This document shows positions 1 to 64,000 of a DNA stretch of 64,000 nt, in pieces. Origin of the DNA: an uncultured Woeseiaceae bacterium (lineage in GTDB: Bacteria > Pseudomonadota > Gammaproteobacteria > Steroidobacterales > Woeseiaceae); NCBI GenBank assembly GCA_947258565.1, contig CAMYJB010000002.1, positions 62,001 to 126,000 on the forward strand, written 5' to 3'. A program made the translations under genes and the position numbers. Every line of letters begins with the position of its first letter. Position 1 is the first letter of the stretch. The notes beneath the pieces were generated by a model that was not told the DNA's origin, did no database searches, and saw only the letters and a list, made by a program, of their open reading frames with translations.

Positions 1-1
1 G

Positions 2-1447
2 ACCAGGGCGCTGGTTTTCGGCGCCAGCGGCTATATCGGGACGAACCTGGTGCCGCGGCTCGTAGAGGGCGGCTGGCAGGTGAGGGCGGCCGCACGGCAC
101 CGGGCAGTGCTGGAGGCTCGCGACTGGCAGGACGTGGAACTGATCGCGGCCGATGCGCTGGATCCCGCGTCGTTGCCGGCGGCGGTGGAGGAAATCGACA
201 TCGCCTTCTATCTCGTGCACTCGATGGCGGCTGGCAAGAATTTCGCGGAGCTGGATATCGAGGCGGCGAAGAATTTCGCCGTTGCCGCTGCCGAAGCGGG
301 CATCAAGCGCATCGTGTACCTGGGCGGACTGATCCCGGCGGATCCGCGCTCACTGCATCTCAAGTCGAGAGAGGAGACCGGTGACGTACTGCGACACGGT
401 TCGGTACCCGTAACTGAGATTCGCGCGGGCATGATCGTCGGGCCCGGGTCCGCCGCTTACGAGGTGATTCGCGATCTCGTCAACTACCTGCCGGTGATGG
501 TCACGCCGCGCTGGGTGCAGTCGCGCTCGACACCCATCGCGCTCGACAATCTGCTGGACTACCTGGTCGGCGTCGCGCGCCTGCCGGAGGCGCTGGGCAA
601 GATCTATGACGTTGGTGGTCCGGAGGTGCTCACCTACGAGCAATTGATGCGGCAGTACGGCGAGATCGCAGGAAAACGCTTCTGGCTCCTGAGTCTGCCA
701 GTGCTAACGCCACGTCTGTCATCGTACTGGCTGAAACTCGTTACGGCGGTGCCGACGAACATTGCCCGCGCGCTGATTGACGGACTCGAGCACGATGTCA
801 TCGCCGACAGTCACGCGATCCAGGAGCTGATCCCGCTCAAGCTGAAGACCTTCAGGGAATCCGTCGCCGCAGCACTGGAGGCAGAGCAGAACAACACACT
901 GTGCGCGCACTGGGCAGAAGGCTCGATCGTGTGCCGTAATTTTCACCCGGAATACGCGTACTATGCGAAGCGAGCGGGTGGCACGGCGTCGACCTGGGCG
1001 AGCAGGGCAGCGCTCTGGCGCCAGGTCATGGCATTCGGTGGCGACGAAGGCTACTACTACGCGGAATCGCTGTGGTTCCTTCGCAGGTTGATCAACTGGT
1101 TTGCCGGTGGTCCGAGTTTCTATCGCCGCCGCCGCCATCCGACGGAGCTGCGCGTCGGCGACGCTATCGACGCATGGCGCGTCATTGCGCTGGAACCCGG
1201 GCGACGCCTGACATTGCTCATGGAAATGCGCGGACCGGGTTCCGGCGTTCTCGAGTTCGAAATCGACGACGAGGGAGACCATCGCAATCTGCGGGCGACA
1301 GCTTACTGGCACCCGGCCGGGCCGGCGGGACTCATTTACTGGTATGCACTGCTTCCGGTTCATGCATTCCTGTTTCGCGGCATGACTGCGGCAGTCGCGA
1401 AGCGCGCAGAGAAAAAGGAAGGTGAGCCGGTGGATGTGTCCACCTGA
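2..1447 (+). CDS. SDR-family NAD(P)-binding protein with C-terminal DUF2867 (5' partial)
   Basis: The reading frame is open from base 2, so the true start lies before the window. The visible N-terminus already shows the Rossmann glycine motif VFGASGYIGTNL, typical of atypical short-chain dehydrogenases that bind NAD(P). An SDR-like core runs to about residue 270 of the visible part. The C-terminal part, with the aromatic-rich stretch around LIYWYALLPVH, matches the DUF2867 module known from this oxidoreductase family. The substrate is unknown. A later in-frame GTG at 50 would cut off the nucleotide-binding motif, so it is not the start. The stop overlaps nothing essential; the next gene begins about 40 bases downstream on the same strand. 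Confidence 0.85.
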   Translation, partial: TRALVFGASGYIGTNLVPRLVEGGWQVRAAARHRAVLEARDWQDVELIAADALDPASLPAAVEEIDIAFYLVHSMAAGKNFAELDIEAAKNFAVAAAEAGIKRIVYLGGLIPADPRSLHLKSREETGDVLRHGSVPVTEIRAGMIVGPGSAAYEVIRDLVNYLPVMVTPRWVQSRSTPIALDNLLDYLVGVARLPEALGKIYDVGGPEVLTYEQLMRQYGEIAGKRFWLLSLPVLTPRLSSYWLKLVTAVPTNIARALIDGLEHDVIADSHAIQELIPLKLKTFRESVAAALEAEQNNTLCAHWAEGSIVCRNFHPEYAYYAKRAGGTASTWASRAALWRQVMAFGGDEGYYYAESLWFLRRLINWFAGGPSFYRRRRHPTELRVGDAIDAWRVIALEPGRRLTLLMEMRGPGSGVLEFEIDDEGDHRNLRATAYWHPAGPAGLIYWYALLPVHAFLFRGMTAAVAKRAEKKEGEPVDVST

Positions 1448-1487
1448 TATTGCCGGAAACACCAGGTATTGCAGCAAGGTAACTCAT

Positions 1488-2129
1488 GTGAAATATCCCC
1501 ACAGGCTCCTCGAAGACGTCGATACGCTTGCCAGCTTCAAAGGCTGGAGCAAAGCGGTTTACGAGGATTTTTTCAGGCTTCAACGCGGCGAGATCGAAGA
1601 ATCAGAATTTCGGGAGAAGTACTCACGAGAACGCGCCATCCTGTCGATCGACATGACGGGGTTTACGATTTCCACGGTAAAACTCGGAGAAATGCAGAGC
1701 CTGACACGGATCCTGGACGCGCAACGCGTGGCGATTCCGGTGATGCAGGATTATGGTGCGGAGCTCGTGCGCTGCTTCGCCGACGATATCGTCGCCCTGT
1801 TCCTGGAACCGGACAGTGCGGTCGATGCGGCGCTCGAAATACATCGACGCGTGCAGCTGTTCAACGCTTCCTCGCTGGCATCCGAGCACCCGACCTTGTG
1901 CTGTGCCGGCGTCGGCTATGGCCGTGTTCTCGCCATAGGCCCGAACCTGGCGCAAGGGGACGAAATGAACCGCGCCTCGAAGCTCGGCGAGGACGTTGCG
2001 CGTGGCAAAGAAACCCTGGTTACGGAACGTGTCCATGATGCGGTTTCTGCGCGCGAAGATATTATTTTTGAACGTCAGGATCACGATGACCTGCTGTTCC
2101 CGTTTTACCGCGTCACGGAGCCGGAGTGA
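1488..2129 (+). CDS. Class III nucleotidyl cyclase-fold protein
   Basis: A 213-residue protein starting at a GTG with an AAGGT ribosome-binding site just upstream; the longer in-frame extension to 1422 overlaps the previous gene and looks untranslated. Residues ILSIDMTGF and RCFADDIVALF carry the two aspartates that bind metal in class III adenylate/guanylate cyclases, and GDEMNRASKLGEDVA matches the conserved region with the transition-state Asn/Arg pair. There is no membrane segment and no sensory domain; about 40 residues precede the cyclase fold. It may make a cyclic nucleotide. That would fit the two cyclic-nucleotide-binding proteins elsewhere in the window (5.8 kb and 29.8 kb), but the link is inference. 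Substrate choice (ATP or GTP) cannot be read from the sequence. Confidence 0.72.
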   Translation: MKYPHRLLEDVDTLASFKGWSKAVYEDFFRLQRGEIEESEFREKYSRERAILSIDMTGFTISTVKLGEMQSLTRILDAQRVAIPVMQDYGAELVRCFADDIVALFLEPDSAVDAALEIHRRVQLFNASSLASEHPTLCCAGVGYGRVLAIGPNLAQGDEMNRASKLGEDVARGKETLVTERVHDAVSAREDIIFERQDHDDLLFPFYRVTEPE

Positions 2130-2253
2130 TCGCCGATTTTGATTTGGCCGGCGCGCGACCCTACTATGACTCGACGTATCCCGCCCGTCGAACCCGCATC
2201 ACCGAGCCTCTCGTGATCGACTCGTCGGACATCCGGACGAATGCCAGGCACTT

Positions 2254-2643
2254 ATGTTCACAGCCGATCAATTGGTAGCTCACGCGGTAGGCGATTATTT
2301 GCTGCAAAGCGAATGGATGGCTGTCGAGAAGACGAAGCGCTCTCTGCCGGCGCTGATCCATTGCCTTTTCTACCTGATACCGTTCCTGTTCATTACGCAA
2401 AATCCCGCCACGCTCGCGGTAATTGGCGGCACGCATTTCGTCATCGATCGCTGGCATCTCGCGCGGTACGTCGCGTGGCTTAAGAACCGGCCGTGGCCGG
2501 GCAGCGCGTCCTGGTCGGAATGCAAAACGACAGGCTTCAGTCCGGGCACGTCGCCGTGGATGGCAGGCTGGCTCGTCATTATCGTCGATAACATCATGCA
2601 CATACTGATCAACGGCCTGGCGATCGCTTACATCGGCACCTGA
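2254..2643 (+). CDS. DUF3307 family small membrane protein
   Basis: A 129-residue hydrophobic protein with about three membrane segments. The N-terminal pattern AHAVGDYLLQSEWMA and the later THFVIDRWHLARY are characteristic of DUF3307 proteins, whose function is not established. The conserved histidines and aspartates sit at membrane boundaries, which is compatible with an enzyme or carrier, but I would not assign one. The ribosome-binding site is weak. The gene ends 20 bases before the convergent end of the DsrL-like flavoprotein gene. Confidence 0.75.
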   Translation: MFTADQLVAHAVGDYLLQSEWMAVEKTKRSLPALIHCLFYLIPFLFITQNPATLAVIGGTHFVIDRWHLARYVAWLKNRPWPGSASWSECKTTGFSPGTSPWMAGWLVIIVDNIMHILINGLAIAYIGT

Positions 2644-2663
2644 ACGGGCAATTGCGAATGACG

Positions 2664-4331
2664 TCAACGCGCGTCTTCGCGGGCTTCGAGATAGCCGCAT
2701 GGGCAGAGTTCGATGCATTTTCCGCAACCTTCGCAGAGGTCGAGGGCCATTGCGAAGTACTGGCCGGGACTCGTTTCTTCCAGGCGAGTAAAACCACCGG
2801 CGTTGCAATACATGAAACAGAGCTGACAGTCGAAACAGAGGCCACACGACATACATCGTGCAGCTTCCTCGCTGGCTTGCCGATCGCCGAGTGTCGCATC
2901 GATCTCGGTGTTCGGGCGTGACAGCCACTCGCCTTCGGGCAGGCGCGAAGCCGGTGACCGTTGCCGCTCGGCATAAAAGTCGATCCTGACCGACCCGCGC
3001 GATATTTCTGGGCGTGCAGGCTTTGATCGTGGCCGCTCGAGACCCCGGAGTTGTGCATGAGCCGACTCGGCGGCGCGCCGTCCCTGGGCGATCGCCCGGC
3101 TTGCGATACCGGGCCCCAGGTCGTCACCGCCCGCAAGGAGATCCTCTTCAAGTCTGCCGTCATCTTCAGCCCGTAGCCATTCGTCCGCGTGCAATACGCT
3201 GCCTGCGTCGTGCCAGCCGGGTGCCTGCGATACAGCGACGATGACGCTGTCGGCCGCCAGTATTTCGAGCTTGCCGGGTACTGGCTCAGGCCGTCGCCGG
3301 CCGCTGGCGTCGGGCTCGGCCAGCCGCATTCCCTGGATCTCGACCTGTCGCACTCTGTCTCCATCACGGATAATCCGCGTCGGTGCCGAGAGGTAGCGGA
3401 ATTCGATGCCTTCTTTGCGCGCGTCCTCGATCTCGTGCGCTGCGGCAGGCATCTCGGAGTCGCTGCGGCGATAAACGAGCGTCACCGATGCGCCCTCTCT
3501 CCTGACGCTGCGGGCCGCATCGATCGCGGTATTGCCGCCACCGATGACGAGCACCCGGGATCCGCAGGCGGACTCCCGGCCCTCCTTGCGTTGCCTGAGG
3601 TAGTCGATGCCGGACACCACACCGGGACCGTTCTCACCGGGAATGTGCAGGCGACGAGCCGCCTGCGCCCCGAGACCAAGGAATATCAGGTCGTGGTCCG
3701 TCCTCAACTGGTCCAGCGAAAGGTCTTTGCCGACGTCGACATTCCGAACGAGCGATTTGGTCAGCCCGAGTATCCGCCCGACTTCAGCATCCAGTATCTC
3801 CCGGGGCAGCCGGAAATCGGGAATGGCGTGTCTCAGCATGCCGCCAGGCCGATCGTCCTTGTCGTACAGGGTGACGTCGTAACCTCGACGTGCCATCTGG
3901 TAGGCAAAAGACAGGCTGGCGGGACCGGAACCGATCACGCCAATGGATTCCCGGTATCGTTCCTTCGGGGCCTGCGGCAGTTCGAGCCCCCGCGCCAGGC
4001 CCCAGTCGCCGAGAAACCGCTCCATCGCGTTGACGGATACTGCACCGTCCTTTTCCCGGCGGGTGCAGAGATCCTCGCAGGGATGGGGGCAGATGCGTCC
4101 GATCGTCGCGGGCATCGGATTGAATTCGACGAGTCTCTGCCAGGCCTTATCGCAGGCCTCGTCGAAGCTGAGACCATTTTTCTCTCGTTGCGCAATGATG
4201 CCGAGCCAGCCGCGAATGTCACCGCTGTTGGGACACCGCGCCTGGCACGGAGGCAGCTTCTCGGAGGGTTGCGCAAAGATCTGGAACGGCAGTTCGACCT
4301 GGGCAGCCTGTCTCGTCTTAGTGTCGGACAT
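2664..4331 (-). CDS. DsrL/GltD-like NAD(P)-linked Fe-S flavoprotein
   Basis: A 555-residue protein. The N-terminal helical Fe-S region (CPNSGD near residue 40, then CPHPCEDLC) resembles the glutamate synthase small-chain family. It is followed by an FAD motif (GVIGSGPASLSFAY) and an NAD(P) motif (VLVIGGGNTAIDAARS). The C-terminus carries a cysteine-dense ferredoxin module (CMSCGLCFDCQLC, then CEGCGKCIELCPCGY). This order is that of DsrL and related NAD(P):acceptor oxidoreductases, although DsrL is about 650 residues and no dsrAB genes are in view. The start at 4331 has a strong AAGGAGG site and overlaps the upstream flavoprotein gene by 14 bases, implying translational coupling. The likely role is electron transfer between pyridine nucleotide and a low-potential partner, perhaps the upstream flavoprotein. 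The partner is unknown. Confidence 0.78.
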   Translation of the reverse strand: MSDTKTRQAAQVELPFQIFAQPSEKLPPCQARCPNSGDIRGWLGIIAQREKNGLSFDEACDKAWQRLVEFNPMPATIGRICPHPCEDLCTRREKDGAVSVNAMERFLGDWGLARGLELPQAPKERYRESIGVIGSGPASLSFAYQMARRGYDVTLYDKDDRPGGMLRHAIPDFRLPREILDAEVGRILGLTKSLVRNVDVGKDLSLDQLRTDHDLIFLGLGAQAARRLHIPGENGPGVVSGIDYLRQRKEGRESACGSRVLVIGGGNTAIDAARSVRREGASVTLVYRRSDSEMPAAAHEIEDARKEGIEFRYLSAPTRIIRDGDRVRQVEIQGMRLAEPDASGRRRPEPVPGKLEILAADSVIVAVSQAPGWHDAGSVLHADEWLRAEDDGRLEEDLLAGGDDLGPGIASRAIAQGRRAAESAHAQLRGLERPRSKPARPEISRGSVRIDFYAERQRSPASRLPEGEWLSRPNTEIDATLGDRQASEEAARCMSCGLCFDCQLCFMYCNAGGFTRLEETSPGQYFAMALDLCEGCGKCIELCPCGYLEAREDAR

Positions 4332-5682
4332 GGCCGTGTCCTCCTTTCTCCGCCCGGCCATTCCCGCTCGGGCTGCCCGGCAGGTTCGCGGCGACGAGAT
4401 TCCACAGCAGGGCGCCAAGGTAAGCGGGATGCAGCGTGCGTAAGAAGACGTCGGTGTATGAGGCGCTGCCGCTGAACAGGTCCCATAGCACGCCGGACAT
4501 GCGCCTGGGACTGTCGGTCTGACGCTGCTCGTGCGCGGTCATGGCCAGGATTCCCCGCCGCGCAAACCTGGCTTTCTGGACCAGCGTCGCAAAACGGAAC
4601 ACGAGTTTGCCGACGCGGTTGTCGTTGTTGATCCTGCGACACAGAGGCGCGTAGTGGTTCCCGAAATCTTCCGCGCTAACCCCGTGGAATATCGCTGTTT
4701 TCGCGGCAGCTTTGGACGTCCGGTAGGCCGCGCCGATGCCGTCCTTGAACAGGCGCGTCGTGCCGCTGTCGCCGATGAAAACCAGGCGGTCGCCACAGAC
4801 CGGTGATGCCGAACGGATGTTGATGCGCGGATAGCAATGGCAGACATGCCCGGGAATAACACCATCGGGAAATCGCTCACGTACCTCACGGGCACTGAAG
4901 AACTTGTCGATGAGCGCCTCATCGATGTCGTCACCGAGCAGGCATAACGTGACGTAATCGCCTTTCGGGATCAGTGCAGCGAATTCGAGTCTCGGGATGT
5001 CGAGCAGGAACACGTGCATGGAGGGACCGAAGGTCTCGCGAATCACCTTGCGTCCCAGGTGGAATTCGCAAATGAAAGTCTTGGTCCGGTCCGGGCGTGC
5101 GAACTCGCCGGACTCTCGCTCGAGCATCTCGGTCAGGCGGCTGTTAACGCCGGTCGCAACAACGGCAAGCTCGTAGCTGTCAGTGAACTGGTCCGCGCAC
5201 TGCACCCTCATCGAATCTTCTTCGCGCCGCAAGCCGGTCACGAGCCGCGGTATGACCCGAGCGCCTTTTTGCGTTGCCAGGTCGAGCAAATAGCCGTCGA
5301 AGCTATGCGTTTCCAGCGGTTCCGATGAGCGCGGACCAATGCCGCGGTAGATGGCAGCGATGCGTTTTTCCATCAGCGGTGTCGCAATCTCGACGTCGCC
5401 GACGTCCATGTGCAGCGTGTAGGATTCGATACCTCGCTGAACGACGCAGTCAGGCAGCCTGATTCCTTCGGTGGCGAGCCGCTGTACCAGGGACTCGGAA
5501 ACGATACCGCCGCAATGGTTGCAACCGGCCGGTCCGCGATGGCAAAAACGCCGCGGCTCGAATATATCGATGGCGACATCGAGTCCAATCGTTTCGGCCA
5601 TGCTGAGGAAGAAGTAGCTGAACATGGAGCCGGCGGGTCCGGCGCCGATGACGGCGATCCGGGCGCCGTCGCCCAGCGTCAT
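4318..5682 (-). CDS. Geranylgeranyl-reductase-like FAD-dependent oxidoreductase
   Basis: About 454 residues. The FAD motif VIGAGPAGSMFSYFF lies near the N-terminus and there is a second FAD-contact motif (GDRLVFIGDSGTTRLFKDGIGAAY) in the middle, as in geranylgeranyl reductase and halogenase-type flavoproteins. An unusual cysteine cluster (RGPAGCNHCGGIVSESL) sits after the nucleotide-binding fold and may hold a metal or disulfide. I chose the ATG at 5682 because a GAGGG site lies seven bases upstream; ATG 5742 and GTG 5760 are in-frame alternatives. The gene overlaps the start of the Fe-S flavoprotein gene, so the two products probably work together. The substrate is unknown. Confidence 0.72.
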   Translation of the reverse strand: MTLGDGARIAVIGAGPAGSMFSYFFLSMAETIGLDVAIDIFEPRRFCHRGPAGCNHCGGIVSESLVQRLATEGIRLPDCVVQRGIESYTLHMDVGDVEIATPLMEKRIAAIYRGIGPRSSEPLETHSFDGYLLDLATQKGARVIPRLVTGLRREEDSMRVQCADQFTDSYELAVVATGVNSRLTEMLERESGEFARPDRTKTFICEFHLGRKVIRETFGPSMHVFLLDIPRLEFAALIPKGDYVTLCLLGDDIDEALIDKFFSAREVRERFPDGVIPGHVCHCYPRINIRSASPVCGDRLVFIGDSGTTRLFKDGIGAAYRTSKAAAKTAIFHGVSAEDFGNHYAPLCRRINNDNRVGKLVFRFATLVQKARFARRGILAMTAHEQRQTDSPRRMSGVLWDLFSGSASYTDVFLRTLHPAYLGALLWNLVAANLPGSPSGNGRAEKGGHGHVRH

Positions 5683-5785
5683 CGCTTTTCCCTCTTGCGG
5701 TCTTGGTGCTTTACCGGTCAGGAGTTCCAGCCCCTCAACCATGTTTGTCTCGCTTGGCACGGGGTCATCCGCACCATCAACGTTG

Positions 5786-6151
5786 CTATTTTTGTTGTTC
5801 GTACCTCGCCAGCCTCTCCGTCAGGTCGCGAATGCGGTGCGACATCGTCTGTACGAGGCGGAAAGCCAGCGACGGATCCTCGTAAATACCGCCAAGAAAA
5901 TTCTTCTTGTCGATCGACAGGATGCGCGTGGGCTTCGTGGTGCGAATCGTCGCCGTCCGGGTCTCTTCCTCGAACAGCGCCATTTCGCCGAAGAAATCGT
6001 TGCGCCCCATTGTGCGCAGCCGGAATTCACGGCCATCGGATTCGGCGATCGCTTCGACTTCACCGTCCTGGATAACGAACATGCAGTTACCCGTATCCCC
6101 CTGCCGGAAGATCACCTCGCCTGCTTTATAATTTTTTCCGAGGCCGGCCAT
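5786..6151 (-). CDS. Single-domain cyclic-nucleotide-binding protein
   Basis: A 121-residue protein that is essentially one CNMP-binding domain. The phosphate-cassette region appears as FGEMALFEEETRTATIR, with the Glu and Arg used to hold cyclic nucleotide in CRP-like proteins. No DNA-binding helix-turn-helix or enzymatic domain follows; a short C-terminal helix (RIRDLTERLARYEQQ) could dimerise. It is the first gene of the minus-strand cluster with the two flavoproteins, about 100 bases upstream of the second. It might act as a regulatory subunit for that flavoprotein pair, which is inference from position only. Confidence 0.8.
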   Translation of the reverse strand: MAGLGKNYKAGEVIFRQGDTGNCMFVIQDGEVEAIAESDGREFRLRTMGRNDFFGEMALFEEETRTATIRTTKPTRILSIDKKNFLGGIYEDPSLAFRLVQTMSHRIRDLTERLARYEQQK

Positions 6152-6463
6152 CGTGAAAATCCGCTTTGTGCAACGGATTCATACTCAATCGATCGTATCG
6201 GTTTTCGACGGTTTCGACTGTCAGTAATTGCCGTAGCGTCGGGACATTCCCGGTCCCGATACGACTGGCGCGGATGCTACTAATCGTCTGATTATAATAA
6301 AAATTTCCGCCAATCTACGATATCCATCGAGGAACTGGTCCACCTGGCGGGCAAGAACTGTACCTTCGTAGGGCGCGATCGCTGCCCGAACGACTAAAAT
6401 AGGGTTAAGCGATAGCAGCTGCAAATTCAGGCTTCGGGGACTGTTCTCCGGAGAATGGGGTTG
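6152..6463. other. Divergent intergenic region with an inverted repeat and a -10-like box
   Basis: This 312-base gap separates the minus-strand CNMP gene from the plus-strand kinase gene and must hold both promoters. I see a perfect TATAAT at 6293-6298 facing the kinase, without a convincing -35 box 17 bases upstream. An inverted repeat lies at 6232-6263: arms CGTA and TCGGGAC pair with GTCCCGA and TACG around the loop ATTCCCG. It could be an operator for the OmpR-type regulator of the phosphorelay or a short hairpin. No open frame of note lies here apart from antisense shadows. Confidence 0.4.
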
Positions 6464-8614
6464 ATGAAAGAACAAGAACGCCACAACCTCGCCTACGGGG
6501 TAGCGGGGCTCCTTATCCTGGCGTTCTCCGTCTGGACCTTTAACCTGTTGTTCAGTATCCAGAGCAACTGGGCCGAGTCCAATGACGTGACCGCGATGGA
6601 CAAGGACGTGCATGCGCTCTTCGACCCGTGGCGCAACCTGAACCGACCCGGCAACGACGTTCTCGAGAATTACGAAGTTGCGGCTCAGCAACGGGCACTG
6701 CGGCGCTATCTGCAGGAATACCGGCAGGCGCGCGGTCGCCTCGATGTGCACAGTCCTTCGCAGGTGGACCTGGGCGACTATTACCGCGGCATGGATACGG
6801 CGGCGCAGGAGGTTGAAACGCTGGCAAGGCGCGTCCTCGAGCTTGCCGAGGAGCGGGAATCGCTGCGAAATGCCGGTGCCGACCCTGTCCTGATCAGCGC
6901 CGCCGAGACCGAAGCGGCAACGACCATGGCGCGGATGGACCAGGCATTCCAGTCGGGTCTGGACATCATCGCCGGTATGGACCAGATCCTCGACCAGAGA
7001 TTGCTCGATCTCGACGCAGCGCGTCGCGCCGGGGTCGGCAGCCTGTACCTGATCGTGATCGTGGCGCTGTTCAGCTCCGCGCTGAGTCTCGTTCTCCTGC
7101 GCAGGACGTCTGCGCAAGGCGAAGCGCTGCGGTCCGGCTCCGAGCGCCTGAATGCGATCGTCAATAATGTCCTCGACGGCATCGTCACGGTTGACGAGCA
7201 CGGCAAGATCGAATCGTTGAACCGTACCGCAGAAGAGATGTTCGGGTGTTCCTCGGACTCGGTCGTCGGACGAAATTTCCGCAGGCTCATTCAGCCCGAA
7301 AGCCGCCCGCTGTACGATGCAGCGGATTTTCAGTCCGGTTCGCAGGCGCCCGGCAGCGTGTCCGAGTTCACCGGCATGCGCGGTGACGGGTCGGAATTTT
7401 CCATGGAACTGGAGGGCACGAGGATCAAAATGGATGGTCGCCCGATCATCATCCATATCGTGCGGGATGTGACGGAGCGCAAACGGTCCCAGAAGCGCCT
7501 GCAGCTCGCGGCAACCGTTTTCGAGAATACGAGTGAAGGCATCATGATTACGGACCGGAGCGGCCGCATTCAGTCGACCAATCCGGCGTTCACCGCGATC
7601 ACGGGATTCACTGCAACCGAGGTTCTCGGGCAGAACCCGAGAATCCTGCAGTCGGGAATGCAAACGCGCGATTTCTACGAAGGGATGTGGCAATCCATAG
7701 AAAGCACGGGTCACTGGCAGGGCGAAATCATCAATCGCAGGAAGAACGGCGAAGCCTACACGCAGTGGCTGAACATCAACTCGGTCAGGGACGACAGCGG
7801 CCGGGTCTCGCACTACGTCGGCGTAACCTTCGATATCAGTGAACTGAAAGCCTCCGAGCGCATGAAGGACGAGTTCATAGCCACCGTAAGCCATGAGCTG
7901 CGGACGCCCCTGACATCGATACACGGCTCTCTGTCACTGCTGGACAGTGGCGTGGCTGCGAAGTCGCCGGAGAAATCAGCCGAGCTGGTTCGTATTGCGA
8001 AGGACAACAGCCAGAGGCTCGTACGGCTTATCGACGACATTCTGAGTATTGCCAAGATCGAGTCGGAAAAGATGAAGTTCCATTTGCGGCCGATCGATCT
8101 CGGCGAACTCCTACTGGACGCTGTCGAGGCGAACCGGGAGTATGCAAAACAATACGGCGTAAGCATCGAGGTGAGTCCCGGCGCGCCGGATGCGCGGGTG
8201 CTCGGCGACAAGGACCGCCTGATACAGGTCCTCACCAATCTCCTGTCGAACGCGGTCAAGCATTCGCCCGAGGGCGGCGTAATCGGCCTGGAGACCGTCC
8301 GCAATGACGGTTACTGGCGCGTGAGCGTTACCGATAACGGACCCGGAATCCCCGCATCGTTCCGCGGTGAGATCTTCAAGAAGTTCGCGCAGGCCGATGC
8401 GAGCGACCGTCGCAAGCGCGGCGGTACCGGCCTCGGCCTGAGCATCTCGAAAGCCATCATCGACCGGCTGGGCGGCCGCATCGGCTTCGACTCCCAGCCC
8501 GGTGTCCGCACACGTTTCTACTTCGATCTGCCGATGATGCAGCCCCACTGGGGAGTGGAAAAGGGTGCGGAACGCATCGTGACGAGCGCGGGCCTTGCCG
8601 CGCCTGCGGAGTAG
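6464..8614 (+). CDS. Membrane sensor histidine kinase with two PAS domains
   Basis: A 716-residue kinase. A membrane segment at residues 8-30 and another at about 192-212 enclose a helical periplasmic sensor region. Two PAS domains follow (around ERLNAIVNNVLDGIVTVDE and LAATVFENTSEGIMITD). The phosphoacceptor helix shows FIATVSHELRTPLTSIHGS, and the ATPase domain has the N box (NLLSNAVKHS), G1 (DNGPGIP) and G2 (GGTGLGLSIS) motifs, so it should be active. The start at 6464 has a GGAGA site ten bases upstream; ATG 6455 is too close to that site. It heads a four-gene relay: receiver, Hpt and OmpR regulator follow with 7-base spacing or overlaps. The ligand is unknown. Confidence 0.93.
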   Translation: MKEQERHNLAYGVAGLLILAFSVWTFNLLFSIQSNWAESNDVTAMDKDVHALFDPWRNLNRPGNDVLENYEVAAQQRALRRYLQEYRQARGRLDVHSPSQVDLGDYYRGMDTAAQEVETLARRVLELAEERESLRNAGADPVLISAAETEAATTMARMDQAFQSGLDIIAGMDQILDQRLLDLDAARRAGVGSLYLIVIVALFSSALSLVLLRRTSAQGEALRSGSERLNAIVNNVLDGIVTVDEHGKIESLNRTAEEMFGCSSDSVVGRNFRRLIQPESRPLYDAADFQSGSQAPGSVSEFTGMRGDGSEFSMELEGTRIKMDGRPIIIHIVRDVTERKRSQKRLQLAATVFENTSEGIMITDRSGRIQSTNPAFTAITGFTATEVLGQNPRILQSGMQTRDFYEGMWQSIESTGHWQGEIINRRKNGEAYTQWLNINSVRDDSGRVSHYVGVTFDISELKASERMKDEFIATVSHELRTPLTSIHGSLSLLDSGVAAKSPEKSAELVRIAKDNSQRLVRLIDDILSIAKIESEKMKFHLRPIDLGELLLDAVEANREYAKQYGVSIEVSPGAPDARVLGDKDRLIQVLTNLLSNAVKHSPEGGVIGLETVRNDGYWRVSVTDNGPGIPASFRGEIFKKFAQADASDRRKRGGTGLGLSISKAIIDRLGGRIGFDSQPGVRTRFYFDLPMMQPHWGVEKGAERIVTSAGLAAPAE

Positions 8615-8621
8615 GCCGGCT

Positions 8622-9035
8622 ATGCACGGCGATCACCTGAACAGGATCCTGTACGTCGAAGACGATGCGGATATCCGCAAGATCGTCAGCATGTCGCTCG
8701 AGATGGTCGGCGACTACACCGTGGCCGCCTGCGGGTCGTGCGCCGATGCGCTGGAGGTGGTCGACGACTTTGCTCCCGACCTGTTGTTGCTCGACGTCAT
8801 GATGCCGGACGTCGACGGCCCCGCGACGCTGCGCGAATTGCGCAAGCGCGAGAGCACGGCGGATACCCCGGCCGTGTTCATTACGGCCAAGGTGCAGGCC
8901 GGCGATATGGCGCATTACAGGCGGCTGGGCGTGTTCGACGTGATCGTCAAGCCGTTCGACCCGATGGTGCTCTCTGACAGGGTCGGGCAAATCTGGCAGC
9001 AATACAGGAGCGGCGGGCATGACGTCGCCGGATGA
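8622..9035 (+). CDS. Stand-alone receiver (CheY-like response regulator)
   Basis: A 137-residue single receiver domain. The acidic pocket (YVEDDAD), the phospho-accepting aspartate in LLLLDVMMPD and the conserved lysine in VIVKPFDP are all present. It has no output domain, so it probably serves as the middle carrier of a phosphorelay between the upstream kinase and the downstream Hpt protein. The start at 8622 lies 7 bases after the kinase stop; the longer frame from 8595 would overlap the kinase. Its end overlaps the Hpt gene by 17 bases. Confidence 0.9.
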   Translation: MHGDHLNRILYVEDDADIRKIVSMSLEMVGDYTVAACGSCADALEVVDDFAPDLLLLDVMMPDVDGPATLRELRKRESTADTPAVFITAKVQAGDMAHYRRLGVFDVIVKPFDPMVLSDRVGQIWQQYRSGGHDVAG

Positions 9036-9390
9036 AATTGTCGCGATGGAGCTTGCCCGGTTGTCCGCGGCATTCGTGGCGCAATTGCCCGCGCAGGTCC
9101 AGGCCGTCGAGGAACAGGTGACGGCGTGGCTGGACGCCCCACAGGACGCCGACCGTTACGATGTCCTGAGTCACAGGGTTCACCAGCTCCAGGGCTCCGG
9201 AAGCACCTTCGGCTGTCCGGGTATCAGCCGGGCAGCCCGGACGCTCGAGCAACAGATCGGCGCGCTTCGGCGTGACATCACGGCGGGCCGGGTGCCGGCG
9301 CCCGCGGCCATTGAATCGGCGATGGCAGAGCTTCAGAATGAAGCCAGACGCGCGCAGACGCCGTCGCAGGGACCGGAGGCGAGCCCGTGA
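9019..9390 (+). CDS. Hpt-domain phosphotransfer protein
   Basis: A 123-residue helical protein with the Hpt signature around LSHRVHQLQGSGSTFGCPG, in which a histidine two to four residues before the LxGS motif accepts phosphate. There is nothing else in the protein. It overlaps the stand-alone receiver gene before it and the OmpR-type regulator gene after it (4 bases), which places it as the relay step that passes phosphate to the DNA-binding regulator. The C-terminal 15 residues are Pro/Ala/Gln-rich and probably disordered. Confidence 0.82.
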   Translation: MTSPDEIVAMELARLSAAFVAQLPAQVQAVEEQVTAWLDAPQDADRYDVLSHRVHQLQGSGSTFGCPGISRAARTLEQQIGALRRDITAGRVPAPAAIESAMAELQNEARRAQTPSQGPEASP

Positions 9391-10058
9391 GAGTGCTGCT
9401 GATCGAAGACGACATCCCGATCCAGGAGCTGCTGCGCGCCTATTTCGAGGCGAAGGGGCATGCGATCAGCGTGGCGGCAGACGGCGTCGAGGGCCTCAGG
9501 GCGTTCAGCGCAGGACTGCCCGAGCTCGTGCTGCTCGACGTGGGCCTGCCGAGGCTGGACGGCTGGGCGGTGCTGGAAGCCATCCGCGCGAGTTCGGCGG
9601 TTCCCGTCGTGCTGCTGACGGCGCTCGATGACACCGAGGACGTGGTCAAGGGGCTGGCAATGGGTGCCGACGACTACCTCACCAAACCCTTCGACGTGCG
9701 CGAACTCGACGCGCGCGTCCAGGCCATCCTGCGCCGGCTCGAGGCTCCCGGGACGCACACCCGCCTCGACGTCGGTGACATTCATATCGACGATCGCAGC
9801 AAGACCGTGACAGTTGGCGACGCCTCCCTGTCGCTTTCACCGAAGGAATACAGGCTGCTCAGGTTGCTGGCGAGCGAGCCGGGCCGCGTATTTTCCAGCG
9901 ACGAGATCATCGCGCACCTCTGGCCGGACAGCGACCGTGCCGCGGCGACCGACGTGAAGCAGTACATCCACCTGCTGCGCGGCAAGCTCTATCGCTCCGC
10001 CGATATCGGCGACCCGATCGAGAACATCAAGGGATTCGGCTACCGCCTGAATGGCTGA
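9387..10058 (+). CDS. OmpR/PhoB-type response regulator
   Basis: A 223-residue two-domain regulator. The receiver has the acidic pair (LLIEDDIP), phospho-Asp (LVLLDVGLPRLDGW) and the lysine in DDYLTKPFDVREL. The C-terminal winged helix includes SLSPKEYRLLRLLASEPGRVFS and IENIKGFGYRLNG, typical of the DNA-binding family. It overlaps the Hpt gene by 4 bases and is the last gene of the relay operon. Targets are unknown; the inverted repeat upstream of the kinase at 6232-6263 is one candidate site. Confidence 0.93.
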   Translation: MRVLLIEDDIPIQELLRAYFEAKGHAISVAADGVEGLRAFSAGLPELVLLDVGLPRLDGWAVLEAIRASSAVPVVLLTALDDTEDVVKGLAMGADDYLTKPFDVRELDARVQAILRRLEAPGTHTRLDVGDIHIDDRSKTVTVGDASLSLSPKEYRLLRLLASEPGRVFSSDEIIAHLWPDSDRAAATDVKQYIHLLRGKLYRSADIGDPIENIKGFGYRLNG

Positions 10059-10363
10059 AACCAGCTCCGCGCGGCTTTTTTACCCGTTTTTGACTTTGCA
10101 CTGACGTGCCTTCTATGGCCGCGCCCGGACCGGTGCCGGACAATCAATGCAACTGACCTGGCCGACGCACGCGATCTCGGATGCATAGCGCAATACCGAC
10201 AGGCGTATGGATTGGCAATGTTGAACGGACAGCTGCAACCGACTCCCTCAAGCAATACCTCGTGTATTGCGAACCCGACGCGGCGGGTACTTCGGTATCC
10301 GCCGCTTTTTTCAGTCCAGGGCGGAATCGTGCGGACGGGAATTCGCCGCCGGCCGCGGCAGAC
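10059..10363. other. Convergent intergenic gap; possible small RNA
   Basis: This 305-base gap lies between the plus-strand regulator and the minus-strand 54-residue ORF. Apart from the hairpins and terminator at 10252-10311, I find no protein-like frame. The distance from the regulator stop to the terminator (over 200 bases) is long for a simple 3' end, so a separate small RNA starting around 10150-10200 is possible. I cannot identify a promoter with confidence. Confidence 0.3.
10252..10311 (+). terminator. Tandem hairpins ending in a strong intrinsic terminator
   Basis: Two perfect hairpins sit in a row on the plus strand. The first pairs GCAATAC (10252-10258) with GTATTGC (10264-10270). 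The second pairs GCGGCGGGTAC (10280-10290) with GTATCCGCCGC (10295-10305) around a UUCG loop and is followed directly by six T (10306-10311), a textbook Rho-independent terminator. It lies about 220 bases past the response-regulator stop and faces the end of the minus-strand rnf operon. It either ends the relay mRNA or a small RNA made from this gap. Confidence 0.85.
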
Positions 10364-10528
10364 CTATTGCCGGTCCGGATCGCTGCAGTCATCGCGGCGG
10401 CCGCAGCTGCCGCACTTCAGGGAGCGCTCTTTCGCGTCAGGGTCGCGCGCTGCCAGCCATTGCTGGAAGACGGCCCAGGCAGCGCACAGGGCGACGATTG
10501 CGAGCAGGGGCAGGAGATAGCTGGTCAT
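10364..10528 (-). CDS. 54-residue membrane protein with CxxC cluster, last gene of the rnf operon
   Basis: Translating the minus strand after rnfA gives a 54-residue protein: a hydrophobic helix (residues 4-22), then a basic-acidic linker and a cysteine cluster (LKCGSCGRRDDCSD near the end). It starts 15 bases after the rnfA stop and is the last gene of the operon. The layout of one membrane helix followed by four clustered cysteines resembles NqrM, the small protein that delivers iron to the related Na+-NQR complex at its NqrD/NqrE cysteine site; the sequence itself is not obviously NqrM. RnfA and RnfE carry the equivalent iron site, so an Rnf maturation role is a reasonable guess. Confidence 0.6.
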   Translation of the reverse strand: MTSYLLPLLAIVALCAAWAVFQQWLAARDPDAKERSLKCGSCGRRDDCSDPDRQ

Positions 10529-10543
10529 AGCAACGTCGGCCTG

Positions 10544-11122
10544 TCAGGAAGAGCTGAACAGCCCGGCGAATCCCATGAACGCCATCGACAGCACGCCGGC
10601 AATGATCAGGTTCATCGCGGTGCCCTGGATCAGTTTCGGGATGTTCGACAGTTCCGATTCCTCGCGCAGGCCGGCCAGCAGCACGAGCGCCAGGGTAAAG
10701 CCGATCCCGGCGCCGAGCGCATAGACGATCCCCTCGACGAATCCGTAGCCGCGATTGGTCGCGAAGATCGCGAGACCCAGGATCGCACAGTTCGTCGTAA
10801 TCAGCGGCAGGAAAATACCCATCGCCCGGAACAGCGCCGGGCTGAGCTTCTTGATCAGCATTTCGATGAACTGCACCGTGCTTGCGATGACGACGATGAA
10901 ACAGATCAGGCGCAGGTAGGGTGCGTGTATCAACACGTAGGTGTTGAGAACCCAGGCGCAGACGGCGGTCACGAGCATGACGAAGGTCGTCGCCAGGCCG
11001 AGGCGTGCCGACGTTTCCAGGGAGTTGGAAACGCCGAGGAACGGGCACAGCCCGAGGAAGTAGGTCAGCACGAAGTTGTTCACCAGCAGTGCGCTCACAA
11101 AGATCCACGGCAGGTTGTCCAT
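10544..11122 (-). CDS. rnfA: RnfA, membrane subunit of ion-translocating Rnf complex
   Basis: A 192-residue protein with six predicted membrane helices and the family sequences VNNFVLTYFLGLCPFLGVS near the N-terminus and LPLITTNCAILGLAIF in the middle. The two cysteines in those segments are the ones that, with RnfE, hold the membrane iron site. The start ATG overlaps the rnfE stop (TGATG). Rnf couples electron flow between reduced ferredoxin and NAD+ to Na+ or H+ transport across the inner membrane. The longer in-frame extension upstream is an rnfE shadow. Confidence 0.95.
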   Translation of the reverse strand: MDNLPWIFVSALLVNNFVLTYFLGLCPFLGVSNSLETSARLGLATTFVMLVTAVCAWVLNTYVLIHAPYLRLICFIVVIASTVQFIEMLIKKLSPALFRAMGIFLPLITTNCAILGLAIFATNRGYGFVEGIVYALGAGIGFTLALVLLAGLREESELSNIPKLIQGTAMNLIIAGVLSMAFMGFAGLFSSS

Positions 11123-11766
11123 CAGCTGCCACTCCTCTCGGCTTCGGCGACATCCGCCAGGAACTCGTCTTTCTTGTACTTGAACCAGTTGAAGAACAGC
11201 AGGATGACGCCAAGCGTCAGGAATCCGCCCGGCGGCAGGATCATGACAATCCAGGGCTCGAAGCTCTCGCCGAAGAGCCTGAACCCGAACAGCGCGCCGT
11301 CGCCGAGAATCTCCCTGACCGCGCCCAGCGAAAACAGCGCGAGCATGAATCCGCCGGCCATGCCCAGGGCGTCCATGACGGCGAGCCGGGTGGGATACCG
11401 CGACGCAAAGGCTTCCTGGCGCCCGAGGATCAGGCAATTTGCGACGATCAGCGGAATGAAGGCGCCGAGTTCCTTGTGCACTTTGGGCACCAGCGCAAGC
11501 AGGGTGTAATCGGCAATCGTCACGAACGTCGCGATGATGATGATGAAGCAGGAGATGCGCACCTGCTTCGGGATCACGTGGCGGAACACCGAGACCAGGA
11601 AGCTCGATCCGACCAGCACGAACATCGACGCCATGCCCATGGCGATGGCGTTGATCGCCGAGTTCGTAACCGCGAGCATCGGGCACATGCCGAGAACCTG
11701 CACGAACACGGGATTGTCGCGCCAGATACCCTTGACGAATTCTTCATAGGATTCGTTCTTCTTCAT
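11122..11766 (-). CDS. rnfE: RnfE, membrane subunit of Rnf complex
   Basis: A 214-residue protein homologous to RnfA/NqrD, with six predicted helices. The signature VQVLGMCPMLAVTNSAINA holds the first cysteine and IPLIVANCLILGRQEAFAS the second, matching the RnfA/RnfE iron site. The start at 11766 (MKKNESYEEF) overlaps the end of rnfG by 4 bases (ATGA). The C-terminal tail (FKYKKDEFLADVAEAE) is cytoplasmic and charged. Confidence 0.95.
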   Translation of the reverse strand: MKKNESYEEFVKGIWRDNPVFVQVLGMCPMLAVTNSAINAIAMGMASMFVLVGSSFLVSVFRHVIPKQVRISCFIIIIATFVTIADYTLLALVPKVHKELGAFIPLIVANCLILGRQEAFASRYPTRLAVMDALGMAGGFMLALFSLGAVREILGDGALFGFRLFGESFEPWIVMILPPGGFLTLGVILLFFNWFKYKKDEFLADVAEAERSGS

Positions 11767-12443
11767 TGTCCCGTTCCGTTGTCTGCCGGCTCGCCGGCGA
11801 ACGGCGGCTCCGTGCCCGGCGCCGGCAGTTGTTCCGCCCACGCCACGTGGGTCTCATTGATGATCCGTACGACGGCCTTTGCTGAAATCGTCGCGCCCGT
11901 GATGGCGTCGACGTGATTGGGCTGGGTGCTCGTGCCTTTTTTCACCGCGACGATCTCGGGTTCGACCGACAGGGCGCTGAATTCGGCGACGAAATCGGCA
12001 TCCTTGTAGATCTTGTCACCGAGGCCCGGCGTTTCGCGGCTCTCCAGTATCTCCATGCCGACGACCTGTTGCCTGCTCGGCAGGTAGCCGTACAGCAGCG
12101 CTATCGTGTCCTGGAAACCGGGCCCGGCCCCGGGCATCGCATAGCCGACGAAGTCGCCCCGTTCATCGTAGCCACCGTAGACAACGGGCTCGTCTTTCTG
12201 CGGCTTCGGTACGGCCACGATCCTGCCTTCGCGGTACACGAGTGCCTGCATATCGCTGACCCCCGGGAGCACCTTGAACACTGCTTCGCGAAGCTCGCGC
12301 GCCTTGTTGGCCGTAATCGTAGGCAGCGTCGATTCGTAGATACCGATGATTGCGATACCCGACACCAGTCCGGCGATCGCGAGGGTCATCACTAGCCGCA
12401 GCGAGCTCGGCGCAGCCGCCTGTTTGCGTGCGTCCGCCGTCAT
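11763..12443 (-). CDS. rnfG: RnfG, FMN-carrying subunit of Rnf complex
   Basis: A 226-residue protein with one N-terminal membrane anchor (about residues 17-37) and a periplasmic domain. The covalent FMN attachment motif is present as DAITGATISAKAVV, where the Thr in GAT is the flavin-bearing residue of RnfG/NqrC. The upstream GLGDKI segment is also typical. Start and stop overlap neighbours rnfD and rnfE by 4 bases each. The C-terminal tail after the motif is Pro/Glu-rich and slightly longer than usual. Confidence 0.94.
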   Translation of the reverse strand: MTADARKQAAAPSSLRLVMTLAIAGLVSGIAIIGIYESTLPTITANKARELREAVFKVLPGVSDMQALVYREGRIVAVPKPQKDEPVVYGGYDERGDFVGYAMPGAGPGFQDTIALLYGYLPSRQQVVGMEILESRETPGLGDKIYKDADFVAEFSALSVEPEIVAVKKGTSTQPNHVDAITGATISAKAVVRIINETHVAWAEQLPAPGTEPPFAGEPADNGTGQ

Positions 12444-13462
12444 GATTCCTTCTCGATCCCGTGCCCGAATACGCGCGGCTGCGTGTAGCGGTCGATCAGG
12501 GGCGTCGCAGCGTTCATCAGCAGGATGGCGTACATGACGCCTTCGGGCAGGCCGCCGAATACCCGGATCAACATCACCAGCACGCCCGTGCCGATCGCGA
12601 AAATCCATGCGCCGCGCGGCGTGACGGGCGACGTCACCGGATCGGTCGCCATGTAGATTGCGCCGAGCAGCAGGCCGCCGGAAAACACCGAGAACAGTGG
12701 CGTCGGAAAGCGCTCGGCGTCGAACAGGCCCAGGAACGCGGAGAAGATCACGACCGTGCCGAGGATGCCGACCGGAATCCGCCAGTCCAGGTCGCGCCGC
12801 AGCCACAGATAGATGCCCCCGAGCAGCAGCAGGACCCCATTGGTCTCGCCGAGTGATCCACCAATCTTGCCGAACATCAGGTTCGTCAGCGGCGTGACTT
12901 CCTGCTCGAACTTCAACAGGCCGAGCGGTGTTGCCGACGTCACGCCGTCGACCTGCGCCTGCATGAAGGGCAGCGCGAGATTGCCCGCATAGACGCTGAA
13001 GAAGCCGCCCTCCGGATGGGCCGACACCCAGGTCGTCATCGCGATGGGAAACGTGGCCAGCAGGAACGCACGGCCGAGCAGTGCCGGGTTGAACAGGTTG
13101 TGGCCCAGGCCGCCCCAGATGACCTTGCCGAGTGCGATGCCGACGAATCCGCCGAGAAACGCCATCCACATCGGCAGGCCGGGTGGCAGCGTCAGCCCGA
13201 GCAGCAGGCCTGTGAGGATGCCGGTCGCGTCGCGCAGCGATTCGCCGCGCGAGGCGCGGTCGGCAAACAGCCATTCGGCGAGAACCGCGCCCGCGATACT
13301 CGAGCCGATCACCAGCGCCGCGGCGAGGCCGAAGAACCACAGCGAGGCGCCGGTTGCCGGCAGCAACGCGATAATGACGTCGCGCATCGCTTTCGGCGTG
13401 GTCATTCCCTGGCGCAGCAACGGCGCATGGAACAGCAACAGATCCGGATCCCGTTGCTTCAT
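12440..13462 (-). CDS. rnfD: RnfD, FMN-carrying membrane subunit of Rnf complex
   Basis: A 340-residue polytopic membrane protein of the NqrB/RnfD family with about nine to ten helices. The covalent flavin site appears as DGVTSATPLGLL, and the later ATDPVTSPVTPRG is the conserved riboflavin/FMN-region motif. The gene overlaps the rnfC C-terminal ORF and rnfG by 4 bases each. With RnfG, RnfA and RnfE it forms the membrane electron path that drives ion transport. Confidence 0.95.
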   Translation of the reverse strand: MKQRDPDLLLFHAPLLRQGMTTPKAMRDVIIALLPATGASLWFFGLAAALVIGSSIAGAVLAEWLFADRASRGESLRDATGILTGLLLGLTLPPGLPMWMAFLGGFVGIALGKVIWGGLGHNLFNPALLGRAFLLATFPIAMTTWVSAHPEGGFFSVYAGNLALPFMQAQVDGVTSATPLGLLKFEQEVTPLTNLMFGKIGGSLGETNGVLLLLGGIYLWLRRDLDWRIPVGILGTVVIFSAFLGLFDAERFPTPLFSVFSGGLLLGAIYMATDPVTSPVTPRGAWIFAIGTGVLVMLIRVFGGLPEGVMYAILLMNAATPLIDRYTQPRVFGHGIEKES

Positions 13463-13803
13463 GCGTCAGGCTCCTTGCGATTGTTCAGGTCGTCCTTGGC
13501 GGTACGAATGAGCTGCACGATCGGGATGTCGGACGGGCACGCGAAGGTGCAGCAGCCACACTCCACGCAGTCGAAGACGTTATAGGCGCGCATCTCATCG
13601 AACATGCGCGCTTTGGATAGCCGCGCCAGCCGGGACGGGTTCAGGAAATACGGGCACGCCTCGAGGCAGCGGCCGCAGCGGATGCACGGGTATTCCTTGC
13701 GCCGTGCGGTCTGCTCCTCAGTGAAAACGAGCACGCCGGAGCAGCCCTTTAGCACGGGGACGTCGAGACTCGCGATCGGCCTGCCCATCATGGGTCCGCC
13801 CAT
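13459..13803 (-). CDS. rnfC: RnfC C-terminal part (2x[4Fe-4S] ferredoxin module), split gene
   Basis: This 114-residue frame begins at MGGPMMGRPIASLDVPVLKG, which in intact RnfC is internal, right before the ferredoxin module. It carries both iron-sulfur motifs (CIRCGRCLEACPYFLNP and CVECGCCTFACPSDIP). Its ATG lies 16 bases inside the preceding rnfC N-terminal frame, and it overlaps rnfD by 4 bases. Translation from this internal ATG is possible, giving a separate Fe-S subunit. Otherwise RnfC is inactivated. The upstream junction lacks about 25-30 residues normally found between the SLBB region and MGGPMMG. Confidence 0.85.
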   Translation of the reverse strand: MGGPMMGRPIASLDVPVLKGCSGVLVFTEEQTARRKEYPCIRCGRCLEACPYFLNPSRLARLSKARMFDEMRAYNVFDCVECGCCTFACPSDIPIVQLIRTAKDDLNNRKEPDA

Positions 13804-14735
13804 CCGAGCGGCACGATCAGGTTGGCCGGATACGTGACGCCGGGACCCGCGACGGTTACGACCCGCTCAATCAGCGGCAAGCCGCGCAGGAAGTAGTCAG
13901 CGACGGCGACGACGGTGCCGACGTTATTGACGTTGACCTCGACGTCGCGCGGCAGGCGCCCGGCCGGCACCTCGGTACCGAAGACGCTCTTGATCATCAT
14001 CTTCTCGGCACCCTGCGGATACTTGACCTTCAGCGTCACGACGCGCACCGGCTGGTCGGGCGACAGATGCCGGGAAATGGTCTCGATCGCCTCCGGTTTG
14101 TTCGCCTCGATACCGATGACCGATTCTTCAGCACCGAGTTTCTGCCGCAGTATTTCCGCGCCCTCGAGCAGCGCCTCGGGACGCTCGACCATGAGCCGAT
14201 GATCGGTGGTCAGGTATGGCTCGCACTCTGCGCCGTTGATCAACAGGTGCCTGATCTTCACACCGTCGGGCACCGACAGTTTGACATGAGACGGAAAGGC
14301 CGCGCCGCCCATGCCGACGATGCCGGCCATCTGCACGGCCTTGATGAAAGCCTCCAGCGACAGGGAACGCCAGTCAGGCGCGGCATCCGGATCGACTTCC
14401 TGCGTCGCGAACGGGTCGGCTTCGATCGCGATTGCGGGCGTATAGCGGCCATCGACGCCGCGAAAGTCGCCGACGTCATTCACCACACCCTTGACCGGGC
14501 TGTGCAGCGCCGTCGAGACGAAGCCGCCGGGCTCCGCGATAAGCTGTCCGCGCTCGACCGGATCGCCCGCCGCAACGACAGCCCTGGACGGCACACCGAT
14601 ATGCTGACCGAGCGGCATGATGTAGTGCCTGCCGAACGGGACGCGCTGAATGGGCAGGTTCTCCGTCTGCTGTTTGTGGTGGGCCGGATGAACCCCGTGT
14701 TCGAAATTGCGGCGCAGGCGGCGGAACGCTTTCAT
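13788..14735 (-). CDS. rnfC: RnfC N-terminal part (NADH/FMN-binding Nqo1-like domain), split gene
   Basis: A 315-residue frame with the RnfC N-terminal region (HPAHHKQQTENLPIQRV, then PVKGVV), the Nqo1-like nucleotide/FMN fold (GMGGAAFPSHVK, LLINGAECEPYL) and the start of the SLBB part. It runs as far as TVAGPGVTYPANLIVPLG and then reads into WADP and a stop. In normal RnfC about 30 residues follow LVP(I/L)G before MGGPMMG. Here CTCGG joins directly to ATGGGCGGACC out of frame, as expected from an internal deletion. The start lies 2 bases after the 1460-residue gene. Confidence 0.88.
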   Translation of the reverse strand: MKAFRRLRRNFEHGVHPAHHKQQTENLPIQRVPFGRHYIMPLGQHIGVPSRAVVAAGDPVERGQLIAEPGGFVSTALHSPVKGVVNDVGDFRGVDGRYTPAIAIEADPFATQEVDPDAAPDWRSLSLEAFIKAVQMAGIVGMGGAAFPSHVKLSVPDGVKIRHLLINGAECEPYLTTDHRLMVERPEALLEGAEILRQKLGAEESVIGIEANKPEAIETISRHLSPDQPVRVVTLKVKYPQGAEKMMIKSVFGTEVPAGRLPRDVEVNVNNVGTVVAVADYFLRGLPLIERVVTVAGPGVTYPANLIVPLGWADP

Positions 14736-14737
14736 GG

Positions 14738-17700
14738 TCAGCTCCGTTTCCGCGACGCGAGCGCGAGCAGGCGACTGCGAATCTGCGCGGCGATCTCGGT
14801 CTGGGTCTGTTCCCGGATTGCCTTGATCTCGGCCTCCGAAGCCTGCTTCTGCGCGTCGAGCTCCGCTGCGTGCTCCGCGGCGACCGCGGCACGAATTTCG
14901 GCCTCGACGCGCTCCGTGAAGGGCGTCACGATACCTGCGAGTTCCTGCAGAGTCCGCCAGTTCGCGAGACAGCCGGCCGCCACGTCCGCGACGGCCGCGG
15001 AGACGGCAAAGCGCTGCTCGTCGTCAGCGTCGCCATCGGCGACGTACGGGGTCTTGTTGTGGCGGCCCTTGTCGTCGAGCTGCAGCCACTCGTCCAGGGG
15101 GGTCGGGGCGGGCGCGTTGGCGGTAAGCGGCGCAAACTGGCTGGCGAACCGGTCCTGCCGGAATGCCCAGTCGGCTGGCGTCAGGTCCCGGCCGTTCCCG
15201 TCCGTCGACACACGGGTTTCGTCAGGCGCGGGATTACCGTCAAGCGACAGGCGCGAACCGAACACCCCGTCGCCGTGCGGATCGTAGCGGAATACCGGCA
15301 GTGTGCGGGAGTCGAGTGCGAGCCGTGCTATGTCGATGGTTTGCCGCGTTTCGAAGCCATGACGGCCGGGACTCGGCGCATAGACCTGCAACAGTGCGGG
15401 GCCCTCCCACGCGAGCGCCTGCAGCATGCTTTCGCCGAGATGGACAGGGTTCGCTATCGACGTCTGCGCGACGAACGCTTTGCGCTGCGCCAGGGCGAGC
15501 AGCCCGAGGCTCGAGCGCGGGTCGTTCGTCTGCGACTCGCGCAGGCCGAAGTCCAGGTCGCTGAGGATCAGCATCTTCACGGGCAGTCCGGAATTCAGCA
15601 GCCATATCAGCTGGCCGAGGCCCGGCCCTGCAAGCATCTCGTCGCTGCCGATCAGCACCAGGGGCGGGCAGAGCTCGAGTTCGTCTTCGCTGAGATCCTG
15701 CCAGTGCAGATCCGCCAGAGCCGCCCGCTTCCACTCGATGCCGTCGGCCTGGTCGATCTCCAGTCGTGCGAGGCGCAGGAGTCGCACCATTTCCGTGGTC
15801 TCGTGCAGGTGGCCCTCGACGAGCCCGGCGGCCAGTTGTGCAGCATCGCCCGTCATGTCGATTACGACCGGCGCCTGGAAGGGGTTGTGCGGGAAAGCGC
15901 CGGCCCACGCCGCCGTACTCCCGCCGCTTACGGCAAGCCCGTAGCGCGCGCGGCCGAGCCCGTGAGCGCCGGCGACAAGATCATGGTGTGCCGCCCTGAT
16001 GCGTGTCGAGAGCTCCAGCAGGCGCAACAGGTTGTCGGTGTCGACAGAATGGTCACCGCCGGACTGCCCGACGCTCTCCGCGAGTTCATGCAGGTCGACA
16101 CGCGGGCTGCTGGTCGTCCGGAGCCGCTCGCTCACTGCCTCGAGGTCGTCGACCGCAAGCGTGTGCGACAGCGTCTCTTCGACCAGCGTCGCCACCGATT
16201 CGCCGGCATCGGCGAGGGACGTTGCGAAATTCTGCACGAGAGGCTGCTGGTGGAATTCCGTCGCGGCGAGTGCCAGCCTCACGGCAATCTTCTCGCCCGA
16301 GCCGGCTTCGGCCGGGTCTCCACCCGACATCACGAACTGGCAATAGCGCGATAGCAGTATCGACGACATTTTGCCGATCTCTGCATTGTCCGCGATGCGC
16401 TCGATCGTTCCGGATGTCGTGTCCGGCGTCGCCGAGAACACCGACCAGAGGTCCCTGGCCCTCGCCAGCACGTCCGGATCCTGTTCGACCGGCTGCAGCG
16501 CTTCGTCCTCGCAGCTGTGCACGCAGATACCGCAGGATTTGCAGGCGTCCGGGTTAATAACGATCGACAGCAGCTCCGCGGCGTCTTTCTTTACGGCTTC
16601 GGCGTCATGGAAGAATGGCTGCGTGACGGCAACCGGCAGCGCGCCCAGCTCGCGAACGATACCGCTGATGCCCTCATCGATGGCCTTCTTGCGGTCTTCG
16701 TCGAGCGGCATCTTGTCCTTGAGCCAGGCGTATGCATCGTCGAGCAGGGTGCCGAACGCCGGCGCGACGTCTTCGGATTTTCTGTTCGCGGCAATGATGC
16801 GTGTGGCGAGTTTCGCAGCGACGGGTCGGACGGCGTCGGCGCTCGCGAGCCGGATGCCGGCGTCGATCAGCGCGGCCGGCGCCAACGAGACGACGCCGAT
16901 TGCGCTGTCGGGGCAGTTTGTCCAGCACTTGCCGCAACCGGTGCAGGGCGCCGGATCGAATACCGGCATGCGCGATCGCTTGCCGCTTGTCGTGTTGAAG
17001 GTTGCACTGAGCGGCGGCATCGTGCCGGTGGCGAGGAAGGGGTCCGCGGTCAGCCGGCCGGCTTCGCCGTCGCGGTACAGCACACCGGCCTGGTCCCAGA
17101 ACCGGGGCAGGCTCGCAAACACGTCATCATCGCGTCCGAGGTGGCGAACCGCAGCAGGCGCTTCTCCCTCCCATGCGGTCACGCCGGCAGCCGCTTCTGG
17201 CGCCACCGGTGTCGATTCACCGATCTGCTCGAGGCCCGCCTGGAATGCCTCCGTCATCGCATCGCGACGCGCCGCGTCCACTCCTTCGAGCAACGCGCGG
17301 CGTGCGGAGACAATCCGGCGTGCCTTGTGATCGATCAGCCCGGCGTCGAGCAGTGATCCGAACAGTGCACCGAGCAGCCGTTCCGGTCGGTCGCCGTTGT
17401 CCGCCGCTGCAACCGGGAAGGTCCGGCCCTGTCCGAGCAGCGTAATCTGGCTGCGGATGGCGTCGACTGCGACGTCCGCGACGAGTCCGTCGCCCGGATC
17501 GAGCATAGTGTCATCGCCGACCACCAGCCAGTCCGTCTGGACGTCGCTCCAGCCGTCCCACGAGGTCGCCGGCCGGCTGCGGACACGCCCTTCGTCCAGT
17601 TTGTGCAGCAGGGCTGCCGCCGTTTCCAGGAGTGTCCGGCCGAGCGCGGCGTCCATCCGCCGGATCGCGATGACCGTCGATGCCGGAGATACGCGTGCTG

Positions 17701-19120
17701 CGACATCGCCGGATGCGCGTACGCCCCGACCAGCGAGGTCCGGATAGGCTCGCCGCAGCGCATCGAGCAGCACTTCGCGCTTGGGCTGCCCGCCCGCCGG
17801 GTCGTCGAACGACACGCCGAGGAACAGCGTCACGTTTGCGGGCAGATCGTCCCGCGTGCAGAGCTCGGCGAGGTCGGCGACGCAGAGCGGCAGGCCGCCG
17901 ACGCCGTAGACGACGGACTGGCAGGCCTCGCGGGGCCCGCTGCGCGAGCGCTCCAGGCTCGCGCGGATTTCGCGCATTAGTGGCGGGTCTGCGGCGAGCG
18001 GCACATTCACGCGTTCGAGTACGAAAGCGCGCTGTCGTCCTTCGAGTGCCGCGGCAATGGCCTCGGCAGGGAACGGCCTGAGCGCGTGGATGCCAAGGAC
18101 GCCCACCTTGAGCCTGTGATGCTTGCGGATGAAGTCAGCCGCGAGTCGGGCGGTCTCGATGGCCGAGCCTTGTGCGACCAGGACCGTTGCCGCGTCGTCC
18201 ACCCGGTAACGGGACACCGTCTCGTGCCGGCGGCCGGTCTTGCGCGCGAATTCTGCGAGCGCATTTTCCAGGGATTCGCCGGCGAAACTGTCGAAGAACG
18301 GACCACGGGCAAGGGCGCCGAGGGCGAAACTCCCGGCGTCGAACAGGGCGCCGGTGAGCACGGGCTCGTCGAGGTCGTGCCAGGCGGGGACGCGGCTCCG
18401 CGTGTCGCCGAACAATAGCCGCTGCGCTTCGGTGGGCGAGTCCAGCGGGTCATCGGGGGCGCCGAGCAGTGCGCTCACCTGTGCCGGCGACAGCAGGCGC
18501 ACGTCCTGGGCCGCAAGCGCAGTCTGCTCGCCATCCATGACGACCATGACGGGAACGAGCGCTTCTTCCGCGACGCGGCGCCCGACGTAGGTGAAATCGA
18601 CGGCCTCCTGGACGTTGGCAGCGAACAGGATGCAGAAGCCTGCGTCGGCGCCGAGGTGCACGGTCTCGTGCCCGGTGCCTGGCGCCGAGCCGTGCGCCGT
18701 GGCGGCGCGTGCGCCCACGTGCAGGACCAGCGGCACGTGTTTACCGGCAGCCGAGATCAGCAGATCCTGTGACGCTGCAATGTCCGTGCCCGACAGGAAT
18801 GCCGTCGCGCGGCGTCCCGCGAGCGCGAGGCCCGTGGCTGCGGCAACCATGCCGCGCGGCCCTTCGGCTGACTGCTCGGCGAGCGCCTGGCCGAAGAGGT
18901 TGGTGCCGTTAGCGACTTCGCCGAGCCAGATGCTGTCGGCCGGATCGACCGGTGCGGCGCCACCGAGCACGGCATGCGTGGCGATCCCGGCTTCGGACAA
19001 AGCGACGGCGGTATTGCCGTCCAGCACCGTGTCGAGGCCTTCTTCACGGATGTCGGAGCCAGCCGGTGCGCCGAATACCTTGCGGTACCAGCGGATCGCC
19101 GTGTCACGCATCGCGGCCAT
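14738..19120 (-). CDS. 1460-residue PFOR-derived Fe-S protein with degenerate thiamine site
   Basis: Domains follow the order of pyruvate:ferredoxin oxidoreductase. A pyrimidine-type domain (residues 30-210: TVLDGNTAVA, SAEGPRGMVAAATG, HVGARAATAHGS, MVVMDGEQT) is followed by a PFOR domain II (312-390: QGSAIETARLAAD, LRPFPAEAI). A diverged gamma-like region leads to two [4Fe-4S] motifs, C726/729/732/736 and C860/863/866/870, with about 120 residues between them instead of roughly 50. A beta-like domain (about 920-1290) and a coiled-coil tail end the protein. The YPITP substrate motif, the CAGCGE cysteines and the GDGW...N thiamine motif are not recognisable. Electron wiring or scaffolding seems more likely than catalysis. 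The start overlaps the rnfB stop (TGATG). Confidence 0.72.
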   Translation of the reverse strand: MAAMRDTAIRWYRKVFGAPAGSDIREEGLDTVLDGNTAVALSEAGIATHAVLGGAAPVDPADSIWLGEVANGTNLFGQALAEQSAEGPRGMVAAATGLALAGRRATAFLSGTDIAASQDLLISAAGKHVPLVLHVGARAATAHGSAPGTGHETVHLGADAGFCILFAANVQEAVDFTYVGRRVAEEALVPVMVVMDGEQTALAAQDVRLLSPAQVSALLGAPDDPLDSPTEAQRLLFGDTRSRVPAWHDLDEPVLTGALFDAGSFALGALARGPFFDSFAGESLENALAEFARKTGRRHETVSRYRVDDAATVLVAQGSAIETARLAADFIRKHHRLKVGVLGIHALRPFPAEAIAAALEGRQRAFVLERVNVPLAADPPLMREIRASLERSRSGPREACQSVVYGVGGLPLCVADLAELCTRDDLPANVTLFLGVSFDDPAGGQPKREVLLDALRRAYPDLAGRGVRASGDVAARVSPASTVIAIRRMDAALGRTLLETAAALLHKLDEGRVRSRPATSWDGWSDVQTDWLVVGDDTMLDPGDGLVADVAVDAIRSQITLLGQGRTFPVAAADNGDRPERLLGALFGSLLDAGLIDHKARRIVSARRALLEGVDAARRDAMTEAFQAGLEQIGESTPVAPEAAAGVTAWEGEAPAAVRHLGRDDDVFASLPRFWDQAGVLYRDGEAGRLTADPFLATGTMPPLSATFNTTSGKRSRMPVFDPAPCTGCGKCWTNCPDSAIGVVSLAPAALIDAGIRLASADAVRPVAAKLATRIIAANRKSEDVAPAFGTLLDDAYAWLKDKMPLDEDRKKAIDEGISGIVRELGALPVAVTQPFFHDAEAVKKDAAELLSIVINPDACKSCGICVHSCEDEALQPVEQDPDVLARARDLWSVFSATPDTTSGTIERIADNAEIGKMSSILLSRYCQFVMSGGDPAEAGSGEKIAVRLALAATEFHQQPLVQNFATSLADAGESVATLVEETLSHTLAVDDLEAVSERLRTTSSPRVDLHELAESVGQSGGDHSVDTDNLLRLLELSTRIRAAHHDLVAGAHGLGRARYGLAVSGGSTAAWAGAFPHNPFQAPVVIDMTGDAAQLAAGLVEGHLHETTEMVRLLRLARLEIDQADGIEWKRAALADLHWQDLSEDELELCPPLVLIGSDEMLAGPGLGQLIWLLNSGLPVKMLILSDLDFGLRESQTNDPRSSLGLLALAQRKAFVAQTSIANPVHLGESMLQALAWEGPALLQVYAPSPGRHGFETRQTIDIARLALDSRTLPVFRYDPHGDGVFGSRLSLDGNPAPDETRVSTDGNGRDLTPADWAFRQDRFASQFAPLTANAPAPTPLDEWLQLDDKGRHNKTPYVADGDADDEQRFAVSAAVADVAAGCLANWRTLQELAGIVTPFTERVEAEIRAAVAAEHAAELDAQKQASEAEIKAIREQTQTEIAAQIRSRLLALASRKRS

Positions 19121-19962
19121 CAGGCGGTGCCCGCTTTCCGGGACGCCTGGTCCTGGAATTGTTCGCGTTCGAGCCAGACGATCGAGCGGGTCGGGCAGCG
19201 GAATATGGCATCGGGCCTGGGCTCGCCGCCGGACGAATAGTCGATGACGGGCAGGTTGTCCTGCATCGTAATCAGTCCCGGGGAGGCATCGGCAGCGCAG
19301 CGTCCACAGGCATCACAGGCCACGTTGCAGAGCTGCGTGGCGGCCTCACCCGCGAGCGGGATATTGCACTGCACGTAGAGGTTCTGGCTCAGGGGCACGA
19401 GTTCGAACAGGTCGCGCGGGCATGCTGCCGTGCAATCCGGGCAGGCGGTACATTTCTCGGTGTCCACCTGCGGCAGTCCGTTCGCGTTCATGTGGATCGC
19501 ATCGAAGGTGCAGGCACGTTCGCAATCGGCAAGACCGAGGCAGCCCCATGCGCAGCCTTTGCCGCCGCCCGACACCAGCGCCGCCGCCCGGCAGCCCTCG
19601 AATCCCTGGTACTCGGCGATCTGGTTTGCCTGTGCACGGCCACCGGCGCAGCGCAGCCTGGCGACCAGTTTCTCCTGGCTGCCCGCATCGACCTGCAGAT
19701 AGTCCGCGATCTCCTCAATGGCATCGGCGGTGCTTACCGTGCACTGGCTCGGCTGGACTTCGCCGGCGACGAGCTTCTCCGCGAACGGCAGACAGCCCGG
19801 CTGCCCGCAGGCGCCGCAGTTAGTGCCGGGCAGGAGTTCGTTGGTTGCTTCGATCCGCGGATCCTCGTCCACCTTGAGGAAGCGCTGCGCGATGGCCAGG
19901 ATCGCGCCGAAGAACAGGCCGATGCCTACCATGATTGCGGGCGCTACGAGGATGCTGTTCAT
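19120..19962 (-). CDS. rnfB: RnfB, polyferredoxin subunit of Rnf complex
   Basis: A 280-residue protein with an N-terminal membrane anchor and the RnfB Fe-S domain NCGACGQPGCLPFAEKLVAG, followed by the conserved segment GCAWGCLGLADCERACTFDA and further ferredoxin cysteines (CTACPDCTAACP, CNVACDACGRCAADAS). It accepts electrons from ferredoxin and passes them to the other Rnf subunits. The C-terminal 50 residues end in a CPTRSIVW motif, typical of the longer RnfB proteins. Its placement is unusual: it sits between the two giant PFOR-like genes rather than next to rnfA. ATG 19962 overlaps the preceding stop; the TTG one codon earlier is less likely. Confidence 0.94.
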   Translation of the reverse strand: MNSILVAPAIMVGIGLFFGAILAIAQRFLKVDEDPRIEATNELLPGTNCGACGQPGCLPFAEKLVAGEVQPSQCTVSTADAIEEIADYLQVDAGSQEKLVARLRCAGGRAQANQIAEYQGFEGCRAAALVSGGGKGCAWGCLGLADCERACTFDAIHMNANGLPQVDTEKCTACPDCTAACPRDLFELVPLSQNLYVQCNIPLAGEAATQLCNVACDACGRCAADASPGLITMQDNLPVIDYSSGGEPRPDAIFRCPTRSIVWLEREQFQDQASRKAGTA

Positions 19963-22433
19963 CAATTAAACGGTGCTGCTCGCGCGATCAGTTCGTCGAG
20001 ATTTGCTTCGTCGGGGTTCAGCGGTTTGCCGGGATGGATGCACTTGGCCGGGCAGATCTCGGCCGCCCTGACGAGGTCCTCGAAGGTACCGGCAGTCGGA
20101 TCCGTGAGGTACGCCTGCTTATCGTCGTTGTAAGCGAACATCATCTTGTTGATGTCCATACAGTCGTCGCAGGTCGTACAGGCCGGCGTGTCGAGCCAGG
20201 GTTCGTCGAAACTGAGCTCCTCCTCGGGCTCCTCGGCGTCTGCCGGCTCGGGTTCCGCCGCGGCTTCGGTCTCGTCGGCTTCGGCCGGCGCCTCGACCTC
20301 GGCAGGGCGTGCAGCCGGCATCGTTGCGAGCTGGCCGCCGTCGGTAAGCATGCCGGACAGGTCCGCTCCCATGAGCACGTCGACAAGCTGCCCCATGGCC
20401 TCGCCGGCTGCCTCCGTGCGAACGGACTCCAGTTCTTCTGCATGCTCCTTACGCAGCTGCTCGCGTTCGGCCTCCAGTTCAGCGCGCTGCTCTTCGATGA
20501 TCCGTTCGATCGCTTCCTCGACGTAGTAGTTCTGCACGCCGGCGAGCTCCTGCAGGGCGTGCCAGTAGTTGAGGCGATCCCGGCAGGCGAAAATAAGTGC
20601 GCGCGATACCACCAGCCGGACCAGTACGCCGTCCTCGCCGATGCCCCACACGAACGGGACGAGGCGATCGCGGCGCTCCTCGTCTGCGTCGAGGTACTCG
20701 GCCACGGTGACCAGCTCTTCCGGCGCGATGCCGGTCGGCACCATGCGGAAGTGCTCGTGCAGAGCCGGCATCAGCAACGCATAGTCGGCAAACGTAAATG
20801 CCAGCTCCATGGTCGTCTCTTCGCCGTCGGCGCTGCGGTAGTCCAGCGTCTCGACCGGCCAGTCGGCATCCGGCTGCGGATTGCCGTCGAACCTGACGCG
20901 CTTCGCGGCCTGATCGCCGGCGTCCGGGTCGATGAGCAGGAACGGGTGTGCGCGGCTCTCCAGGGCCGCGCTGGCAACGAACCAGGGTTCGAGGATCGGC
21001 TTGGTCGATTGCGTCTGCGTGCCGCGGTTGATCAGGTGCAGGCTCGTGCGGTTGCTGTCGATGGCGCACGTAAAACCTGCCAGCAGGCCCTCATGGCGCG
21101 CCGCCGATGTCTGCGCCACGACGACCTGGCGATGGCCGATGCCGAAGTTCGCCAGCTCGAAGCGATACGCGTCGAAGGGGCCCTCGCCGGGTTTCACAGC
21201 CGGATTGTCGTAGGCGCGCACCCATGTAAGCACGTGCACCGGCAACCGTGAGCCGAGCAGGTGCGAGAACGCGGACAAGCCGTCGGTGGCGAGGTAGTCG
21301 GCTGACTCCAGGGCCACCGCGCGCGGCACGAGCTGCAGCTCCTCGTCGGAGAATGCCTGCCAGTCGAAACTGGCGAACCATGAATCGTGCACGGCCGGAT
21401 CGTATTGATCATCGAGTTCGAGGCCGGCGATGCGCAATGCCGCAAACAGGCGGGCGAAGCGCCCGGCGTCGTCGAGGAACAGCTCGCTTGCGGTCGCGCA
21501 CGCCTCGTAGCTCTCGACGATATCCAGATCGGTTTGTTCGGCGAACCAGGGATTGAGGACGCGGCCCGCAATTCGAACCAGCACGGCGTCATCGTCCCAG
21601 GACTGCAACTCGCCGAGCGCGCTCTCTATCCGGGATCGCCGTTCGGGCGCCATCTCCTGCGAACCCTGCGACCGTTTACCGAGCATTCCCGACAAGGCAT
21701 CGCTGTCCAGGTGGCGCCCCGCAGGACCCACGCTGCCGCTCACGCTCTCCGGTTCGTTGCCCTCTGTCGACTTGGACTGCTCGACAAGGAGCAGCGACTC
21801 GAGCGCGGCGGCGCGCTTCTCGACCTCGCGGCGCAGTTCGTTGCGGTGCGGCGCGAGCAGGTGCCGGATCGCGTGCACAAAGAGGTGCAGCGGCACGTCG
21901 GGCCCGTAGCCGAGGTACTGGCTGCCTTCCGCCACCGTGGCTCCCAGCTTGGCCAGATCGGCTGCGAGTGTCTCGCGGTTGTCGCCCGTGAGCTGCAGGT
22001 GCTCTTGCAGCGCCTCTGCCGCCTCCGAGAACAGCGGCGGCGCGTCGACCGGATCAGGCCCCGTCAGCTTTTGCCGAAGGAAGCGTTCCAGCCACGGCAG
22101 ATTGTCCTTGAGTATCTTCGCCTGCCCGGCGGCCGGCGCGAAGGTCTCGATCGACTCCGCCAGGTGCTCGGAGAGCGGGCTCGCCAGCGCGGTCTCCGGC
22201 GCTTCGCCACGCGGCACGAGGTAGAGCGGATACTGGTAGCGGATTGCCGAGGAATCCCGGTAGGGATTGAGGAGCGCGGGCAGAACTGCACCGGCGGGCG
22301 GCGACGTCGACGCGGCTGCCGACGGTTCACCGTAATGAAATCGGCGCAGCAGCCTGATCACGGCTGCACCCTCTTCGACTTCCGTCCGCGCCGTTTCCAC
22401 GGCGGACGTCTTGTTTTCGGCTGCGGAGTCCAT
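19962..22433 (-). CDS. 823-residue protein: degenerate PFOR beta-like domain, coiled coil, C-terminal ferredoxin
   Basis: I recognise no catalytic family over the first 300 residues. From about residue 320 the protein is clearly related to the C-terminal region of the 1460-residue neighbour: WQAFSDEELQLVPRAV against WQDLSEDELELCPPLV, then LPVHVL against LPVKML and VVVAQTSAARHEGLL against FVAQTSIANPVHLGE, ending with WHALQELAG against WRTLQELAG. A charged coiled coil (about 590-640) and an acidic Pro/Glu linker lead to a ferredoxin-like end with C752, C755, C758, C794 and C798. Neither protein keeps the thiamine motif. It lies 12 bases after korB and overlaps rnfB. An adaptor carrying electrons from KorAB to RnfB is the natural hypothesis. 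Confidence 0.68.
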   Translation of the reverse strand: MDSAAENKTSAVETARTEVEEGAAVIRLLRRFHYGEPSAAASTSPPAGAVLPALLNPYRDSSAIRYQYPLYLVPRGEAPETALASPLSEHLAESIETFAPAAGQAKILKDNLPWLERFLRQKLTGPDPVDAPPLFSEAAEALQEHLQLTGDNRETLAADLAKLGATVAEGSQYLGYGPDVPLHLFVHAIRHLLAPHRNELRREVEKRAAALESLLLVEQSKSTEGNEPESVSGSVGPAGRHLDSDALSGMLGKRSQGSQEMAPERRSRIESALGELQSWDDDAVLVRIAGRVLNPWFAEQTDLDIVESYEACATASELFLDDAGRFARLFAALRIAGLELDDQYDPAVHDSWFASFDWQAFSDEELQLVPRAVALESADYLATDGLSAFSHLLGSRLPVHVLTWVRAYDNPAVKPGEGPFDAYRFELANFGIGHRQVVVAQTSAARHEGLLAGFTCAIDSNRTSLHLINRGTQTQSTKPILEPWFVASAALESRAHPFLLIDPDAGDQAAKRVRFDGNPQPDADWPVETLDYRSADGEETTMELAFTFADYALLMPALHEHFRMVPTGIAPEELVTVAEYLDADEERRDRLVPFVWGIGEDGVLVRLVVSRALIFACRDRLNYWHALQELAGVQNYYVEEAIERIIEEQRAELEAEREQLRKEHAEELESVRTEAAGEAMGQLVDVLMGADLSGMLTDGGQLATMPAARPAEVEAPAEADETEAAAEPEPADAEEPEEELSFDEPWLDTPACTTCDDCMDINKMMFAYNDDKQAYLTDPTAGTFEDLVRAAEICPAKCIHPGKPLNPDEANLDELIARAAPFN

Positions 22434-22445
22434 GGTCGTTCCGGG

Positions 22446-23402
22446 TCAGATGGCGAAATGGTCCAGCGCTTCGTTGAGGCCGGCGAGCCTTTCCTCTGCC
22501 GTCATCTCGAGGCCGGCTGCCGACATCAGGTCGTAACGCGGCGCATCGGGATTGAGGTAGAGAATCCCGAGTGGCAGTTCGTCCGGGTTCTCGGCGAATT
22601 CGCGCGCGGCGTGAATATCGGACGGATCGTGCTCCGCATGATTCGGGAACTGGCGTTTGACAGTATCGTCGACCTGCACGCCCTTCTCGTGCGTCAGCAA
22701 CTTCAACCTCGCAGGTTCGTCCTGCAGCGTCTTGCCGATGGATTCGACGTAGACAGGACAACGCTGGATGATTCTTACGAAACTCGTCCCCTTGTGCGCG
22801 TGGGCTTTCTTGATCACTTCGTGCCGCAACTGTGCATTCCAGTCCACGATCTGCGCGATGAAGGAGATGTTCGTGATGCCCAGCGTCACGGTCAGCGGGT
22901 TCATCGGCGGCAGCAGCGCACCCGAGGGATGGGTATTGGTCGGTACGTCCAGCGGCGTCGTCGGCGAGGTCTGTTTCTTCGTCAGCCCGTAGATGCCGTT
23001 GTCGAAGACCAGTACCGTCAGGTCCATGTTGTAGCGCATCGCATGGATCCAGTGAGCGGCGCCGATCGAGAAACAGTCGCCGTCGCCCGTCGCGACCCAC
23101 ACATCGAGATCCGGGCGCCGCGACTTGACGCCGCAGGCGACCGGCAGGGCGCGCCCGTGCAGGCCGTGAAAGCCGTAGGTATTCATGTAATGGGGAAGCC
23201 GGCTGGAGCAGCCGATACCCGACACGGCTACGGTCTTTTCGGGTTTGAGCTGCGCGTCACGGCACACCCGGTGCACTGCCGCCAGGATGCCGTGGTCACC
23301 GCAGCCCGTGCACCAGCGTGGTTCGGCGCCGCAGTAATCTTCCAGCGTGAAATAACGTTCCTTGACTTCGAGAGACCAGTCACCTTTCAAGCCGAACATC
23401 AT
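22446..23402 (-). CDS. korB: 2-oxoacid:ferredoxin oxidoreductase beta subunit
   Basis: A 318-residue thiamine-pyrophosphate subunit. The cysteines in PRWCTGCGDHGI and SGIGCSSRLPHYM hold the [4Fe-4S] cluster, and the thiamine motif is intact (TGDGDCFSIGAAHW ... VFDNGIYGLTKKQTSPT). With KorA it oxidatively decarboxylates a 2-oxoacid, most likely 2-oxoglutarate, to the acyl-CoA and reduces ferredoxin. The preference for 2-oxoglutarate is inferred from similarity to two-subunit KorAB enzymes and is not proven. It overlaps korA by 4 bases, in contrast to the two degenerate PFOR-like proteins downstream, which keep no such site. Confidence 0.92.
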   Translation of the reverse strand: MMFGLKGDWSLEVKERYFTLEDYCGAEPRWCTGCGDHGILAAVHRVCRDAQLKPEKTVAVSGIGCSSRLPHYMNTYGFHGLHGRALPVACGVKSRRPDLDVWVATGDGDCFSIGAAHWIHAMRYNMDLTVLVFDNGIYGLTKKQTSPTTPLDVPTNTHPSGALLPPMNPLTVTLGITNISFIAQIVDWNAQLRHEVIKKAHAHKGTSFVRIIQRCPVYVESIGKTLQDEPARLKLLTHEKGVQVDDTVKRQFPNHAEHDPSDIHAAREFAENPDELPLGILYLNPDAPRYDLMSAAGLEMTAEERLAGLNEALDHFAI

Positions 23403-25543
23403 TCTGCTCCTTCCATCTGTTCGAGGGTTTCGTCAATGACCCGGCCGATGGTGGCGGGTGACAACGGGTGGCCCGGGACCTTGGACCAGCAGTCAATATC
23501 CATGAGCGTGTGCGCGCGCAGTGCGTACGCGAGCTGTGCGTAACGCCGGTTTTCGATACCGGACAACGGTGCGTCGGGCGCGTCGCTGTAGTTGAGTTCG
23601 ATGGTCTTGATCTTCCTGAATCTCGAGAAGATCTCCTTGAGGCCGGGTTCCAGCGGCGACAGGAACCTGAGGTGCACCGAGGACACGTTCTTGCCGGCGG
23701 CCCGAGCCAGGTCGACCGCTTCCTCGATAGCGCCGATTGTCGAACCCCAGCCGACGATCAGCAGATCGCCTTCGGGATCGCCATGTACCTCGGGTGCCTT
23801 CAGCGTCGCCGCCAGCGCGGCCAGCTTGCGGCTGCGCATGTCCATGCCTTCCTGGTTGGACCTCGTGTCGTAGGCAATCTTGCTGTTGCGGTTGTGGGCA
23901 AGGCCCGTGAGGATGTATTCGCCGCCGCGCATGCCGGGAATCGGGCGTTCCGACAGCCCGGTCTTTTCATCCCAGTCATACGGCGGCACGTTCCTGTCCC
24001 ACGGCGACTGGTCGATCGGCGGGGCGAACCACTCGTCCGTCACGTCGGGCCGCTCGATCGCCTGCACGCCCGTGGCCAGGTTGGCGTCGGTGAGGATCAG
24101 CACCGGCGTGCGGAATGACTCGGCAAGCTTGCGGGCCATGACTACGAAATGGAAACACTCCGAAATCGTCGATGCGGCCAGCACCACCTTGGGCGCATCG
24201 CCCGGCGCGCCGAAGAGCGCGGCAAGCAGGTCGCCCTGCTCGATCTTGGTCGGCAACCCTGTCGCCGGGCCGCCGCGCTGCACGTCAATGATCACGAGCG
24301 GGATCTCGGCCATAACGGCGAGGCCGATCATCTCGGTCTTGAGCGCTATACCGGGACCGGAGGTAATCGTACAGGCGGTTTTGCCGGCATACGAGGAGCC
24401 GATCGCGAAGCCGATGGCGGCAATCTCGTCCTCGGCCTGGTGCACGAAACCGCCGGTCAGGTGAAAGTCCTCGGCCAGGTAATGCGAGGCGGACGTCGCG
24501 GGCGTGATCGGGTACATGGCAACCATTTCGATACCGGCGGCCATGACGCCGAGGCCGGCGGCCTGGTTGCCGTTTATGACCACGACCGAATCGAGCCGGT
24601 CCTCCGGCGCCGTCGTGATGCTGAACTGGTAGTCGATGTTGTCGCGGGCGAACGCGTAGCCGGCGTAGAGCAGGTCATGGTTGATCTTGATGACCGTGTC
24701 GCTCTTCTTGCGGAAAATCTTGGCGATTTCTTCCTTCGCCATTGTCGTGTCGCGGTCATAAATGTGGCAGAGCATACCGAGCACGAACATGTTCTTGCCC
24801 TTGCGCGGGTCGGACACGATCTTGAGGCATTCCTGCTGGATCGGCAGCTCGTGCACGACCAGGCCACGCTGCTTGAAGTCGGCGAGCGCTTCGGCGTACT
24901 GCTCGCGCACGGCCGGCTCGGGGTCCTCGGCCCACATGTTTTCGAGGAGCACGACGGTGCCTTCCCTGTAGGCGCCGTTCTGGATGCGGGAGTAAAGGAC
25001 CTGCTCGTTGAAGGCGACGACCATGTCGGCTTCGTTGCCCATGTTGGTCATGTACTTCGACCCCATGCGCACGCGGATGCCACTGGCGCCCTGTTGCGAA
25101 CGCGCCGGCGGCTGTATCTCGGCCGGGATGATTTCGACGGTCCACACGCCGTTGCCCATCTTGCCGCTGACGAGGCCCATGAGCTGGCCGCATTTCTGCG
25201 CCCCCTCGCCGGAGTCACTGACGATTTCGACGATGTGCTGATCCACCGCGATCGGACCGGCCTGTGATTTCCCGTTGCGGCTCTCGCGATTTCCCGGGCT
25301 CTGCTTGCCCTCGTCTGTCTCGCCGCCTCTGAGGGCCTTTACCTTCTCGATTTCGCTGCGGAATTCCTCGATGACCTCCCAGCGCGTCGCGCGCGCGGCT
25401 TCCAGATCGTGGGTGTGCAGCGAGCGCCGCAGGTCGTAGCCGAGCTCGTCTCGCAGAGTACGCGGCACGGCGACCTTGACCCACCAGGTCTTATCGCGTT
25501 TGAACAAGTACCTGGTATCGCCCTCTACATGTGAATCTGACAT
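23399..25543 (-). CDS. korA: 2-oxoacid:ferredoxin oxidoreductase alpha/gamma subunit with N-terminal integrase-like (DUF6538-type) domain
   Basis: A 714-residue fusion. From residue 100 on it is a normal KorA: gamma domain (DSGEGAQKCGQLMG), then the alpha domain with YPITPATSASHYL (344-356), HQAEDEIAAIGFAIG and TGLPTKIEQGDLLAALFG. The first 70 residues are different: YLFKRDKTWWVKVAVP, then LRRSLHTHDLEAARATRW. That is the pattern of the DUF6538-type N-terminal domain of tyrosine recombinases, ahead of a charged linker (71-98). A good GAGGAG site six bases before the ATG at 25543 supports translation of the extension. Residue 122 is the next internal Met and would cut into the gamma domain. First gene of the Kor-Rnf operon. 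Confidence 0.9.
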   Translation of the reverse strand: MSDSHVEGDTRYLFKRDKTWWVKVAVPRTLRDELGYDLRRSLHTHDLEAARATRWEVIEEFRSEIEKVKALRGGETDEGKQSPGNRESRNGKSQAGPIAVDQHIVEIVSDSGEGAQKCGQLMGLVSGKMGNGVWTVEIIPAEIQPPARSQQGASGIRVRMGSKYMTNMGNEADMVVAFNEQVLYSRIQNGAYREGTVVLLENMWAEDPEPAVREQYAEALADFKQRGLVVHELPIQQECLKIVSDPRKGKNMFVLGMLCHIYDRDTTMAKEEIAKIFRKKSDTVIKINHDLLYAGYAFARDNIDYQFSITTAPEDRLDSVVVINGNQAAGLGVMAAGIEMVAMYPITPATSASHYLAEDFHLTGGFVHQAEDEIAAIGFAIGSSYAGKTACTITSGPGIALKTEMIGLAVMAEIPLVIIDVQRGGPATGLPTKIEQGDLLAALFGAPGDAPKVVLAASTISECFHFVVMARKLAESFRTPVLILTDANLATGVQAIERPDVTDEWFAPPIDQSPWDRNVPPYDWDEKTGLSERPIPGMRGGEYILTGLAHNRNSKIAYDTRSNQEGMDMRSRKLAALAATLKAPEVHGDPEGDLLIVGWGSTIGAIEEAVDLARAAGKNVSSVHLRFLSPLEPGLKEIFSRFRKIKTIELNYSDAPDAPLSGIENRRYAQLAYALRAHTLMDIDCWSKVPGHPLSPATIGRVIDETLEQMEGAE

Positions 25544-25559
25544 ACCTAACTCCTCGCCG

Positions 25560-25579
25560 CAGCTCCGTCAGCAGAGCTG
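25560..25579 (-). promoter_or_regulatory. Leader hairpin upstream of korA
   Basis: CAGCTC (25560-25565) and GAGCTG (25574-25579) form a perfect 6-base inverted repeat about 17 bases upstream of the korA start codon, just before its ribosome-binding site. In the mRNA it would form a small hairpin with an 8-base loop. It could protect the 5' end or affect initiation. There is no T-run, so it is not an intrinsic terminator. Confidence 0.4.
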
Positions 25580-25700
25580 TACCTTTGTTTGCTCGTGATT
25601 CAATCGGGGTTCGGACGAATAAGTCCCTGAGAACCTCGGCGCTGGCTAATGCTGTCACCTGACCGTGTGTGGCGTCATCTCCCGTAGGAATAATCCGCAG

Positions 25701-25714
25701 TTCATATTAATCAA
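25701..25714 (-). promoter_or_regulatory. FNR/ANR-like box upstream of the kor-rnf operon
   Basis: On the minus strand the site reads TTGATTAATATGAA, nine of ten conserved positions of the FNR consensus TTGAT-N4-ATCAA. It lies about 160 bases upstream of korA in an otherwise gene-free 380-base stretch. I do not see a strong -10 element at the standard distance, so the transcription start is uncertain. An anaerobically activated Kor-Rnf operon makes metabolic sense because the ferredoxin enzymes are oxygen-sensitive. It could alternatively serve a plus-strand promoter. Confidence 0.45.
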
Positions 25715-25925
25715 TGACTTACCCAATTGCCTGGCAGCGCATATTCCTTGGCAACGCACGCCGGATTCTCTTTGTACCTTACGGAGACTGGCTCATCTCA
25801 GTACCCGCGGCTATACGCGCTAACCAAGCGGAACTAGGTGGAAACCCCGATGGACGCCGGAAGTCGGCCCGATTAAATTTCCGCAAGAGACCGTATTACC
25901 CCGGGTGCGCTGGCAGGAGGCGACC

Positions 25926-26297
25926 ATGCGGAGAGAACTGATCGAGGCGCTCACCTACCCGAGACTGCTCATCCTGAAGATCATCGATTCCCGGGATTGT
26001 CCGCACGACAGCCTGTTCGAGGCCACCAGTGAGCGCTGCCAGCAGTGCCCGATAGGGCAGGAGTGCCACTGGACGAGCTGCCTGAACGATTTCGAGGACC
26101 TGAGCAGGAAGCCGACGCACACGCTGAACGCCTCGCTGCGATACGGCGTCCAGCTCGTCGGGTCGCTGCATAGCGAGCTGCGGCATGACGAGACCACCTG
26201 CACCTGCGAGCCGTGCACCTGGGTTCGGGAGTCGCAGCGACTGATTGAAAGCTACGAGGCCGGGCTCACGCCGAATCCTTACCGTCCAAGCGCCTGA
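25926..26297 (+). CDS. Cysteine-rich hypothetical protein
   Basis: A 123-residue protein with a strong AGGAGG site seven bases before the ATG at 25926. Cysteines come in two groups: DCPHDSLFEATSERCQQC followed by GQECHWTSCL in the first half, and TTCTCEPCTWVRES near residue 90. This suggests a bound metal (zinc or Fe-S) rather than disulfides, since there is no signal peptide. I do not recognise the family. It faces away from the Kor-Rnf operon and could share its regulatory region. A role in that system is speculation. Confidence 0.65.
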   Translation: MRRELIEALTYPRLLILKIIDSRDCPHDSLFEATSERCQQCPIGQECHWTSCLNDFEDLSRKPTHTLNASLRYGVQLVGSLHSELRHDETTCTCEPCTWVRESQRLIESYEAGLTPNPYRPSA

Positions 26298-26350
26298 CCG
26301 GGCGGCCCGCTGGACGCGGCTCGCCGCGTCGCGCATGATGCGCGGCTCGG

Positions 26351-27082
26351 ATGAACTACCTGCTGCGGACAATCAGCCTTGCTCCCGTCATCGTGCCCCA
26401 GGGCATCTGGACGAACCTGCGTGTCCCGACGCTGCCCGAGCCGCCCGGTGCCAGGGACGGCTCGGCCGGTACAGGGCCGCCGCTGAAGCTACTGATCGTC
26501 GGCGACTCGGCGGCCGCCGGCGTGGGCGTGTCGCACCAGGACGAGGCCCTGCTCGGCCAGGTGGTCTCCCGGCTCGCGGGCCGCTACCGCGTCGACTTCG
26601 CCCTGCACGCGAAAACCGGTTACACGACAGCCGATATCCTGCGGCGCCTCGACGAGATGGCGCCACGCGACTATGACGTGGCCCTGACCTCGCTCGGCGT
26701 CAACGACGTGCTGGCGCTGTCGGGCTGCGATGCCTGGCTGGAAAGGCAGGCACAGCTACGCCGGGTGCTCAGGGACAAGTTCGGCGTGCGGCTGTTGTTG
26801 TTGTCGGGATTACCGCCCGTGCACAGTTTTCCGGCGCTGCCACAGCCGCTGCGCTGGCACCTCGGCAGTCGCGCGACTCAATTCAACGAGGTGCTTGCCA
26901 GAGCCGTCGACGCGGATCCGGATACGTGCCTCGTGAACCTTCGTTTCAGCGCGGAGGCCGGCATGATGGCGAGCGACGGCTTCCACCCCGGAGCGCCGAT
27001 CTACTCGGAGTGGGCGGAGCGGGCTGCACGGTTCATCCTCTCCCGCGAGGCGAATGCCTTTGCTCGGCCGAAAATGGAATAA
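26351..27082 (+). CDS. SGNH/GDSL-family hydrolase
   Basis: A 243-residue hydrolase. The catalytic serine sits in LLIVGDSAAAGVGV (block I), the oxyanion asparagine in LTSLGVNDVLALSG (block III) and the Asp/His pair in MMASDGFHPGAPIYSEWAE (block V), so the triad is complete. The N-terminus is a weakly hydrophobic stretch rather than a clear signal peptide. Members cleave esters on lipids or carbohydrates; the substrate here is unknown. It lies between the Cys-rich gene and the decayed sox locus, without sign of coupling to either. Confidence 0.88.
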   Translation: MNYLLRTISLAPVIVPQGIWTNLRVPTLPEPPGARDGSAGTGPPLKLLIVGDSAAAGVGVSHQDEALLGQVVSRLAGRYRVDFALHAKTGYTTADILRRLDEMAPRDYDVALTSLGVNDVLALSGCDAWLERQAQLRRVLRDKFGVRLLLLSGLPPVHSFPALPQPLRWHLGSRATQFNEVLARAVDADPDTCLVNLRFSAEAGMMASDGFHPGAPIYSEWAERAARFILSREANAFARPKME

Positions 27083-27113
27083 TCGCCCCTGATGAGGCGT
27101 CATATACCAGTAG

Positions 27114-27328
27114 ATGCACTGTAAAAACCTCAAATTTTTCATGTCGTTGTGCGATTCCTGCCGGCGTGTGGCGGGCATCGCCGCGGCTGCGTTCCTCGCG
27201 GTGGCCGCAGCGCATGCGACACCGGCCGACAGCATCGCCGCGGGCAAGTCCCTGGCGGTGGAGCGTGGCACGGGATATTGACGGAAGACGAGGTCGAATT
27301 GATTGTCGATTACCTGTACACGCTTTAG
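27114..27328 (+). pseudogene. soxX: soxX remnant with internal deletion
   Basis: The first frame (27114-27281) gives a signal peptide and the start of mature SoxX: ATPADSIAAGKSLAVERGTG, then a stop one codon later. In intact SoxX the next residues would be the heme site. Instead, starting at 27275 in another frame, the sequence reads ILTEDEVELIVDYLYTL followed by a stop at 27326-27328, which is the usual SoxX C-terminus. The heme-binding CxxCH and the axial methionine region are missing. The order X-Y-Z-A is the normal sox order. The result is a non-functional cytochrome gene, unless the gap is an assembly error. Confidence 0.75.
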
Positions 27329-27356
27329 CGTCGGGTAGCCCAACGGAGAACCGAGT

Positions 27357-27809
27357 ATGGATGTAGGGAAAAGACTGTTACTCAAGGGCGGTGTCGCGCT
27401 CACGGTGCTCGCGGCCCTGCCGAGAACACTGCTGGCAGCGACGTGGCCCGAGAAGGCGTTTGCGGCGACCGAAGCCGATGCCGCGATGTCGACGCTGTTC
27501 GGCACGAACCAGGCAGCGCCGTCCGACCAGATCACGTTGAAAGTGCCGGCGATCGCAGAGAACGGCGCCGTAGTACCGGTCACGATCAGCACGACGCTCG
27601 GCAACGTGGAGTCGATCAGTATCGTGGTGGAGAATAATCCCCGGCCGCTGGCGGCCAGTTTCGAGATTCCCACAGGGACGCTGCCAAACGTTTCCAGCCG
27701 GATAAAGATGGGCGAAACGTCCGACGTGATTGCGGTCGTCAAAACGGATACCGGTCTCTACCGCACGTCCAGGCAGGTCAAGGTTACGATCGGTGGCTGT
27801 GGCGGCTGA
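27357..27809 (+). CDS. soxY: SoxY, thiosulfate-carrier subunit
   Basis: A 150-residue secreted protein ending in VTIGGCGG, the swinging-arm motif whose cysteine carries the sulfur substrate in the Sox pathway. The N-terminal signal (KRLLLKGGVALTVLAALP) looks like a Tat signal but has Lys-Arg where most SoxY proteins have the twin arginine. It pairs with SoxZ, encoded 21 bases downstream. The gene is intact although its partners soxX and soxA on either side are broken. Lone SoxYZ occurs in bacteria that route the carrier to other sulfur enzymes. Confidence 0.94.
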   Translation: MDVGKRLLLKGGVALTVLAALPRTLLAATWPEKAFAATEADAAMSTLFGTNQAAPSDQITLKVPAIAENGAVVPVTISTTLGNVESISIVVENNPRPLAASFEIPTGTLPNVSSRIKMGETSDVIAVVKTDTGLYRTSRQVKVTIGGCGG

Positions 27810-27830
27810 TCGCGCGGAGGGAGACGAGTA

Positions 27831-28145
27831 ATGGCAAGCAAGATTAAGGTCAAGGCAAAACTGTCGGGAGACGTGGCGGAAATCAAGAGCCTCATGCTTC
27901 ATCCGATGGAAACCGGGGCGCGCAAGGATCCTGACACCGGCGAACTGGTGCCCGCGCACTACATTACCCAGCTGACGTTCACGAACAACGGCGAGACGGT
28001 TATGGTTGCCAATTTCAGCACGGCCGTATCGAAGAATCCGTATTTCGGTTTCAGCTTCAGCGGTGCGAAGGCGGGTGACACGCTCAAGGTCAGCTGGGTT
28101 GACAACCAGGGTGCCACGGACGAACTCGAGACGGTGCTGAATTAG
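27831..28145 (+). CDS. soxZ: SoxZ, partner of SoxY
   Basis: A 104-residue protein typical of SoxZ (KIKVKAKLSGDVAEIKSLM near the start, PMETGARKD, NPYFGFSFSG near the end). It has no signal peptide, as expected, because it is exported bound to SoxY. A GGAGGGAG ribosome-binding site precedes the ATG. The reading frame is complete. Confidence 0.94.
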   Translation: MASKIKVKAKLSGDVAEIKSLMLHPMETGARKDPDTGELVPAHYITQLTFTNNGETVMVANFSTAVSKNPYFGFSFSGAKAGDTLKVSWVDNQGATDELETVLN

Positions 28146-28170
28146 CGGCTCGCGGCGGATCGACACCTGC

Positions 28171-28380
28171 ATGAAAGACTGTGCCGCCATGCTGTTGCTG
28201 GGCCTCGTGCCGATGCTGTCGCAGCAGGCGGCAGTGGCGGGTCCCGAGGAGGACCGCGAGGCTTTCGTCGAGTATTCCCAGTCGCGATTTCCCGAGGTGC
28301 CGTTTGCGGAGTTCGCGAACGGTATCTATGCGATCGACGAAGATGTGCGCAGCCAGGTCACCGGCACCTGGGCATGGTAA
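28171..28380 (+). pseudogene. soxA: Truncated soxA (N-terminal remnant)
   Basis: The 69-residue frame has a signal peptide followed by DREAFVEYSQSRFPEVPFAE and FANGIYAIDEDVRSQ, a clear match to the start of mature SoxA. After SQ the sequence turns into VTGTWAW and a stop. Normal SoxA has over 200 further residues, including one or two heme sites and the active-site cysteine, all missing. Together with the broken soxX this removes the SoxXA cytochrome that loads SoxY. The break lies just upstream of an unrelated small frame (28374). Confidence 0.75.
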
Positions 28381-28523
28381 AAACGCCGGAGGAATTCATG
28401 ATCCTGGGTGAGTACATCAAGGGCAAACACTACTTCGATACCGAGTACGAGGTCTTCGCCGAGCGACACGGGCAAGACAGGCGTGACAACATACTCGTAA
28501 CGCCGGCGGGGGAAAGCGAATGA
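28374..28523 (+). CDS. 49-residue ORF upstream of the thiosulfate permease
   Basis: A 49-residue frame overlapping the soxA remnant stop and ending in ATGA with the permease gene, so it could support its translation. The sequence (VKTPEEFMILGEYIKGKHY, then FDTEYEVFAERHG) is well ordered and charged, not random-looking. It may be the C-terminal end of a gene whose front was lost in the same event that truncated soxA. I cannot name its family. There is a GGAGG site ahead of an internal Met (28398) as well. Confidence 0.4.
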   Translation: MVKTPEEFMILGEYIKGKHYFDTEYEVFAERHGQDRRDNILVTPAGESE

Positions 28524-29662
28524 TGGAATGGGAGCCGGTCTATCGCGTCGCAGCGCTGGGCCTCGCGATCGGGATTGTCTTCGGAGCGATCGCCAACAAG
28601 ACGAATTTCTGCACCATGGGCGCCGTCAGCGACTGGATCAATATCGGCAGCAAGGATCGCCTGCGAGCATGGCTGCTGGCGATCGGCATCGCGATACTCG
28701 CGACGCAGTTCATGAACGCCGCCGGTGTTATCGATATCGGCCAGGCGATGTATCTCACCCCCAATTTCGGCTGGCTCGGGCACATCGTGGGCGGAACTCT
28801 GTTCGGCATCGGCATGACGCTGGCGTCGGGCTGCGGGCAGCGCACGCTGGTGCGCGTGGGCGGCGGAAATCTCAAGTCCCTGGTGGTAATGATCCTGCTC
28901 GGCCTGACCGCCTATATGACCATGCGGGGTTTGCTCGCCCTCGTCAGGGTGAATGCTTTCGAGGTTACGAACATCAATCTCTCCGGCTCGGGCGTCACCG
29001 ACCAGGGCATCGGCAGCCTCGTTGCGGCGGCGGCCGGGCTCGAAAATGCGGCGACTGTCAGTCTCGTCGTTGCCGTTTTACTCGGCCTCGGTTTCGTAAT
29101 CTATGCATTCGCCGCGAAGTCGTTTCGTAGCAGTTTCGACAACATTCTTGCCGGCGTCACGATCGGCCTGATCATACCCGCAGGCTGGTACGTTACCGGC
29201 GTCGTGGGGTTCGACGACTTCGACCCGGTGCGCTTCGAGTCCTATACCTTCGTCGCCCCGACTGGCGAAAGCCTCATGTATCTGCTGACTTTCACCGGTT
29301 CGACGATCAGTTTCGGTGTCGCCGCTGTTTTCGGCGTCATACTCGGTTCCTTTCTATACGTCATCCTGACCGGCAATTTCCGACTCGAGACCTTCAGTGA
29401 CCCGGGCGACATGGTCCGGCACATCCTGGGCGGCATCGCGATGGGTTTCGGCGGTGTGCTTGCCCTCGGCTGCACGATCGGGCAGGGCGTTACGGGCATG
29501 TCGACACTGGCCGTGGGTGCCTTGTTGTCCCTGGTGAGCATCGTGTTCGGCAGCGCCCTGACGATGAAGATCGAATACCATCGCCTCGACGACAAGTCGT
29601 TCCTGTCGGCTCTGCGACGGTCGCTGGTCGAGATGCGACTATTTCCGGGAAGCCGCGACTAA
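28520..29662 (+). CDS. YeeE/YedE (TsuA-like) thiosulfate/sulfur transporter
   Basis: A 380-residue membrane protein with about nine helices. The conserved cysteine motifs of the YeeE/TsuA family are present: NKTNFCTMGAVSDW near the start, LASGCGQRTLVRVGGG in the first half and LGCTIGQGVTGMSTLA in the second half, forming the pathway that relays thiosulfate through the membrane. It follows the sox remnants and overlaps the 49-residue frame. With SoxXA gone, imported thiosulfate or a related sulfur species would be handled in the cytoplasm. The transport substrate is inferred from the family. Confidence 0.9.
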   Translation: MMEWEPVYRVAALGLAIGIVFGAIANKTNFCTMGAVSDWINIGSKDRLRAWLLAIGIAILATQFMNAAGVIDIGQAMYLTPNFGWLGHIVGGTLFGIGMTLASGCGQRTLVRVGGGNLKSLVVMILLGLTAYMTMRGLLALVRVNAFEVTNINLSGSGVTDQGIGSLVAAAAGLENAATVSLVVAVLLGLGFVIYAFAAKSFRSSFDNILAGVTIGLIIPAGWYVTGVVGFDDFDPVRFESYTFVAPTGESLMYLLTFTGSTISFGVAAVFGVILGSFLYVILTGNFRLETFSDPGDMVRHILGGIAMGFGGVLALGCTIGQGVTGMSTLAVGALLSLVSIVFGSALTMKIEYHRLDDKSFLSALRRSLVEMRLFPGSRD

Positions 29663-29774
29663 CAAGTCTTCGGACGCGGCCGATCACGATGAAAACCCCT
29701 ATAGCCGCGCCGACTGATGCGCGCTAGCATGCAATCCGTGTGCGATTTCTTGCCGGATTGACGAGGGCAGCGAC

Positions 29775-30254
29775 ATGGAGAAAACGACAGACCTGGTGAT
29801 CGGATCATCCCTGGGGTCGGAACTTTCACAGGAAGAGGCGGGCGTGCTCGCCGAACTCATGAGTCATCGCGATGTCGCCGATGGCGAGTTGCTGATCGAT
29901 GAAGGTGCCACCGACGATACATTACACGTGTTGCTGTCCGGCAAACTCGAGGTCGTAAAGCACACGGGCGCCGGCGAGACGGCGAGCCTGGCAATATTGC
30001 GGCCGGGCGCGCTGGTGGGCGAAATGAGTTTTATCGACGGTGCGGTGCACACGGTAGGCCTGCGCGCACTGTGTAATAGCCGGGTACTGTCACTGAGGCG
30101 CAAGGACTTCGAGGGCATCATCGCGCAGCATCCGCATCTCGTCTACAAGGTGATGCGGGCCGTGACCCGTTCCGCGCACCGCATCGTGCACCAGATGAAC
30201 CACGAGTTCATCGAGCTCAGCAACTACATTTTCAAGCAGCACGGCCGCTACTGA
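29775..30254 (+). CDS. Cyclic-nucleotide-binding domain protein
   Basis: A 159-residue protein made of one CNMP-binding domain (ELLIDEGATDDTLHVLLSGK, then GALVGEMSFIDGAVHTVGLR). The cassette Glu is present, but the usual Arg-Ala-Ser/Thr is replaced by HTVGLR, so ligand binding may be altered. A C-terminal helical tail (residues 120-159) has no recognisable DNA-binding motif. It is 110 bases after the permease gene on the same strand, and it converges with the EF-G paralogue gene. Confidence 0.8.
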   Translation: MEKTTDLVIGSSLGSELSQEEAGVLAELMSHRDVADGELLIDEGATDDTLHVLLSGKLEVVKHTGAGETASLAILRPGALVGEMSFIDGAVHTVGLRALCNSRVLSLRRKDFEGIIAQHPHLVYKVMRAVTRSAHRIVHQMNHEFIELSNYIFKQHGRY

Positions 30255-30276
30255 ATTCGCGGCGCCCCCGCGCCCG

Positions 30277-32304
30277 CTAATTCTGCGATGCCACCTGGTC
30301 CAGCGCGTCGCGCGGCACTTCCGCGTAGTGACTGAAGTCCATGGTGAAACTGCCGTCACCGCCGGTCAGCGATTTCAGCCGGGAGTGATAACCCTGGATC
30401 TCCTTGAGGGGCGCCTGGCCGGTCACCACCATGCGGCTGTCCGGCAGGATCTCGGTGCCCGTGACCATGCCGCGCATCGATGACAGATCGCCGGTTACCC
30501 CGCCGGCGCAATCGGTGGGAATGGTGAACGTCACGTCGACGATCGGTTCCATCACAATCGGGCGCGCCTTGTTCACGGCGTCCAGGAACGCCTTCTTGCC
30601 GGCCTGCACGAAGGCGATCTCCTTCGAGTCGACCGAATGGTGTTTGCCATCGTAGACGGTGACCCTGACATCCTGCATCGGGTAGCCATACACGGAACCG
30701 GACTCCATCGCCTGCTTTACGCCCGTTTCGACGGCCGGAATATATTGGGTCGGGATCGCGCCGCCGACGACCTTGCTCTTGAACTCGAATCCGCTGCCCG
30801 GCGGCAGCGGCGCAATGCGCAGATAGACTTCGCCGAACTGGCCGGCGCCGCCGGTCTGCTTCTTGTGGCGGTGATGGCCTTCGGCAGGAGCGGTGATGGT
30901 TTCCCGATAGGCGATCGAAGGCAGCGCCGTCACCACTTCGAGGTTGTAGCGATCGAGGATCTGCTCGAGGACCGTGCGCAGGTGGAGTTCGCCCATGCCG
31001 CGCAACACGATCTCGTTCAGTGCGGCGTTGTGCTCGAGCACCAGGGACGGATCCTCCGCGACCATGGCATGCAGGGCGTCCGACGTGCGCTGCGCATCGG
31101 CATCGTTTTGCGGCTTGATCGCCAGCCCATACATCGGGTTCGGCAGGTCGATGGACTTCAGATGAAAATGGTCCTCGTCGTGGGAATCGTGCAGCACGGC
31201 GTCGAAGTGCACCTCCTCGACGCGTGGAATGGCGCAGATGTCCCCCGGCAGGCCGACTTCGGCCTTGCTGTGCGTCACGCCATTCACCTTCAGCAGCTGG
31301 TTAACCTTGATCGGCTTGCGCGCATCACCGACGAATAGCTGATTGCCGGGCTTTATCGTTCCCTGGTGAATGCGGAACGTTCCAAGGCGCCCCTTGAAAG
31401 GATCGATATTGATCATGAAAACGTGGCCGATGGCGTGCGCGTTCGGATCGGGTTTGAGGATGACCTCTTCCGCGTCCTCTCCCTCGCCCTTGAGGAAGCG
31501 TGGCGGGTTGCCCTCCATGGGATTCGGCATAAGCTGCTCGAAGATGTTCAGCAGCTGGCGTATGCCGGCGCCCGACTTTGCCGATGTGAAGCAGACCGGC
31601 ACGAGGTGACCGGATCGCAGCGCCTTCTCGAAGGGGTCGTGCAGTTGCTCGGGCGCGAGCTCCTCGCCCTGCTCGAGATAGAGTTCCATGAGTTCGTCAT
31701 CGACTTCCACCACCTGGTCGACGATCTGGGTGTGCGCCGTGGCAACGTCGCTGAAGGCGGTCTCGGCGCCCTCGGGCTGAAAAAAGCAGTCCACGACGCC
31801 TGCGCCATCGGCCGATGGCAGGTTCAGCGGCAGGCATTCGGGGCCGAAAGTCTCGCGAATATCCCTGAGCAACTTGTCGAGCTTGACGCCTTCCGCGTCA
31901 ATCTTGTTGATGATGATCATGCGGCAGAGCCGCTGTTGCTTCGCCGCGGTCATCATGCGTTGCGCAATCATTTCGACGCCGCCATCGGCATTGATCACGA
32001 CGGCCGCCGTCTCGACCGCGGGCAGTACCGAAACCGCGCGGCCATAGAAATCCCGGTATCCCGGGGTGTCGATGAGATTGACGTGGATCCCGCCGTGATC
32101 GAGATGGCACACCGATACATACTGCGAGTGACCGAGTTCGCGCTCGCGCTGCGTGTAGTCAGAGACCGTATTGCCTTTTTCGACCGCTCCCTGCTCAGAA
32201 ATCTTGCCGCCCGCATGAAGCAGCGCTTCCGTGAGCTGGGTCTTTCCTGCGTTACTCGGTCCCACCAGGCACACGTTGCGGATATCAGTGGTTTTGTAGG
32301 CCAT
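30277..32304 (-). CDS. EF-G paralogue (FusA2-like translational GTPase)
   Basis: A 675-residue GTPase with the full EF-G layout. G1 is GPSNAGKTQLTEALL, G3 is DTPGYRDF and G4 is INKID, followed by EF-G domains II-V (GHHRHKKQTGGAGQFGEVYL in domain IV). The P-loop starts GPSNAGKT rather than AHxDAGKT, and the switch I segment lacks the RGITI motif of housekeeping EF-G. These features fit the EF-G-like paralogue family known in many bacteria. Family members may act in ribosome recycling or stress, but the role here is not established. It converges with the CNMP gene. Confidence 0.88.
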   Translation of the reverse strand: MAYKTTDIRNVCLVGPSNAGKTQLTEALLHAGGKISEQGAVEKGNTVSDYTQRERELGHSQYVSVCHLDHGGIHVNLIDTPGYRDFYGRAVSVLPAVETAAVVINADGGVEMIAQRMMTAAKQQRLCRMIIINKIDAEGVKLDKLLRDIRETFGPECLPLNLPSADGAGVVDCFFQPEGAETAFSDVATAHTQIVDQVVEVDDELMELYLEQGEELAPEQLHDPFEKALRSGHLVPVCFTSAKSGAGIRQLLNIFEQLMPNPMEGNPPRFLKGEGEDAEEVILKPDPNAHAIGHVFMINIDPFKGRLGTFRIHQGTIKPGNQLFVGDARKPIKVNQLLKVNGVTHSKAEVGLPGDICAIPRVEEVHFDAVLHDSHDEDHFHLKSIDLPNPMYGLAIKPQNDADAQRTSDALHAMVAEDPSLVLEHNAALNEIVLRGMGELHLRTVLEQILDRYNLEVVTALPSIAYRETITAPAEGHHRHKKQTGGAGQFGEVYLRIAPLPPGSGFEFKSKVVGGAIPTQYIPAVETGVKQAMESGSVYGYPMQDVRVTVYDGKHHSVDSKEIAFVQAGKKAFLDAVNKARPIVMEPIVDVTFTIPTDCAGGVTGDLSSMRGMVTGTEILPDSRMVVTGQAPLKEIQGYHSRLKSLTGGDGSFTMDFSHYAEVPRDALDQVASQN

Positions 32305-32623
32305 CTGCCGGATCCTCTCTTGTTCTGTTTTTCGTAATCTTAGCGCAATGCTCGCCGAAATTTCCGCGCCTTTCCCTGCCTGCCTGGCACCTCGGCGCCG
32401 GCGTCGGCACCCCGCAAGACCGATAAGGCCCTGATTCCAGCTGCTTCGGCCAGCATGCGTGACGATACGATGGTCCGGACGAGGCGCAAATGTCGGAATT
32501 CACCTAGTACTGCCCGGGCGAATCCGGCGCCATTTGGCGGATACGGAAAACGCCTATAGGATTCCGGGACCGCAACGTCTATTGATTCGTACCGGGCGCG
32601 ATGCGCGAGGAGGACTTGAAACG
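32305..32623. other. Divergent intergenic region
   Basis: A 319-base gap between the EF-G paralogue (minus) and hemG (plus). It must contain both promoters. I see no convincing -35/-10 pair, repeat or structured element, and the longer plus-strand frame beginning at 32459 is only an untranslated extension of hemG: a GAGGAGGA site precedes the ATG at 32624. Confidence 0.4.
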
Positions 32624-33154
32624 ATGGCGAGCGTAATCATGGTCTATTCGACGACGGACGGTCACACGCGGACGATCTGCGAGCGGCTCCGTTCGGTGAT
32701 CGAACAGCAGCAGCACGAGGTGACGCTCACCGAGCTGAAACCGGGCACAGAGATTGATCTCGGCCCGTTCGAGCGCGTCGTGATCGGTGCCAGCATCCGC
32801 TACGGCAAGCATCGTCCGGAAGTGGCCGAATTTGTTGAACAGAATATCGAGACGCTGCGATCGAAGCCAGGCGCGTTCTTCTCGGTCAACGCTGTAGCCC
32901 GTAAGCCGGAGAAGCGCGACCCGGACACCAACCCCTATGTCAGGAAATTCCTGCAGTCGATAAGCTGGAAGCCGCCGGTTATCGGCATCTTCGCCGGCAA
33001 GATCGACTATCCGAGGTACGGGTTCGTGGACAAGACCATGATCCGTTTCATCATGTGGATTACCAAGGGACCAACAGACCCGAACGGAGTATTCGAGTTC
33101 ACCGATTGGGATGCCGTCGATGCCTTCGGCAAAAAGATCGGCTCGCTGCAGTAG
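32624..33154 (+). CDS. hemG: HemG-type protoporphyrinogen oxidase (flavodoxin family)
   Basis: A 176-residue flavodoxin-like protein. The FMN phosphate loop is IMVYSTTDGHTRTICERL, and the second flavin region includes IGASIRYGKHRPEVAEFV. The later segment MWITKGPTDPNGVFEFTDW is highly characteristic of HemG, which oxidises protoporphyrinogen IX to protoporphyrin IX with quinones as acceptors, so it works aerobically and anaerobically. The ATG at 32624 has a GAGGAGGA site. Distinguishing it from a general flavodoxin is reasonably safe because of the C-terminal motif. Confidence 0.85.
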   Translation: MASVIMVYSTTDGHTRTICERLRSVIEQQQHEVTLTELKPGTEIDLGPFERVVIGASIRYGKHRPEVAEFVEQNIETLRSKPGAFFSVNAVARKPEKRDPDTNPYVRKFLQSISWKPPVIGIFAGKIDYPRYGFVDKTMIRFIMWITKGPTDPNGVFEFTDWDAVDAFGKKIGSLQ

Positions 33155-33171
33155 TTACTGACAGCGAGCGG

Positions 33172-33549
33172 CTACTCGGGCACGCAGGTCGTATCAGCCA
33201 GCAAGTGGCGCGATTCGTCGCGAAGATCGACAAGCACGCAGTCCTCCCCGGATTTCACGAGCCTGAACCGGATCGGCTCCTCCAGCACGCGGCCGGTCGC
33301 GGGCGGGGCATCCAGCGATCCGCGAGGATTGCGCTCGATCAGCAGGAGACTGGACTTCGTGAGTGCGTCATCGGCGAGCGGGACGTCGCGGCCGCCGAAT
33401 ACAGCGGATACCGTTGCTCGCAGCGCCGCGCGGCTGGCGTCGTCCGGTGCAGTGATCCGGGCGGGCACATCGGCGTCGGCATTCATGGTCTGGCACCCGG
33501 AAAACACGAGTGCTGCCGTCGTCCACCAGGCAAGTTGTCGAATGCGCAT
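33172..33549 (-). CDS. Small lipoprotein of unknown function
   Basis: A 125-residue protein with a lipoprotein signal (ALVFSGCQTM): the cysteine after SG would be lipidated. The mature part has no recognisable family; it is mixed alpha/beta in look, with one further pair of cysteines (EDCVLVD and TTCVPE). Its start overlaps the stop of the secreted S41 protease gene (TGATG), so it is translated with it and probably functions in the same compartment. Confidence 0.6.
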   Translation of the reverse strand: MRIRQLAWWTTAALVFSGCQTMNADADVPARITAPDDASRAALRATVSAVFGGRDVPLADDALTKSSLLLIERNPRGSLDAPPATGRVLEEPIRFRLVKSGEDCVLVDLRDESRHLLADTTCVPE

Positions 33550-35162
33550 CACGGTCTCCGGATAATGCGGTTGGTGAGCAGGGGATTCTTCAGGACCATG
33601 CCGTCGGATGCCGGCACAGATACGCCGAGCTTGCTCATGCCGGGGCTGCCCGCACCGGTAGCGGCCGGGCAGGTACCGGTGTCGCGGTACTGGATGGCGG
33701 CAGCAAATCGGGCCTCGCCCGGGTCGCCGAGCTGTGACGAATAATCATCACCGACGGAGCAGCCCGGAACCACCGTGCCGATGATCCCGGACGGGTCGGT
33801 GTTCTCCGGTGAAAAGCCGTCGGCGAAGTCGCCGAAGTTCTTTGCATTGATGCCCCGGAACTGAATCGTGAAATACGTCGTGCCGCAGTTATCGGTGGGA
33901 TAGAAACCGTAGGGCTTGCCGCAGGTCGTGGAGCCGATCTGGATGACCTCGACGTCGACACCGCGCAGGCTGTTCATGATCGACTCGCTGGCCGAACAGG
34001 TCCCGGGACCGGTAAGCACGAACACGCGACGAATCGGCAGGTCGAGGACCGGCAGTGAAGCGCCGTCCGTGGTCACGTCAAAGAACGGCATTGGCGCGAC
34101 AGGCTGCCCGGTCACGGGATCCGTGACCGGATGCTTGTCGTTGAACTGCAGCGTCTCGAATGGCAGGCCTGCAGTTTGTGCCGGGCCGCCGATCATGTAG
34201 CCGAGCTGGCTCGCGATAAACAGGAAGCCGCCACCGTTGTAGCGAATGTCCAGAACGAGGTCATCGATTCCGAACGTATTGAGCTGATTCACCGCATTGA
34301 TCAGGCCGTCTTCGGCGGTGAGGATGTGGTCGTTGAACAGCATGTAGCCGACACGACCGGTTGGCGTATCGACGAAACTCACGTTCTGTACGGGCGTGGA
34401 CGTGATTTCGGCAGACGTCAACTGCACGGTGCGGCTTGTCTGCGAGCCAATGTCCAGCACTTCGAACTCATGCGTCTCGCCCGGCCCTGCCGGAAAGAGG
34501 CCGGCGTTGATCGTATCCACGTCCGCGCCGTTTACCACGTCAACGCCATCGACCGACAGGATCCGTGCGCCGCGAGCGAGCGGAACCGGTAGATTCGTGG
34601 CCGGCGAATCGGGTTCGGTATACGCGACGGCGATTTCCCGCGGTGGTGCCGGAGAAATGATAGTCCAGGTGGCGCCGTAGCCTGCGGAGACGCCGGACTG
34701 CGACAGCTGGAACCACTCGTCCGTGGGGAACGTGAAGTGGAACTTGTCCCTGGGTGCCCCGGAAGCCGTCAGCGCGGTGGTCCTCAGTTCCTCGAAATAG
34801 ACCAGCGGGTCGTCGAACAACCCCGGATCCTGGTCGACGATCTCGTCGTACCACAGGTACGTGTCGTTACTGTAGGAGCGCAGGTAGTTGTTCTCGTCGA
34901 CCGTTTCGCCCTGGATGTCCGGGAACGGCAGGCCCGTTGCGGGGTCCGTTCCGCTGCGCGGGTTCTGGCACAGGTTCCGGAACGTGCTCCAGTCGAGGAA
35001 CACGCCGGGTTGCCACGTCGAGCCCCCTGGTGGTGGCGGTGGGGGCGGACTCGTGCCGGCAAAACCCGAACTGTCGCCACCACAGGCGGCGCCGAATGCA
35101 AATAATGCAATAAAGCCTGTTCGCACGATGCGAACCAGAAGATTTCGGTGGGTCTTTGCCAT
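33549..35162 (-). CDS. Secreted S41-family (C-terminal processing) peptidase lipoprotein
   Basis: About 537 residues. A lipoprotein signal (ALFAFGAACGGDSSG) leads to a poly-proline linker. A PDZ-like segment (LARGARILSVDGVDVVNG) precedes the S41 fold. The fold has the typical NGGG of VLDIRYNGGGFLF, the catalytic serine in GPGTCSASESIMNSLRG and the lysine region GSTTCGKPYGFYP. Several cysteine pairs suggest an extracytoplasmic disulfide-stabilised protein. The start at ATG 35162 places the signal at the N-terminus; an in-frame start at 35198 would add 12 non-hydrophobic residues. The target substrate is unknown. Confidence 0.85.
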   Translation of the reverse strand: MAKTHRNLLVRIVRTGFIALFAFGAACGGDSSGFAGTSPPPPPPPGGSTWQPGVFLDWSTFRNLCQNPRSGTDPATGLPFPDIQGETVDENNYLRSYSNDTYLWYDEIVDQDPGLFDDPLVYFEELRTTALTASGAPRDKFHFTFPTDEWFQLSQSGVSAGYGATWTIISPAPPREIAVAYTEPDSPATNLPVPLARGARILSVDGVDVVNGADVDTINAGLFPAGPGETHEFEVLDIGSQTSRTVQLTSAEITSTPVQNVSFVDTPTGRVGYMLFNDHILTAEDGLINAVNQLNTFGIDDLVLDIRYNGGGFLFIASQLGYMIGGPAQTAGLPFETLQFNDKHPVTDPVTGQPVAPMPFFDVTTDGASLPVLDLPIRRVFVLTGPGTCSASESIMNSLRGVDVEVIQIGSTTCGKPYGFYPTDNCGTTYFTIQFRGINAKNFGDFADGFSPENTDPSGIIGTVVPGCSVGDDYSSQLGDPGEARFAAAIQYRDTGTCPAATGAGSPGMSKLGVSVPASDGMVLKNPLLTNRIIRRP

Positions 35163-35400
35163 GCCGCGTCCCTCGATCCCTGCTTTTCCCGCCTCCATAG
35201 CCTAACGGCCGTTCGGCCAATTTTACGGACCGAGCGCACACTTTACGACGTTGCCGGCGTCCGTTCGGAGCGCGCGGGAGGTACCCGATTCTCAGCGGCC
35301 GCCCACCGGGCGGAGGATTTGCCTCGTAAGTATGAGCCACCATGCAATCCGCCAGGCCGAAAGAGGATACTCGGGGCATCGGGGCTGAACAGAGAGTTTC

Positions 35401-36711
35401 ATGAGCCGGAACCTGTTGATCATGGGCGCCGCGGGTCGCGATTTCCATGTCTTCAATTGCTGCTACAGGGACAATCCGGAATTCAAGGTCGTCGCATTCA
35501 CGGCTACCCAGATCCCGCACATCCAGGACCGGCTGTATCCGGCGGAACTTGCCGGGTTCCTTTACCCTGAGGGGATTCCAATACACCCCGAGACGGACCT
35601 GGACACTCTGCTCGAAGCAGGAGATATCGACGAGGTGGTATTCGCGTACTCGGACGTGAGCCTCGCTTACGTCGATGCGCGCCGCGGCAGGGTCGAGACG
35701 CACGGCGTCGCGTTTTCGACCTTCGACGTCGATGCAACGATGCTGTCGTCGTCGAAACCCGTGATTGCCGTGACCGCGATCAGGACGGGCTGCGGCAAGA
35801 GCCAGACCTCGCGGCGCATCACCCACATTCTGAGAGAGCTGGGCAGGAAGACGGTTGCAATTCGGCACCCGATGCCCTACGGAGACCTCGAGAGGCAGGC
35901 CGTGCAGCGGTTTGCCGACTACGAAGACCTCGACCGGCATGACTGCACGATCGAGGAGCGCGAGGAATACGAGCCGCACCTGAGTAACGACGTCATCGTT
36001 TATGCCGGAACAGACTACGCAGCGATTCTCGCGCAGGCGGAGAAGGAAGCCGACGTCATCGTCTGGGATGGCGGCAATAACGACACGCCGTTCTACCGGC
36101 CCGATCTCTGGATCGCTATTGCCGACCCGCATCGGGCCGGACAGGAACTGGAGTACTTTCCGGGGACACAAAACTTCGCCCGGGCAGACCTGATAATCAT
36201 AAACAAGGCCGGTTCGGCCGATCTGCACGACATCGAGACGATCGAAGCCAACGCCAGGCGGGTCAACCCGGCCGCCCGCGTCATTCGCAGGGATTCCCGG
36301 CTGGACATACCGCACCCGGAGCAGATTCGCGGCAAGCGCGTTCTGGCCATCGAGGACGGGCCTACCACGACGCACGGGGGCATGGCATTCGGCGCCGCTG
36401 TGCTGGCTGCCCGGGAAAACGGTGCGGCGGAACTCGTGGATCCGCGGCCCTGGGCGGTCGGCGAAATCGCCGAGACGTACCGGCAGTATCCGGATACAGG
36501 CCCACTGCTGCCGGCGATGGGCTACGGCGATACTCAGATCAGGGACCTCGAAACCACGATAAACGCCACCGACTGTGATCTCGTGCTGGTTGCGACGCCG
36601 ATCGACCTGACGCGTCTTGTCGACATCGACAGGCCACATATGCGCATTCGATACTACATGCCGCCCGGCGATGGCACGATTACCGAGGCGGTGAAACGAA
36701 TCCTCGACTGA
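35401..36711 (+). CDS. Cyclic 2,3-diphosphoglycerate synthetase-like P-loop protein
   Basis: A 436-residue protein. The N-terminal Rossmann-like half (LLIMGAAGRDFHVFNCCYRD) is followed by a P-loop (AIRTGCGKSQTSRRI near residue 128) and a GTPase-like fold with VWDGGNNDTPFY and INKAGSAD. This arrangement is that of the archaeal cyclic-2,3-diphosphoglycerate synthetase family and its many bacterial relatives, whose reaction in bacteria is not settled. Its stop overlaps the start of the ribonucleotide reductase gene (TGATG), implying joint expression. I see no direct functional reason for that pairing. Confidence 0.78.
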   Translation: MSRNLLIMGAAGRDFHVFNCCYRDNPEFKVVAFTATQIPHIQDRLYPAELAGFLYPEGIPIHPETDLDTLLEAGDIDEVVFAYSDVSLAYVDARRGRVETHGVAFSTFDVDATMLSSSKPVIAVTAIRTGCGKSQTSRRITHILRELGRKTVAIRHPMPYGDLERQAVQRFADYEDLDRHDCTIEEREEYEPHLSNDVIVYAGTDYAAILAQAEKEADVIVWDGGNNDTPFYRPDLWIAIADPHRAGQELEYFPGTQNFARADLIIINKAGSADLHDIETIEANARRVNPAARVIRRDSRLDIPHPEQIRGKRVLAIEDGPTTTHGGMAFGAAVLAARENGAAELVDPRPWAVGEIAETYRQYPDTGPLLPAMGYGDTQIRDLETTINATDCDLVLVATPIDLTRLVDIDRPHMRIRYYMPPGDGTITEAVKRILD

Positions 36712-38450
36712 TGACGACGCCAGACCTCTCCGAACTGATATGGGCCTCGCGTTACCGGGGTGCCGCCGGGAACGGGGTGCCGGATGCCAGTATCGCGGAT
36801 ACGTGGGCGCGGGTCGCTCGCTCGATCGCATCGGTCGAGCGCGATTCGCGCGAGTGGGAGCAGCGCTTCTTGTCCGCGCTCGAGAATTTTCGTTTCCTTC
36901 CCGGAGGCCGCATCCTGGCCGGCGCCGGGCTCGGCAAGGACGTCACGCTGTGCAACTGTTTCGTTGCCGGGCCGCTCCACGATTCGCTCGACGGGATTCT
37001 CGAGTCACTGAAAGAAACGGCGATCACGATGCAGCACGGCGGCGGCATCGGTCTCGATTTTTCGCCGCTGCGGCCCTGCGGCTCACCCGCGATCAGGACT
37101 GGCGCAACCGCGTCAGGGCCGGTGTCTTTCATGCACGTGTGGGATTCGATGTGCGAGACACTGCTTGCGAGCGGACGACGGCGTGGCGCCATGATGGGCA
37201 CATTGCGTTGTGATCACCCGGACATCGAAGCATTCATCGATGCAAAGCGGGACCCGGACGCGCTGCACAATTTCAACCTGTCAGTCCTGATCACGGACGA
37301 CTTCCTGCGGGCGGTGGACGAAGACCGGGAATGGCCGCTCGTTTATCCGCCGGACGGTGACCCGCGCGTCGACAGGCGCGTACCGGCCGGCACGTTGTGG
37401 CAGCATATCGTCGAATCCGCGCTCGACACAGCGGAGCCCGGACTGTTGTTCGTCGACACCATCAACCGTGAGAACAACCTCCGGTACTGCGAATCGATCA
37501 GTGCAACCAATCCCTGCGGCGAAGTGCCGCTGCCGGCTTACGGGGCCTGCAACCTGGGCTCCATCAATCTTGCAGCGGCCGTGACGGCACCGTTTTCCGA
37601 CGCTGCGGCCATCGACCACGCGTCGCTGCAGCGGCTGTGCGGAACCGCGGTCCGGTTTCTCGACAATGTGATCGACGTGTCGCGGTACCCGCTCGAGAAA
37701 CAGGCCGTGCAGGCGAAACGCACCCGCCGCATCGGGCTCGGCGTCACGGGACTGGGCGACGCGCTGGCAATGCTCGGGCTGCACTACGACAGCGACGTCG
37801 CCCGTGACATGGCGAGCGCTGCGATGCGCGCGATTCGCGATTCCGCGTATCGCGCCTCCATCGAGCTCGCACGGGAGAAGGGCGCGTTTCCGGGGTTCGA
37901 TGCCGGCCGATACTGCGCGGCGCCGTTCATCAGGCGGCTCCCGGGGGACCTGCGCGAGGCGCTGGCAGTGCACGGCATTCGAAACAGCCACGTGCTCTCG
38001 GTCGCGCCGGCGGGCACGATCAGCCTGCTTGCCGGCAATGTGTCCAGTGGCATAGAGCCGATATACGCGCTCGAGGCCGTGCGCTCCGTTCGCGACGCCA
38101 CGGGAAACGAGCGAGAGATTGGCGTTGCGGACTTCGCGTTTCGGCAATGGCGCAAACAATGCGACGCCGAAGCCACGCGTCCCCGAAGCTTCGTAACGGC
38201 GGACGCACTGAGCGGTGATGCGCACCTCGCCATGCAGGCCTGCCTGCAACCCTGTGTCGATAACGCGATCTCCAAGACCATCACGCTGTCGCCCGAGGCA
38301 ACAGCTGAAACGGTAGAACATGTTTTCCGCAGCGCGCACGCGAAGGGGATCAAAGGATGCACGGTGTTTCGCCCCGGATCCATGCGCGGGCAGGTTATTC
38401 GTACGCGCGACGACTCGCATTGTTGCGGCGTCGAGCGGGAGTGTGACTGA
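36711..38450 (+). CDS. Class II (adenosylcobalamin-dependent type) ribonucleotide reductase, short form
   Basis: A 579-residue reductase. Recognisable are LPGGRILAGAG, CNCFVAGPLHDSLDGI, the substrate-loop ISATNPCGEVPLPAYGACNL with the active-site cysteine and Glu, and APAGTISLLAGNVSSGIEP in the barrel. The C-terminus ends in a cysteine pair (SHCCGVEREC), suited to re-reduction by thioredoxin. The length and domain order are those of short NrdJ-type class II enzymes, which need no oxygen and no second subunit. That fits an anaerobic or microaerobic host. The start overlaps the upstream cDPGS-like gene. Confidence 0.85.
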   Translation: MTTPDLSELIWASRYRGAAGNGVPDASIADTWARVARSIASVERDSREWEQRFLSALENFRFLPGGRILAGAGLGKDVTLCNCFVAGPLHDSLDGILESLKETAITMQHGGGIGLDFSPLRPCGSPAIRTGATASGPVSFMHVWDSMCETLLASGRRRGAMMGTLRCDHPDIEAFIDAKRDPDALHNFNLSVLITDDFLRAVDEDREWPLVYPPDGDPRVDRRVPAGTLWQHIVESALDTAEPGLLFVDTINRENNLRYCESISATNPCGEVPLPAYGACNLGSINLAAAVTAPFSDAAAIDHASLQRLCGTAVRFLDNVIDVSRYPLEKQAVQAKRTRRIGLGVTGLGDALAMLGLHYDSDVARDMASAAMRAIRDSAYRASIELAREKGAFPGFDAGRYCAAPFIRRLPGDLREALAVHGIRNSHVLSVAPAGTISLLAGNVSSGIEPIYALEAVRSVRDATGNEREIGVADFAFRQWRKQCDAEATRPRSFVTADALSGDAHLAMQACLQPCVDNAISKTITLSPEATAETVEHVFRSAHAKGIKGCTVFRPGSMRGQVIRTRDDSHCCGVERECD

Positions 38451-38550
38451 AGTGAAGCTAGGTAAAAGTCCCGATACCCGAGCGCCCCGAGCGCAACCAT
38501 TGTCGATATATTCGGGACGCTGTTAGCCAGGAACGAGTAAGGAGGCAACC

Positions 38551-38913
38551 ATGGAACTACCGTTACAGCTGCAATTTCGAAACCTGGATCATTCTCCGGC
38601 CATTGAAGCCGCCGTCCGCAAGCATGTGGACAAGCTGAAATCTTTCAATGGCGACATTATCAGCTGTCGCGTGGCCATCGAATCACCGCATAAACACCGC
38701 TACAAAGGCAAGCTCTATCACGTTGTCGTCGACGTGCGTGTCCCCGGCAAGGAAATCGTCGTCAGTCGCGCGCCCGACGACCAGCAGGCTCACGAAGACG
38801 TTTACGTCGCCATACGCGACGCGTTCGATGCGGCGCGCCGCCAGGTACAGGATTACGTCAGGATTCGTCGCGGCAAGGTCAAGACGCACGGGACGCCCCC
38901 GCCGGGAGCCTGA
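38551..38913 (+). CDS. HPF/RaiA-family ribosome-associated protein
   Basis: A 120-residue protein with the short hibernation factor fold (LQFRNLDHSPAIEAAVRKHV at the start, QAHEDVYVAIRDAFDAARRQ towards the end). It has a strong AAGGAGG site. It lacks the long C-terminal extension of dimerising HPF proteins. Such proteins bind the ribosome decoding region and quiet it in stress. Its position next to RtcB, archease and the site-2 protease supports a dormancy or stress island. Confidence 0.85.
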   Translation: MELPLQLQFRNLDHSPAIEAAVRKHVDKLKSFNGDIISCRVAIESPHKHRYKGKLYHVVVDVRVPGKEIVVSRAPDDQQAHEDVYVAIRDAFDAARRQVQDYVRIRRGKVKTHGTPPPGA

Positions 38914-38924
38914 AACGACCGCGG

Positions 38925-40355
38925 CTAGCCTTTGACGCAAACGACGGGTTCCAGCCGCGCCACTTTGCGCGCGAGCCCGGCACGATCCGCATTGTCGACA
39001 ACGCGGTCGACGTCCTTGTAGGCGAGCGGCGCCTCCTCGGCAATGCCGCGCAATGACGGGCTGCGAACCACGATTCCGCGTCGCGCGAGCTCGTCGACAA
39101 CCTGCCTGCCGCCGTATTCCCGGCGTGCCTTGCGGCGGCTCATGGCCCGGCCTGCGCCGTGACACGCCGAACTCAGTGCGCGATGCTCGCTATCCGCAGT
39201 ACCCGCCAGCACATAAGACCCGGTGCCCATCGACCCGCCAATCAGCACCGGCTGTCCGGCGTCGCGCAGCGATAGGTCGAGGTCCGGGTTTCCCGGTCCG
39301 AAAGCCCGCGTCGCTCCCTTGCGGTGCACGTGCAGTTCACGCGCGACGCCTTCGACGACATGCGTCTCGACCTTGCAGATGTTGTGCGAAACGTCGTAAA
39401 GCATCGTGAGTTCAGCCTGTGGAAAGTGCTCGCGGAACACCGCACGTGTGAGGTGGGTAATGATCTGGCGATTTGCAAGCGCGCAATTCATGCCGGCACG
39501 CATCGCGCCGATATAGCGCTGCCCGAGCTCCGAGTGAATCGGGGCGCAAGCGAGTTCCCGGTCCGGCAGCGTCAGTCCGAAGTCGCTGGCAGCAAGCAAC
39601 ATTTCGCGCAGGTAGTCCGTGCCGATCTGGTGCCCGAGCCCGCGCGATCCGCAGTGGATGCTGATGACGAGATGATCCGGATCGAGGCCGTAGGCGGACG
39701 CGATCCCGGCGTCGAAGAGCTCCGCGACGCGCTGCACCTCGAGGTAGTGATTGCCTGAGCCGAGCGTCCCCATCTCGCGCCGCTGGCGCTTCCTGGCGCG
39801 CTCGGAGACCGCGTCGGGATCCGCGCCCGGGATGCAGCCGCATTCCTCGGTGCGCTCGAGATCGCCGGCGCAACCATAGCCCTGGTCGACCGCCCAGCGC
39901 GCGCCGCCTTCGAGCATGTCCCGCATCGATTCCGGGCCGAGGCTGATCGAGCCCTCGCTGCCGACGCCGACCGGGATGTTCGCGTACAGGGAATCGGCCA
40001 GCGCGGATTTGGCATCCTCGATGTCGGCGGCTTGCAGGCCCGTGTGAAGCAGGCGCACGCCGCAGGAAATGTCGAATCCCACACCTCCCGCGGACACGAC
40101 CCCGCCGGCGTCGGCGTCGAATGCGGCAACGCCACCGATCGGAAATCCATAGCCCCAGTGCGCGTCCGGCATCGCGTACACGGGTCCGACGAGGCCCGGC
40201 AACAGCGTAACGTTGCGCAGCTGCTCGTAGACCTTGTCGTCCATTTGCAGGATCTGCTCGCGATCGCCGTACAGAATTCCCGGCACAGTCATCGGTGCTT
40301 CCGCGGGGATGCGCCACGCGAACTCGCTGTCTTGCCGGAGTCTATTCAGGTCCAC
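38925..40355 (-). CDS. rtcB: RtcB-type RNA ligase
   Basis: A 476-residue RtcB protein with GGVGFDISCGVRLL near residue 95 (metal-binding Asp and Cys), GSGNHYLEVQ, IHCGSRGLGHQIG, and the GMP-accepting histidine in SSACHGAGRAMSRRKA. It joins 2',3'-cyclic phosphate or 3'-phosphate RNA ends to 5'-hydroxyl ends with GTP and Mn2+. The start is a GTG at 40355, three bases after the archease stop. In bacteria RtcB is usually a repair enzyme. Confidence 0.95.
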   Translation of the reverse strand: MDLNRLRQDSEFAWRIPAEAPMTVPGILYGDREQILQMDDKVYEQLRNVTLLPGLVGPVYAMPDAHWGYGFPIGGVAAFDADAGGVVSAGGVGFDISCGVRLLHTGLQAADIEDAKSALADSLYANIPVGVGSEGSISLGPESMRDMLEGGARWAVDQGYGCAGDLERTEECGCIPGADPDAVSERARKRQRREMGTLGSGNHYLEVQRVAELFDAGIASAYGLDPDHLVISIHCGSRGLGHQIGTDYLREMLLAASDFGLTLPDRELACAPIHSELGQRYIGAMRAGMNCALANRQIITHLTRAVFREHFPQAELTMLYDVSHNICKVETHVVEGVARELHVHRKGATRAFGPGNPDLDLSLRDAGQPVLIGGSMGTGSYVLAGTADSEHRALSSACHGAGRAMSRRKARREYGGRQVVDELARRGIVVRSPSLRGIAEEAPLAYKDVDRVVDNADRAGLARKVARLEPVVCVKG

Positions 40356-40358
40356 GGT

Positions 40359-40781
40359 TCATACGTCCACGATACATTGTCCGTGCCACGTCCCCGCACT
40401 GTCCTGGTTCACGGACAGCGCCGTGTACGTCGCGCCTTTCACCTCGACCACCGGTTTATGGCGGGCCCGGTCCACGGTTTCGCCCCGGGCTACTGCATCG
40501 AGTACGTGGCCGTCGATCGATACGTGCCAGGCGCCGAACAACATCTTGCGCGCCGCCATCTCGTAAATCAGCGCATTCAGCCAGTCCGTCAGGAGCAGGG
40601 CATCATCGGGCGCTTCGCAGTGGATAGGCACTGCCTCGGCCGGTCGCACGTCTTTCGGGTCTGCAATAAGGGCCGTCAAGGCTTCGGCCATCGCCTCGAA
40701 CAAACGCTCCCGCGACGGCGCCGTGGCGCGCAGCCCGATGTCGGCGTCATGCTCGAGATGTTCCCAGCGACGGTTGTGCAT
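40359..40781 (-). CDS. Archease, RtcB activator
   Basis: A 140-residue protein starting HNRRWEHLEHDADIGLRATA, where the acidic and histidine residues are the metal-binding set of archease, and containing LLLTDWLNALIYEM. It promotes RtcB guanylylation and multiple turnover. The gene directly precedes rtcB with a 3-base gap and follows the site-2 protease gene by 8 bases, so all belong to one operon. Confidence 0.93.
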   Translation of the reverse strand: MHNRRWEHLEHDADIGLRATAPSRERLFEAMAEALTALIADPKDVRPAEAVPIHCEAPDDALLLTDWLNALIYEMAARKMLFGAWHVSIDGHVLDAVARGETVDRARHKPVVEVKGATYTALSVNQDSAGTWHGQCIVDV

Positions 40782-40789
40782 GTTGCTAC

Positions 40790-41959
40790 CTAGGTCCTGC
40801 GCCCGGGCGCTTCGATCTGCAATTTCAGCGATATGATCTCCAGCAGGTCCTTCAGCGCAATGACTCCGACCAGGCGGTCGTTCTCCACGACCATGAATCG
40901 TGATCGCCCCGCGGGCTTCAATATGTCCGTCAGCAGCGTCATTGTGTCCATGCCGGCATCGACCGTGTTCGACGCGGAACGGCTTTCCATCAGGTCGGCG
41001 ACCTTTTTCGACGACCAGTCGTCACGTCGGATGCCCTGCAAGCTGTCGACGGTGATACAGCCCAGTAAACGGGACCCGTCCAGCACCGGGTACATCTTGT
41101 AGTGGTGCCTGTAGACATACTCGTCCACCCATTCCGCGATACTGAGCGATGGCGCGACGGTGACCGGTTCGCTGCGCATGAAGCGGCGAACCGGCTGTCC
41201 CTCGACCATGTCTTTCAGAACCAGTTGCTGGTACGAGCTGCTTGCGGCGCCACGAACGAAAATGCCGATGAGGAACCACCACATCCCGCCGATCAGGTTG
41301 CCGCCGACGAATGCAACCACGCCGAGAATCATCAGTGCAGTGCCGAATCCACGGCCGATGCGGCTGGAGATGAACGTTGCCTCGTGAAGATCTCGCCGCC
41401 AGTGCCATAGGGCGGCTCTCAGGACACGGCCGCCGTCCAGCGGGAATGCAGGCACGAGGTTGAATACGGCGACCGTGAAATTGATGATCGCCAGCGTCGA
41501 CAGTACGCCGACCACCGGCTGCGGCCATGCGCCGCCCTGCGCGATCGCTGCGCTACCCCACAACACGGCGGCCAGGAGAAAACTCGATATCGGACCCGCG
41601 ATGGCCATCAGGAACTCGGCCCTCGGATCGGGCGGCTCGCTTTCCATCTCGGCGACGCCGCCGAAGATGAACAGCGTTATACCGCGTATCGGCATGCCGA
41701 ATTGACGGGCGACGATCGAGTGGGAAAACTCGTGGAACACGATGGAGAAGAAAACGCCGACCGCGACGGCAACGCCCATCCAGGCGTAGGTCTGGCTGGA
41801 GAGCTCCGGATAGCGGGCGGGAAACCAGCCCGCACCCAGCGACCAGCTGATGAGCAGTGCCAGCAATAACCAGCTCAGATCCAGCTTGACCTCGAAGCCG
41901 AACAGCGTGAAGAGGTGAAAGCCGCGGAACGGGGCTGTTCGCTGTGCCTCACCGGTCAT
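40790..41959 (-). CDS. Site-2-type membrane metalloprotease with tandem CBS domains
   Basis: A 389-residue M50 protease. The zinc motif HExxH is in VFHEFSHSIVARQFG and the third ligand motif in LVPAFPLDGGRVLRA; around these are six or so membrane helices. The last 130 residues form a pair of CBS domains (RFMRSEPVTVAPSLS, then RFMVVENDRLVGVIALKDLL) that could sense adenine nucleotides. The start overlaps the phosphoribosyltransferase stop by 4 bases. Family members cut transmembrane anti-sigma factors or other membrane proteins; the substrate is unknown. Confidence 0.92.
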   Translation of the reverse strand: MTGEAQRTAPFRGFHLFTLFGFEVKLDLSWLLLALLISWSLGAGWFPARYPELSSQTYAWMGVAVAVGVFFSIVFHEFSHSIVARQFGMPIRGITLFIFGGVAEMESEPPDPRAEFLMAIAGPISSFLLAAVLWGSAAIAQGGAWPQPVVGVLSTLAIINFTVAVFNLVPAFPLDGGRVLRAALWHWRRDLHEATFISSRIGRGFGTALMILGVVAFVGGNLIGGMWWFLIGIFVRGAASSSYQQLVLKDMVEGQPVRRFMRSEPVTVAPSLSIAEWVDEYVYRHHYKMYPVLDGSRLLGCITVDSLQGIRRDDWSSKKVADLMESRSASNTVDAGMDTMTLLTDILKPAGRSRFMVVENDRLVGVIALKDLLEIISLKLQIEAPGRRT

Positions 41960-42639
41960 TCGCGTCTCCCGGTCTCGGCTACTGCGCTGTCCACCATATC
42001 CCAGGCTGCGTGCAGAAGCTCCCGGACTTCGTCGTCAGTGGTTTGCCGGAAGTCACTGTAGAACTGCCCGACCGCGTAAAACGATGCGGGCGATTCGAGG
42101 CAGATGACGCGGTCGACGATAGCCGCCACTCTGGCGACCGCGGACGCTGATCCCACGGGCACGGCGACGACCACCGATGCCGGCGATCGGGTCTTGACGG
42201 CTTCTGCGGCGGCGCGCATCGTGGCTCCGGTTGCAAGGCCATCGTCCACCAGCACGACGTCCCTGCCGCCAAGTTCCGGGTAGGGCCGGTCCAGCCTGTA
42301 GGCCTGCTCGCGCCGGCGCAGCTCCCGCATTTCCCGCCCCGCGATCCTCTCGATCGTCGCCTCATCGAGGCTGAGCAGCGATTCGATGACGTCGTCATTG
42401 ATGACCCGGATGCCGCCCGATGCGATCGCCCCGAAGGCGAGTTCCGGCTGCGAAGGGACCCCGAGTTTGCGGACCACAATCGTGTCCAGCGATGCCCGCA
42501 GGGCAACCGCGATTTCGTAGGCGAGTGGAATGCCGCCGCGCGGCAGGCCGAGGATTATGGGGTCTTTGAGTTTACACCGCTGCAGTTCCGGCACGAGAGC
42601 CCGGCCGGCTGAGCGCCTGTCCTCGAAGACTCTGTACAT
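41956..42639 (-). CDS. Phosphoribosyltransferase-family protein
   Basis: A 227-residue protein with the PRPP-binding motif VVLVDDGLATGATMRAA and the pyrophosphate loop ILGLPRGGIPLAYEIA. The middle insert (LDEATIERIAGREMRELRRR) is typical of the uncharacterised stress-associated phosphoribosyltransferases found next to ribosome hibernation and universal stress genes. I chose the ATG at 42639 because the upstream extension covers the intergenic gap after DUF3175. The acceptor substrate is unknown. Confidence 0.88.
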   Translation of the reverse strand: MYRVFEDRRSAGRALVPELQRCKLKDPIILGLPRGGIPLAYEIAVALRASLDTIVVRKLGVPSQPELAFGAIASGGIRVINDDVIESLLSLDEATIERIAGREMRELRRREQAYRLDRPYPELGGRDVVLVDDGLATGATMRAAAEAVKTRSPASVVVAVPVGSASAVARVAAIVDRVICLESPASFYAVGQFYSDFRQTTDDEVRELLHAAWDMVDSAVAETGRRE

Positions 42640-42706
42640 CACTCGTCGCTTTGGCGGTGTGATTAACCAGTATCGTCCGAGGCGTTGCGCGAGACAGTAC
42701 GGGGAT

Positions 42707-43000
42707 TCACCTACCGTAGAGCTTGCGCAGTTCGGTCTTTGCGCGTTCCAGTACTTGCCTCTGGTCATCGTCCAGGTTGCTGCCCGCGCGGTTCATATAA
42801 AAAACCAGCATCGACATGGCGGAGCGAAACGGTGTTGCCTTGCGTTCCGCGCTGGCTTCCGCGGAGTCTCGCAGTGAGCGGGCGATCCGCGCGGGATCCT
42901 TCCAGGTAAAGACGCCTTCTTCGAGCTGCAGCGCGTGACTCTCTTGCGTGACCCTGCCGGACCAGCGCTGCCGTGTCGTGCCGGCTGATTTTCGGGACAT
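42707..43000 (-). CDS. DUF3175 protein
   Basis: A 97-residue basic protein: RWSGRVTQESHALQLEEGVF near the start and SAMSMLVFYMNRAGSNL in the middle, the conserved pattern of DUF3175, a family without known function. It is the first gene of the operon that continues with the phosphoribosyltransferase 67 bases downstream. Its abundant Arg and Lys suggest nucleic-acid binding, but that is speculative. Confidence 0.82.
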   Translation of the reverse strand: MSRKSAGTTRQRWSGRVTQESHALQLEEGVFTWKDPARIARSLRDSAEASAERKATPFRSAMSMLVFYMNRAGSNLDDDQRQVLERAKTELRKLYGR

Positions 43001-43120
43001 CTCGTACTCGCGTGCCGCAACAAGGAGGCGCTATGCGGGCGTCAAGGATAGCGCATGAACCGCGAAATTTTCTGCTACCCTCAGGGTCATAAGTAGAATA
43101 ACGAGCAAGAGGAGGAAGCC

Positions 43121-43570
43121 ATGGATACCGCATGGATACAGGTCTTCGTGCTGACCCTCAGTGAGTGTGTTGCGCCGGCGGGCAAGACAGTCTGCCAGGA
43201 ACAGGCCTTCGAGCTGCAATTTCTCACCCAGTCGGACTGCGAGTTTGCGCTGCAACAACTCGTATCCCTCAAGCAGGAGTCCGAGACGGTCATCATCGAT
43301 CCCGCCACGGCCAGCTGCGCCCCCTCGGCAAGCCAGCGGCCGGTGTTTGCCAGTATCGAAGCCATCGAGGAGGCGAATCCGGACAAGCAGAACTGGAAGG
43401 CGCCGGACATCGAGGATGCCGGTCCGGGCGTCACGCTGGCCTCGCACCGCGAGCGACTGGCGCGATTGCCCGACTGCGGCGAGAAAGGCGTCGTGGCGCC
43501 CTGCAAGGTCGGCGAGATCATCGTCGAGGGCGACGACGCGGACTCTGTTGACGTCTGGCGCCGCGACTGA
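43121..43570 (+). CDS. Hypothetical protein with conserved cysteines
   Basis: A 149-residue acidic protein with a very good GAGGAGG site before the ATG. Six cysteines (SECVAP, TVCQEQ, SDCEFA, ASCAPS, PDCGEK, APCKVG) suggest a disulfide-rich or metal-binding fold, but the N-terminus is not a clear signal peptide. I recognise no family. It stands alone, divergent from the DUF3175 operon. Confidence 0.6.
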   Translation: MDTAWIQVFVLTLSECVAPAGKTVCQEQAFELQFLTQSDCEFALQQLVSLKQESETVIIDPATASCAPSASQRPVFASIEAIEEANPDKQNWKAPDIEDAGPGVTLASHRERLARLPDCGEKGVVAPCKVGEIIVEGDDADSVDVWRRD

Positions 43571-43630
43571 GGCAGTCATGAAAAAAGGCCTGCCGTGAGT
43601 GGGCCGCTGTTGTCGGCTCGGACCTGGCGT

Positions 43631-43732
43631 TCAGCTGCTGGTGCCCATGACGGCCGGGAGCAGTGACGCGAGGATGCTCGCTATCCGGGCATGCTCCGCG
43701 TCGCCGATGATTCGGGTACCCGTCTCAGCCAC
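43631..43732 (-). CDS. Possible 33-residue protein coupled to the DUF6065 gene
   Basis: A minus-strand frame from GTG 43732 gives 33 residues (VAETGTRIIGDAEHARIASI continuing to ASLLPAVMGTSS). It starts 8 bases before the DUF6065 gene ends, the arrangement expected for a coupled small gene. The composition is helical and protein-like, but there is no homologue I recognise and the size is at the limit of what can be judged. It could equally be a remnant. Confidence 0.25.
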   Translation of the reverse strand: MAETGTRIIGDAEHARIASILASLLPAVMGTSS

Positions 43733-44489
43733 GCCGGAAATCCTTCATTTGGATCTTGGTCTCATGGCCCGTAAATGTGTTGCCGGAGGTGTCCTCGCCC
43801 TTCATGTACGAGCGCTGCCAGCCTTTCTTCGCGGCGACGGAATCCTCGACCTTCAGTTCCTCGTTGAATCTTAGCCGTTCGTCACGCCAGTCGACATACT
43901 GCCGGTAGAGCTTCGGGTTTTCGTTGAGATTTTTTGTCGCGGCATCGAACTTGCGGGCGTAATGCCGGGGATACGGGAGAATCGTACAGAAGGGTTCGCC
44001 CTCTTCGAACCTCACCTTGTGGCGTTTTCGGGTGAACTGCCAGTTCATCGTGAATGAATAGGGCGCCCAGTCGGTCTCTATGAGCCCCTCGAGCGGCGCA
44101 ATGCCGTCTTTCGGCCTGTTGGCCGGGCCCTTTACATACAGGTTATGGGACCTCGTCGTGCGAAACAGGTAGCCGGGCGTAAAGGTCAGCACGCCGTGCC
44201 CGAAGTGGGAGCCGATCAGCGGCGAAGAGTCACCGTGGAAGCGGATCTTTATGGCGTCGAGACCGTCCTTGCCGTTCCAGCTTGCGGTAAATGAGACCGG
44301 GTTCAGGAGTTCCCATCCGACCTGGTTGGCTATCGCAAGCGGCAGACATCGATAGGCGAAACGTTCGGGCAATTCCTCGATCCAGGTGCGCGCTCTCTGC
44401 GCGGCGCGCAGCGCAACAGGGTGCTCGATGGCTTCATAGGCGGTGATCTGGAGTTTGTCCTTCAAGTCTCTTCTCCGTACGTCAGGCAA
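43725..44489 (-). CDS. DUF6065 family protein
   Basis: A 254-residue soluble protein with CLPLAIANQVGWELLNPVSF and the aromatic-rich ETDWAPYSFTMNWQFTRKRH, the pattern of DUF6065. The family occurs near secondary-metabolite and oxygenase genes in other bacteria, without an established function. There is no cofactor motif that I can see. The exact start is uncertain (ATG 44489 or a TTG a few codons later). Confidence 0.72.
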   Translation of the reverse strand: MPDVRRRDLKDKLQITAYEAIEHPVALRAAQRARTWIEELPERFAYRCLPLAIANQVGWELLNPVSFTASWNGKDGLDAIKIRFHGDSSPLIGSHFGHGVLTFTPGYLFRTTRSHNLYVKGPANRPKDGIAPLEGLIETDWAPYSFTMNWQFTRKRHKVRFEEGEPFCTILPYPRHYARKFDAATKNLNENPKLYRQYVDWRDERLRFNEELKVEDSVAAKKGWQRSYMKGEDTSGNTFTGHETKIQMKDFRRG

Positions 44490-44628
44490 AGCTCACGATA
44501 CGTTCAGTATTTCACCATTGGGCGCGGACCGTCTGCATTCGGCGACAACAGGAGTGTGACAGGCATCGCGTTTTGCGGTCTCCAAAACGATACCATCGGT
44601 TGGCAGGTCAGGGGGAGCGTCGGGACTC

Positions 44629-45897
44629 ATGGAAAACGTGAAAACTCAGGGAGTAATTTCCAGAGTAGCGCGGCTGCTGACGGTCGCCGCTGCTGCCGCT
44701 GGGGCCGTGGTTGGCTGTGACGTCGAAACATTCGACGATGCCGTTTCGCGAATTCCCGAACAAACCGCGCCACCTCCATCGGGATCTCCGCCTCCACCGC
44801 CGCCTCCGCCACCTCCGGCGGCGGGCTTCGCGGCGAATTTCTCGGAGATCCAGGCCAGTGTATTCACGCCGGATTGCGCGACCTCAGGCTGCCACGCGGG
44901 CGGCAATCCGTCCGCCGGCCTCAATCTGGAGGAGGCGAACAGCTACGCAATGCTCGTTGGCATCCAGAGCAGCCAGGACGCGGGACTGCAGCGTGTCGAG
45001 GCAGGCGATCCCGGTAACAGCTACCTCGTGCAGAAACTCGAAGGCACGGCCTCGTCGGGCCAGCAGATGCCGCCGGGGGCGCCGCTGCCACAGGCGGAGA
45101 TCGATGTCATCCGGCAATGGATCAGCGACGGCGCGATGGATGACCGGGTCAGCGTGCTGCAACCGATAACGGTAACGTCCCTGTCCCCCGCGCCCAACGC
45201 CGAGCTCACTGCGCAGCCGGCCAATATCGTCGCCGGTTTCAGTCGGGAACTGAACCAGGCGAGCGTGGACGCGACGACCTTCCTGCTCACGGCGAGCGGG
45301 GGTGACGGCAGCTTCGTGGACGGCAATGAAATGCAGATAACCGCGGCCGCGATCACCGTGCCTGCCGCGAATCCTCAAAGTGCTGTATTTGACCTGAATG
45401 GCGTCGCCCTGGCGGATGACACCTATCGCATTCAGCTCTCGGGCGGCGCGGCGGCCGCGATTCTGGATCTGGACGGCAATGCGCTCGATGGCGAGTACCC
45501 GGGCAGCCTGCCATCCGGCAACGGCGTCGCCGGCGGCGATTTCCTGGTGCAGTTCACGATTGTGTCGCCGGTGGGCTCGACGCTCCCTGAAATTCAGGCC
45601 GCCGTATTTACGCCGACGTGCGCGACATCCGGCTGTCACACCGGTGCCAATCCCGCAGCCGGACTCGATTTGAGCGACGCAACCACCAGCCACGCGGCCC
45701 TGGTAGACCAACCGAGCACGCAGGATCCGGCGATCTTGCTGGTTGCGCCGAACCTGCCCGACGATAGTTACCTGGTGCACAAGATCGAGGGCACGGCGCA
45801 GCAAGGACAACGAATGCCGGCCGGCGGCAGGCCTCCGCTTACCCAGGCCGAGATCGCCGCGATTCGCCAGTGGATCCTGGACGGGGCGCAGCCCTGA
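44629..45897 (+). CDS. Lipoprotein with two CX4CH (cytochrome-like) modules and an Ig-like middle
   Basis: A 422-residue protein. A lipoprotein signal (AAGAVVGCDVE) is followed by a proline-rich linker. Two copies of a c-type cytochrome-like module follow: PDCATSGCHAGGNPSAGLNL near residue 85 and PTCATSGCHTGANPAAGLDL near 330. The heme-type motif is CX4CH instead of CxxCH. Each module ends with a QxMPPG/QRMPAG stretch ahead of an IRQWI helix, where an axial methionine may sit. Between them lies an Ig-like beta domain with LSPAPNAELTAQPANIVAGF. An extracellular redox or adhesion role is likely. Confidence 0.7.
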   Translation: MENVKTQGVISRVARLLTVAAAAAGAVVGCDVETFDDAVSRIPEQTAPPPSGSPPPPPPPPPPAAGFAANFSEIQASVFTPDCATSGCHAGGNPSAGLNLEEANSYAMLVGIQSSQDAGLQRVEAGDPGNSYLVQKLEGTASSGQQMPPGAPLPQAEIDVIRQWISDGAMDDRVSVLQPITVTSLSPAPNAELTAQPANIVAGFSRELNQASVDATTFLLTASGGDGSFVDGNEMQITAAAITVPAANPQSAVFDLNGVALADDTYRIQLSGGAAAAILDLDGNALDGEYPGSLPSGNGVAGGDFLVQFTIVSPVGSTLPEIQAAVFTPTCATSGCHTGANPAAGLDLSDATTSHAALVDQPSTQDPAILLVAPNLPDDSYLVHKIEGTAQQGQRMPAGGRPPLTQAEIAAIRQWILDGAQP

Positions 45898-45904
45898 GCA
45901 CGCC

Positions 45905-46606
45905 TCAGTCGTCGAGATGAATATTGACGCGGCGGTTGCGACGGCCCTTTTTCTCGACTTTACCGATGCGCACCTTGCCGACTTCCGCTGTCGACTTCAG
46001 GTGCGTGCCCCCGCAGGGCTGCAGATCCACGCCCTCGATCTCGAGCAAGCGGACATCGCCTTTGCCACGCGGCGGCTGCACTGACATCGTGCGCACGAGC
46101 TGGGGGTTCGCGTCGAGCTCCGCGTCGCTGACCCAGCGACAGCGGACAGGGTGATCCGCTGCCACGAGCGCCTGCATCTGCAGGGCGACCGCTTCCTTGT
46201 CGACCGGGTCCTCCATGTCGAAGTCGAGGCGGCTTTTCTCCGCCGAGATGTTGCCCCCGGTGACACCGTACCTGAGTACCGCGCCCAGCAGGTGCATTGC
46301 CGTGTGCATGCGCATGTGCCTGTAGCGCCGATCCCAGTCGAGTTCCAGGTGCACGGTCTCGCCGACCGTGGGCAAGGGGCTGCCGTCGGCGACGAAATGC
46401 AGGATTTCGCCCGACTTCCCGTAGCGGGTATCGGTGATGCGGGCGCTCCCGGCCGGCCAGCTCATCGATCCGGTATCGCCGGGCTGGCCGCCGCCGAGCG
46501 GATAGAAAACAGTGCGGTCGACGGCCACCCCCCGGCCCTCGACAGCGGTAACCTCGCCGTCACATGCCTTCAGGTAGGAATCCCTGCGAAACAGTTCGTC
46601 GGTCAC
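45905..46606 (-). CDS. Alanyl-tRNA editing protein (AlaX type)
   Basis: A 233-residue stand-alone editing protein. It shows the beta-barrel start (GRGVAVDRTVFYPLGGGQPG) shared with AlaRS, the zinc-site histidines in MRMHTAMHLLGAVL and the second pair in LQPCGGTHLKSTAEVGKV. It hydrolyses mischarged Ser- or Gly-tRNA(Ala). The C-terminal tail is basic (EKKGRRNRRVNIHLDD). It converges with the cytochrome-like lipoprotein gene with an 8-base gap. Confidence 0.93.
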   Translation of the reverse strand: MTDELFRRDSYLKACDGEVTAVEGRGVAVDRTVFYPLGGGQPGDTGSMSWPAGSARITDTRYGKSGEILHFVADGSPLPTVGETVHLELDWDRRYRHMRMHTAMHLLGAVLRYGVTGGNISAEKSRLDFDMEDPVDKEAVALQMQALVAADHPVRCRWVSDAELDANPQLVRTMSVQPPRGKGDVRLLEIEGVDLQPCGGTHLKSTAEVGKVRIGKVEKKGRRNRRVNIHLDD

Positions 46607-46801
46607 GGTGCCTCCGGCTTTGCTGATCCCGACCGTCCACGCAATCTGACATAACGTGGTGAGGCGGGCAACCCGGGCAGGAATTTCGCAAAGACACGAC
46701 GCTGCGCACAGAACTGGCTTGACGAATCCAGTAAAAGCGATCGAAGACCCCCGGGAGGCCCGCTGGCGCCGCCCGGATTTCAGGCAATGGAGAGGAGCCG
46801 G

Positions 46802-47845
46802 GTGCGCGGGATCAGCACGAAATTAATGGGCGCGGTGCGCCTCGCGGCGGCGGCGGGACTAATCCTGCTGCACGGCTGTGCGCTATTCGAGCCGGAGCCG
46901 GAGATAGTCGAGCCGGTAGCCGAAGTCGTCGAAGTGCCGGAGCCCGTTGTCGACGTACCGGAACCCGAGCCCGAGCCCGAACCCGAACCGCCTGCGGTCG
47001 AGCCCCCGCCACCGCCGCGCCAGGTTGCCATCGTTCTGAGCAGCCGGCAGGAGGCGTACGAGGAGGTCGCCAACCAGTTGAGCGAGCGGCTCGACAACGT
47101 CGCCATCTACGACCTGGGCGACCGCAGCCAGCCGCCCGTAATGGCGTTTCGCCAGATAAACGACTCCAGGACAGATGCCGTCATTGCGATCGGCCTGCGG
47201 GCCGCACGTTCATCCGTGGCCATGGCGCAGGTTCCCGTAATCTTCAGCCAGGTATTCAATTACCAGGATCACGGCCTCATAACCGAGACCAGCCGCGGTG
47301 TCTCGGCTCTGCCTCCGCTCAGCGCCCATCTCGCCGCATGGAAAAAACTCGATCCGACGCTCGCGCGGGTGGGCATGATCGTCGGCGCCGGGCACGAATC
47401 GCTACGCACGGAGGCGGAAATCGCCGCCCAGGACCAGGGCGTGGAACTGCGTGTTCAGGAGGCCGGATCGGACCAGGAGACGCTTTATCACTTCAAGCGC
47501 ATGATCCATGAAATCGACGGTTTCTGGCTGTTTCCCGACAACAGGATACTCAGTCCGCGCGTGCTGACGGAGATTCTGCAGCAGGCAAACCGCCGCCAGG
47601 TGCCGGTGGCGGTATCGAACGAAGCGATGTTGCAGATGGGCGCTGCAATAAGCGTATCGACCATTCCGGCGGACATCGCGGCAACCATAGTGCAGGTCCT
47701 CGAGCGTATCCGGGCGGGCAGGATCGACGCCGTGCCGCCGCTGACACAACTGTCGGAAGTGCGCGTCGTAACGAATGACGCCCTGTTCAGGCCCGAGGTC
47801 GCGGCGGACGCCAACGAGCCTGGCGGGGAGGGCGCATCGCGATGA
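46802..47845 (+). CDS. ABC-type substrate-binding lipoprotein
   Basis: About 347 residues. A lipoprotein signal (AAAAGLILLHGCALF) leads to a Glu-Pro-rich spacer with repeated EPEPEP, then a periplasmic binding fold (QVAIVLSSRQEAYEEVANQL, then AAISVSTIPADIAATIVQVL) of the ABC_sub_bind family. The GTG at 46802 has a GAGAGGAG site; ATG 46787 would put that site inside the gene. It overlaps the GGDEF/EAL gene by 4 bases, so it probably senses a ligand for that protein, perhaps through its periplasmic domain. No ABC permease is nearby. Confidence 0.8.
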   Translation: MRGISTKLMGAVRLAAAAGLILLHGCALFEPEPEIVEPVAEVVEVPEPVVDVPEPEPEPEPEPPAVEPPPPPRQVAIVLSSRQEAYEEVANQLSERLDNVAIYDLGDRSQPPVMAFRQINDSRTDAVIAIGLRAARSSVAMAQVPVIFSQVFNYQDHGLITETSRGVSALPPLSAHLAAWKKLDPTLARVGMIVGAGHESLRTEAEIAAQDQGVELRVQEAGSDQETLYHFKRMIHEIDGFWLFPDNRILSPRVLTEILQQANRRQVPVAVSNEAMLQMGAAISVSTIPADIAATIVQVLERIRAGRIDAVPPLTQLSEVRVVTNDALFRPEVAADANEPGGEGASR

Positions 47846-50040
47846 AGCAGGCGATGGCGGTCATCACGACACCCGTAGCAAGAATGCTGCAGCGGTTGCG
47901 GGCGCCGAGCAGCAAGCGCGTCCTCGTCCACGAGATTCTCTGGATCCAGATCCTGAGCGCCAGCATCGTCGGTGCGTTTGCGATCGGGGCGCTCTACTGG
48001 GGCGGTCAGTGGGTATTGCAGGACAACTACAGCCGCTGGGCGCTGCAGTGGACGGAAGAACTCAACGAACTCGGTTCTCCCCTGTACCTGAGTGACGACA
48101 GTGAAGCGCTGTTGCGGCTGGAAAGTTTCGTCAAGAAGTACCCGGAAATCGGCCGCGTCGCCTATTTCCGGCCGGACGGCACACCGCTGTTTTCGATCGA
48201 CGGTGACGCGGAGCTCGGCCCGCTGACGCGCCTCCCCGAATCGAGGCTCGAAGACGCGAAGGCGCTTGTCGGCAACGATCAGCCCTACGTCCTGCAAAGC
48301 AGCATCGTCAGTCCGCGGCAATTCGAAATCCTGGCGCCGGTCTGGACCGAATCGCTGGCCGATGACGGGCTGTTTGCGTTCGACCCCGCGGTCGCGCTCA
48401 CCGAGAGCAAGACCGAGCTGATCGGTTTCGTCGGCATGCACCTCGACTTCATCCTCTTTCACGACCGCCTGTTGGCCAATATAAAAGTGGCCATCCTGAT
48501 CCTGCTCGTGCTGCTGTTCGCATTTGCGCTGTACGGCAGGCGGGCTCTGCGGCGCGCACTGGCGTCGATCTCGGACCTGCAGGACCCTATCCAGGAGCTC
48601 GCCCGTGGCAACCTCAAGGTCAAGTTCGAACCGGCGGAGCACAGGGAGATCTCCGACATTGTCGAGGCGCTCGAGACCACGGCTTCGGCGCTGAGCGAGC
48701 GCGACGCGATGCTCATGGAGCTGGCGAATCACGACAACCTGACGGGGCTCTTCAACCGGCGCCGCTTCATGGAGGAACTCAATGTCGAGCTCGCCAATAT
48801 TGCGGTACACGAACACAGCAGTGCGCTGTTTTTCATCGACCTCGACCAGTTCAAATACGTCAACGACACCTGTGGCCATCACGCCGGAGACCGCCTGATC
48901 CGCAAGGTCGCGGACGAACTCCTGCGGAGCGTGAGCGATGAAGATATTGTTGCGCGCTTTGGCGGTGACGAGTTCGTCATTCTGCACTGCTCTACCGACA
49001 AGGAGTCTGCGCGCGAGATGGCCGAGGACATTCTTGCCAACATGCGGCGGCTTGCGCACGTGGAGGACGAGCGCGTGTTCCACATTCACTGCAGCATCGG
49101 CGTCACGATGATCAACCGCGCGAAGGCGAATCCCGACGAGATCATCGCCGAAGCCGACATCGCGTGCCGCGAGGCCAAGTCTGCGGGACGGAACCGCATG
49201 CAGTTTTTTGAGAAGTCCTCGCATATCGTCGAAAGGGCGACGTCGGATGTGGGGTGGATGAATCGGTTGCGCAATGCGGTCGACGGAGACAGATTCGAAC
49301 TGCGATTCCAGCCTATCAACCGCATAGACTCCGGAGCCACGAGGTACCACGAAGTATTGCTGCGACTGCGAGGCGATGACGGCAAACTATTGAGCCCCGA
49401 TGCGTTTCTGCCGTCAGCGGTCCGCTTCGGCCTTATGTCGGAGATCGACCTGTGGGCTATCCGGCATTCTGCCGAGGCGTATGCGGAGTACGTCGAGGAA
49501 AGCCCGGAACTGAGGCTGTCGATCAACCTGTCCGCAAACGCTTTTGAAAGCGATAACCTGTCGGATTTCGTCGCCACCGTTTTCGAGGAGTATGGCGTCC
49601 CGGCGAACCGGATCATCTTCGAGATCACCGAGAGCCTGGCGGTGCGGCGGCCGCGACATGTGGAGCTGCAAATTGACGCTCTGCGGGAAATGGGCAGCAA
49701 GCTGGCGCTCGACGATTTCGGCACCGGTTACAGCTCCTTCAGTTACCTGCAGAAGCTGCATTTCGATTTCATAAAAATCGATGGTTCGTTCGTCCACGAC
49801 ATCCTGAACAACCCCGTCGACCAGAAAATGATCAAGCTCATCGCCGAAGTCGGGCGCGAGGCCAATATGCAGACCGTCGCCGAGTACGTACAGGATGCAG
49901 CATCGCTCGAACTCCTCGGCGAACTCGGCGTCGATCTTGCGCAGGGCTTTTTTGTCGGGCGGCCGACGCGACGCCCGCTCTACAAGACGACCCCGATCTC
50001 GCTCAGTTCCCGGCGCAACCGGCGTAGCTGGCAGCACTGA
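47842..50040 (+). CDS. Membrane-bound GGDEF-EAL c-di-GMP protein
   Basis: A 732-residue protein. Two membrane helices (about residues 35-58 and 212-232) flank a periplasmic sensor, then a HAMP-like region and the GGDEF domain with an intact RFGGDEFVIL. The EAL domain begins with YHEVLLRL (EVL in place of EAL) and contains NLSANAF, ITESLAV and LDDFGTGYSSFSYL, so most catalytic residues are present. It may synthesise or degrade c-di-GMP; the balance cannot be read from sequence. The ATGA overlap with the binding lipoprotein gene suggests the two form a sensing pair. Confidence 0.93.
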   Translation: MKQAMAVITTPVARMLQRLRAPSSKRVLVHEILWIQILSASIVGAFAIGALYWGGQWVLQDNYSRWALQWTEELNELGSPLYLSDDSEALLRLESFVKKYPEIGRVAYFRPDGTPLFSIDGDAELGPLTRLPESRLEDAKALVGNDQPYVLQSSIVSPRQFEILAPVWTESLADDGLFAFDPAVALTESKTELIGFVGMHLDFILFHDRLLANIKVAILILLVLLFAFALYGRRALRRALASISDLQDPIQELARGNLKVKFEPAEHREISDIVEALETTASALSERDAMLMELANHDNLTGLFNRRRFMEELNVELANIAVHEHSSALFFIDLDQFKYVNDTCGHHAGDRLIRKVADELLRSVSDEDIVARFGGDEFVILHCSTDKESAREMAEDILANMRRLAHVEDERVFHIHCSIGVTMINRAKANPDEIIAEADIACREAKSAGRNRMQFFEKSSHIVERATSDVGWMNRLRNAVDGDRFELRFQPINRIDSGATRYHEVLLRLRGDDGKLLSPDAFLPSAVRFGLMSEIDLWAIRHSAEAYAEYVEESPELRLSINLSANAFESDNLSDFVATVFEEYGVPANRIIFEITESLAVRRPRHVELQIDALREMGSKLALDDFGTGYSSFSYLQKLHFDFIKIDGSFVHDILNNPVDQKMIKLIAEVGREANMQTVAEYVQDAASLELLGELGVDLAQGFFVGRPTRRPLYKTTPISLSSRRNRRSWQH

Positions 50041-50190
50041 GACTGCGACGCAGTCATCGGTCGCATGGGGACGGGGCGCGACAGGATGCGCCATTCCGAC
50101 GAACGGCCGGATTCTTCCGACGAATGACATTAACAGGCTGCGGCCTGAGTCCTACTATGGTGTCGAGGGGTATCACAGCAGGACGGGATT

Positions 50191-50394
50191 ATGACAATCG
50201 ACAAACTTACGGCAGAGTTGGCCCCGCACGAGAGCGCGCACAAACTCGAACTGGCCGCCAGCGACACGCCATCGATGCCGCGACAGCAAATCGAATTGCC
50301 GGCGCTCGAGATCGAGGATGACAATTACGGCGGCGATCCCTATAACCGGACGGGGCAGTTCTGCCTGGCCGACCTGAAGAAACGGCATTCCTGA
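50191..50394 (+). CDS. Small hypothetical protein
   Basis: A 67-residue soluble protein, rich in Glu/Asp in the middle and ending with DPYNRTGQFCLADLKKRHS. It has one cysteine and no signal peptide or membrane helix. The ATG has a weak AGGACGGG site. I recognise no family. It lies between the c-di-GMP protein and the flippase-like gene, on the same strand. Confidence 0.5.
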   Translation: MTIDKLTAELAPHESAHKLELAASDTPSMPRQQIELPALEIEDDNYGGDPYNRTGQFCLADLKKRHS

Positions 50395-50447
50395 GAATCC
50401 GGTACAGAAGGTTCCTGCGAAACGCGATTTAGCCTAGGATCGCGTCC

Positions 50448-51290
50448 ATGAAATACCTGCGCTGGACCGGCCTCGCGATGAGTCTGCTCGGCATCGCTTT
50501 CGTTGTTGTTCAGCTCGGCGCGTACGCTGCCGACCTCAGTCACTTCCGTCCCACTGTCACCCAGATTGCGCTCCTCGCCGCCCTCGCCGTCGTCTACGGC
50601 GCCTCGAATGTCGCCCTGGCGGTCGCGTGGCGCGACCTCCTGGAACACTGCGGCGCGCCCAGCGGCACGCGCTGGGCGGTACACGTGTTCGGCGTCACGC
50701 AGCTTGCCAAGTATATTCCCGGCAATTTTTTCCATCTTGCGAGCCGCCAGACCATCGCTATGTCCGATGGTCACGATGCGATGCCTCTCCTGAAATCCGC
50801 CGTGTGGGAATTCGGAGCGATCATGACATCGGCAGCTGTGTTCGGCCTGTGGCTGGGACCGCTGGTGCTGGACGGCGTGGGCTATGCTCTTGCCGGCGCG
50901 CTGTTTCTCGTCGCGTTGTTCATCGTGAGCGTAACCGCGCAACGTCTGTTCTCGGCACTCGTTATGAAAGCGGTCCTCTGGTACATCGCCTTCCTCTTGC
51001 TTTCGGGCCTGCTGTTCTTCGCAACGCTGCAGTTACTGATGCCGGACACAAGCCTGCTTTATGCGCTGCCCGGAATCGTCAGTGCTTACGTCATCGCCTG
51101 GCTGGCCGGTGCGATCACGCCGGGCGCACCAGCCGGGATCGGCATCCGCGAGGTCGTGATGTACGCCCTCCTGCAGTCAGTCGTTACCGAATCCGATTTG
51201 CTGGTTGCAATCGTATTGAACCGTGCGATCACGGCAGGCGGCGACACACTGTTCTATTTCTATGCGTTGACTGTCGGCAAAAGCACCTAG
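50448..51290 (+). CDS. LPG-synthase-TM-like integral membrane protein
   Basis: A 280-residue membrane protein with seven or eight helices. The cytoplasmic loop FGVTQLAKYIPGNFFHLASR and the end motif AGAITPGAPAGIGIREVVMY are characteristic of the flippase domain of lysylphosphatidylglycerol synthase/UPF0104 proteins. The catalytic aminoacyl-transfer domain is absent, so this is a stand-alone flippase-type protein. A role in lipid or glycolipid transport is inferred. Confidence 0.82.
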   Translation: MKYLRWTGLAMSLLGIAFVVVQLGAYAADLSHFRPTVTQIALLAALAVVYGASNVALAVAWRDLLEHCGAPSGTRWAVHVFGVTQLAKYIPGNFFHLASRQTIAMSDGHDAMPLLKSAVWEFGAIMTSAAVFGLWLGPLVLDGVGYALAGALFLVALFIVSVTAQRLFSALVMKAVLWYIAFLLLSGLLFFATLQLLMPDTSLLYALPGIVSAYVIAWLAGAITPGAPAGIGIREVVMYALLQSVVTESDLLVAIVLNRAITAGGDTLFYFYALTVGKST

Positions 51291-51326
51291 GGTCTCTACC
51301 GGTGCCTGCCGTTTCGCTGCACCAAA

Positions 51327-51740
51327 CTACGTGCGCGGGCGCTCTTCGGAGTGCGTGGCCTGATGCAGGCGGGCGTCGTGGGTTCGAAAGTGCTCGGAAA
51401 ACCAGTACTGCAGGTCGGCGGACAGCCTCGCTTCGGCATAACGACCGCCCGACCGAACCTGGTCGATGATTTCACGCAGGTCGTCCAGTAATACCTCGTG
51501 GTCTTCCTTATGCTCCGCATAAGCCATGTAGCGCGTCTCGCGCATGAATGCCTCTTCCCGCTTGAAATGCGCCGAGACGAGCGTGTAGATCTCGGAGATT
51601 CCCTCGAGGATGTCCGCACGGTCGGCGCCTTCCGAAATCGCCTCGTGCAGGGCATTGATCAATGCGACGAGGTCTCGATGCTCGTTGTCGACCTCCTCGA
51701 TTCCGAGATTGAACTCGTCCTTCCACTCGATCAGGCTCAT
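51327..51740 (-). CDS. Bacteriohemerythrin
   Basis: A 137-residue protein starting at ATG 51740 (MSLIEWKDEFNLGIEEVD). The non-heme di-iron ligands appear as DNEHRDLVALIN, HFKREEAFM and YAEHKEDHEVLLDDL, and the last as EHFRTHDARLHQA. Such proteins bind oxygen reversibly and serve as O2 stores or sensors in microaerobic bacteria. The upstream frame to 51824 is an unlikely extension. It stands alone, converging with the flippase-like gene. Confidence 0.9.
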   Translation of the reverse strand: MSLIEWKDEFNLGIEEVDNEHRDLVALINALHEAISEGADRADILEGISEIYTLVSAHFKREEAFMRETRYMAYAEHKEDHEVLLDDLREIIDQVRSGGRYAEARLSADLQYWFSEHFRTHDARLHQATHSEERPRT

Positions 51741-51849
51741 TGCCCGCGCAGGTCCCGTCCCATGATTCTTGCGGCACCTGCGCAGAATAACAGGAGAAGC
51801 CCGGCTGCACACTTGCGAAATCACTTTAACTTAATCCGCCAACGGCAGA

Positions 51850-52278
51850 AACGGAAAATAGCTTCAGGAAAAGCAAAATACGGTTTCAAAAGAAAGAGTT
51901 GCTTCACCCGGGAGAAGTTCTACATTGGATGCTGAGGCGAAAGCCTCGAGTCAGCAAGTTCGCTTGTTGACGACCGCCCTGCTTGAAGAGGTCCGAGCCT
52001 CGTCCAGTGTCGGGGGCGGTGGACGCAAAAGGCGGAACCTGACGGGAGAGCGGTGAGTGAGAGCTCATCGAAGGAACGAAAGGAATGCGATGGTGAAACT
52101 CGGAAATGAAGCCGGAGCGTTACGCCGGGTAGCCCGATATCAAGAACGTAATCGGGTCTGAATTCGGAAAGCGGGCCGCAAGGCCGGCAGCCTGAGTGAA
52201 GAGTCGGGTGCGCGACAAAGCAGATCTACCCACGCGTCCTCTTATACCGAAAGCGGCCCACCGGGCCGCTTTCTTTTT
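51850..52278 (+). ncRNA. Long structured RNA candidate (HEARO / IscB omega-RNA-like)
   Basis: No protein frame is credible here, but the plus strand is full of perfect stems. GAGGC/GCCTC closes a GAAA loop (51934-51947) and GTCAGCAAG/CTTGTTGAC closes a UUCG loop (51950-51971). ACCGCCC (51973-51979) pairs with GGGCGGT (52014-52020), CCCGAT pairs with ATCGGG (52133-52156), and GGCC/GGCC closes a GCAA loop (52174-52185). A strong terminator ends it. The first part (TTCACCCGGGAGAAGTTC, then GATGCTGAGG) resembles, from memory, HEARO RNA, the guide-RNA scaffold of IscB-type OMEGA nucleases. No IscB ORF is adjacent, so it would be an orphan. The 5' end is unknown; the first roughly 40 bases could be guide sequence. 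Confidence 0.55.
52249..52278 (+). terminator. Intrinsic terminator of the structured RNA
   Basis: GAAAGCGGCCC (52249-52259) pairs perfectly with GGGCCGCTTTC (52263-52273) around an ACC loop and runs into five T. It ends the structured RNA and lies 80 bases before the solute-binding protein gene, so the latter must have its own promoter or rely on read-through. Confidence 0.9.
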
Positions 52279-52358
52279 GTGGGTGCCCGCGCGGTTCTGG
52301 ACAAGCTATGCATGAACTGCGAGACTCGGCCGCCGTTACCCCGACGTGGAGTTTGCCG

Positions 52359-53219
52359 ATGCTTCGTTTCTGGACCGTTATTCTCACCCTGTTCGCGCTG
52401 TCGGGCAGCGCCTTCGCCGAGTCCCCGACGCTCGAGCGTATCGCCAAAACCGGCACGGTCCGCATCGGCTATGTACCGGACGCGCCGCCGCTGTCGTTCA
52501 GGGACGCGGACGGCAGTGTCGTGGGTTACTCCATTGACCTGTGCCGGCACATCGCGTCCGCGATCCGGTTCGATCTCGGCCTCGAGAAAGTCGATATCGA
52601 GTTCACGCCGCTGGTCTCGATCGAAAAACGCATCAGGGCAGTCGAAAAGGGTGAAGTCGATATCGAGTGCGGGACCTCGACCGTGACGCTCTCGCGCCGC
52701 GAGCGGGTGGACTTCACGTTGATGACGTTCATTACCGGCAGCGCCGTGCTGTCTCGCAAGGACAAGGCCATTTCCGCCATCGACGAACTCGACAGGAAGC
52801 GTATAGCCGTCGTCGCAGGCACGACCACCGAAGACGTCGTGCGTCGCGTGGCGGAAGTCAATGACTTTCGCATCAAGCTGACGCCGATCGAAACCCACGA
52901 TGAAGGTATGGAGCTGCTCAACAAGGGCAAGGTTGATGGATACGCCTCGGACAGGGCCATGCTGATCGGGCAGGTGTTCCGCAACGCAAACGTAGCCAAT
53001 GACTACACCATGACACGCAGCGCCCTGTCGTTCGAACCTTATGCTTTCATGATCGCCCGCGGCGATACCGAATTCAGGCTGGCAGCCGACCGCGCACTGG
53101 CTTCACTGTACCGTACCGCGAGGATTCGTCGAATCTACCAGAACTGGTTCGGGCGCTACGGAGAGCCGCTGTCACCGATTGTCGAGGCGATGTACCAGTT
53201 CCAGGCCGTCGGAGAATAA
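52359..53219 (+). CDS. Periplasmic amino-acid-type solute-binding protein (SBP family 3)
   Basis: A 286-residue protein with a signal peptide (LRFWTVILTLFALSGSAFA) and the family-3 binding fold: TGTVRIGYVPDAPPLSFRDA, ECGTSTVTLSRRERVDFT, then RRIYQNWFGRYG. Proteins of this family bring polar amino acids to ABC permeases, but no permease or ATPase gene is adjacent, so a sensing role is also possible. The upstream extension to ATG 52308 is disfavoured: it adds 17 non-hydrophobic residues ahead of the signal. Confidence 0.9.
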   Translation: MLRFWTVILTLFALSGSAFAESPTLERIAKTGTVRIGYVPDAPPLSFRDADGSVVGYSIDLCRHIASAIRFDLGLEKVDIEFTPLVSIEKRIRAVEKGEVDIECGTSTVTLSRRERVDFTLMTFITGSAVLSRKDKAISAIDELDRKRIAVVAGTTTEDVVRRVAEVNDFRIKLTPIETHDEGMELLNKGKVDGYASDRAMLIGQVFRNANVANDYTMTRSALSFEPYAFMIARGDTEFRLAADRALASLYRTARIRRIYQNWFGRYGEPLSPIVEAMYQFQAVGE

Positions 53220-53356
53220 GTCCAACCCTGATCGCACGGAATTGAGGCGCTTCCGGCCGGGAATCAAGGCCTTAGCGCTGCGGGCGGAACTGCGTCACAT
53301 TCAAACGCTGCCAACTGTGGCACAAATAGCGGCTGACCCACTGAAGGGGAGCGGTC

Positions 53357-54694
53357 GTGAAAACTACGTTTGGGCACCTGTTATCAGGGGCATTGGCTGC
53401 GGTGCTGCCGTTACTGGCATTCGCCGACTTCGTTGCTCCGGTCGACGCGGTGAGTTCCTACGTCAAGATACGCGAGGCACCTGATGCCGACGCTGAGACC
53501 GTCGGCCGCCTGCACAAGAGCAAGCCGCGGCCACATGTCGGGACCGTACCGGGCTGGCATGAGATCGAGCTCGAGGATGGCTCGACCGGATTCGTCAGTT
53601 CGGACTGGTCGGTCGTCCTGGCCGAAGAGGCAGATGACGAACTGCAGCAGGAGACGTCCAGCCCGGAATCCGCCGGCGTTACTGCAGCGCTCGCGGAGAG
53701 TGCCGCAAGTGATGACGTGTCAGCTGAGTCAGATGGACAGCCTGAAGACGTTGCCGGCAACGCCGTTTCGCCGCCGCCGGGCGCCGGGGGCGAGACCGAC
53801 CCGGTCGCCGCAATACCGACCCCGGTTGCCGAAGCGACGCCCGCGACAGAACCCGATTCTCAGCCAGAGCCCGAGCCCAAGCCGGAGCCCGGGTCTCAGC
53901 CCGAGCAGGCGATCGCGAGGACCGGCGGGGAAAGCCTCGCGCCCGGGATGCAGGGTCCGCCGGGGCCACCGGGTCCACCAGGGCCGCCGGGACCGCCGGG
54001 ACCGCCCGGGCCACCGGGATCCGGCGGGGCCGCCGAGGTTGCCGCTGGCGTCGAGATAAAGGGCGACGAGAACTTCCTCGTCAAGTTCAGGAAACCGACG
54101 GTCGGCGAGACGTCACAGATCTGGGACGACGGAAATTTTGTGGGTATCGGCACTACCGAACCGAAGCAACGGCTCGAGGTGAATGGCAGTATCCAGATTC
54201 ACGAACAGAACAGCAGCGTCGCCGGCCTGATGATCACGCAATCATCCGGCGAGACGGGTTATATCCTGCACAACCGGGCCAGCACGCTGACCATCGGTGC
54301 CGGCTCGATCGACCGCATCACGATCGACCGGCTGGGCAATGTCGGCTACGGCGTCGAGCGGCCCGGGCACCCTATCGAAATGGCGAGCGGTGCCTATGTT
54401 TCGTCGGGCGGAGTGTGGACGAACAGTTCGTCCCGGCAGCGTAAGGAAAATATCGAATCGCTGACTCTCGAGGATGCGCTGGCGGCCCTCGCGCAGCTCG
54501 ACCCCGTGCAGTTCAACTACCGGAGCGATGATTCCGAGACCTACGTCGGGTTCATTGCCGAGGATGTGCCGCCCCTGGTTGCGAACAAGGACCGCGCAAG
54601 CCTCAGTCCCATGGATATCGTTGCGGTGCTCACCAGGGTAATCCAGGCGCAGCAGGTAAAGATCGAGGAACTCGAGCGGCGCATGGCGGATTAG
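53357..54694 (+). CDS. Secreted collagen-like protein with SH3 and C-terminal peptidase S74 chaperone domain
   Basis: A 445-residue protein starting at GTG. After a signal peptide, a bacterial SH3-like domain (about 25-85: [18 protein letters not shown]) and a long disordered acidic region with repeated EPEP lead to seven Gly-Pro-Pro triplets (about 200-222). A beta-structured stalk ([20 protein letters not shown]) and a C-terminal S74 intramolecular chaperone ([16 protein letters not shown], then [15 protein letters not shown]) follow. S74 domains trimerise fibres and often cut themselves off, as in phage tail spikes. A trimeric surface fibre is likely. The conserved Ser of the self-cleavage site is around SSSRQRKEN. 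Confidence 0.82.
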
Positions 54695-54813
54695 GGCGAG
54701 GTCCTTGCCCGCCCGGGCAGCAATGCTGACTCTCCGGTGCCAACTGTGGACCAGTTCGCGACGCACCCTGCCGGGAATCGTTAGGGTAAACCCCGGCATT
54801 GTGGGGCCTGTAC

Positions 54814-56547
54814 ATGAACCTGAACGCAAAAGTGCAGCCGGCGATCGCAACGGTTGTCATCGTCCTGGCTGTGTTCGCGATCATGATCAAGGTCTGGGGT
54901 GACGGCAGGGCGCTTGCTATCGGAGGGCCGGCGCAGCTACTGCGCGCACCGTCCGGGCATATTTACCTGCAGATTCAGAACCAGCTACTGCAACACGCCC
55001 CGCATGGTGGCTTCGAACGCCGCATTGATCTCGGCGAACTCGGCGTCACGAAGGTCATTGGTGGCATCACCTTCTTGCCCGATGGCGACATGCTGATCCG
55101 CCGCGGTCGGGATCCCCGCAGCCTGCTGGACAACATGCGCGCGTATGGGCGGCTGCAGAGCAAGCACTCGATACTCAGTCCGGACCCCGCAAGCGGCCTC
55201 GCCCGTTGCGACCTCGACACCATGACGTGCACGCCTTTCGGAGTGCCAGCCATCGATTTTCGGGCCACATTCCACGCGTACGTCGATTTTGTGACCGGCA
55301 CCATCTATGTCAGTGACACATCGCGGCACACGCTTCGCAGTTTTTCCGCCGATGGCAGCGAACTGTCAGGCACCGCCACTGGTATGAAGTTTCCCAACCA
55401 GCTGCTTCTGCACGACGGACAACTGCTCGTCGCCGATACGAACAATCATCGTATCGCCGTGCTCGAAGTCAACGGCACGGCGTTGCCGCAGGAGAGCGCC
55501 AGTATTGACGTCGTTCCGGGAGAGGCCAGCTCGCGCGGCGAACGATGGCCGACGCACTTCGCGCGCGTCGCAGACCGCTGGTGGGTGAATAACATGCGCA
55601 GCGATCTGCGCAATGGCGGCATATATGTTTTTGACAGTGATTGGCAGTTCATCGAGCGGTTGCAACTTCCCGTTGGTGCAGACCCGATCGCGATACTGCC
55701 GTTCGCTTCGGGGGCGCTGGTCAGCGACTGGGATAATGACCGCGTCTACCACGTGGATGCGTCGGGCAGGCTGCTCGCAGACTTCACCTCGACAGGGATC
55801 GAAGCGTTGTTGAGTGAGTCCAGGGACCGGCGCGTCTTTTACAGGGTTGTCGCGTGGCTGGGCATCGCACTATTCGCCCTCGTGCTCGCGGGCCTCGTTA
55901 TCAAAGCGCTGTCCGAGCCGGCCGGGAATGCGCGCGACCAGTCACCGGCAATCAATCCCGAGCCGGCGGTGCCGCCGCAAGACTGGGTCTGGTTCAGCCC
56001 CGACCCGGCTGTCATTCGCAAGGTGCGTCTGAGTGCGCGAATCGCGATCGCGGCGCTCGCACTGATGATTGCAGCGCTCCTGGTTCTCATCGTTGTCCGC
56101 GCGCAGTGGCTCATCCTGCTTGGCCTGGCATTGCCGCTTACCGGGCTGGTCGCAGTAACGTCGGCGGTCTACTGGATGGCGCTTGCGTTATTGCGGACCC
56201 GGATCGGCTTGCGCGGCAATCACATTGCGCTGCAGGATCACCGCGGCAGGGAAAGCCGCAGCCCGCTGCATCGTGTCGTCTTCAGCGATTCAGCGATTGC
56301 GACGCCGGATCTGGCCGTGCTGCTGGGCGGCCCACGGCAGTCCCTGTACGACCGGCGCCGGCTGGACGAAGACCTCGTGCCTTACCTCGACGATACGACA
56401 AGGATTACAGACTGGCAGATGCAGCTGAGACTGATTCGCCTGCACCGACCCACGGCCGTGGTGCTGACGCTGGTGTTGATTGCTTCCCTGCTTACGGTTG
56501 CCGCCTACCTGCTGGCAAGCTGGGTATATTTCCCTGCAGGCAACTAG
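54814..56547 (+). CDS. NHL-repeat membrane protein
   Basis: A 577-residue protein. A membrane anchor (about residues 5-27) precedes a six-bladed-type NHL propeller: PDGDMLIRRGRDP, DFVTGTIYVSDTSRHTLRSF, LLVADTNNHRIAVLEVNG and LVSDWDNDRVYHVD. Three further membrane segments lie at about 350-375, 410-435 and 440-470, and the last near the C-terminus. The periplasmic or extracellular propeller may bind a partner. The TTG at 54799 is an unlikely start. Its last 4 bases overlap the convergent FAH-family gene. Confidence 0.7.
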   Translation: MNLNAKVQPAIATVVIVLAVFAIMIKVWGDGRALAIGGPAQLLRAPSGHIYLQIQNQLLQHAPHGGFERRIDLGELGVTKVIGGITFLPDGDMLIRRGRDPRSLLDNMRAYGRLQSKHSILSPDPASGLARCDLDTMTCTPFGVPAIDFRATFHAYVDFVTGTIYVSDTSRHTLRSFSADGSELSGTATGMKFPNQLLLHDGQLLVADTNNHRIAVLEVNGTALPQESASIDVVPGEASSRGERWPTHFARVADRWWVNNMRSDLRNGGIYVFDSDWQFIERLQLPVGADPIAILPFASGALVSDWDNDRVYHVDASGRLLADFTSTGIEALLSESRDRRVFYRVVAWLGIALFALVLAGLVIKALSEPAGNARDQSPAINPEPAVPPQDWVWFSPDPAVIRKVRLSARIAIAALALMIAALLVLIVVRAQWLILLGLALPLTGLVAVTSAVYWMALALLRTRIGLRGNHIALQDHRGRESRSPLHRVVFSDSAIATPDLAVLLGGPRQSLYDRRRLDEDLVPYLDDTTRITDWQMQLRLIRLHRPTAVVLTLVLIASLLTVAAYLLASWVYFPAGN

Positions 56548-57236
56548 TTGCGGATCGCCAGTGCGATGTCGCCCACGGGTGCCACGCTGCCCGAAATGCG
56601 ATCGCCGGGCCCGACGGGCCCGACGCCGTCAGGGGTGCCCGTGTAGACCAGGTCGCCAGGCTCGAGCCGGTAAAGCCCTGACAGGTGGGCGATTATCTCG
56701 GGCACGGACCAGATGAGGTTCTCGAGGTCGGAGTCCTGGCGCAGTTCGTCGTTGACGGACAACTGGATTCGTCCGCGGGCAGGGTGGCCGATCTCTTCCA
56801 CGGTCCTGATTGGGCTGATCACAGCCGAGTTCTCGAAGTCCTTGCCGATGTCCCAGGGACCCTTGCTGTCGCGTGACGCTACCTGAAGATCGCGTCGCGT
56901 CATGTCGAGTCCACACGCGTAGCCGTAAACGACGGACAGCGATTCGTCGAGCGAGAGCTCGAAGCCCGGCCTGCCGATTGCAACGACCAGTTCGATCTCG
57001 TGGTGGTAATTCTGCGTGGCCGGGGGGTAGGGGATCGCGCTGCCGGACGGCGCGATACACCGGGCGGACTTCGTGAAGTAGCAGGGCTCCTCGCGGTCCG
57101 GGTCGAACCCCATTTCCCGCACATGAGCGGCGTAATTGCGGCCGACGCAGAATATCCGGTTGACCGGAAAGCGCACATCGGTAGCGGCGATCTCGACAGA
57201 TACCGGCGGCGCCGGCTCGAACAGGTACTCGCTCAC
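56544..57236 (-). CDS. Fumarylacetoacetate hydrolase-family protein
   Basis: A 230-residue protein with the FAH fold: IFCVGRNYAAHVREMG, PPATQNYHHEIELVVAIG (metal-binding Glu), and VYTGTPDGVGPVGPGD at the end. Such short forms cleave acylpyruvates or decarboxylate oxaloacetate-like acids. The gene overlaps the E2 stop by 4 bases and is the last of the branched-chain catabolic operon. Its substrate might be an intermediate of that pathway, but this is inference. Confidence 0.85.
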   Translation of the reverse strand: MSEYLFEPAPPVSVEIAATDVRFPVNRIFCVGRNYAAHVREMGFDPDREEPCYFTKSARCIAPSGSAIPYPPATQNYHHEIELVVAIGRPGFELSLDESLSVVYGYACGLDMTRRDLQVASRDSKGPWDIGKDFENSAVISPIRTVEEIGHPARGRIQLSVNDELRQDSDLENLIWSVPEIIAHLSGLYRLEPGDLVYTGTPDGVGPVGPGDRISGSVAPVGDIALAIRN

Positions 57237-58480
57237 TGTGGGAGGAATATCGTGGCCGGATGCTCCAGCATCTCCTTGATGCTTTGAATCATGGCCGCGG
57301 CATCATAGCCGTCCACGAAGCGGTGATCAAAAGACGATGACAGGTTCATCATGAGTCTGACCGCGACCTGGCCGTTGACGACGACCGGGCGTTCGACGGC
57401 ACGATTGACCCCGATGATAGCCACCTCGGGCTGGTTGATCACGGGAGTCGACACGATACCGCCGAGCTTGCCGAGACTGGTGATGGTGATCGTCGACCCG
57501 CTCAGTTCTTCCTTCTTTGCACTGTTGTCCTTTGCCGCCTGCGATACCCGCCTGATTTCCGTGGCGAGCGCATCGATCGGCAAGCCATGGGCGTTGTGCA
57601 CGACCGGCACCTTGAGCCCGTCGGGCGTCTGCGTCGCGATGCCGAGATTCACGGCGCCGTGCCGGAGCAAGACGTTTCGCGCCTTGTCATAGGTCGTATT
57701 GCATTGCGGGAAGTCCCGCAATGCGCGGACCAGCGCAAGGCCCAGAAACGGCAGCAGGGTGAGCCGCTCTGACGAATCGGCTTGCTTGCTGTTCAGATGC
57801 TTCCTCAGCGCCTCGAGCTCGGTGATATCGATCTCCTCGACGTACGCGAAGTGCGGAATTTCGCGTTTCGCCTCGGACAGGCGCTCGGCGATGATCCGCC
57901 GCAGCCCGATGACTTTGACTTCGGTGGTCTTCGCTGCCGGCGCTGCGGCAACGGGTGCAGCTGCGGGAATGCCTGCTGCCGCATGCCGCTTGAGGTACTG
58001 GTCGAAGTCCGTGCGCGTTATGCGTCCCCCGGGACCGGAACCCGGTACCAGTTCGAGATCGACGCCCATGTCTTTCGCGCGGCGGCGTATCGCCGGCGAC
58101 GTCATAACGCGCGTGCGGCCCGGTGCCGCGTTCCGGATCTCCGAACTCATCGGTGCGGGTACCGGTTCCGGCGCGGGTTGCGGTTGTTCAGCGGCCTCGC
58201 GCACCGGCTCGGCGGCTGCGGTTTCCGCTACAGCGGCCGAATCGGTTTCAAAGACCACCAGCGGTGCACCGACAGCGACGATGTCTCCGGGCTCGCCCGC
58301 GAGCTTGACGACTTTCCCGGAGACCGGCGAGGACAATTCGACCGCCGCCTTGTCGGTCATCATCGTCCCGACCAGGTCTTCCTCGCTGACCTGGTCGCCG
58401 ACGGCAATGAACCACTCGGCTATCTCGGACTCGACGGTACCTTCGCCCAGGTCCGGAAGCTTGAAGATGTACTCGCTCAT
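57233..58480 (-). CDS. bkdB: Branched-chain 2-oxoacid dehydrogenase E2 component
   Basis: A 415-residue acyltransferase. The lipoyl domain has the lysine in VGTMMTDKAAVELSSPVSG, the subunit-binding domain includes SPAIRRRAKDMGVDLELVPG, and the catalytic domain ends with FDHRFVDGYDAAAMIQS, giving the active-site histidine. Linkers are Ala/Pro/Glu-rich. The E2 type (one lipoyl domain) fits the branched-chain complex. It overlaps E1beta by 4 bases. No E3 (lipoamide dehydrogenase) gene is in the window, so that subunit comes from elsewhere. Confidence 0.92.
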   Translation of the reverse strand: MSEYIFKLPDLGEGTVESEIAEWFIAVGDQVSEEDLVGTMMTDKAAVELSSPVSGKVVKLAGEPGDIVAVGAPLVVFETDSAAVAETAAAEPVREAAEQPQPAPEPVPAPMSSEIRNAAPGRTRVMTSPAIRRRAKDMGVDLELVPGSGPGGRITRTDFDQYLKRHAAAGIPAAAPVAAAPAAKTTEVKVIGLRRIIAERLSEAKREIPHFAYVEEIDITELEALRKHLNSKQADSSERLTLLPFLGLALVRALRDFPQCNTTYDKARNVLLRHGAVNLGIATQTPDGLKVPVVHNAHGLPIDALATEIRRVSQAAKDNSAKKEELSGSTITITSLGKLGGIVSTPVINQPEVAIIGVNRAVERPVVVNGQVAVRLMMNLSSSFDHRFVDGYDAAAMIQSIKEMLEHPATIFLPQ

Positions 58481-59484
58481 TCGATCTCCATCATGCTGCG
58501 AATGCCGGCGACCATGCGCTTCTTGCCCGGGAAGTACTGCCACTCGAATGCATGCGGGTAGGGCGTGTCCCAGCCGGCGATGCGCCCGATCGGGGCCTCG
58601 AGATGCCAGAAGCACTCTTTCTGGATGCGTGCCGCCAGTTCGGCACCGTAACCGCCGAAACGCGTTGCCTCGTGGGCGACCATGCAGCGGCCGGTCTTTT
58701 TCACCGACTCAGCCAGTGTGTCGGTGTCGAGCGGCGAAATCGAGCGGACATCGACGACTTCGGCATCCACACCTGTCGCTTCCGCAGCAGCGACCGCGAC
58801 ATGCACCAGCGTGCCGTACGTGACGATCGTCAGTTCGCTGCCTTCGCGAACGACGTCGGCCTTGCCGAGCGGAACCGTGTAGTGGCCTTCGGGGACGTCG
58901 CCTTTCGGGTGCGAGCTCCAGCCCACGGCCGGCTTTTCAGGGTCGCCGTCGAACGGGCCGTTGTAGATGCGTTTCGGCTCGAAGAACAGGACCGGGTCAT
59001 CGGACTCGATCGAGGCAATCAGCAGGCCTTTCGCATCGTAGGGATTCGACGGCATCACCGTCTTGATGCCGCTGACATGCGCGAAGATGGCCTCGGGGCT
59101 CTGCGAGTGCGTCTGGCCGCCGCGGATGCCGCCGCCACACGGTGTACGGATCGTCACTGGCGAGAAGAATTCACCGCAGGAGCGATAGCGGATTCTCGCG
59201 AGTTCGCTCACCACCTGGTCGAAGCCCGGGTAGATGTAGTCGGCGAACTGGATCTCGGCAACGGGCCGGAGCCCGTTTAGCCCCATTCCGATTGCCACGC
59301 CGATAATTCCGCCTTCGGCGATTGGCGCGTCGATGACGCGGTACTCACCGAATTTTCGCTGCAGGCCATCCGTGCATCGAAACACGCCGCCGAAATAGCC
59401 GACGTCCTCGCCGAGTACGACGACGTTTGGGTCCTTGTCCATGACGATGTCGAGAGCCGAACGAATGGCCTCGATCATGTTCAT
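58477..59484 (-). CDS. bkdA2: Branched-chain 2-oxoacid dehydrogenase E1 beta
   Basis: A 335-residue protein with NMIEAIRSALDIVMDKDPNV at the start, GEDVGYFGGVF, the RTPCGGGIRGGQTHSQSPE loop and the C-terminal AHEATRFGGYGAELAARIQ. The ATG at 59484 lies 8 bases after the E1alpha stop; the long in-frame extension to 60375 is only the antisense of E1alpha read in another frame. Together with E1alpha it decarboxylates branched-chain 2-oxoacids. Confidence 0.93.
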   Translation of the reverse strand: MNMIEAIRSALDIVMDKDPNVVVLGEDVGYFGGVFRCTDGLQRKFGEYRVIDAPIAEGGIIGVAIGMGLNGLRPVAEIQFADYIYPGFDQVVSELARIRYRSCGEFFSPVTIRTPCGGGIRGGQTHSQSPEAIFAHVSGIKTVMPSNPYDAKGLLIASIESDDPVLFFEPKRIYNGPFDGDPEKPAVGWSSHPKGDVPEGHYTVPLGKADVVREGSELTIVTYGTLVHVAVAAAEATGVDAEVVDVRSISPLDTDTLAESVKKTGRCMVAHEATRFGGYGAELAARIQKECFWHLEAPIGRIAGWDTPYPHAFEWQYFPGKKRMVAGIRSMMEIE

Positions 59485-59492
59485 CTGCGCCA

Positions 59493-61897
<2,405 letters not shown>

Positions 61898-61983
61898 GGA
61901 TGCTTGCTCCCGAAACATGGAAAGCTGTTGCCAATATATCCCTCTTATAACCAATTTTTGTCGCTAATTCTTGTTATAAGTGC

Positions 61984-62012
61984 TTGAAAAGAGCATAATT
62001 TATGCATTATAG
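61984..62012 (+). promoter_or_regulatory. Promoter and palindromic operator between bcd-like and lrp-like genes
   Basis: The perfect inverted repeat GCATAA-T-TTATGC sits at 61993-62005, about 28 bases before the regulator start and 95 bases from the amino acid dehydrogenase start. It lies between a TTGAAA (61984-61989) and a CATTAT (62005-62010) that could be -35 and -10 boxes of the regulator gene. The region is AT-rich, as usual for Lrp-type sites. Autoregulation plus control of the divergent bkd operon by the adjacent regulator is the likely meaning. Confidence 0.55.
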
Positions 62013-62032
62013 GGAGATATTAGGCAAAAAAT

Positions 62033-62500
62033 ATGCAACCTGTTCAAATCGATTCCGTCGACCGCAAGATCCTCCACCTGTTGCAGTCCGAGCCCGGCAT
62101 CAATGCCGCGGCGATCGGCGAACGGATCGGCCTCTCGCAGTCTGCCGTGTGGCGCCGCATACAGGGCCTGCGCGACGAGGGGATCATTCGCGAGCAGCCC
62201 GTCAAGATCGATCGCGAGAAAATCGGACTCGATACGATGGTGTTCGCCCACGTGAAGCTGACCTCGCACGGCCGCAGCAATCTCGCGGCATTCGCGGCAG
62301 CGGTAAGGAGTTATCCCCAGGTACTCGACTGCTACGTACTGCTCGGTAACGTCGATTTCCTGCTGCGCATCGTCACCGAAGACATCAAGGCCTACGAGCA
62401 ATTCTTTTTCGAAAAGCTGTCACAGCTTCCCGGCATCCAGGAGATCAATTCGAGCATCGCGCTCTCCGAAATCAAGCACTCGACCGTGTTGCCGATCTAG
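62033..62500 (+). CDS. Lrp/AsnC-family transcription regulator
   Basis: A 155-residue regulator. The N-terminal helix-turn-helix reads [20 protein letters not shown], then [20 protein letters not shown]; the C-terminal RAM domain follows ([18 protein letters not shown]). It is transcribed away from the branched-chain catabolic operon, as BkdR is in Pseudomonas, so it probably responds to a branched-chain amino acid or oxoacid and controls that operon. It overlaps the convergent racemase-family gene by 4 bases. Confidence 0.93.
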
Positions 62501-63525
62501 GTGCCGGGCCAGGTGTCGGAGACCCTGTAGCCCTCGGGCCAGGGATCATCGGGATCGACGAAGACCTGTCGGGAACCCGTGCGCCAGGCACGACCCTCGA
62601 TACCGGGGACGATTGCGGCGAGGTCGCCGACGCGCGTCTCGGCTTCTATGCGTCCCATGAACCGGGAGTCGATGATCGACTTCGCGAGCAGCGACTCGCC
62701 GGGGGCAATGGCCTGGCGGGCATGCAGCAACGCGAGCCGCGCAGAGACACCTGTACCGGTGGGAGACCGGTCAATCTTGCCGGGCCGGATGGCTACAGCA
62801 TGCCGGGTTTCGAGCATATCGTCGTGTCTCCGTACTGGCGCGGCGAACAGGCAAAACGAGATATGTTTCCAGTCAGGGTTCTCCGGATGGTGGAAGCCGA
62901 ATTGCTCTGTGGCGGCGTTGGCGATGCGTACCCCGAGTTCTGCAAGTTCCCTGGCTTCCGTAGGGACGAGTTCGAACCCCAGGCCTTCGACATTCACCAC
63001 GACGAAACTGTCGCCCCCGTATGCCGTATCGACCTTGAGCCGGCCCAGCCCGGGAACATCGAGCGGCAGCTCGAGCCCGCAGGCGAATGAGGGCACGTTC
63101 CGGACCCGCACGGAGCGGACCTTGCCGGCATCGCAATGGGCCGTGACGTGAATCAGTCCGCCGGGCGCTTCGAGAATCAGCTGTGTTTCCGGTTCCGTCA
63201 TTGCCACGATGCCGGTCTCGAGAATTACGGTTGTCACGCAGATCGAGTTGGACCCCGACATCGGCGGCGTGTCTTCGGGTTCCATGATGATGAACGCGGC
63301 GTCAGCGTCCGGGTGCTTCGGCGGCACGAGGAGATTGACGTGGCGAAACACTCCCCCGCGCGGCTCGTTGAGGACGAGCCGCCGCAGGCGGTCGTCTTGC
63401 GCTATCCAGCGGGACTGCTCCCAGACGGAGTCGCCGGGCGGAGGCGTGACGCCGTCTACGATGACGTCGCCGACTTCGCCTTCGGCATGGCATCCGACGA
63501 TGTGTATGATGCTGTCATTGTGCAC
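62497..63525 (-). CDS. Proline racemase-family protein with Ser/Thr at the catalytic positions
   Basis: A 342-residue protein (GTG 63525, GGAG site 5 bases upstream) with [18 protein letters not shown] at the start, the typical family opening. In the first catalytic motif the usual cysteine is serine ([11 protein letters not shown]) and in the second it is threonine ([12 protein letters not shown]). C/C is the pair of racemases/epimerases, and C/T is that of trans-3-hydroxyproline dehydratases. Ser/Thr suggests a different reaction or lost activity. The gene is divergent from a rhomboid gene and has no proline-catabolic neighbours. Confidence 0.82.
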
Positions 63526-63580
63526 GGGCACTCCGTGGTGTAAGCGTGAGTGTAGATTACACCGCCGCCGGACATCGAAC

Positions 63581-64000
63581 GTGTTCCCGATCCGAGACGA
63601 CAACCCCCAGATCCTGGTTCCCTACGCCACGTTCGGCATCATAGCCGTCAACACGCTGGTGTGGGTCTTCGTGCAGGGGCTGGGTTCGAATCCGCTGCTG
63701 GCAGGCTCTATCTGCCAGCTGGGGCTGATACCGGGCGAGCTGCTCGGGACCGTACCCGCGGGCGCCCAGGTTCAGCTTGGCGCCAATACCTGGTGCGAAC
63801 TCGGCGGCACCGCGAGCTGGCCGACCGTATTTACGTCGATGTTCATGCATGGCGGGTGGTTCCATATCATCGGCAATATGTGGTTTCTCTGGATCTTCGG
63901 CAACAATGTCGAGGATGCGATGGGGTCCGTGCGCTTCGTGATCTTCTACCTCCTGTGCGGTGTCGCCGCCATCCTTACTACGGCTGGAAGAAACGTTCGC
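63581..64000 (+). CDS. Rhomboid-family intramembrane protease (3' partial)
   Basis: The frame opens at GTG 63581 and runs to the window end (140 codons). It shows a first membrane helix ([20 protein letters not shown]), an extended loop, then [20 protein letters not shown], the conserved rhomboid HxxxN helix, and [20 protein letters not shown]. The catalytic GxSG serine lies beyond the window, so activity cannot be confirmed. The start is inferred by fit to related proteins that begin close to the first helix. Confidence 0.85.

What the first reader, a model, noticed from the sequence alone, without database searches (positions are those of the whole stretch)
10364..25543. Kor-Rnf operon with two giant, thiamine-dead PFOR-like proteins
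One compact minus-strand operon encodes KorAB (intact 2-oxoacid:ferredoxin oxidoreductase), all Rnf subunits, and two large proteins (823 and 1460 residues) that share a diverged PFOR beta-type region. The 1460-residue protein retains PFOR domain order and two [4Fe-4S] sites but lacks the YPITP, CAGCGE and GDGW...N thiamine features; the 823-residue one ends in a ferredoxin module. Nearly all junctions are stop/start overlaps, so stoichiometric expression is likely. The simplest model is a membrane-bound assembly in which PFOR-derived proteins act as electron bridges or scaffolds, so that 2-oxoacid oxidation drives NAD+ reduction and ion pumping (or the reverse) without free ferredoxin. I know of no description of such a complex. 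Known: Kor reaction, Rnf coupling, PFOR architecture. Inference: complex formation and direction.
Basis: partly seen in the sequence, partly recalled or inferred. Interest (0 to 1): 0.93.

Follow-up and report, generated by a model that had tools for sequence, protein, structure and literature searches.

The report
Rnf pump wired to 2-oxoacid oxidation
A bacterial operon appears to bolt a 2-oxoacid-oxidising enzyme onto an ion-pumping membrane complex through two giant retired enzymes that now seem only to carry electrons, which would let a central metabolic step charge the membrane (or be driven by it); the complex itself has not been purified or tested.

Summary
Window 25543-10544 (minus strand) encodes KorA, KorB, an 823-aa protein (P823), RnfB, a 1460-aa protein (P1460) and RnfCDGEA; 7 of 9 junctions overlap. 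RnfC is split by a 64-nt gap absent in three relatives. P1460 has a PFOR fold. In 48 aligned P1460s none keeps the catalytic Glu, GDG, Asn-Thr or proximal-cluster cysteines; all keep the eight dicluster cysteines. P823 matches the C-terminal half of a PFOR and keeps only a terminal ferredoxin. Both are under purifying selection. In 369 genomes of the class, P1460, P823 and this Rnf type occur in the same 12. New here: a sister clade, rnfB-P1650-rnfCDGEA, without korAB beside it, has in the same slot an apparently catalytic PFOR with the same tail ferredoxin. So P1460 and P823 are probably retired copies of a PFOR that was already an Rnf subunit, with KorAB as the new catalyst. sucCD inside two relatives' operons points to 2-oxoglutarate. 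Best model: KorAB, then P823, P1460, RnfB, and NAD+ via RnfC, with ion pumping, possibly reversed. Assembly and direction are inferred. I saw no description in the open-access papers searched.

The parts
23399..25543 (-). KorA, alpha-gamma subunit of a two-subunit 2-oxoacid:ferredoxin oxidoreductase, with N-terminal DUF6538 (residues 12-68)
   Evidence: TIGR03710 488.5 bits, above its cut-off of 482.75; POR_N and POR; YPITP at residue 344; best solved match 6n2n_A E 3e-78
22446..23402 (-). KorB, thiamine and [4Fe-4S] subunit, intact motifs
   Evidence: TPP_enzyme_C, TIGR02177 237.8 bits, under its cut-off of 261.9; CTGCG, GIGC, GDGD, DNG, RC; best solved match 6n2n_B E 1e-50
19962..22433 (-). 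P823: degenerate copy of the C-terminal half of a PFOR-type Rnf subunit, with coiled coil and tail single-cluster ferredoxin (residues 749-800)
19120..19962 (-). RnfB (280 aa, 20 Cys)
   Evidence: FeS domain PF04060, TIGR01944 82.4 bits, above cut-off, start codon, Cys positions
14738..19120 (-). P1460: PFOR fold without thiamine motifs or proximal cluster; keeps a 2[4Fe-4S] dicluster (residues 726-736 and 860-870) and a C-terminal coiled coil
13459..14735 (-). RnfC, split here into 14735-13788 and 13803-13459 (64 nt absent versus three relatives)
   Evidence: TIGR01945 profile 3-304 and 326-434; alignment with L018, L004, L001
12440..13462 (-). RnfD
   Evidence: TIGR01946 331 bits; GET motif at residue 205 (its link to the covalent flavin is recalled)
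11763..12443 (-). RnfG
   Evidence: start at 12443; TGAT motif at residue 182 (its link to the covalent flavin is recalled); homologues 50-91 percent identical at the same place in window-type loci
11122..11766 (-). RnfE
   Evidence: TIGR01948 227.7 bits, above cut-off; start at 11766; Cys 28 and 111
10544..11122 (-). RnfA
   Evidence: Rnf-Nqr PF02508; start at 11122; Cys 26 and 112

Best explanation
The operon most likely encodes one membrane-bound assembly: an ion-pumping 2-oxoacid (probably 2-oxoglutarate):NAD+ oxidoreductase. KorAB, the only protein of the operon with thiamine motifs, oxidises 2-oxoglutarate plus CoA to succinyl-CoA and CO2 (shown: intact motifs; inferred: substrate). Its electrons pass to the ferredoxin domain tethered to P823, then to the two [4Fe-4S] clusters of P1460, then into RnfB, across the membrane subunits, and out through RnfC to NAD+ while ions are pumped (all inferred). 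P1460 and P823 are retired copies of a PFOR that was already an Rnf subunit. They kept the fold, coiled coils and distal Fe-S sites, and lost the thiamine motifs and the proximal cluster (shown by sequence). The exchange of catalyst is inferred from the sister clade. The chain could run backwards, with the membrane gradient and NADH driving reductive carboxylation.
For: Gene order kor-P823-rnfB-P1460-rnfCDGEA in distant relatives. Of 54 P1460 loci, 42 have rnfB as next recognised gene upstream, 37 of those have P823 next, 31 of those korB next, and 36 of 54 have rnfC next downstream. Same 12 of 369 genomes for P1460, P823 and window-type RnfD. Selective loss: none of 48 P1460s, nor L098, keeps Glu, GDG, N-T or a proximal Cys, and all keep 8 of 8 dicluster Cys. 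The five tail Cys of P823 are kept in 24 of 24. Purifying selection. The sister clade has an intact PFOR with the same tail ferredoxin in the same slot, 14 of 14 with rnfC downstream where the contig allows. Profile and tree descent. PFOR fold. sucC and sucD inside the operon of L071 and L075.
Against: No physical evidence of a complex; co-occurrence is also expected of a co-regulated pathway. RnfC is broken in this assembly. Five P1460 loci with over 1 kb upstream have no rnfB next to them, and eight with 2.9 kb or more downstream have no rnfC. P823 lies about 4 kb from P1460 on the other strand in L024. A P823-like protein with korAB occurs without any detected RnfD in G213, although that empty search lacks a positive control. 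KorAB could still use free ferredoxin. The middle Asp of GDG stays in 42 of 48 P1460s. The P823 model is only moderately confident (pLDDT 71) and its PFOR match stands little above other thiamine enzymes. The P823-P1460 sister grouping has weak support (0.60). The Rnf tree has one outgroup and no other Rnf types, and G032 has a B-like RnfD without P1650.
Confidence: 0.66

Rival explanations
1. Co-regulation only: KorAB, a conventional ferredoxin-using Rnf and the two giants share an operon but no stable complex forms; free ferredoxin connects KorAB and Rnf, and the giants are ferredoxin-like adaptors.
For: Operons often group enzymes of one pathway; the own genome also carries a canonical rnf set. 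In 5 loci with over 1 kb upstream P1460 is not beside rnfB, and KorAB with a P823-like protein exists without detected RnfD in G213.
Against: The PFOR-type subunit lies between rnfB and rnfC in two Rnf clades, co-occurs near perfectly with its own Rnf type, and P823 and P1460 share a coiled coil while P823 has a tethered ferredoxin, none of which a soluble shuttle needs.
Confidence: 0.2
2. Reductive use (a rival on direction, not on assembly): the same assembly works mainly backwards, spending the ion gradient and NADH to drive reductive carboxylation of succinyl-CoA to 2-oxoglutarate.
For: The own genome also has a 2-oxoglutarate dehydrogenase E1, so oxidation does not need KorAB. Carriers include Beggiatoaceae-type titles, recalled as sulfur oxidisers; Sox genes lie beside the window operon. 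PMC6315080 (passages read) proposes a wired OGOR for reverse-TCA carbon fixation in other Gammaproteobacteria.
Against: No citrate-cleavage gene was looked for here. Gene content does not set direction. sucCD is bidirectional (recalled).
Confidence: 0.3
3. P1460 and/or P823 keep an enzymatic activity of another kind, for example a redox enzyme without thiamine.
For: Several residues around the old active site are invariant in the 20 rows of A1, e.g. R138, H143, D1160, E1161; in the wider set the Asp stays in 42 of 48 and the Arg column has Q, S or K in some rows.
Against: The thiamine motifs and all four proximal-cluster Cys are gone; no other cofactor domain was found by Pfam or NCBIfam.
Confidence: 0.08

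Closest known systems
Pyruvate:ferredoxin oxidoreductase (PFOR; 6cin, 1b0p, 7plm)
   Different: No YPITP, catalytic Glu, GDG..N-T or proximal cluster; C-terminal coiled coil; encoded inside an rnf operon; a second, shorter copy (P823) is present.
P1650: PFOR encoded between rnfB and rnfC in other genomes of the class (unnamed; found here)
   Same: Same slot; aligns with P1460 over 1401 columns (E 2e-153) and with P823 residues 11-823 (E 5e-94); same tail ferredoxin.
   Different: All checked catalytic motifs and proximal Cys intact (15 of 15 Rnf-linked); no korAB or P823 beside it in the stretches held, except that L015 carries both types in a row.
[quoted passage not shown]
   Same: KorA residues 104-652 and KorB residues 21-289 match with intact motifs.
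   Different: KorA has an extra DUF6538 end in near relatives; gene order joins it to a tethered ferredoxin protein and Rnf.
Rnf complex (ferredoxin:NAD+ oxidoreductase; A. woodii structure, PMC11889175)
   Same: All six subunit types; RnfA and RnfE each keep two Cys spaced like the membrane [2Fe-2S] ligands that the paper describes (passages; positions).
   Different: Extra PFOR-derived genes between rnfB and rnfC and before rnfB; distinct from the genome's canonical rnf (27-48 percent identity).
Hdr-Flx with KorABCD in tubeworm symbionts and Thioflavicoccus (PMC6315080)
   Same: Published proposal, from gene order, that an OGOR is wired directly to another electron-transfer complex (passages read).
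   Different: Four-subunit OGOR and bifurcating Hdr-Flx, not Rnf with retired PFOR subunits.

Membership tests
Catalytic PFOR (for P1460) | PFOR fold and domain order | tested here: met
Catalytic PFOR (for P1460) | Thiamine/Mg motifs (YPITP, catalytic Glu, GDG..N-T; roles recalled) | tested here: not met
   No complete motif in 48 of 48 P1460 frames of at least 1200 aa or in L098. The Glu column is a gap in one cut row and the YPITP stretch is unaligned in 12; the middle Asp of GDG stays in 42 of 48
Catalytic PFOR (for P1460) | Four Cys of the proximal [4Fe-4S] cluster (role recalled) | tested here: not met
   0 of 4 in all 48, and in L098
Catalytic PFOR (for P1460) | 2[4Fe-4S] ferredoxin-type domain | tested here: met
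   8 of 8 Cys in 48 of 48
KorAB 2-oxoacid:ferredoxin oxidoreductase | Two subunits, intact YPITP in KorA, GDG..N and four Cys in KorB | tested here: met
KorAB 2-oxoacid:ferredoxin oxidoreductase | 2-oxoglutarate as substrate | tested here: inconclusive
   sucC and sucD inside the operon of L071 and L075 and closest solved relative 6n2n, titled an OGOR, suggest it; no assay
Rnf complex | Subunits A, B, C, D, E, G | tested here: met
   RnfC is in two frames in this assembly but one frame in L018 and L004
Rnf complex | Ion-coupled electron transfer between ferredoxin and NAD+ | not testable with these tools
   Needs a biochemical assay

The most novel reading that the evidence does not exclude
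A new class of respiratory complex: Rnf pumps with a built-in 2-oxoacid oxidoreductase. The founding form carries a complete PFOR as an Rnf subunit (pyruvate:NAD+ with ion pumping). The window's form duplicated that subunit, retired both copies into an electron wire, and plugged in KorAB, making the 2-oxoglutarate step of the TCA cycle an energy-coupling site without free ferredoxin.
Probability: 0.5. Interest if true: 0.93.

Novelty: new variant of a known kind. Interest (0 to 1): 0.85.

Why it matters
In textbook metabolism the energy between the 2-oxoacid couple and NAD+ is lost at 2-oxoglutarate or pyruvate dehydrogenase (recalled: roughly -0.49 V versus -0.32 V). A pump wired to the oxidoreductase would conserve it, or let a cell spend a membrane gradient on carboxylation, without letting low-potential ferredoxin meet oxygen. 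It would add an entry point to respiratory chains in bacteria titled Woeseiaceae and Beggiatoa relatives, recalled as common in sediments. It would also give a clean case of an enzyme turned into wiring, next to its catalytic cousin in the same operon slot, sometimes in the same genome (G167, G218, G343, G350).

Tried and rejected
Considered and rejected: (a) pseudogenes or gene-calling artefacts: long open frames in 48 places and dN/dS about 0.14-0.15 against L018. (b) A misread active PFOR: the motifs are gone, and an intact PFOR-like protein exists elsewhere in the genome (L108). (c) P823 as a plain ferredoxin protein: residues 11-823 align with the C-terminal half of P1650. (d) Kor replacing a missing 2-oxoglutarate dehydrogenase: E1 is present, over the family cut-off.

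Led nowhere: the promoter scan found none upstream of korA. Sequence search of P823 against solved structures found only a ferredoxin and likely chance matches. P823 residues 1-17 and the linker 689-741 are low-confidence. Structures of pairs could not be predicted with the tools at hand. The phylum-wide search with P1650 hit 45 of 398 genomes; of the 10 stretches that I then read, two are rnf-linked P1650, three the NfnAB-side type and five have split PFOR frames without rnf. Five more genomes (G084, G110, G208, G227, G311) are ordinary-looking hits; four were read and have split frames without rnf, G208 was not read. The third protein search was not used.

Limits and rows dropped: only the two best candidates of each genome were scored, so absences are softer than presences; six of the 20 P1650 genomes rest on partial frames. 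G332 is counted as window-type by gene order and motifs (L098), its RnfD (53 percent) being close to the best B type (52 percent). G213 matches P823 only in the tail and is not counted as full-length. The motif table used only open frames of at least 1200 aa, so cut P1460s (e.g. L011, L041, L043, L044, L077, L078) are not in it. The Rnf tree used the 42 sets that I listed (30 A, 11 B, 1 canonical). In L018 and L071 korA, and in L071 also P823, lie in more than one frame, so broken frames are not peculiar to the window.

Motif roles (which residues bind thiamine, Mg, the proximal cluster or flavin) and redox potentials are recalled, not from a call.
Full report
What is there. One minus-strand gene string runs from 25543 to 10544: korA, korB, P823, rnfB, P1460, rnfC, rnfD, rnfG, rnfE, rnfA. 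Seven of nine junctions overlap by 1-4 nt and the other two have gaps of 2 and 12 nt. KorA scores 488.5 bits with TIGR03710, above its cut-off. KorA and KorB keep YPITP, GDG, DNG and four cluster cysteines, and their best solved relative is the Magnetococcus marinus enzyme 6n2n.

The thiamine site. I aligned all PFOR-type open frames of at least 1200 aa found up to then (69 rows; recounted). Of these 48 are P1460s. None of the 48 keeps the catalytic glutamate (one row is cut there), the GDG triplet, the Asn-Thr pair or any of the four proximal-cluster cysteines; the middle Asp of GDG stays in 42. All 48 keep all eight dicluster cysteines. A deep relative, L098, lacks the motifs and keeps the dicluster too. 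The five cysteines of the P823 tail are kept in 24 of 24 rows. Against the near relative L018, P1460 has dN 0.096 and dS 0.65, and P823 has 0.047 and 0.34, so both proteins are under selection. They lost the catalytic part and kept the wiring.

Relatives. A scan of genome contigs gave 45 loci, titled Gammaproteobacteria including Woeseiaceae, Chromatiales, Thiomargarita, Thioploca, Beggiatoa relatives and Sedimenticola, apart from one titled only uncultured proteobacterium. In 42 of 54 rnfB is the next recognised gene upstream; in 37 of those 42 P823 follows, and in 31 of those 37 korB; in 36 of 54 rnfC is the next recognised gene downstream. Of the 12 loci without rnfB, 7 have under 1 kb of sequence upstream; the other five (L022, L024, L031, L032, L034) are real exceptions. 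Of the 18 without rnfC, 10 have under 1 kb downstream and 8 have 2.9 kb or more. In 12 genomes with such split or cut loci, 11 carry a window-type RnfD (59-67 percent identical) elsewhere; for L024 it lies on another contig. In L071 and L075 sucC and sucD sit between P1460 and rnfC; L073 and L076 have open frames of about the same size there, not searched. In L038, L074-L076 and L078 a frame resembling RnfC at 24-29 percent identity precedes korA; the L075 copy is NuoF-like.

Co-occurrence. Three searches over the same 369 genomes of the window's class gave P1460 in 12 (eleven at E below 1e-160, plus G332, read through L098), full-length P823 in 12, and RnfD of at least 53 percent identity in 12. 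These are the same twelve: G000, G034, G098, G102, G167, G218, G219, G319, G332, G336, G343, G350. Only the two best candidates per genome were scored.

The sister clade. The same searches uncovered rnfB-P1650-rnfCDGEA without korAB or P823 beside it. P1650 (full frames of 1649-1724 codons) has alpha, gamma, dicluster and beta domains and a tail Fer4_13 ferredoxin in the two searched. YPIT, Glu, GDG, N-T and all proximal and dicluster cysteines are intact in 15 of 15 Rnf-linked copies, and the four tail cysteines in 14, the fifteenth being cut. Of 16 copies, rnfB is next upstream in 14; L104 is cut and L105 has rnfB at the other end of its cluster. RnfC is next downstream in 14 of the 14 with room. 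B-type RnfD (44-52 percent) occurs in 20 of 369 genomes and P1650 in 20, six of these by partial frames, with 19 shared; G032 has only the RnfD and G286 only P1650. Four genomes (G167, of the window's genus, G218, G343, G350) carry both types, and L015 carries both in a row.

Descent. Profile comparison aligns P1460 residues 24-1460 with P1650 (E 2e-153) and P823 residues 11-823 with its C-terminal half (E 5e-94). A tree of six concatenated Rnf proteins puts the 30 window-type and 11 P1650-type sets in separate clades (1.0 and 0.996), with the genome's own canonical Rnf as the single outgroup and no other Rnf types in it. A beta-domain tree of 73 sequences groups P1650, P1460 and P823 (0.997), with P823 and P1460 as sisters on weak support (0.60); outside lie thirteen others, of which the five full-length ones are motif-intact and the eight split ones were not checked. 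So the PFOR slot in this Rnf lineage is probably older than the loss of catalysis, and the loss came with the arrival of korAB and P823. This order of events is inference.

Mechanism. Shown by sequence: an intact KorAB, a tethered single-cluster ferredoxin, a dicluster protein without a site of its own, and all Rnf subunit types. In the solved A. woodii Rnf, RnfB is the ferredoxin entry point and electrons take a U-shaped path to RnfC (passages of PMC11889175). Inferred: KorB cluster to P823 ferredoxin to P1460 dicluster to RnfB. Split loci fit this order: RnfB stays with P1460 where no rnfC follows (L026, L039, L045; L023 is cut), and korAB stays with a P823-like protein in G213, where no RnfD was detected (that search had no positive control). 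Direction is open: the genome has 2-oxoglutarate dehydrogenase E1, a second, canonical rnf and an intact PFOR-like protein, and soxY, soxZ and a thiosulfate-transporter-like gene lie next to the operon.

Literature. No title, listed abstract or passage that I saw describes this operon. Passages were read in PMC6315080 (OGOR proposed to be wired to Hdr-Flx; [quoted passage not shown] whether that gene is P1460 was not tested) and PMC3534657 (gene order rnfBCDGEA known from Bacteroidetes and Chlorobi). Only open-access PMC papers were searchable, and supplements were not.

Verdict. I file it as a new variant of Rnf, not as a PFOR. Physical assembly, substrate and direction remain to be shown at the bench.

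Noticed in passing
window 13459-14735: rnfC lies in two frames: 64 nt present in relatives L018, L004 and L001 are absent, and the shift ends the first part. Assembly error or real lesion unknown.
   Followed up: partly
window 25340-25510 (KorA residues 12-68): DUF6538 fused to the N-terminus of KorA. KorA aligns from residue 1-9 in 13 near-relative loci; in more distant, uncut KorAs the match starts at residue 80-102. The domain itself was not searched for in the relatives.
   Followed up: partly
L143:9697-17664, L144, L150: A 1681-1684 codon intact PFOR-type frame whose tail cysteines align (Pfam gives no Fer4_13 in L143); in L143 it is followed by a 972-aa protein with Fer4_20, Pyr_redox_2, NAD_binding_1 and DHODB_Fe-S_bind domains (NfnAB-like, by recall): a giant PFOR beside a different electron module, without Rnf in the stretch held.
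   Followed up: partly
L099:3307-10567: korA with a long N-terminal extension (1138-codon frame), korB and a 977-codon P823-like frame with two Fer4_13 stretches; no RnfD detected in that genome.
   Followed up: partly
L015:3440-24607: Both types stand head to tail in one contig: korAB-P823-rnfB-P1460-rnfCDGEA followed by a second rnfB and a P1650 cut by the end of the stretch.
   Followed up: partly
L075:1196-4128: A FAD_binding_2 flavoprotein and a NuoF-like NADH-binding protein directly upstream of korA, perhaps a further NADH or fumarate link.
   Followed up: partly
window 27357-29662: soxY (GGCGG type), soxZ and a TsuA-like thiosulfate transporter (below the family cut-off) beside the operon suggest thiosulfate oxidation.
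   Followed up: no
L098:2881-5205: An aldehyde ferredoxin oxidoreductase with a C-terminal ThiS-like domain lies just upstream of korA in the deep relative.
   Followed up: no
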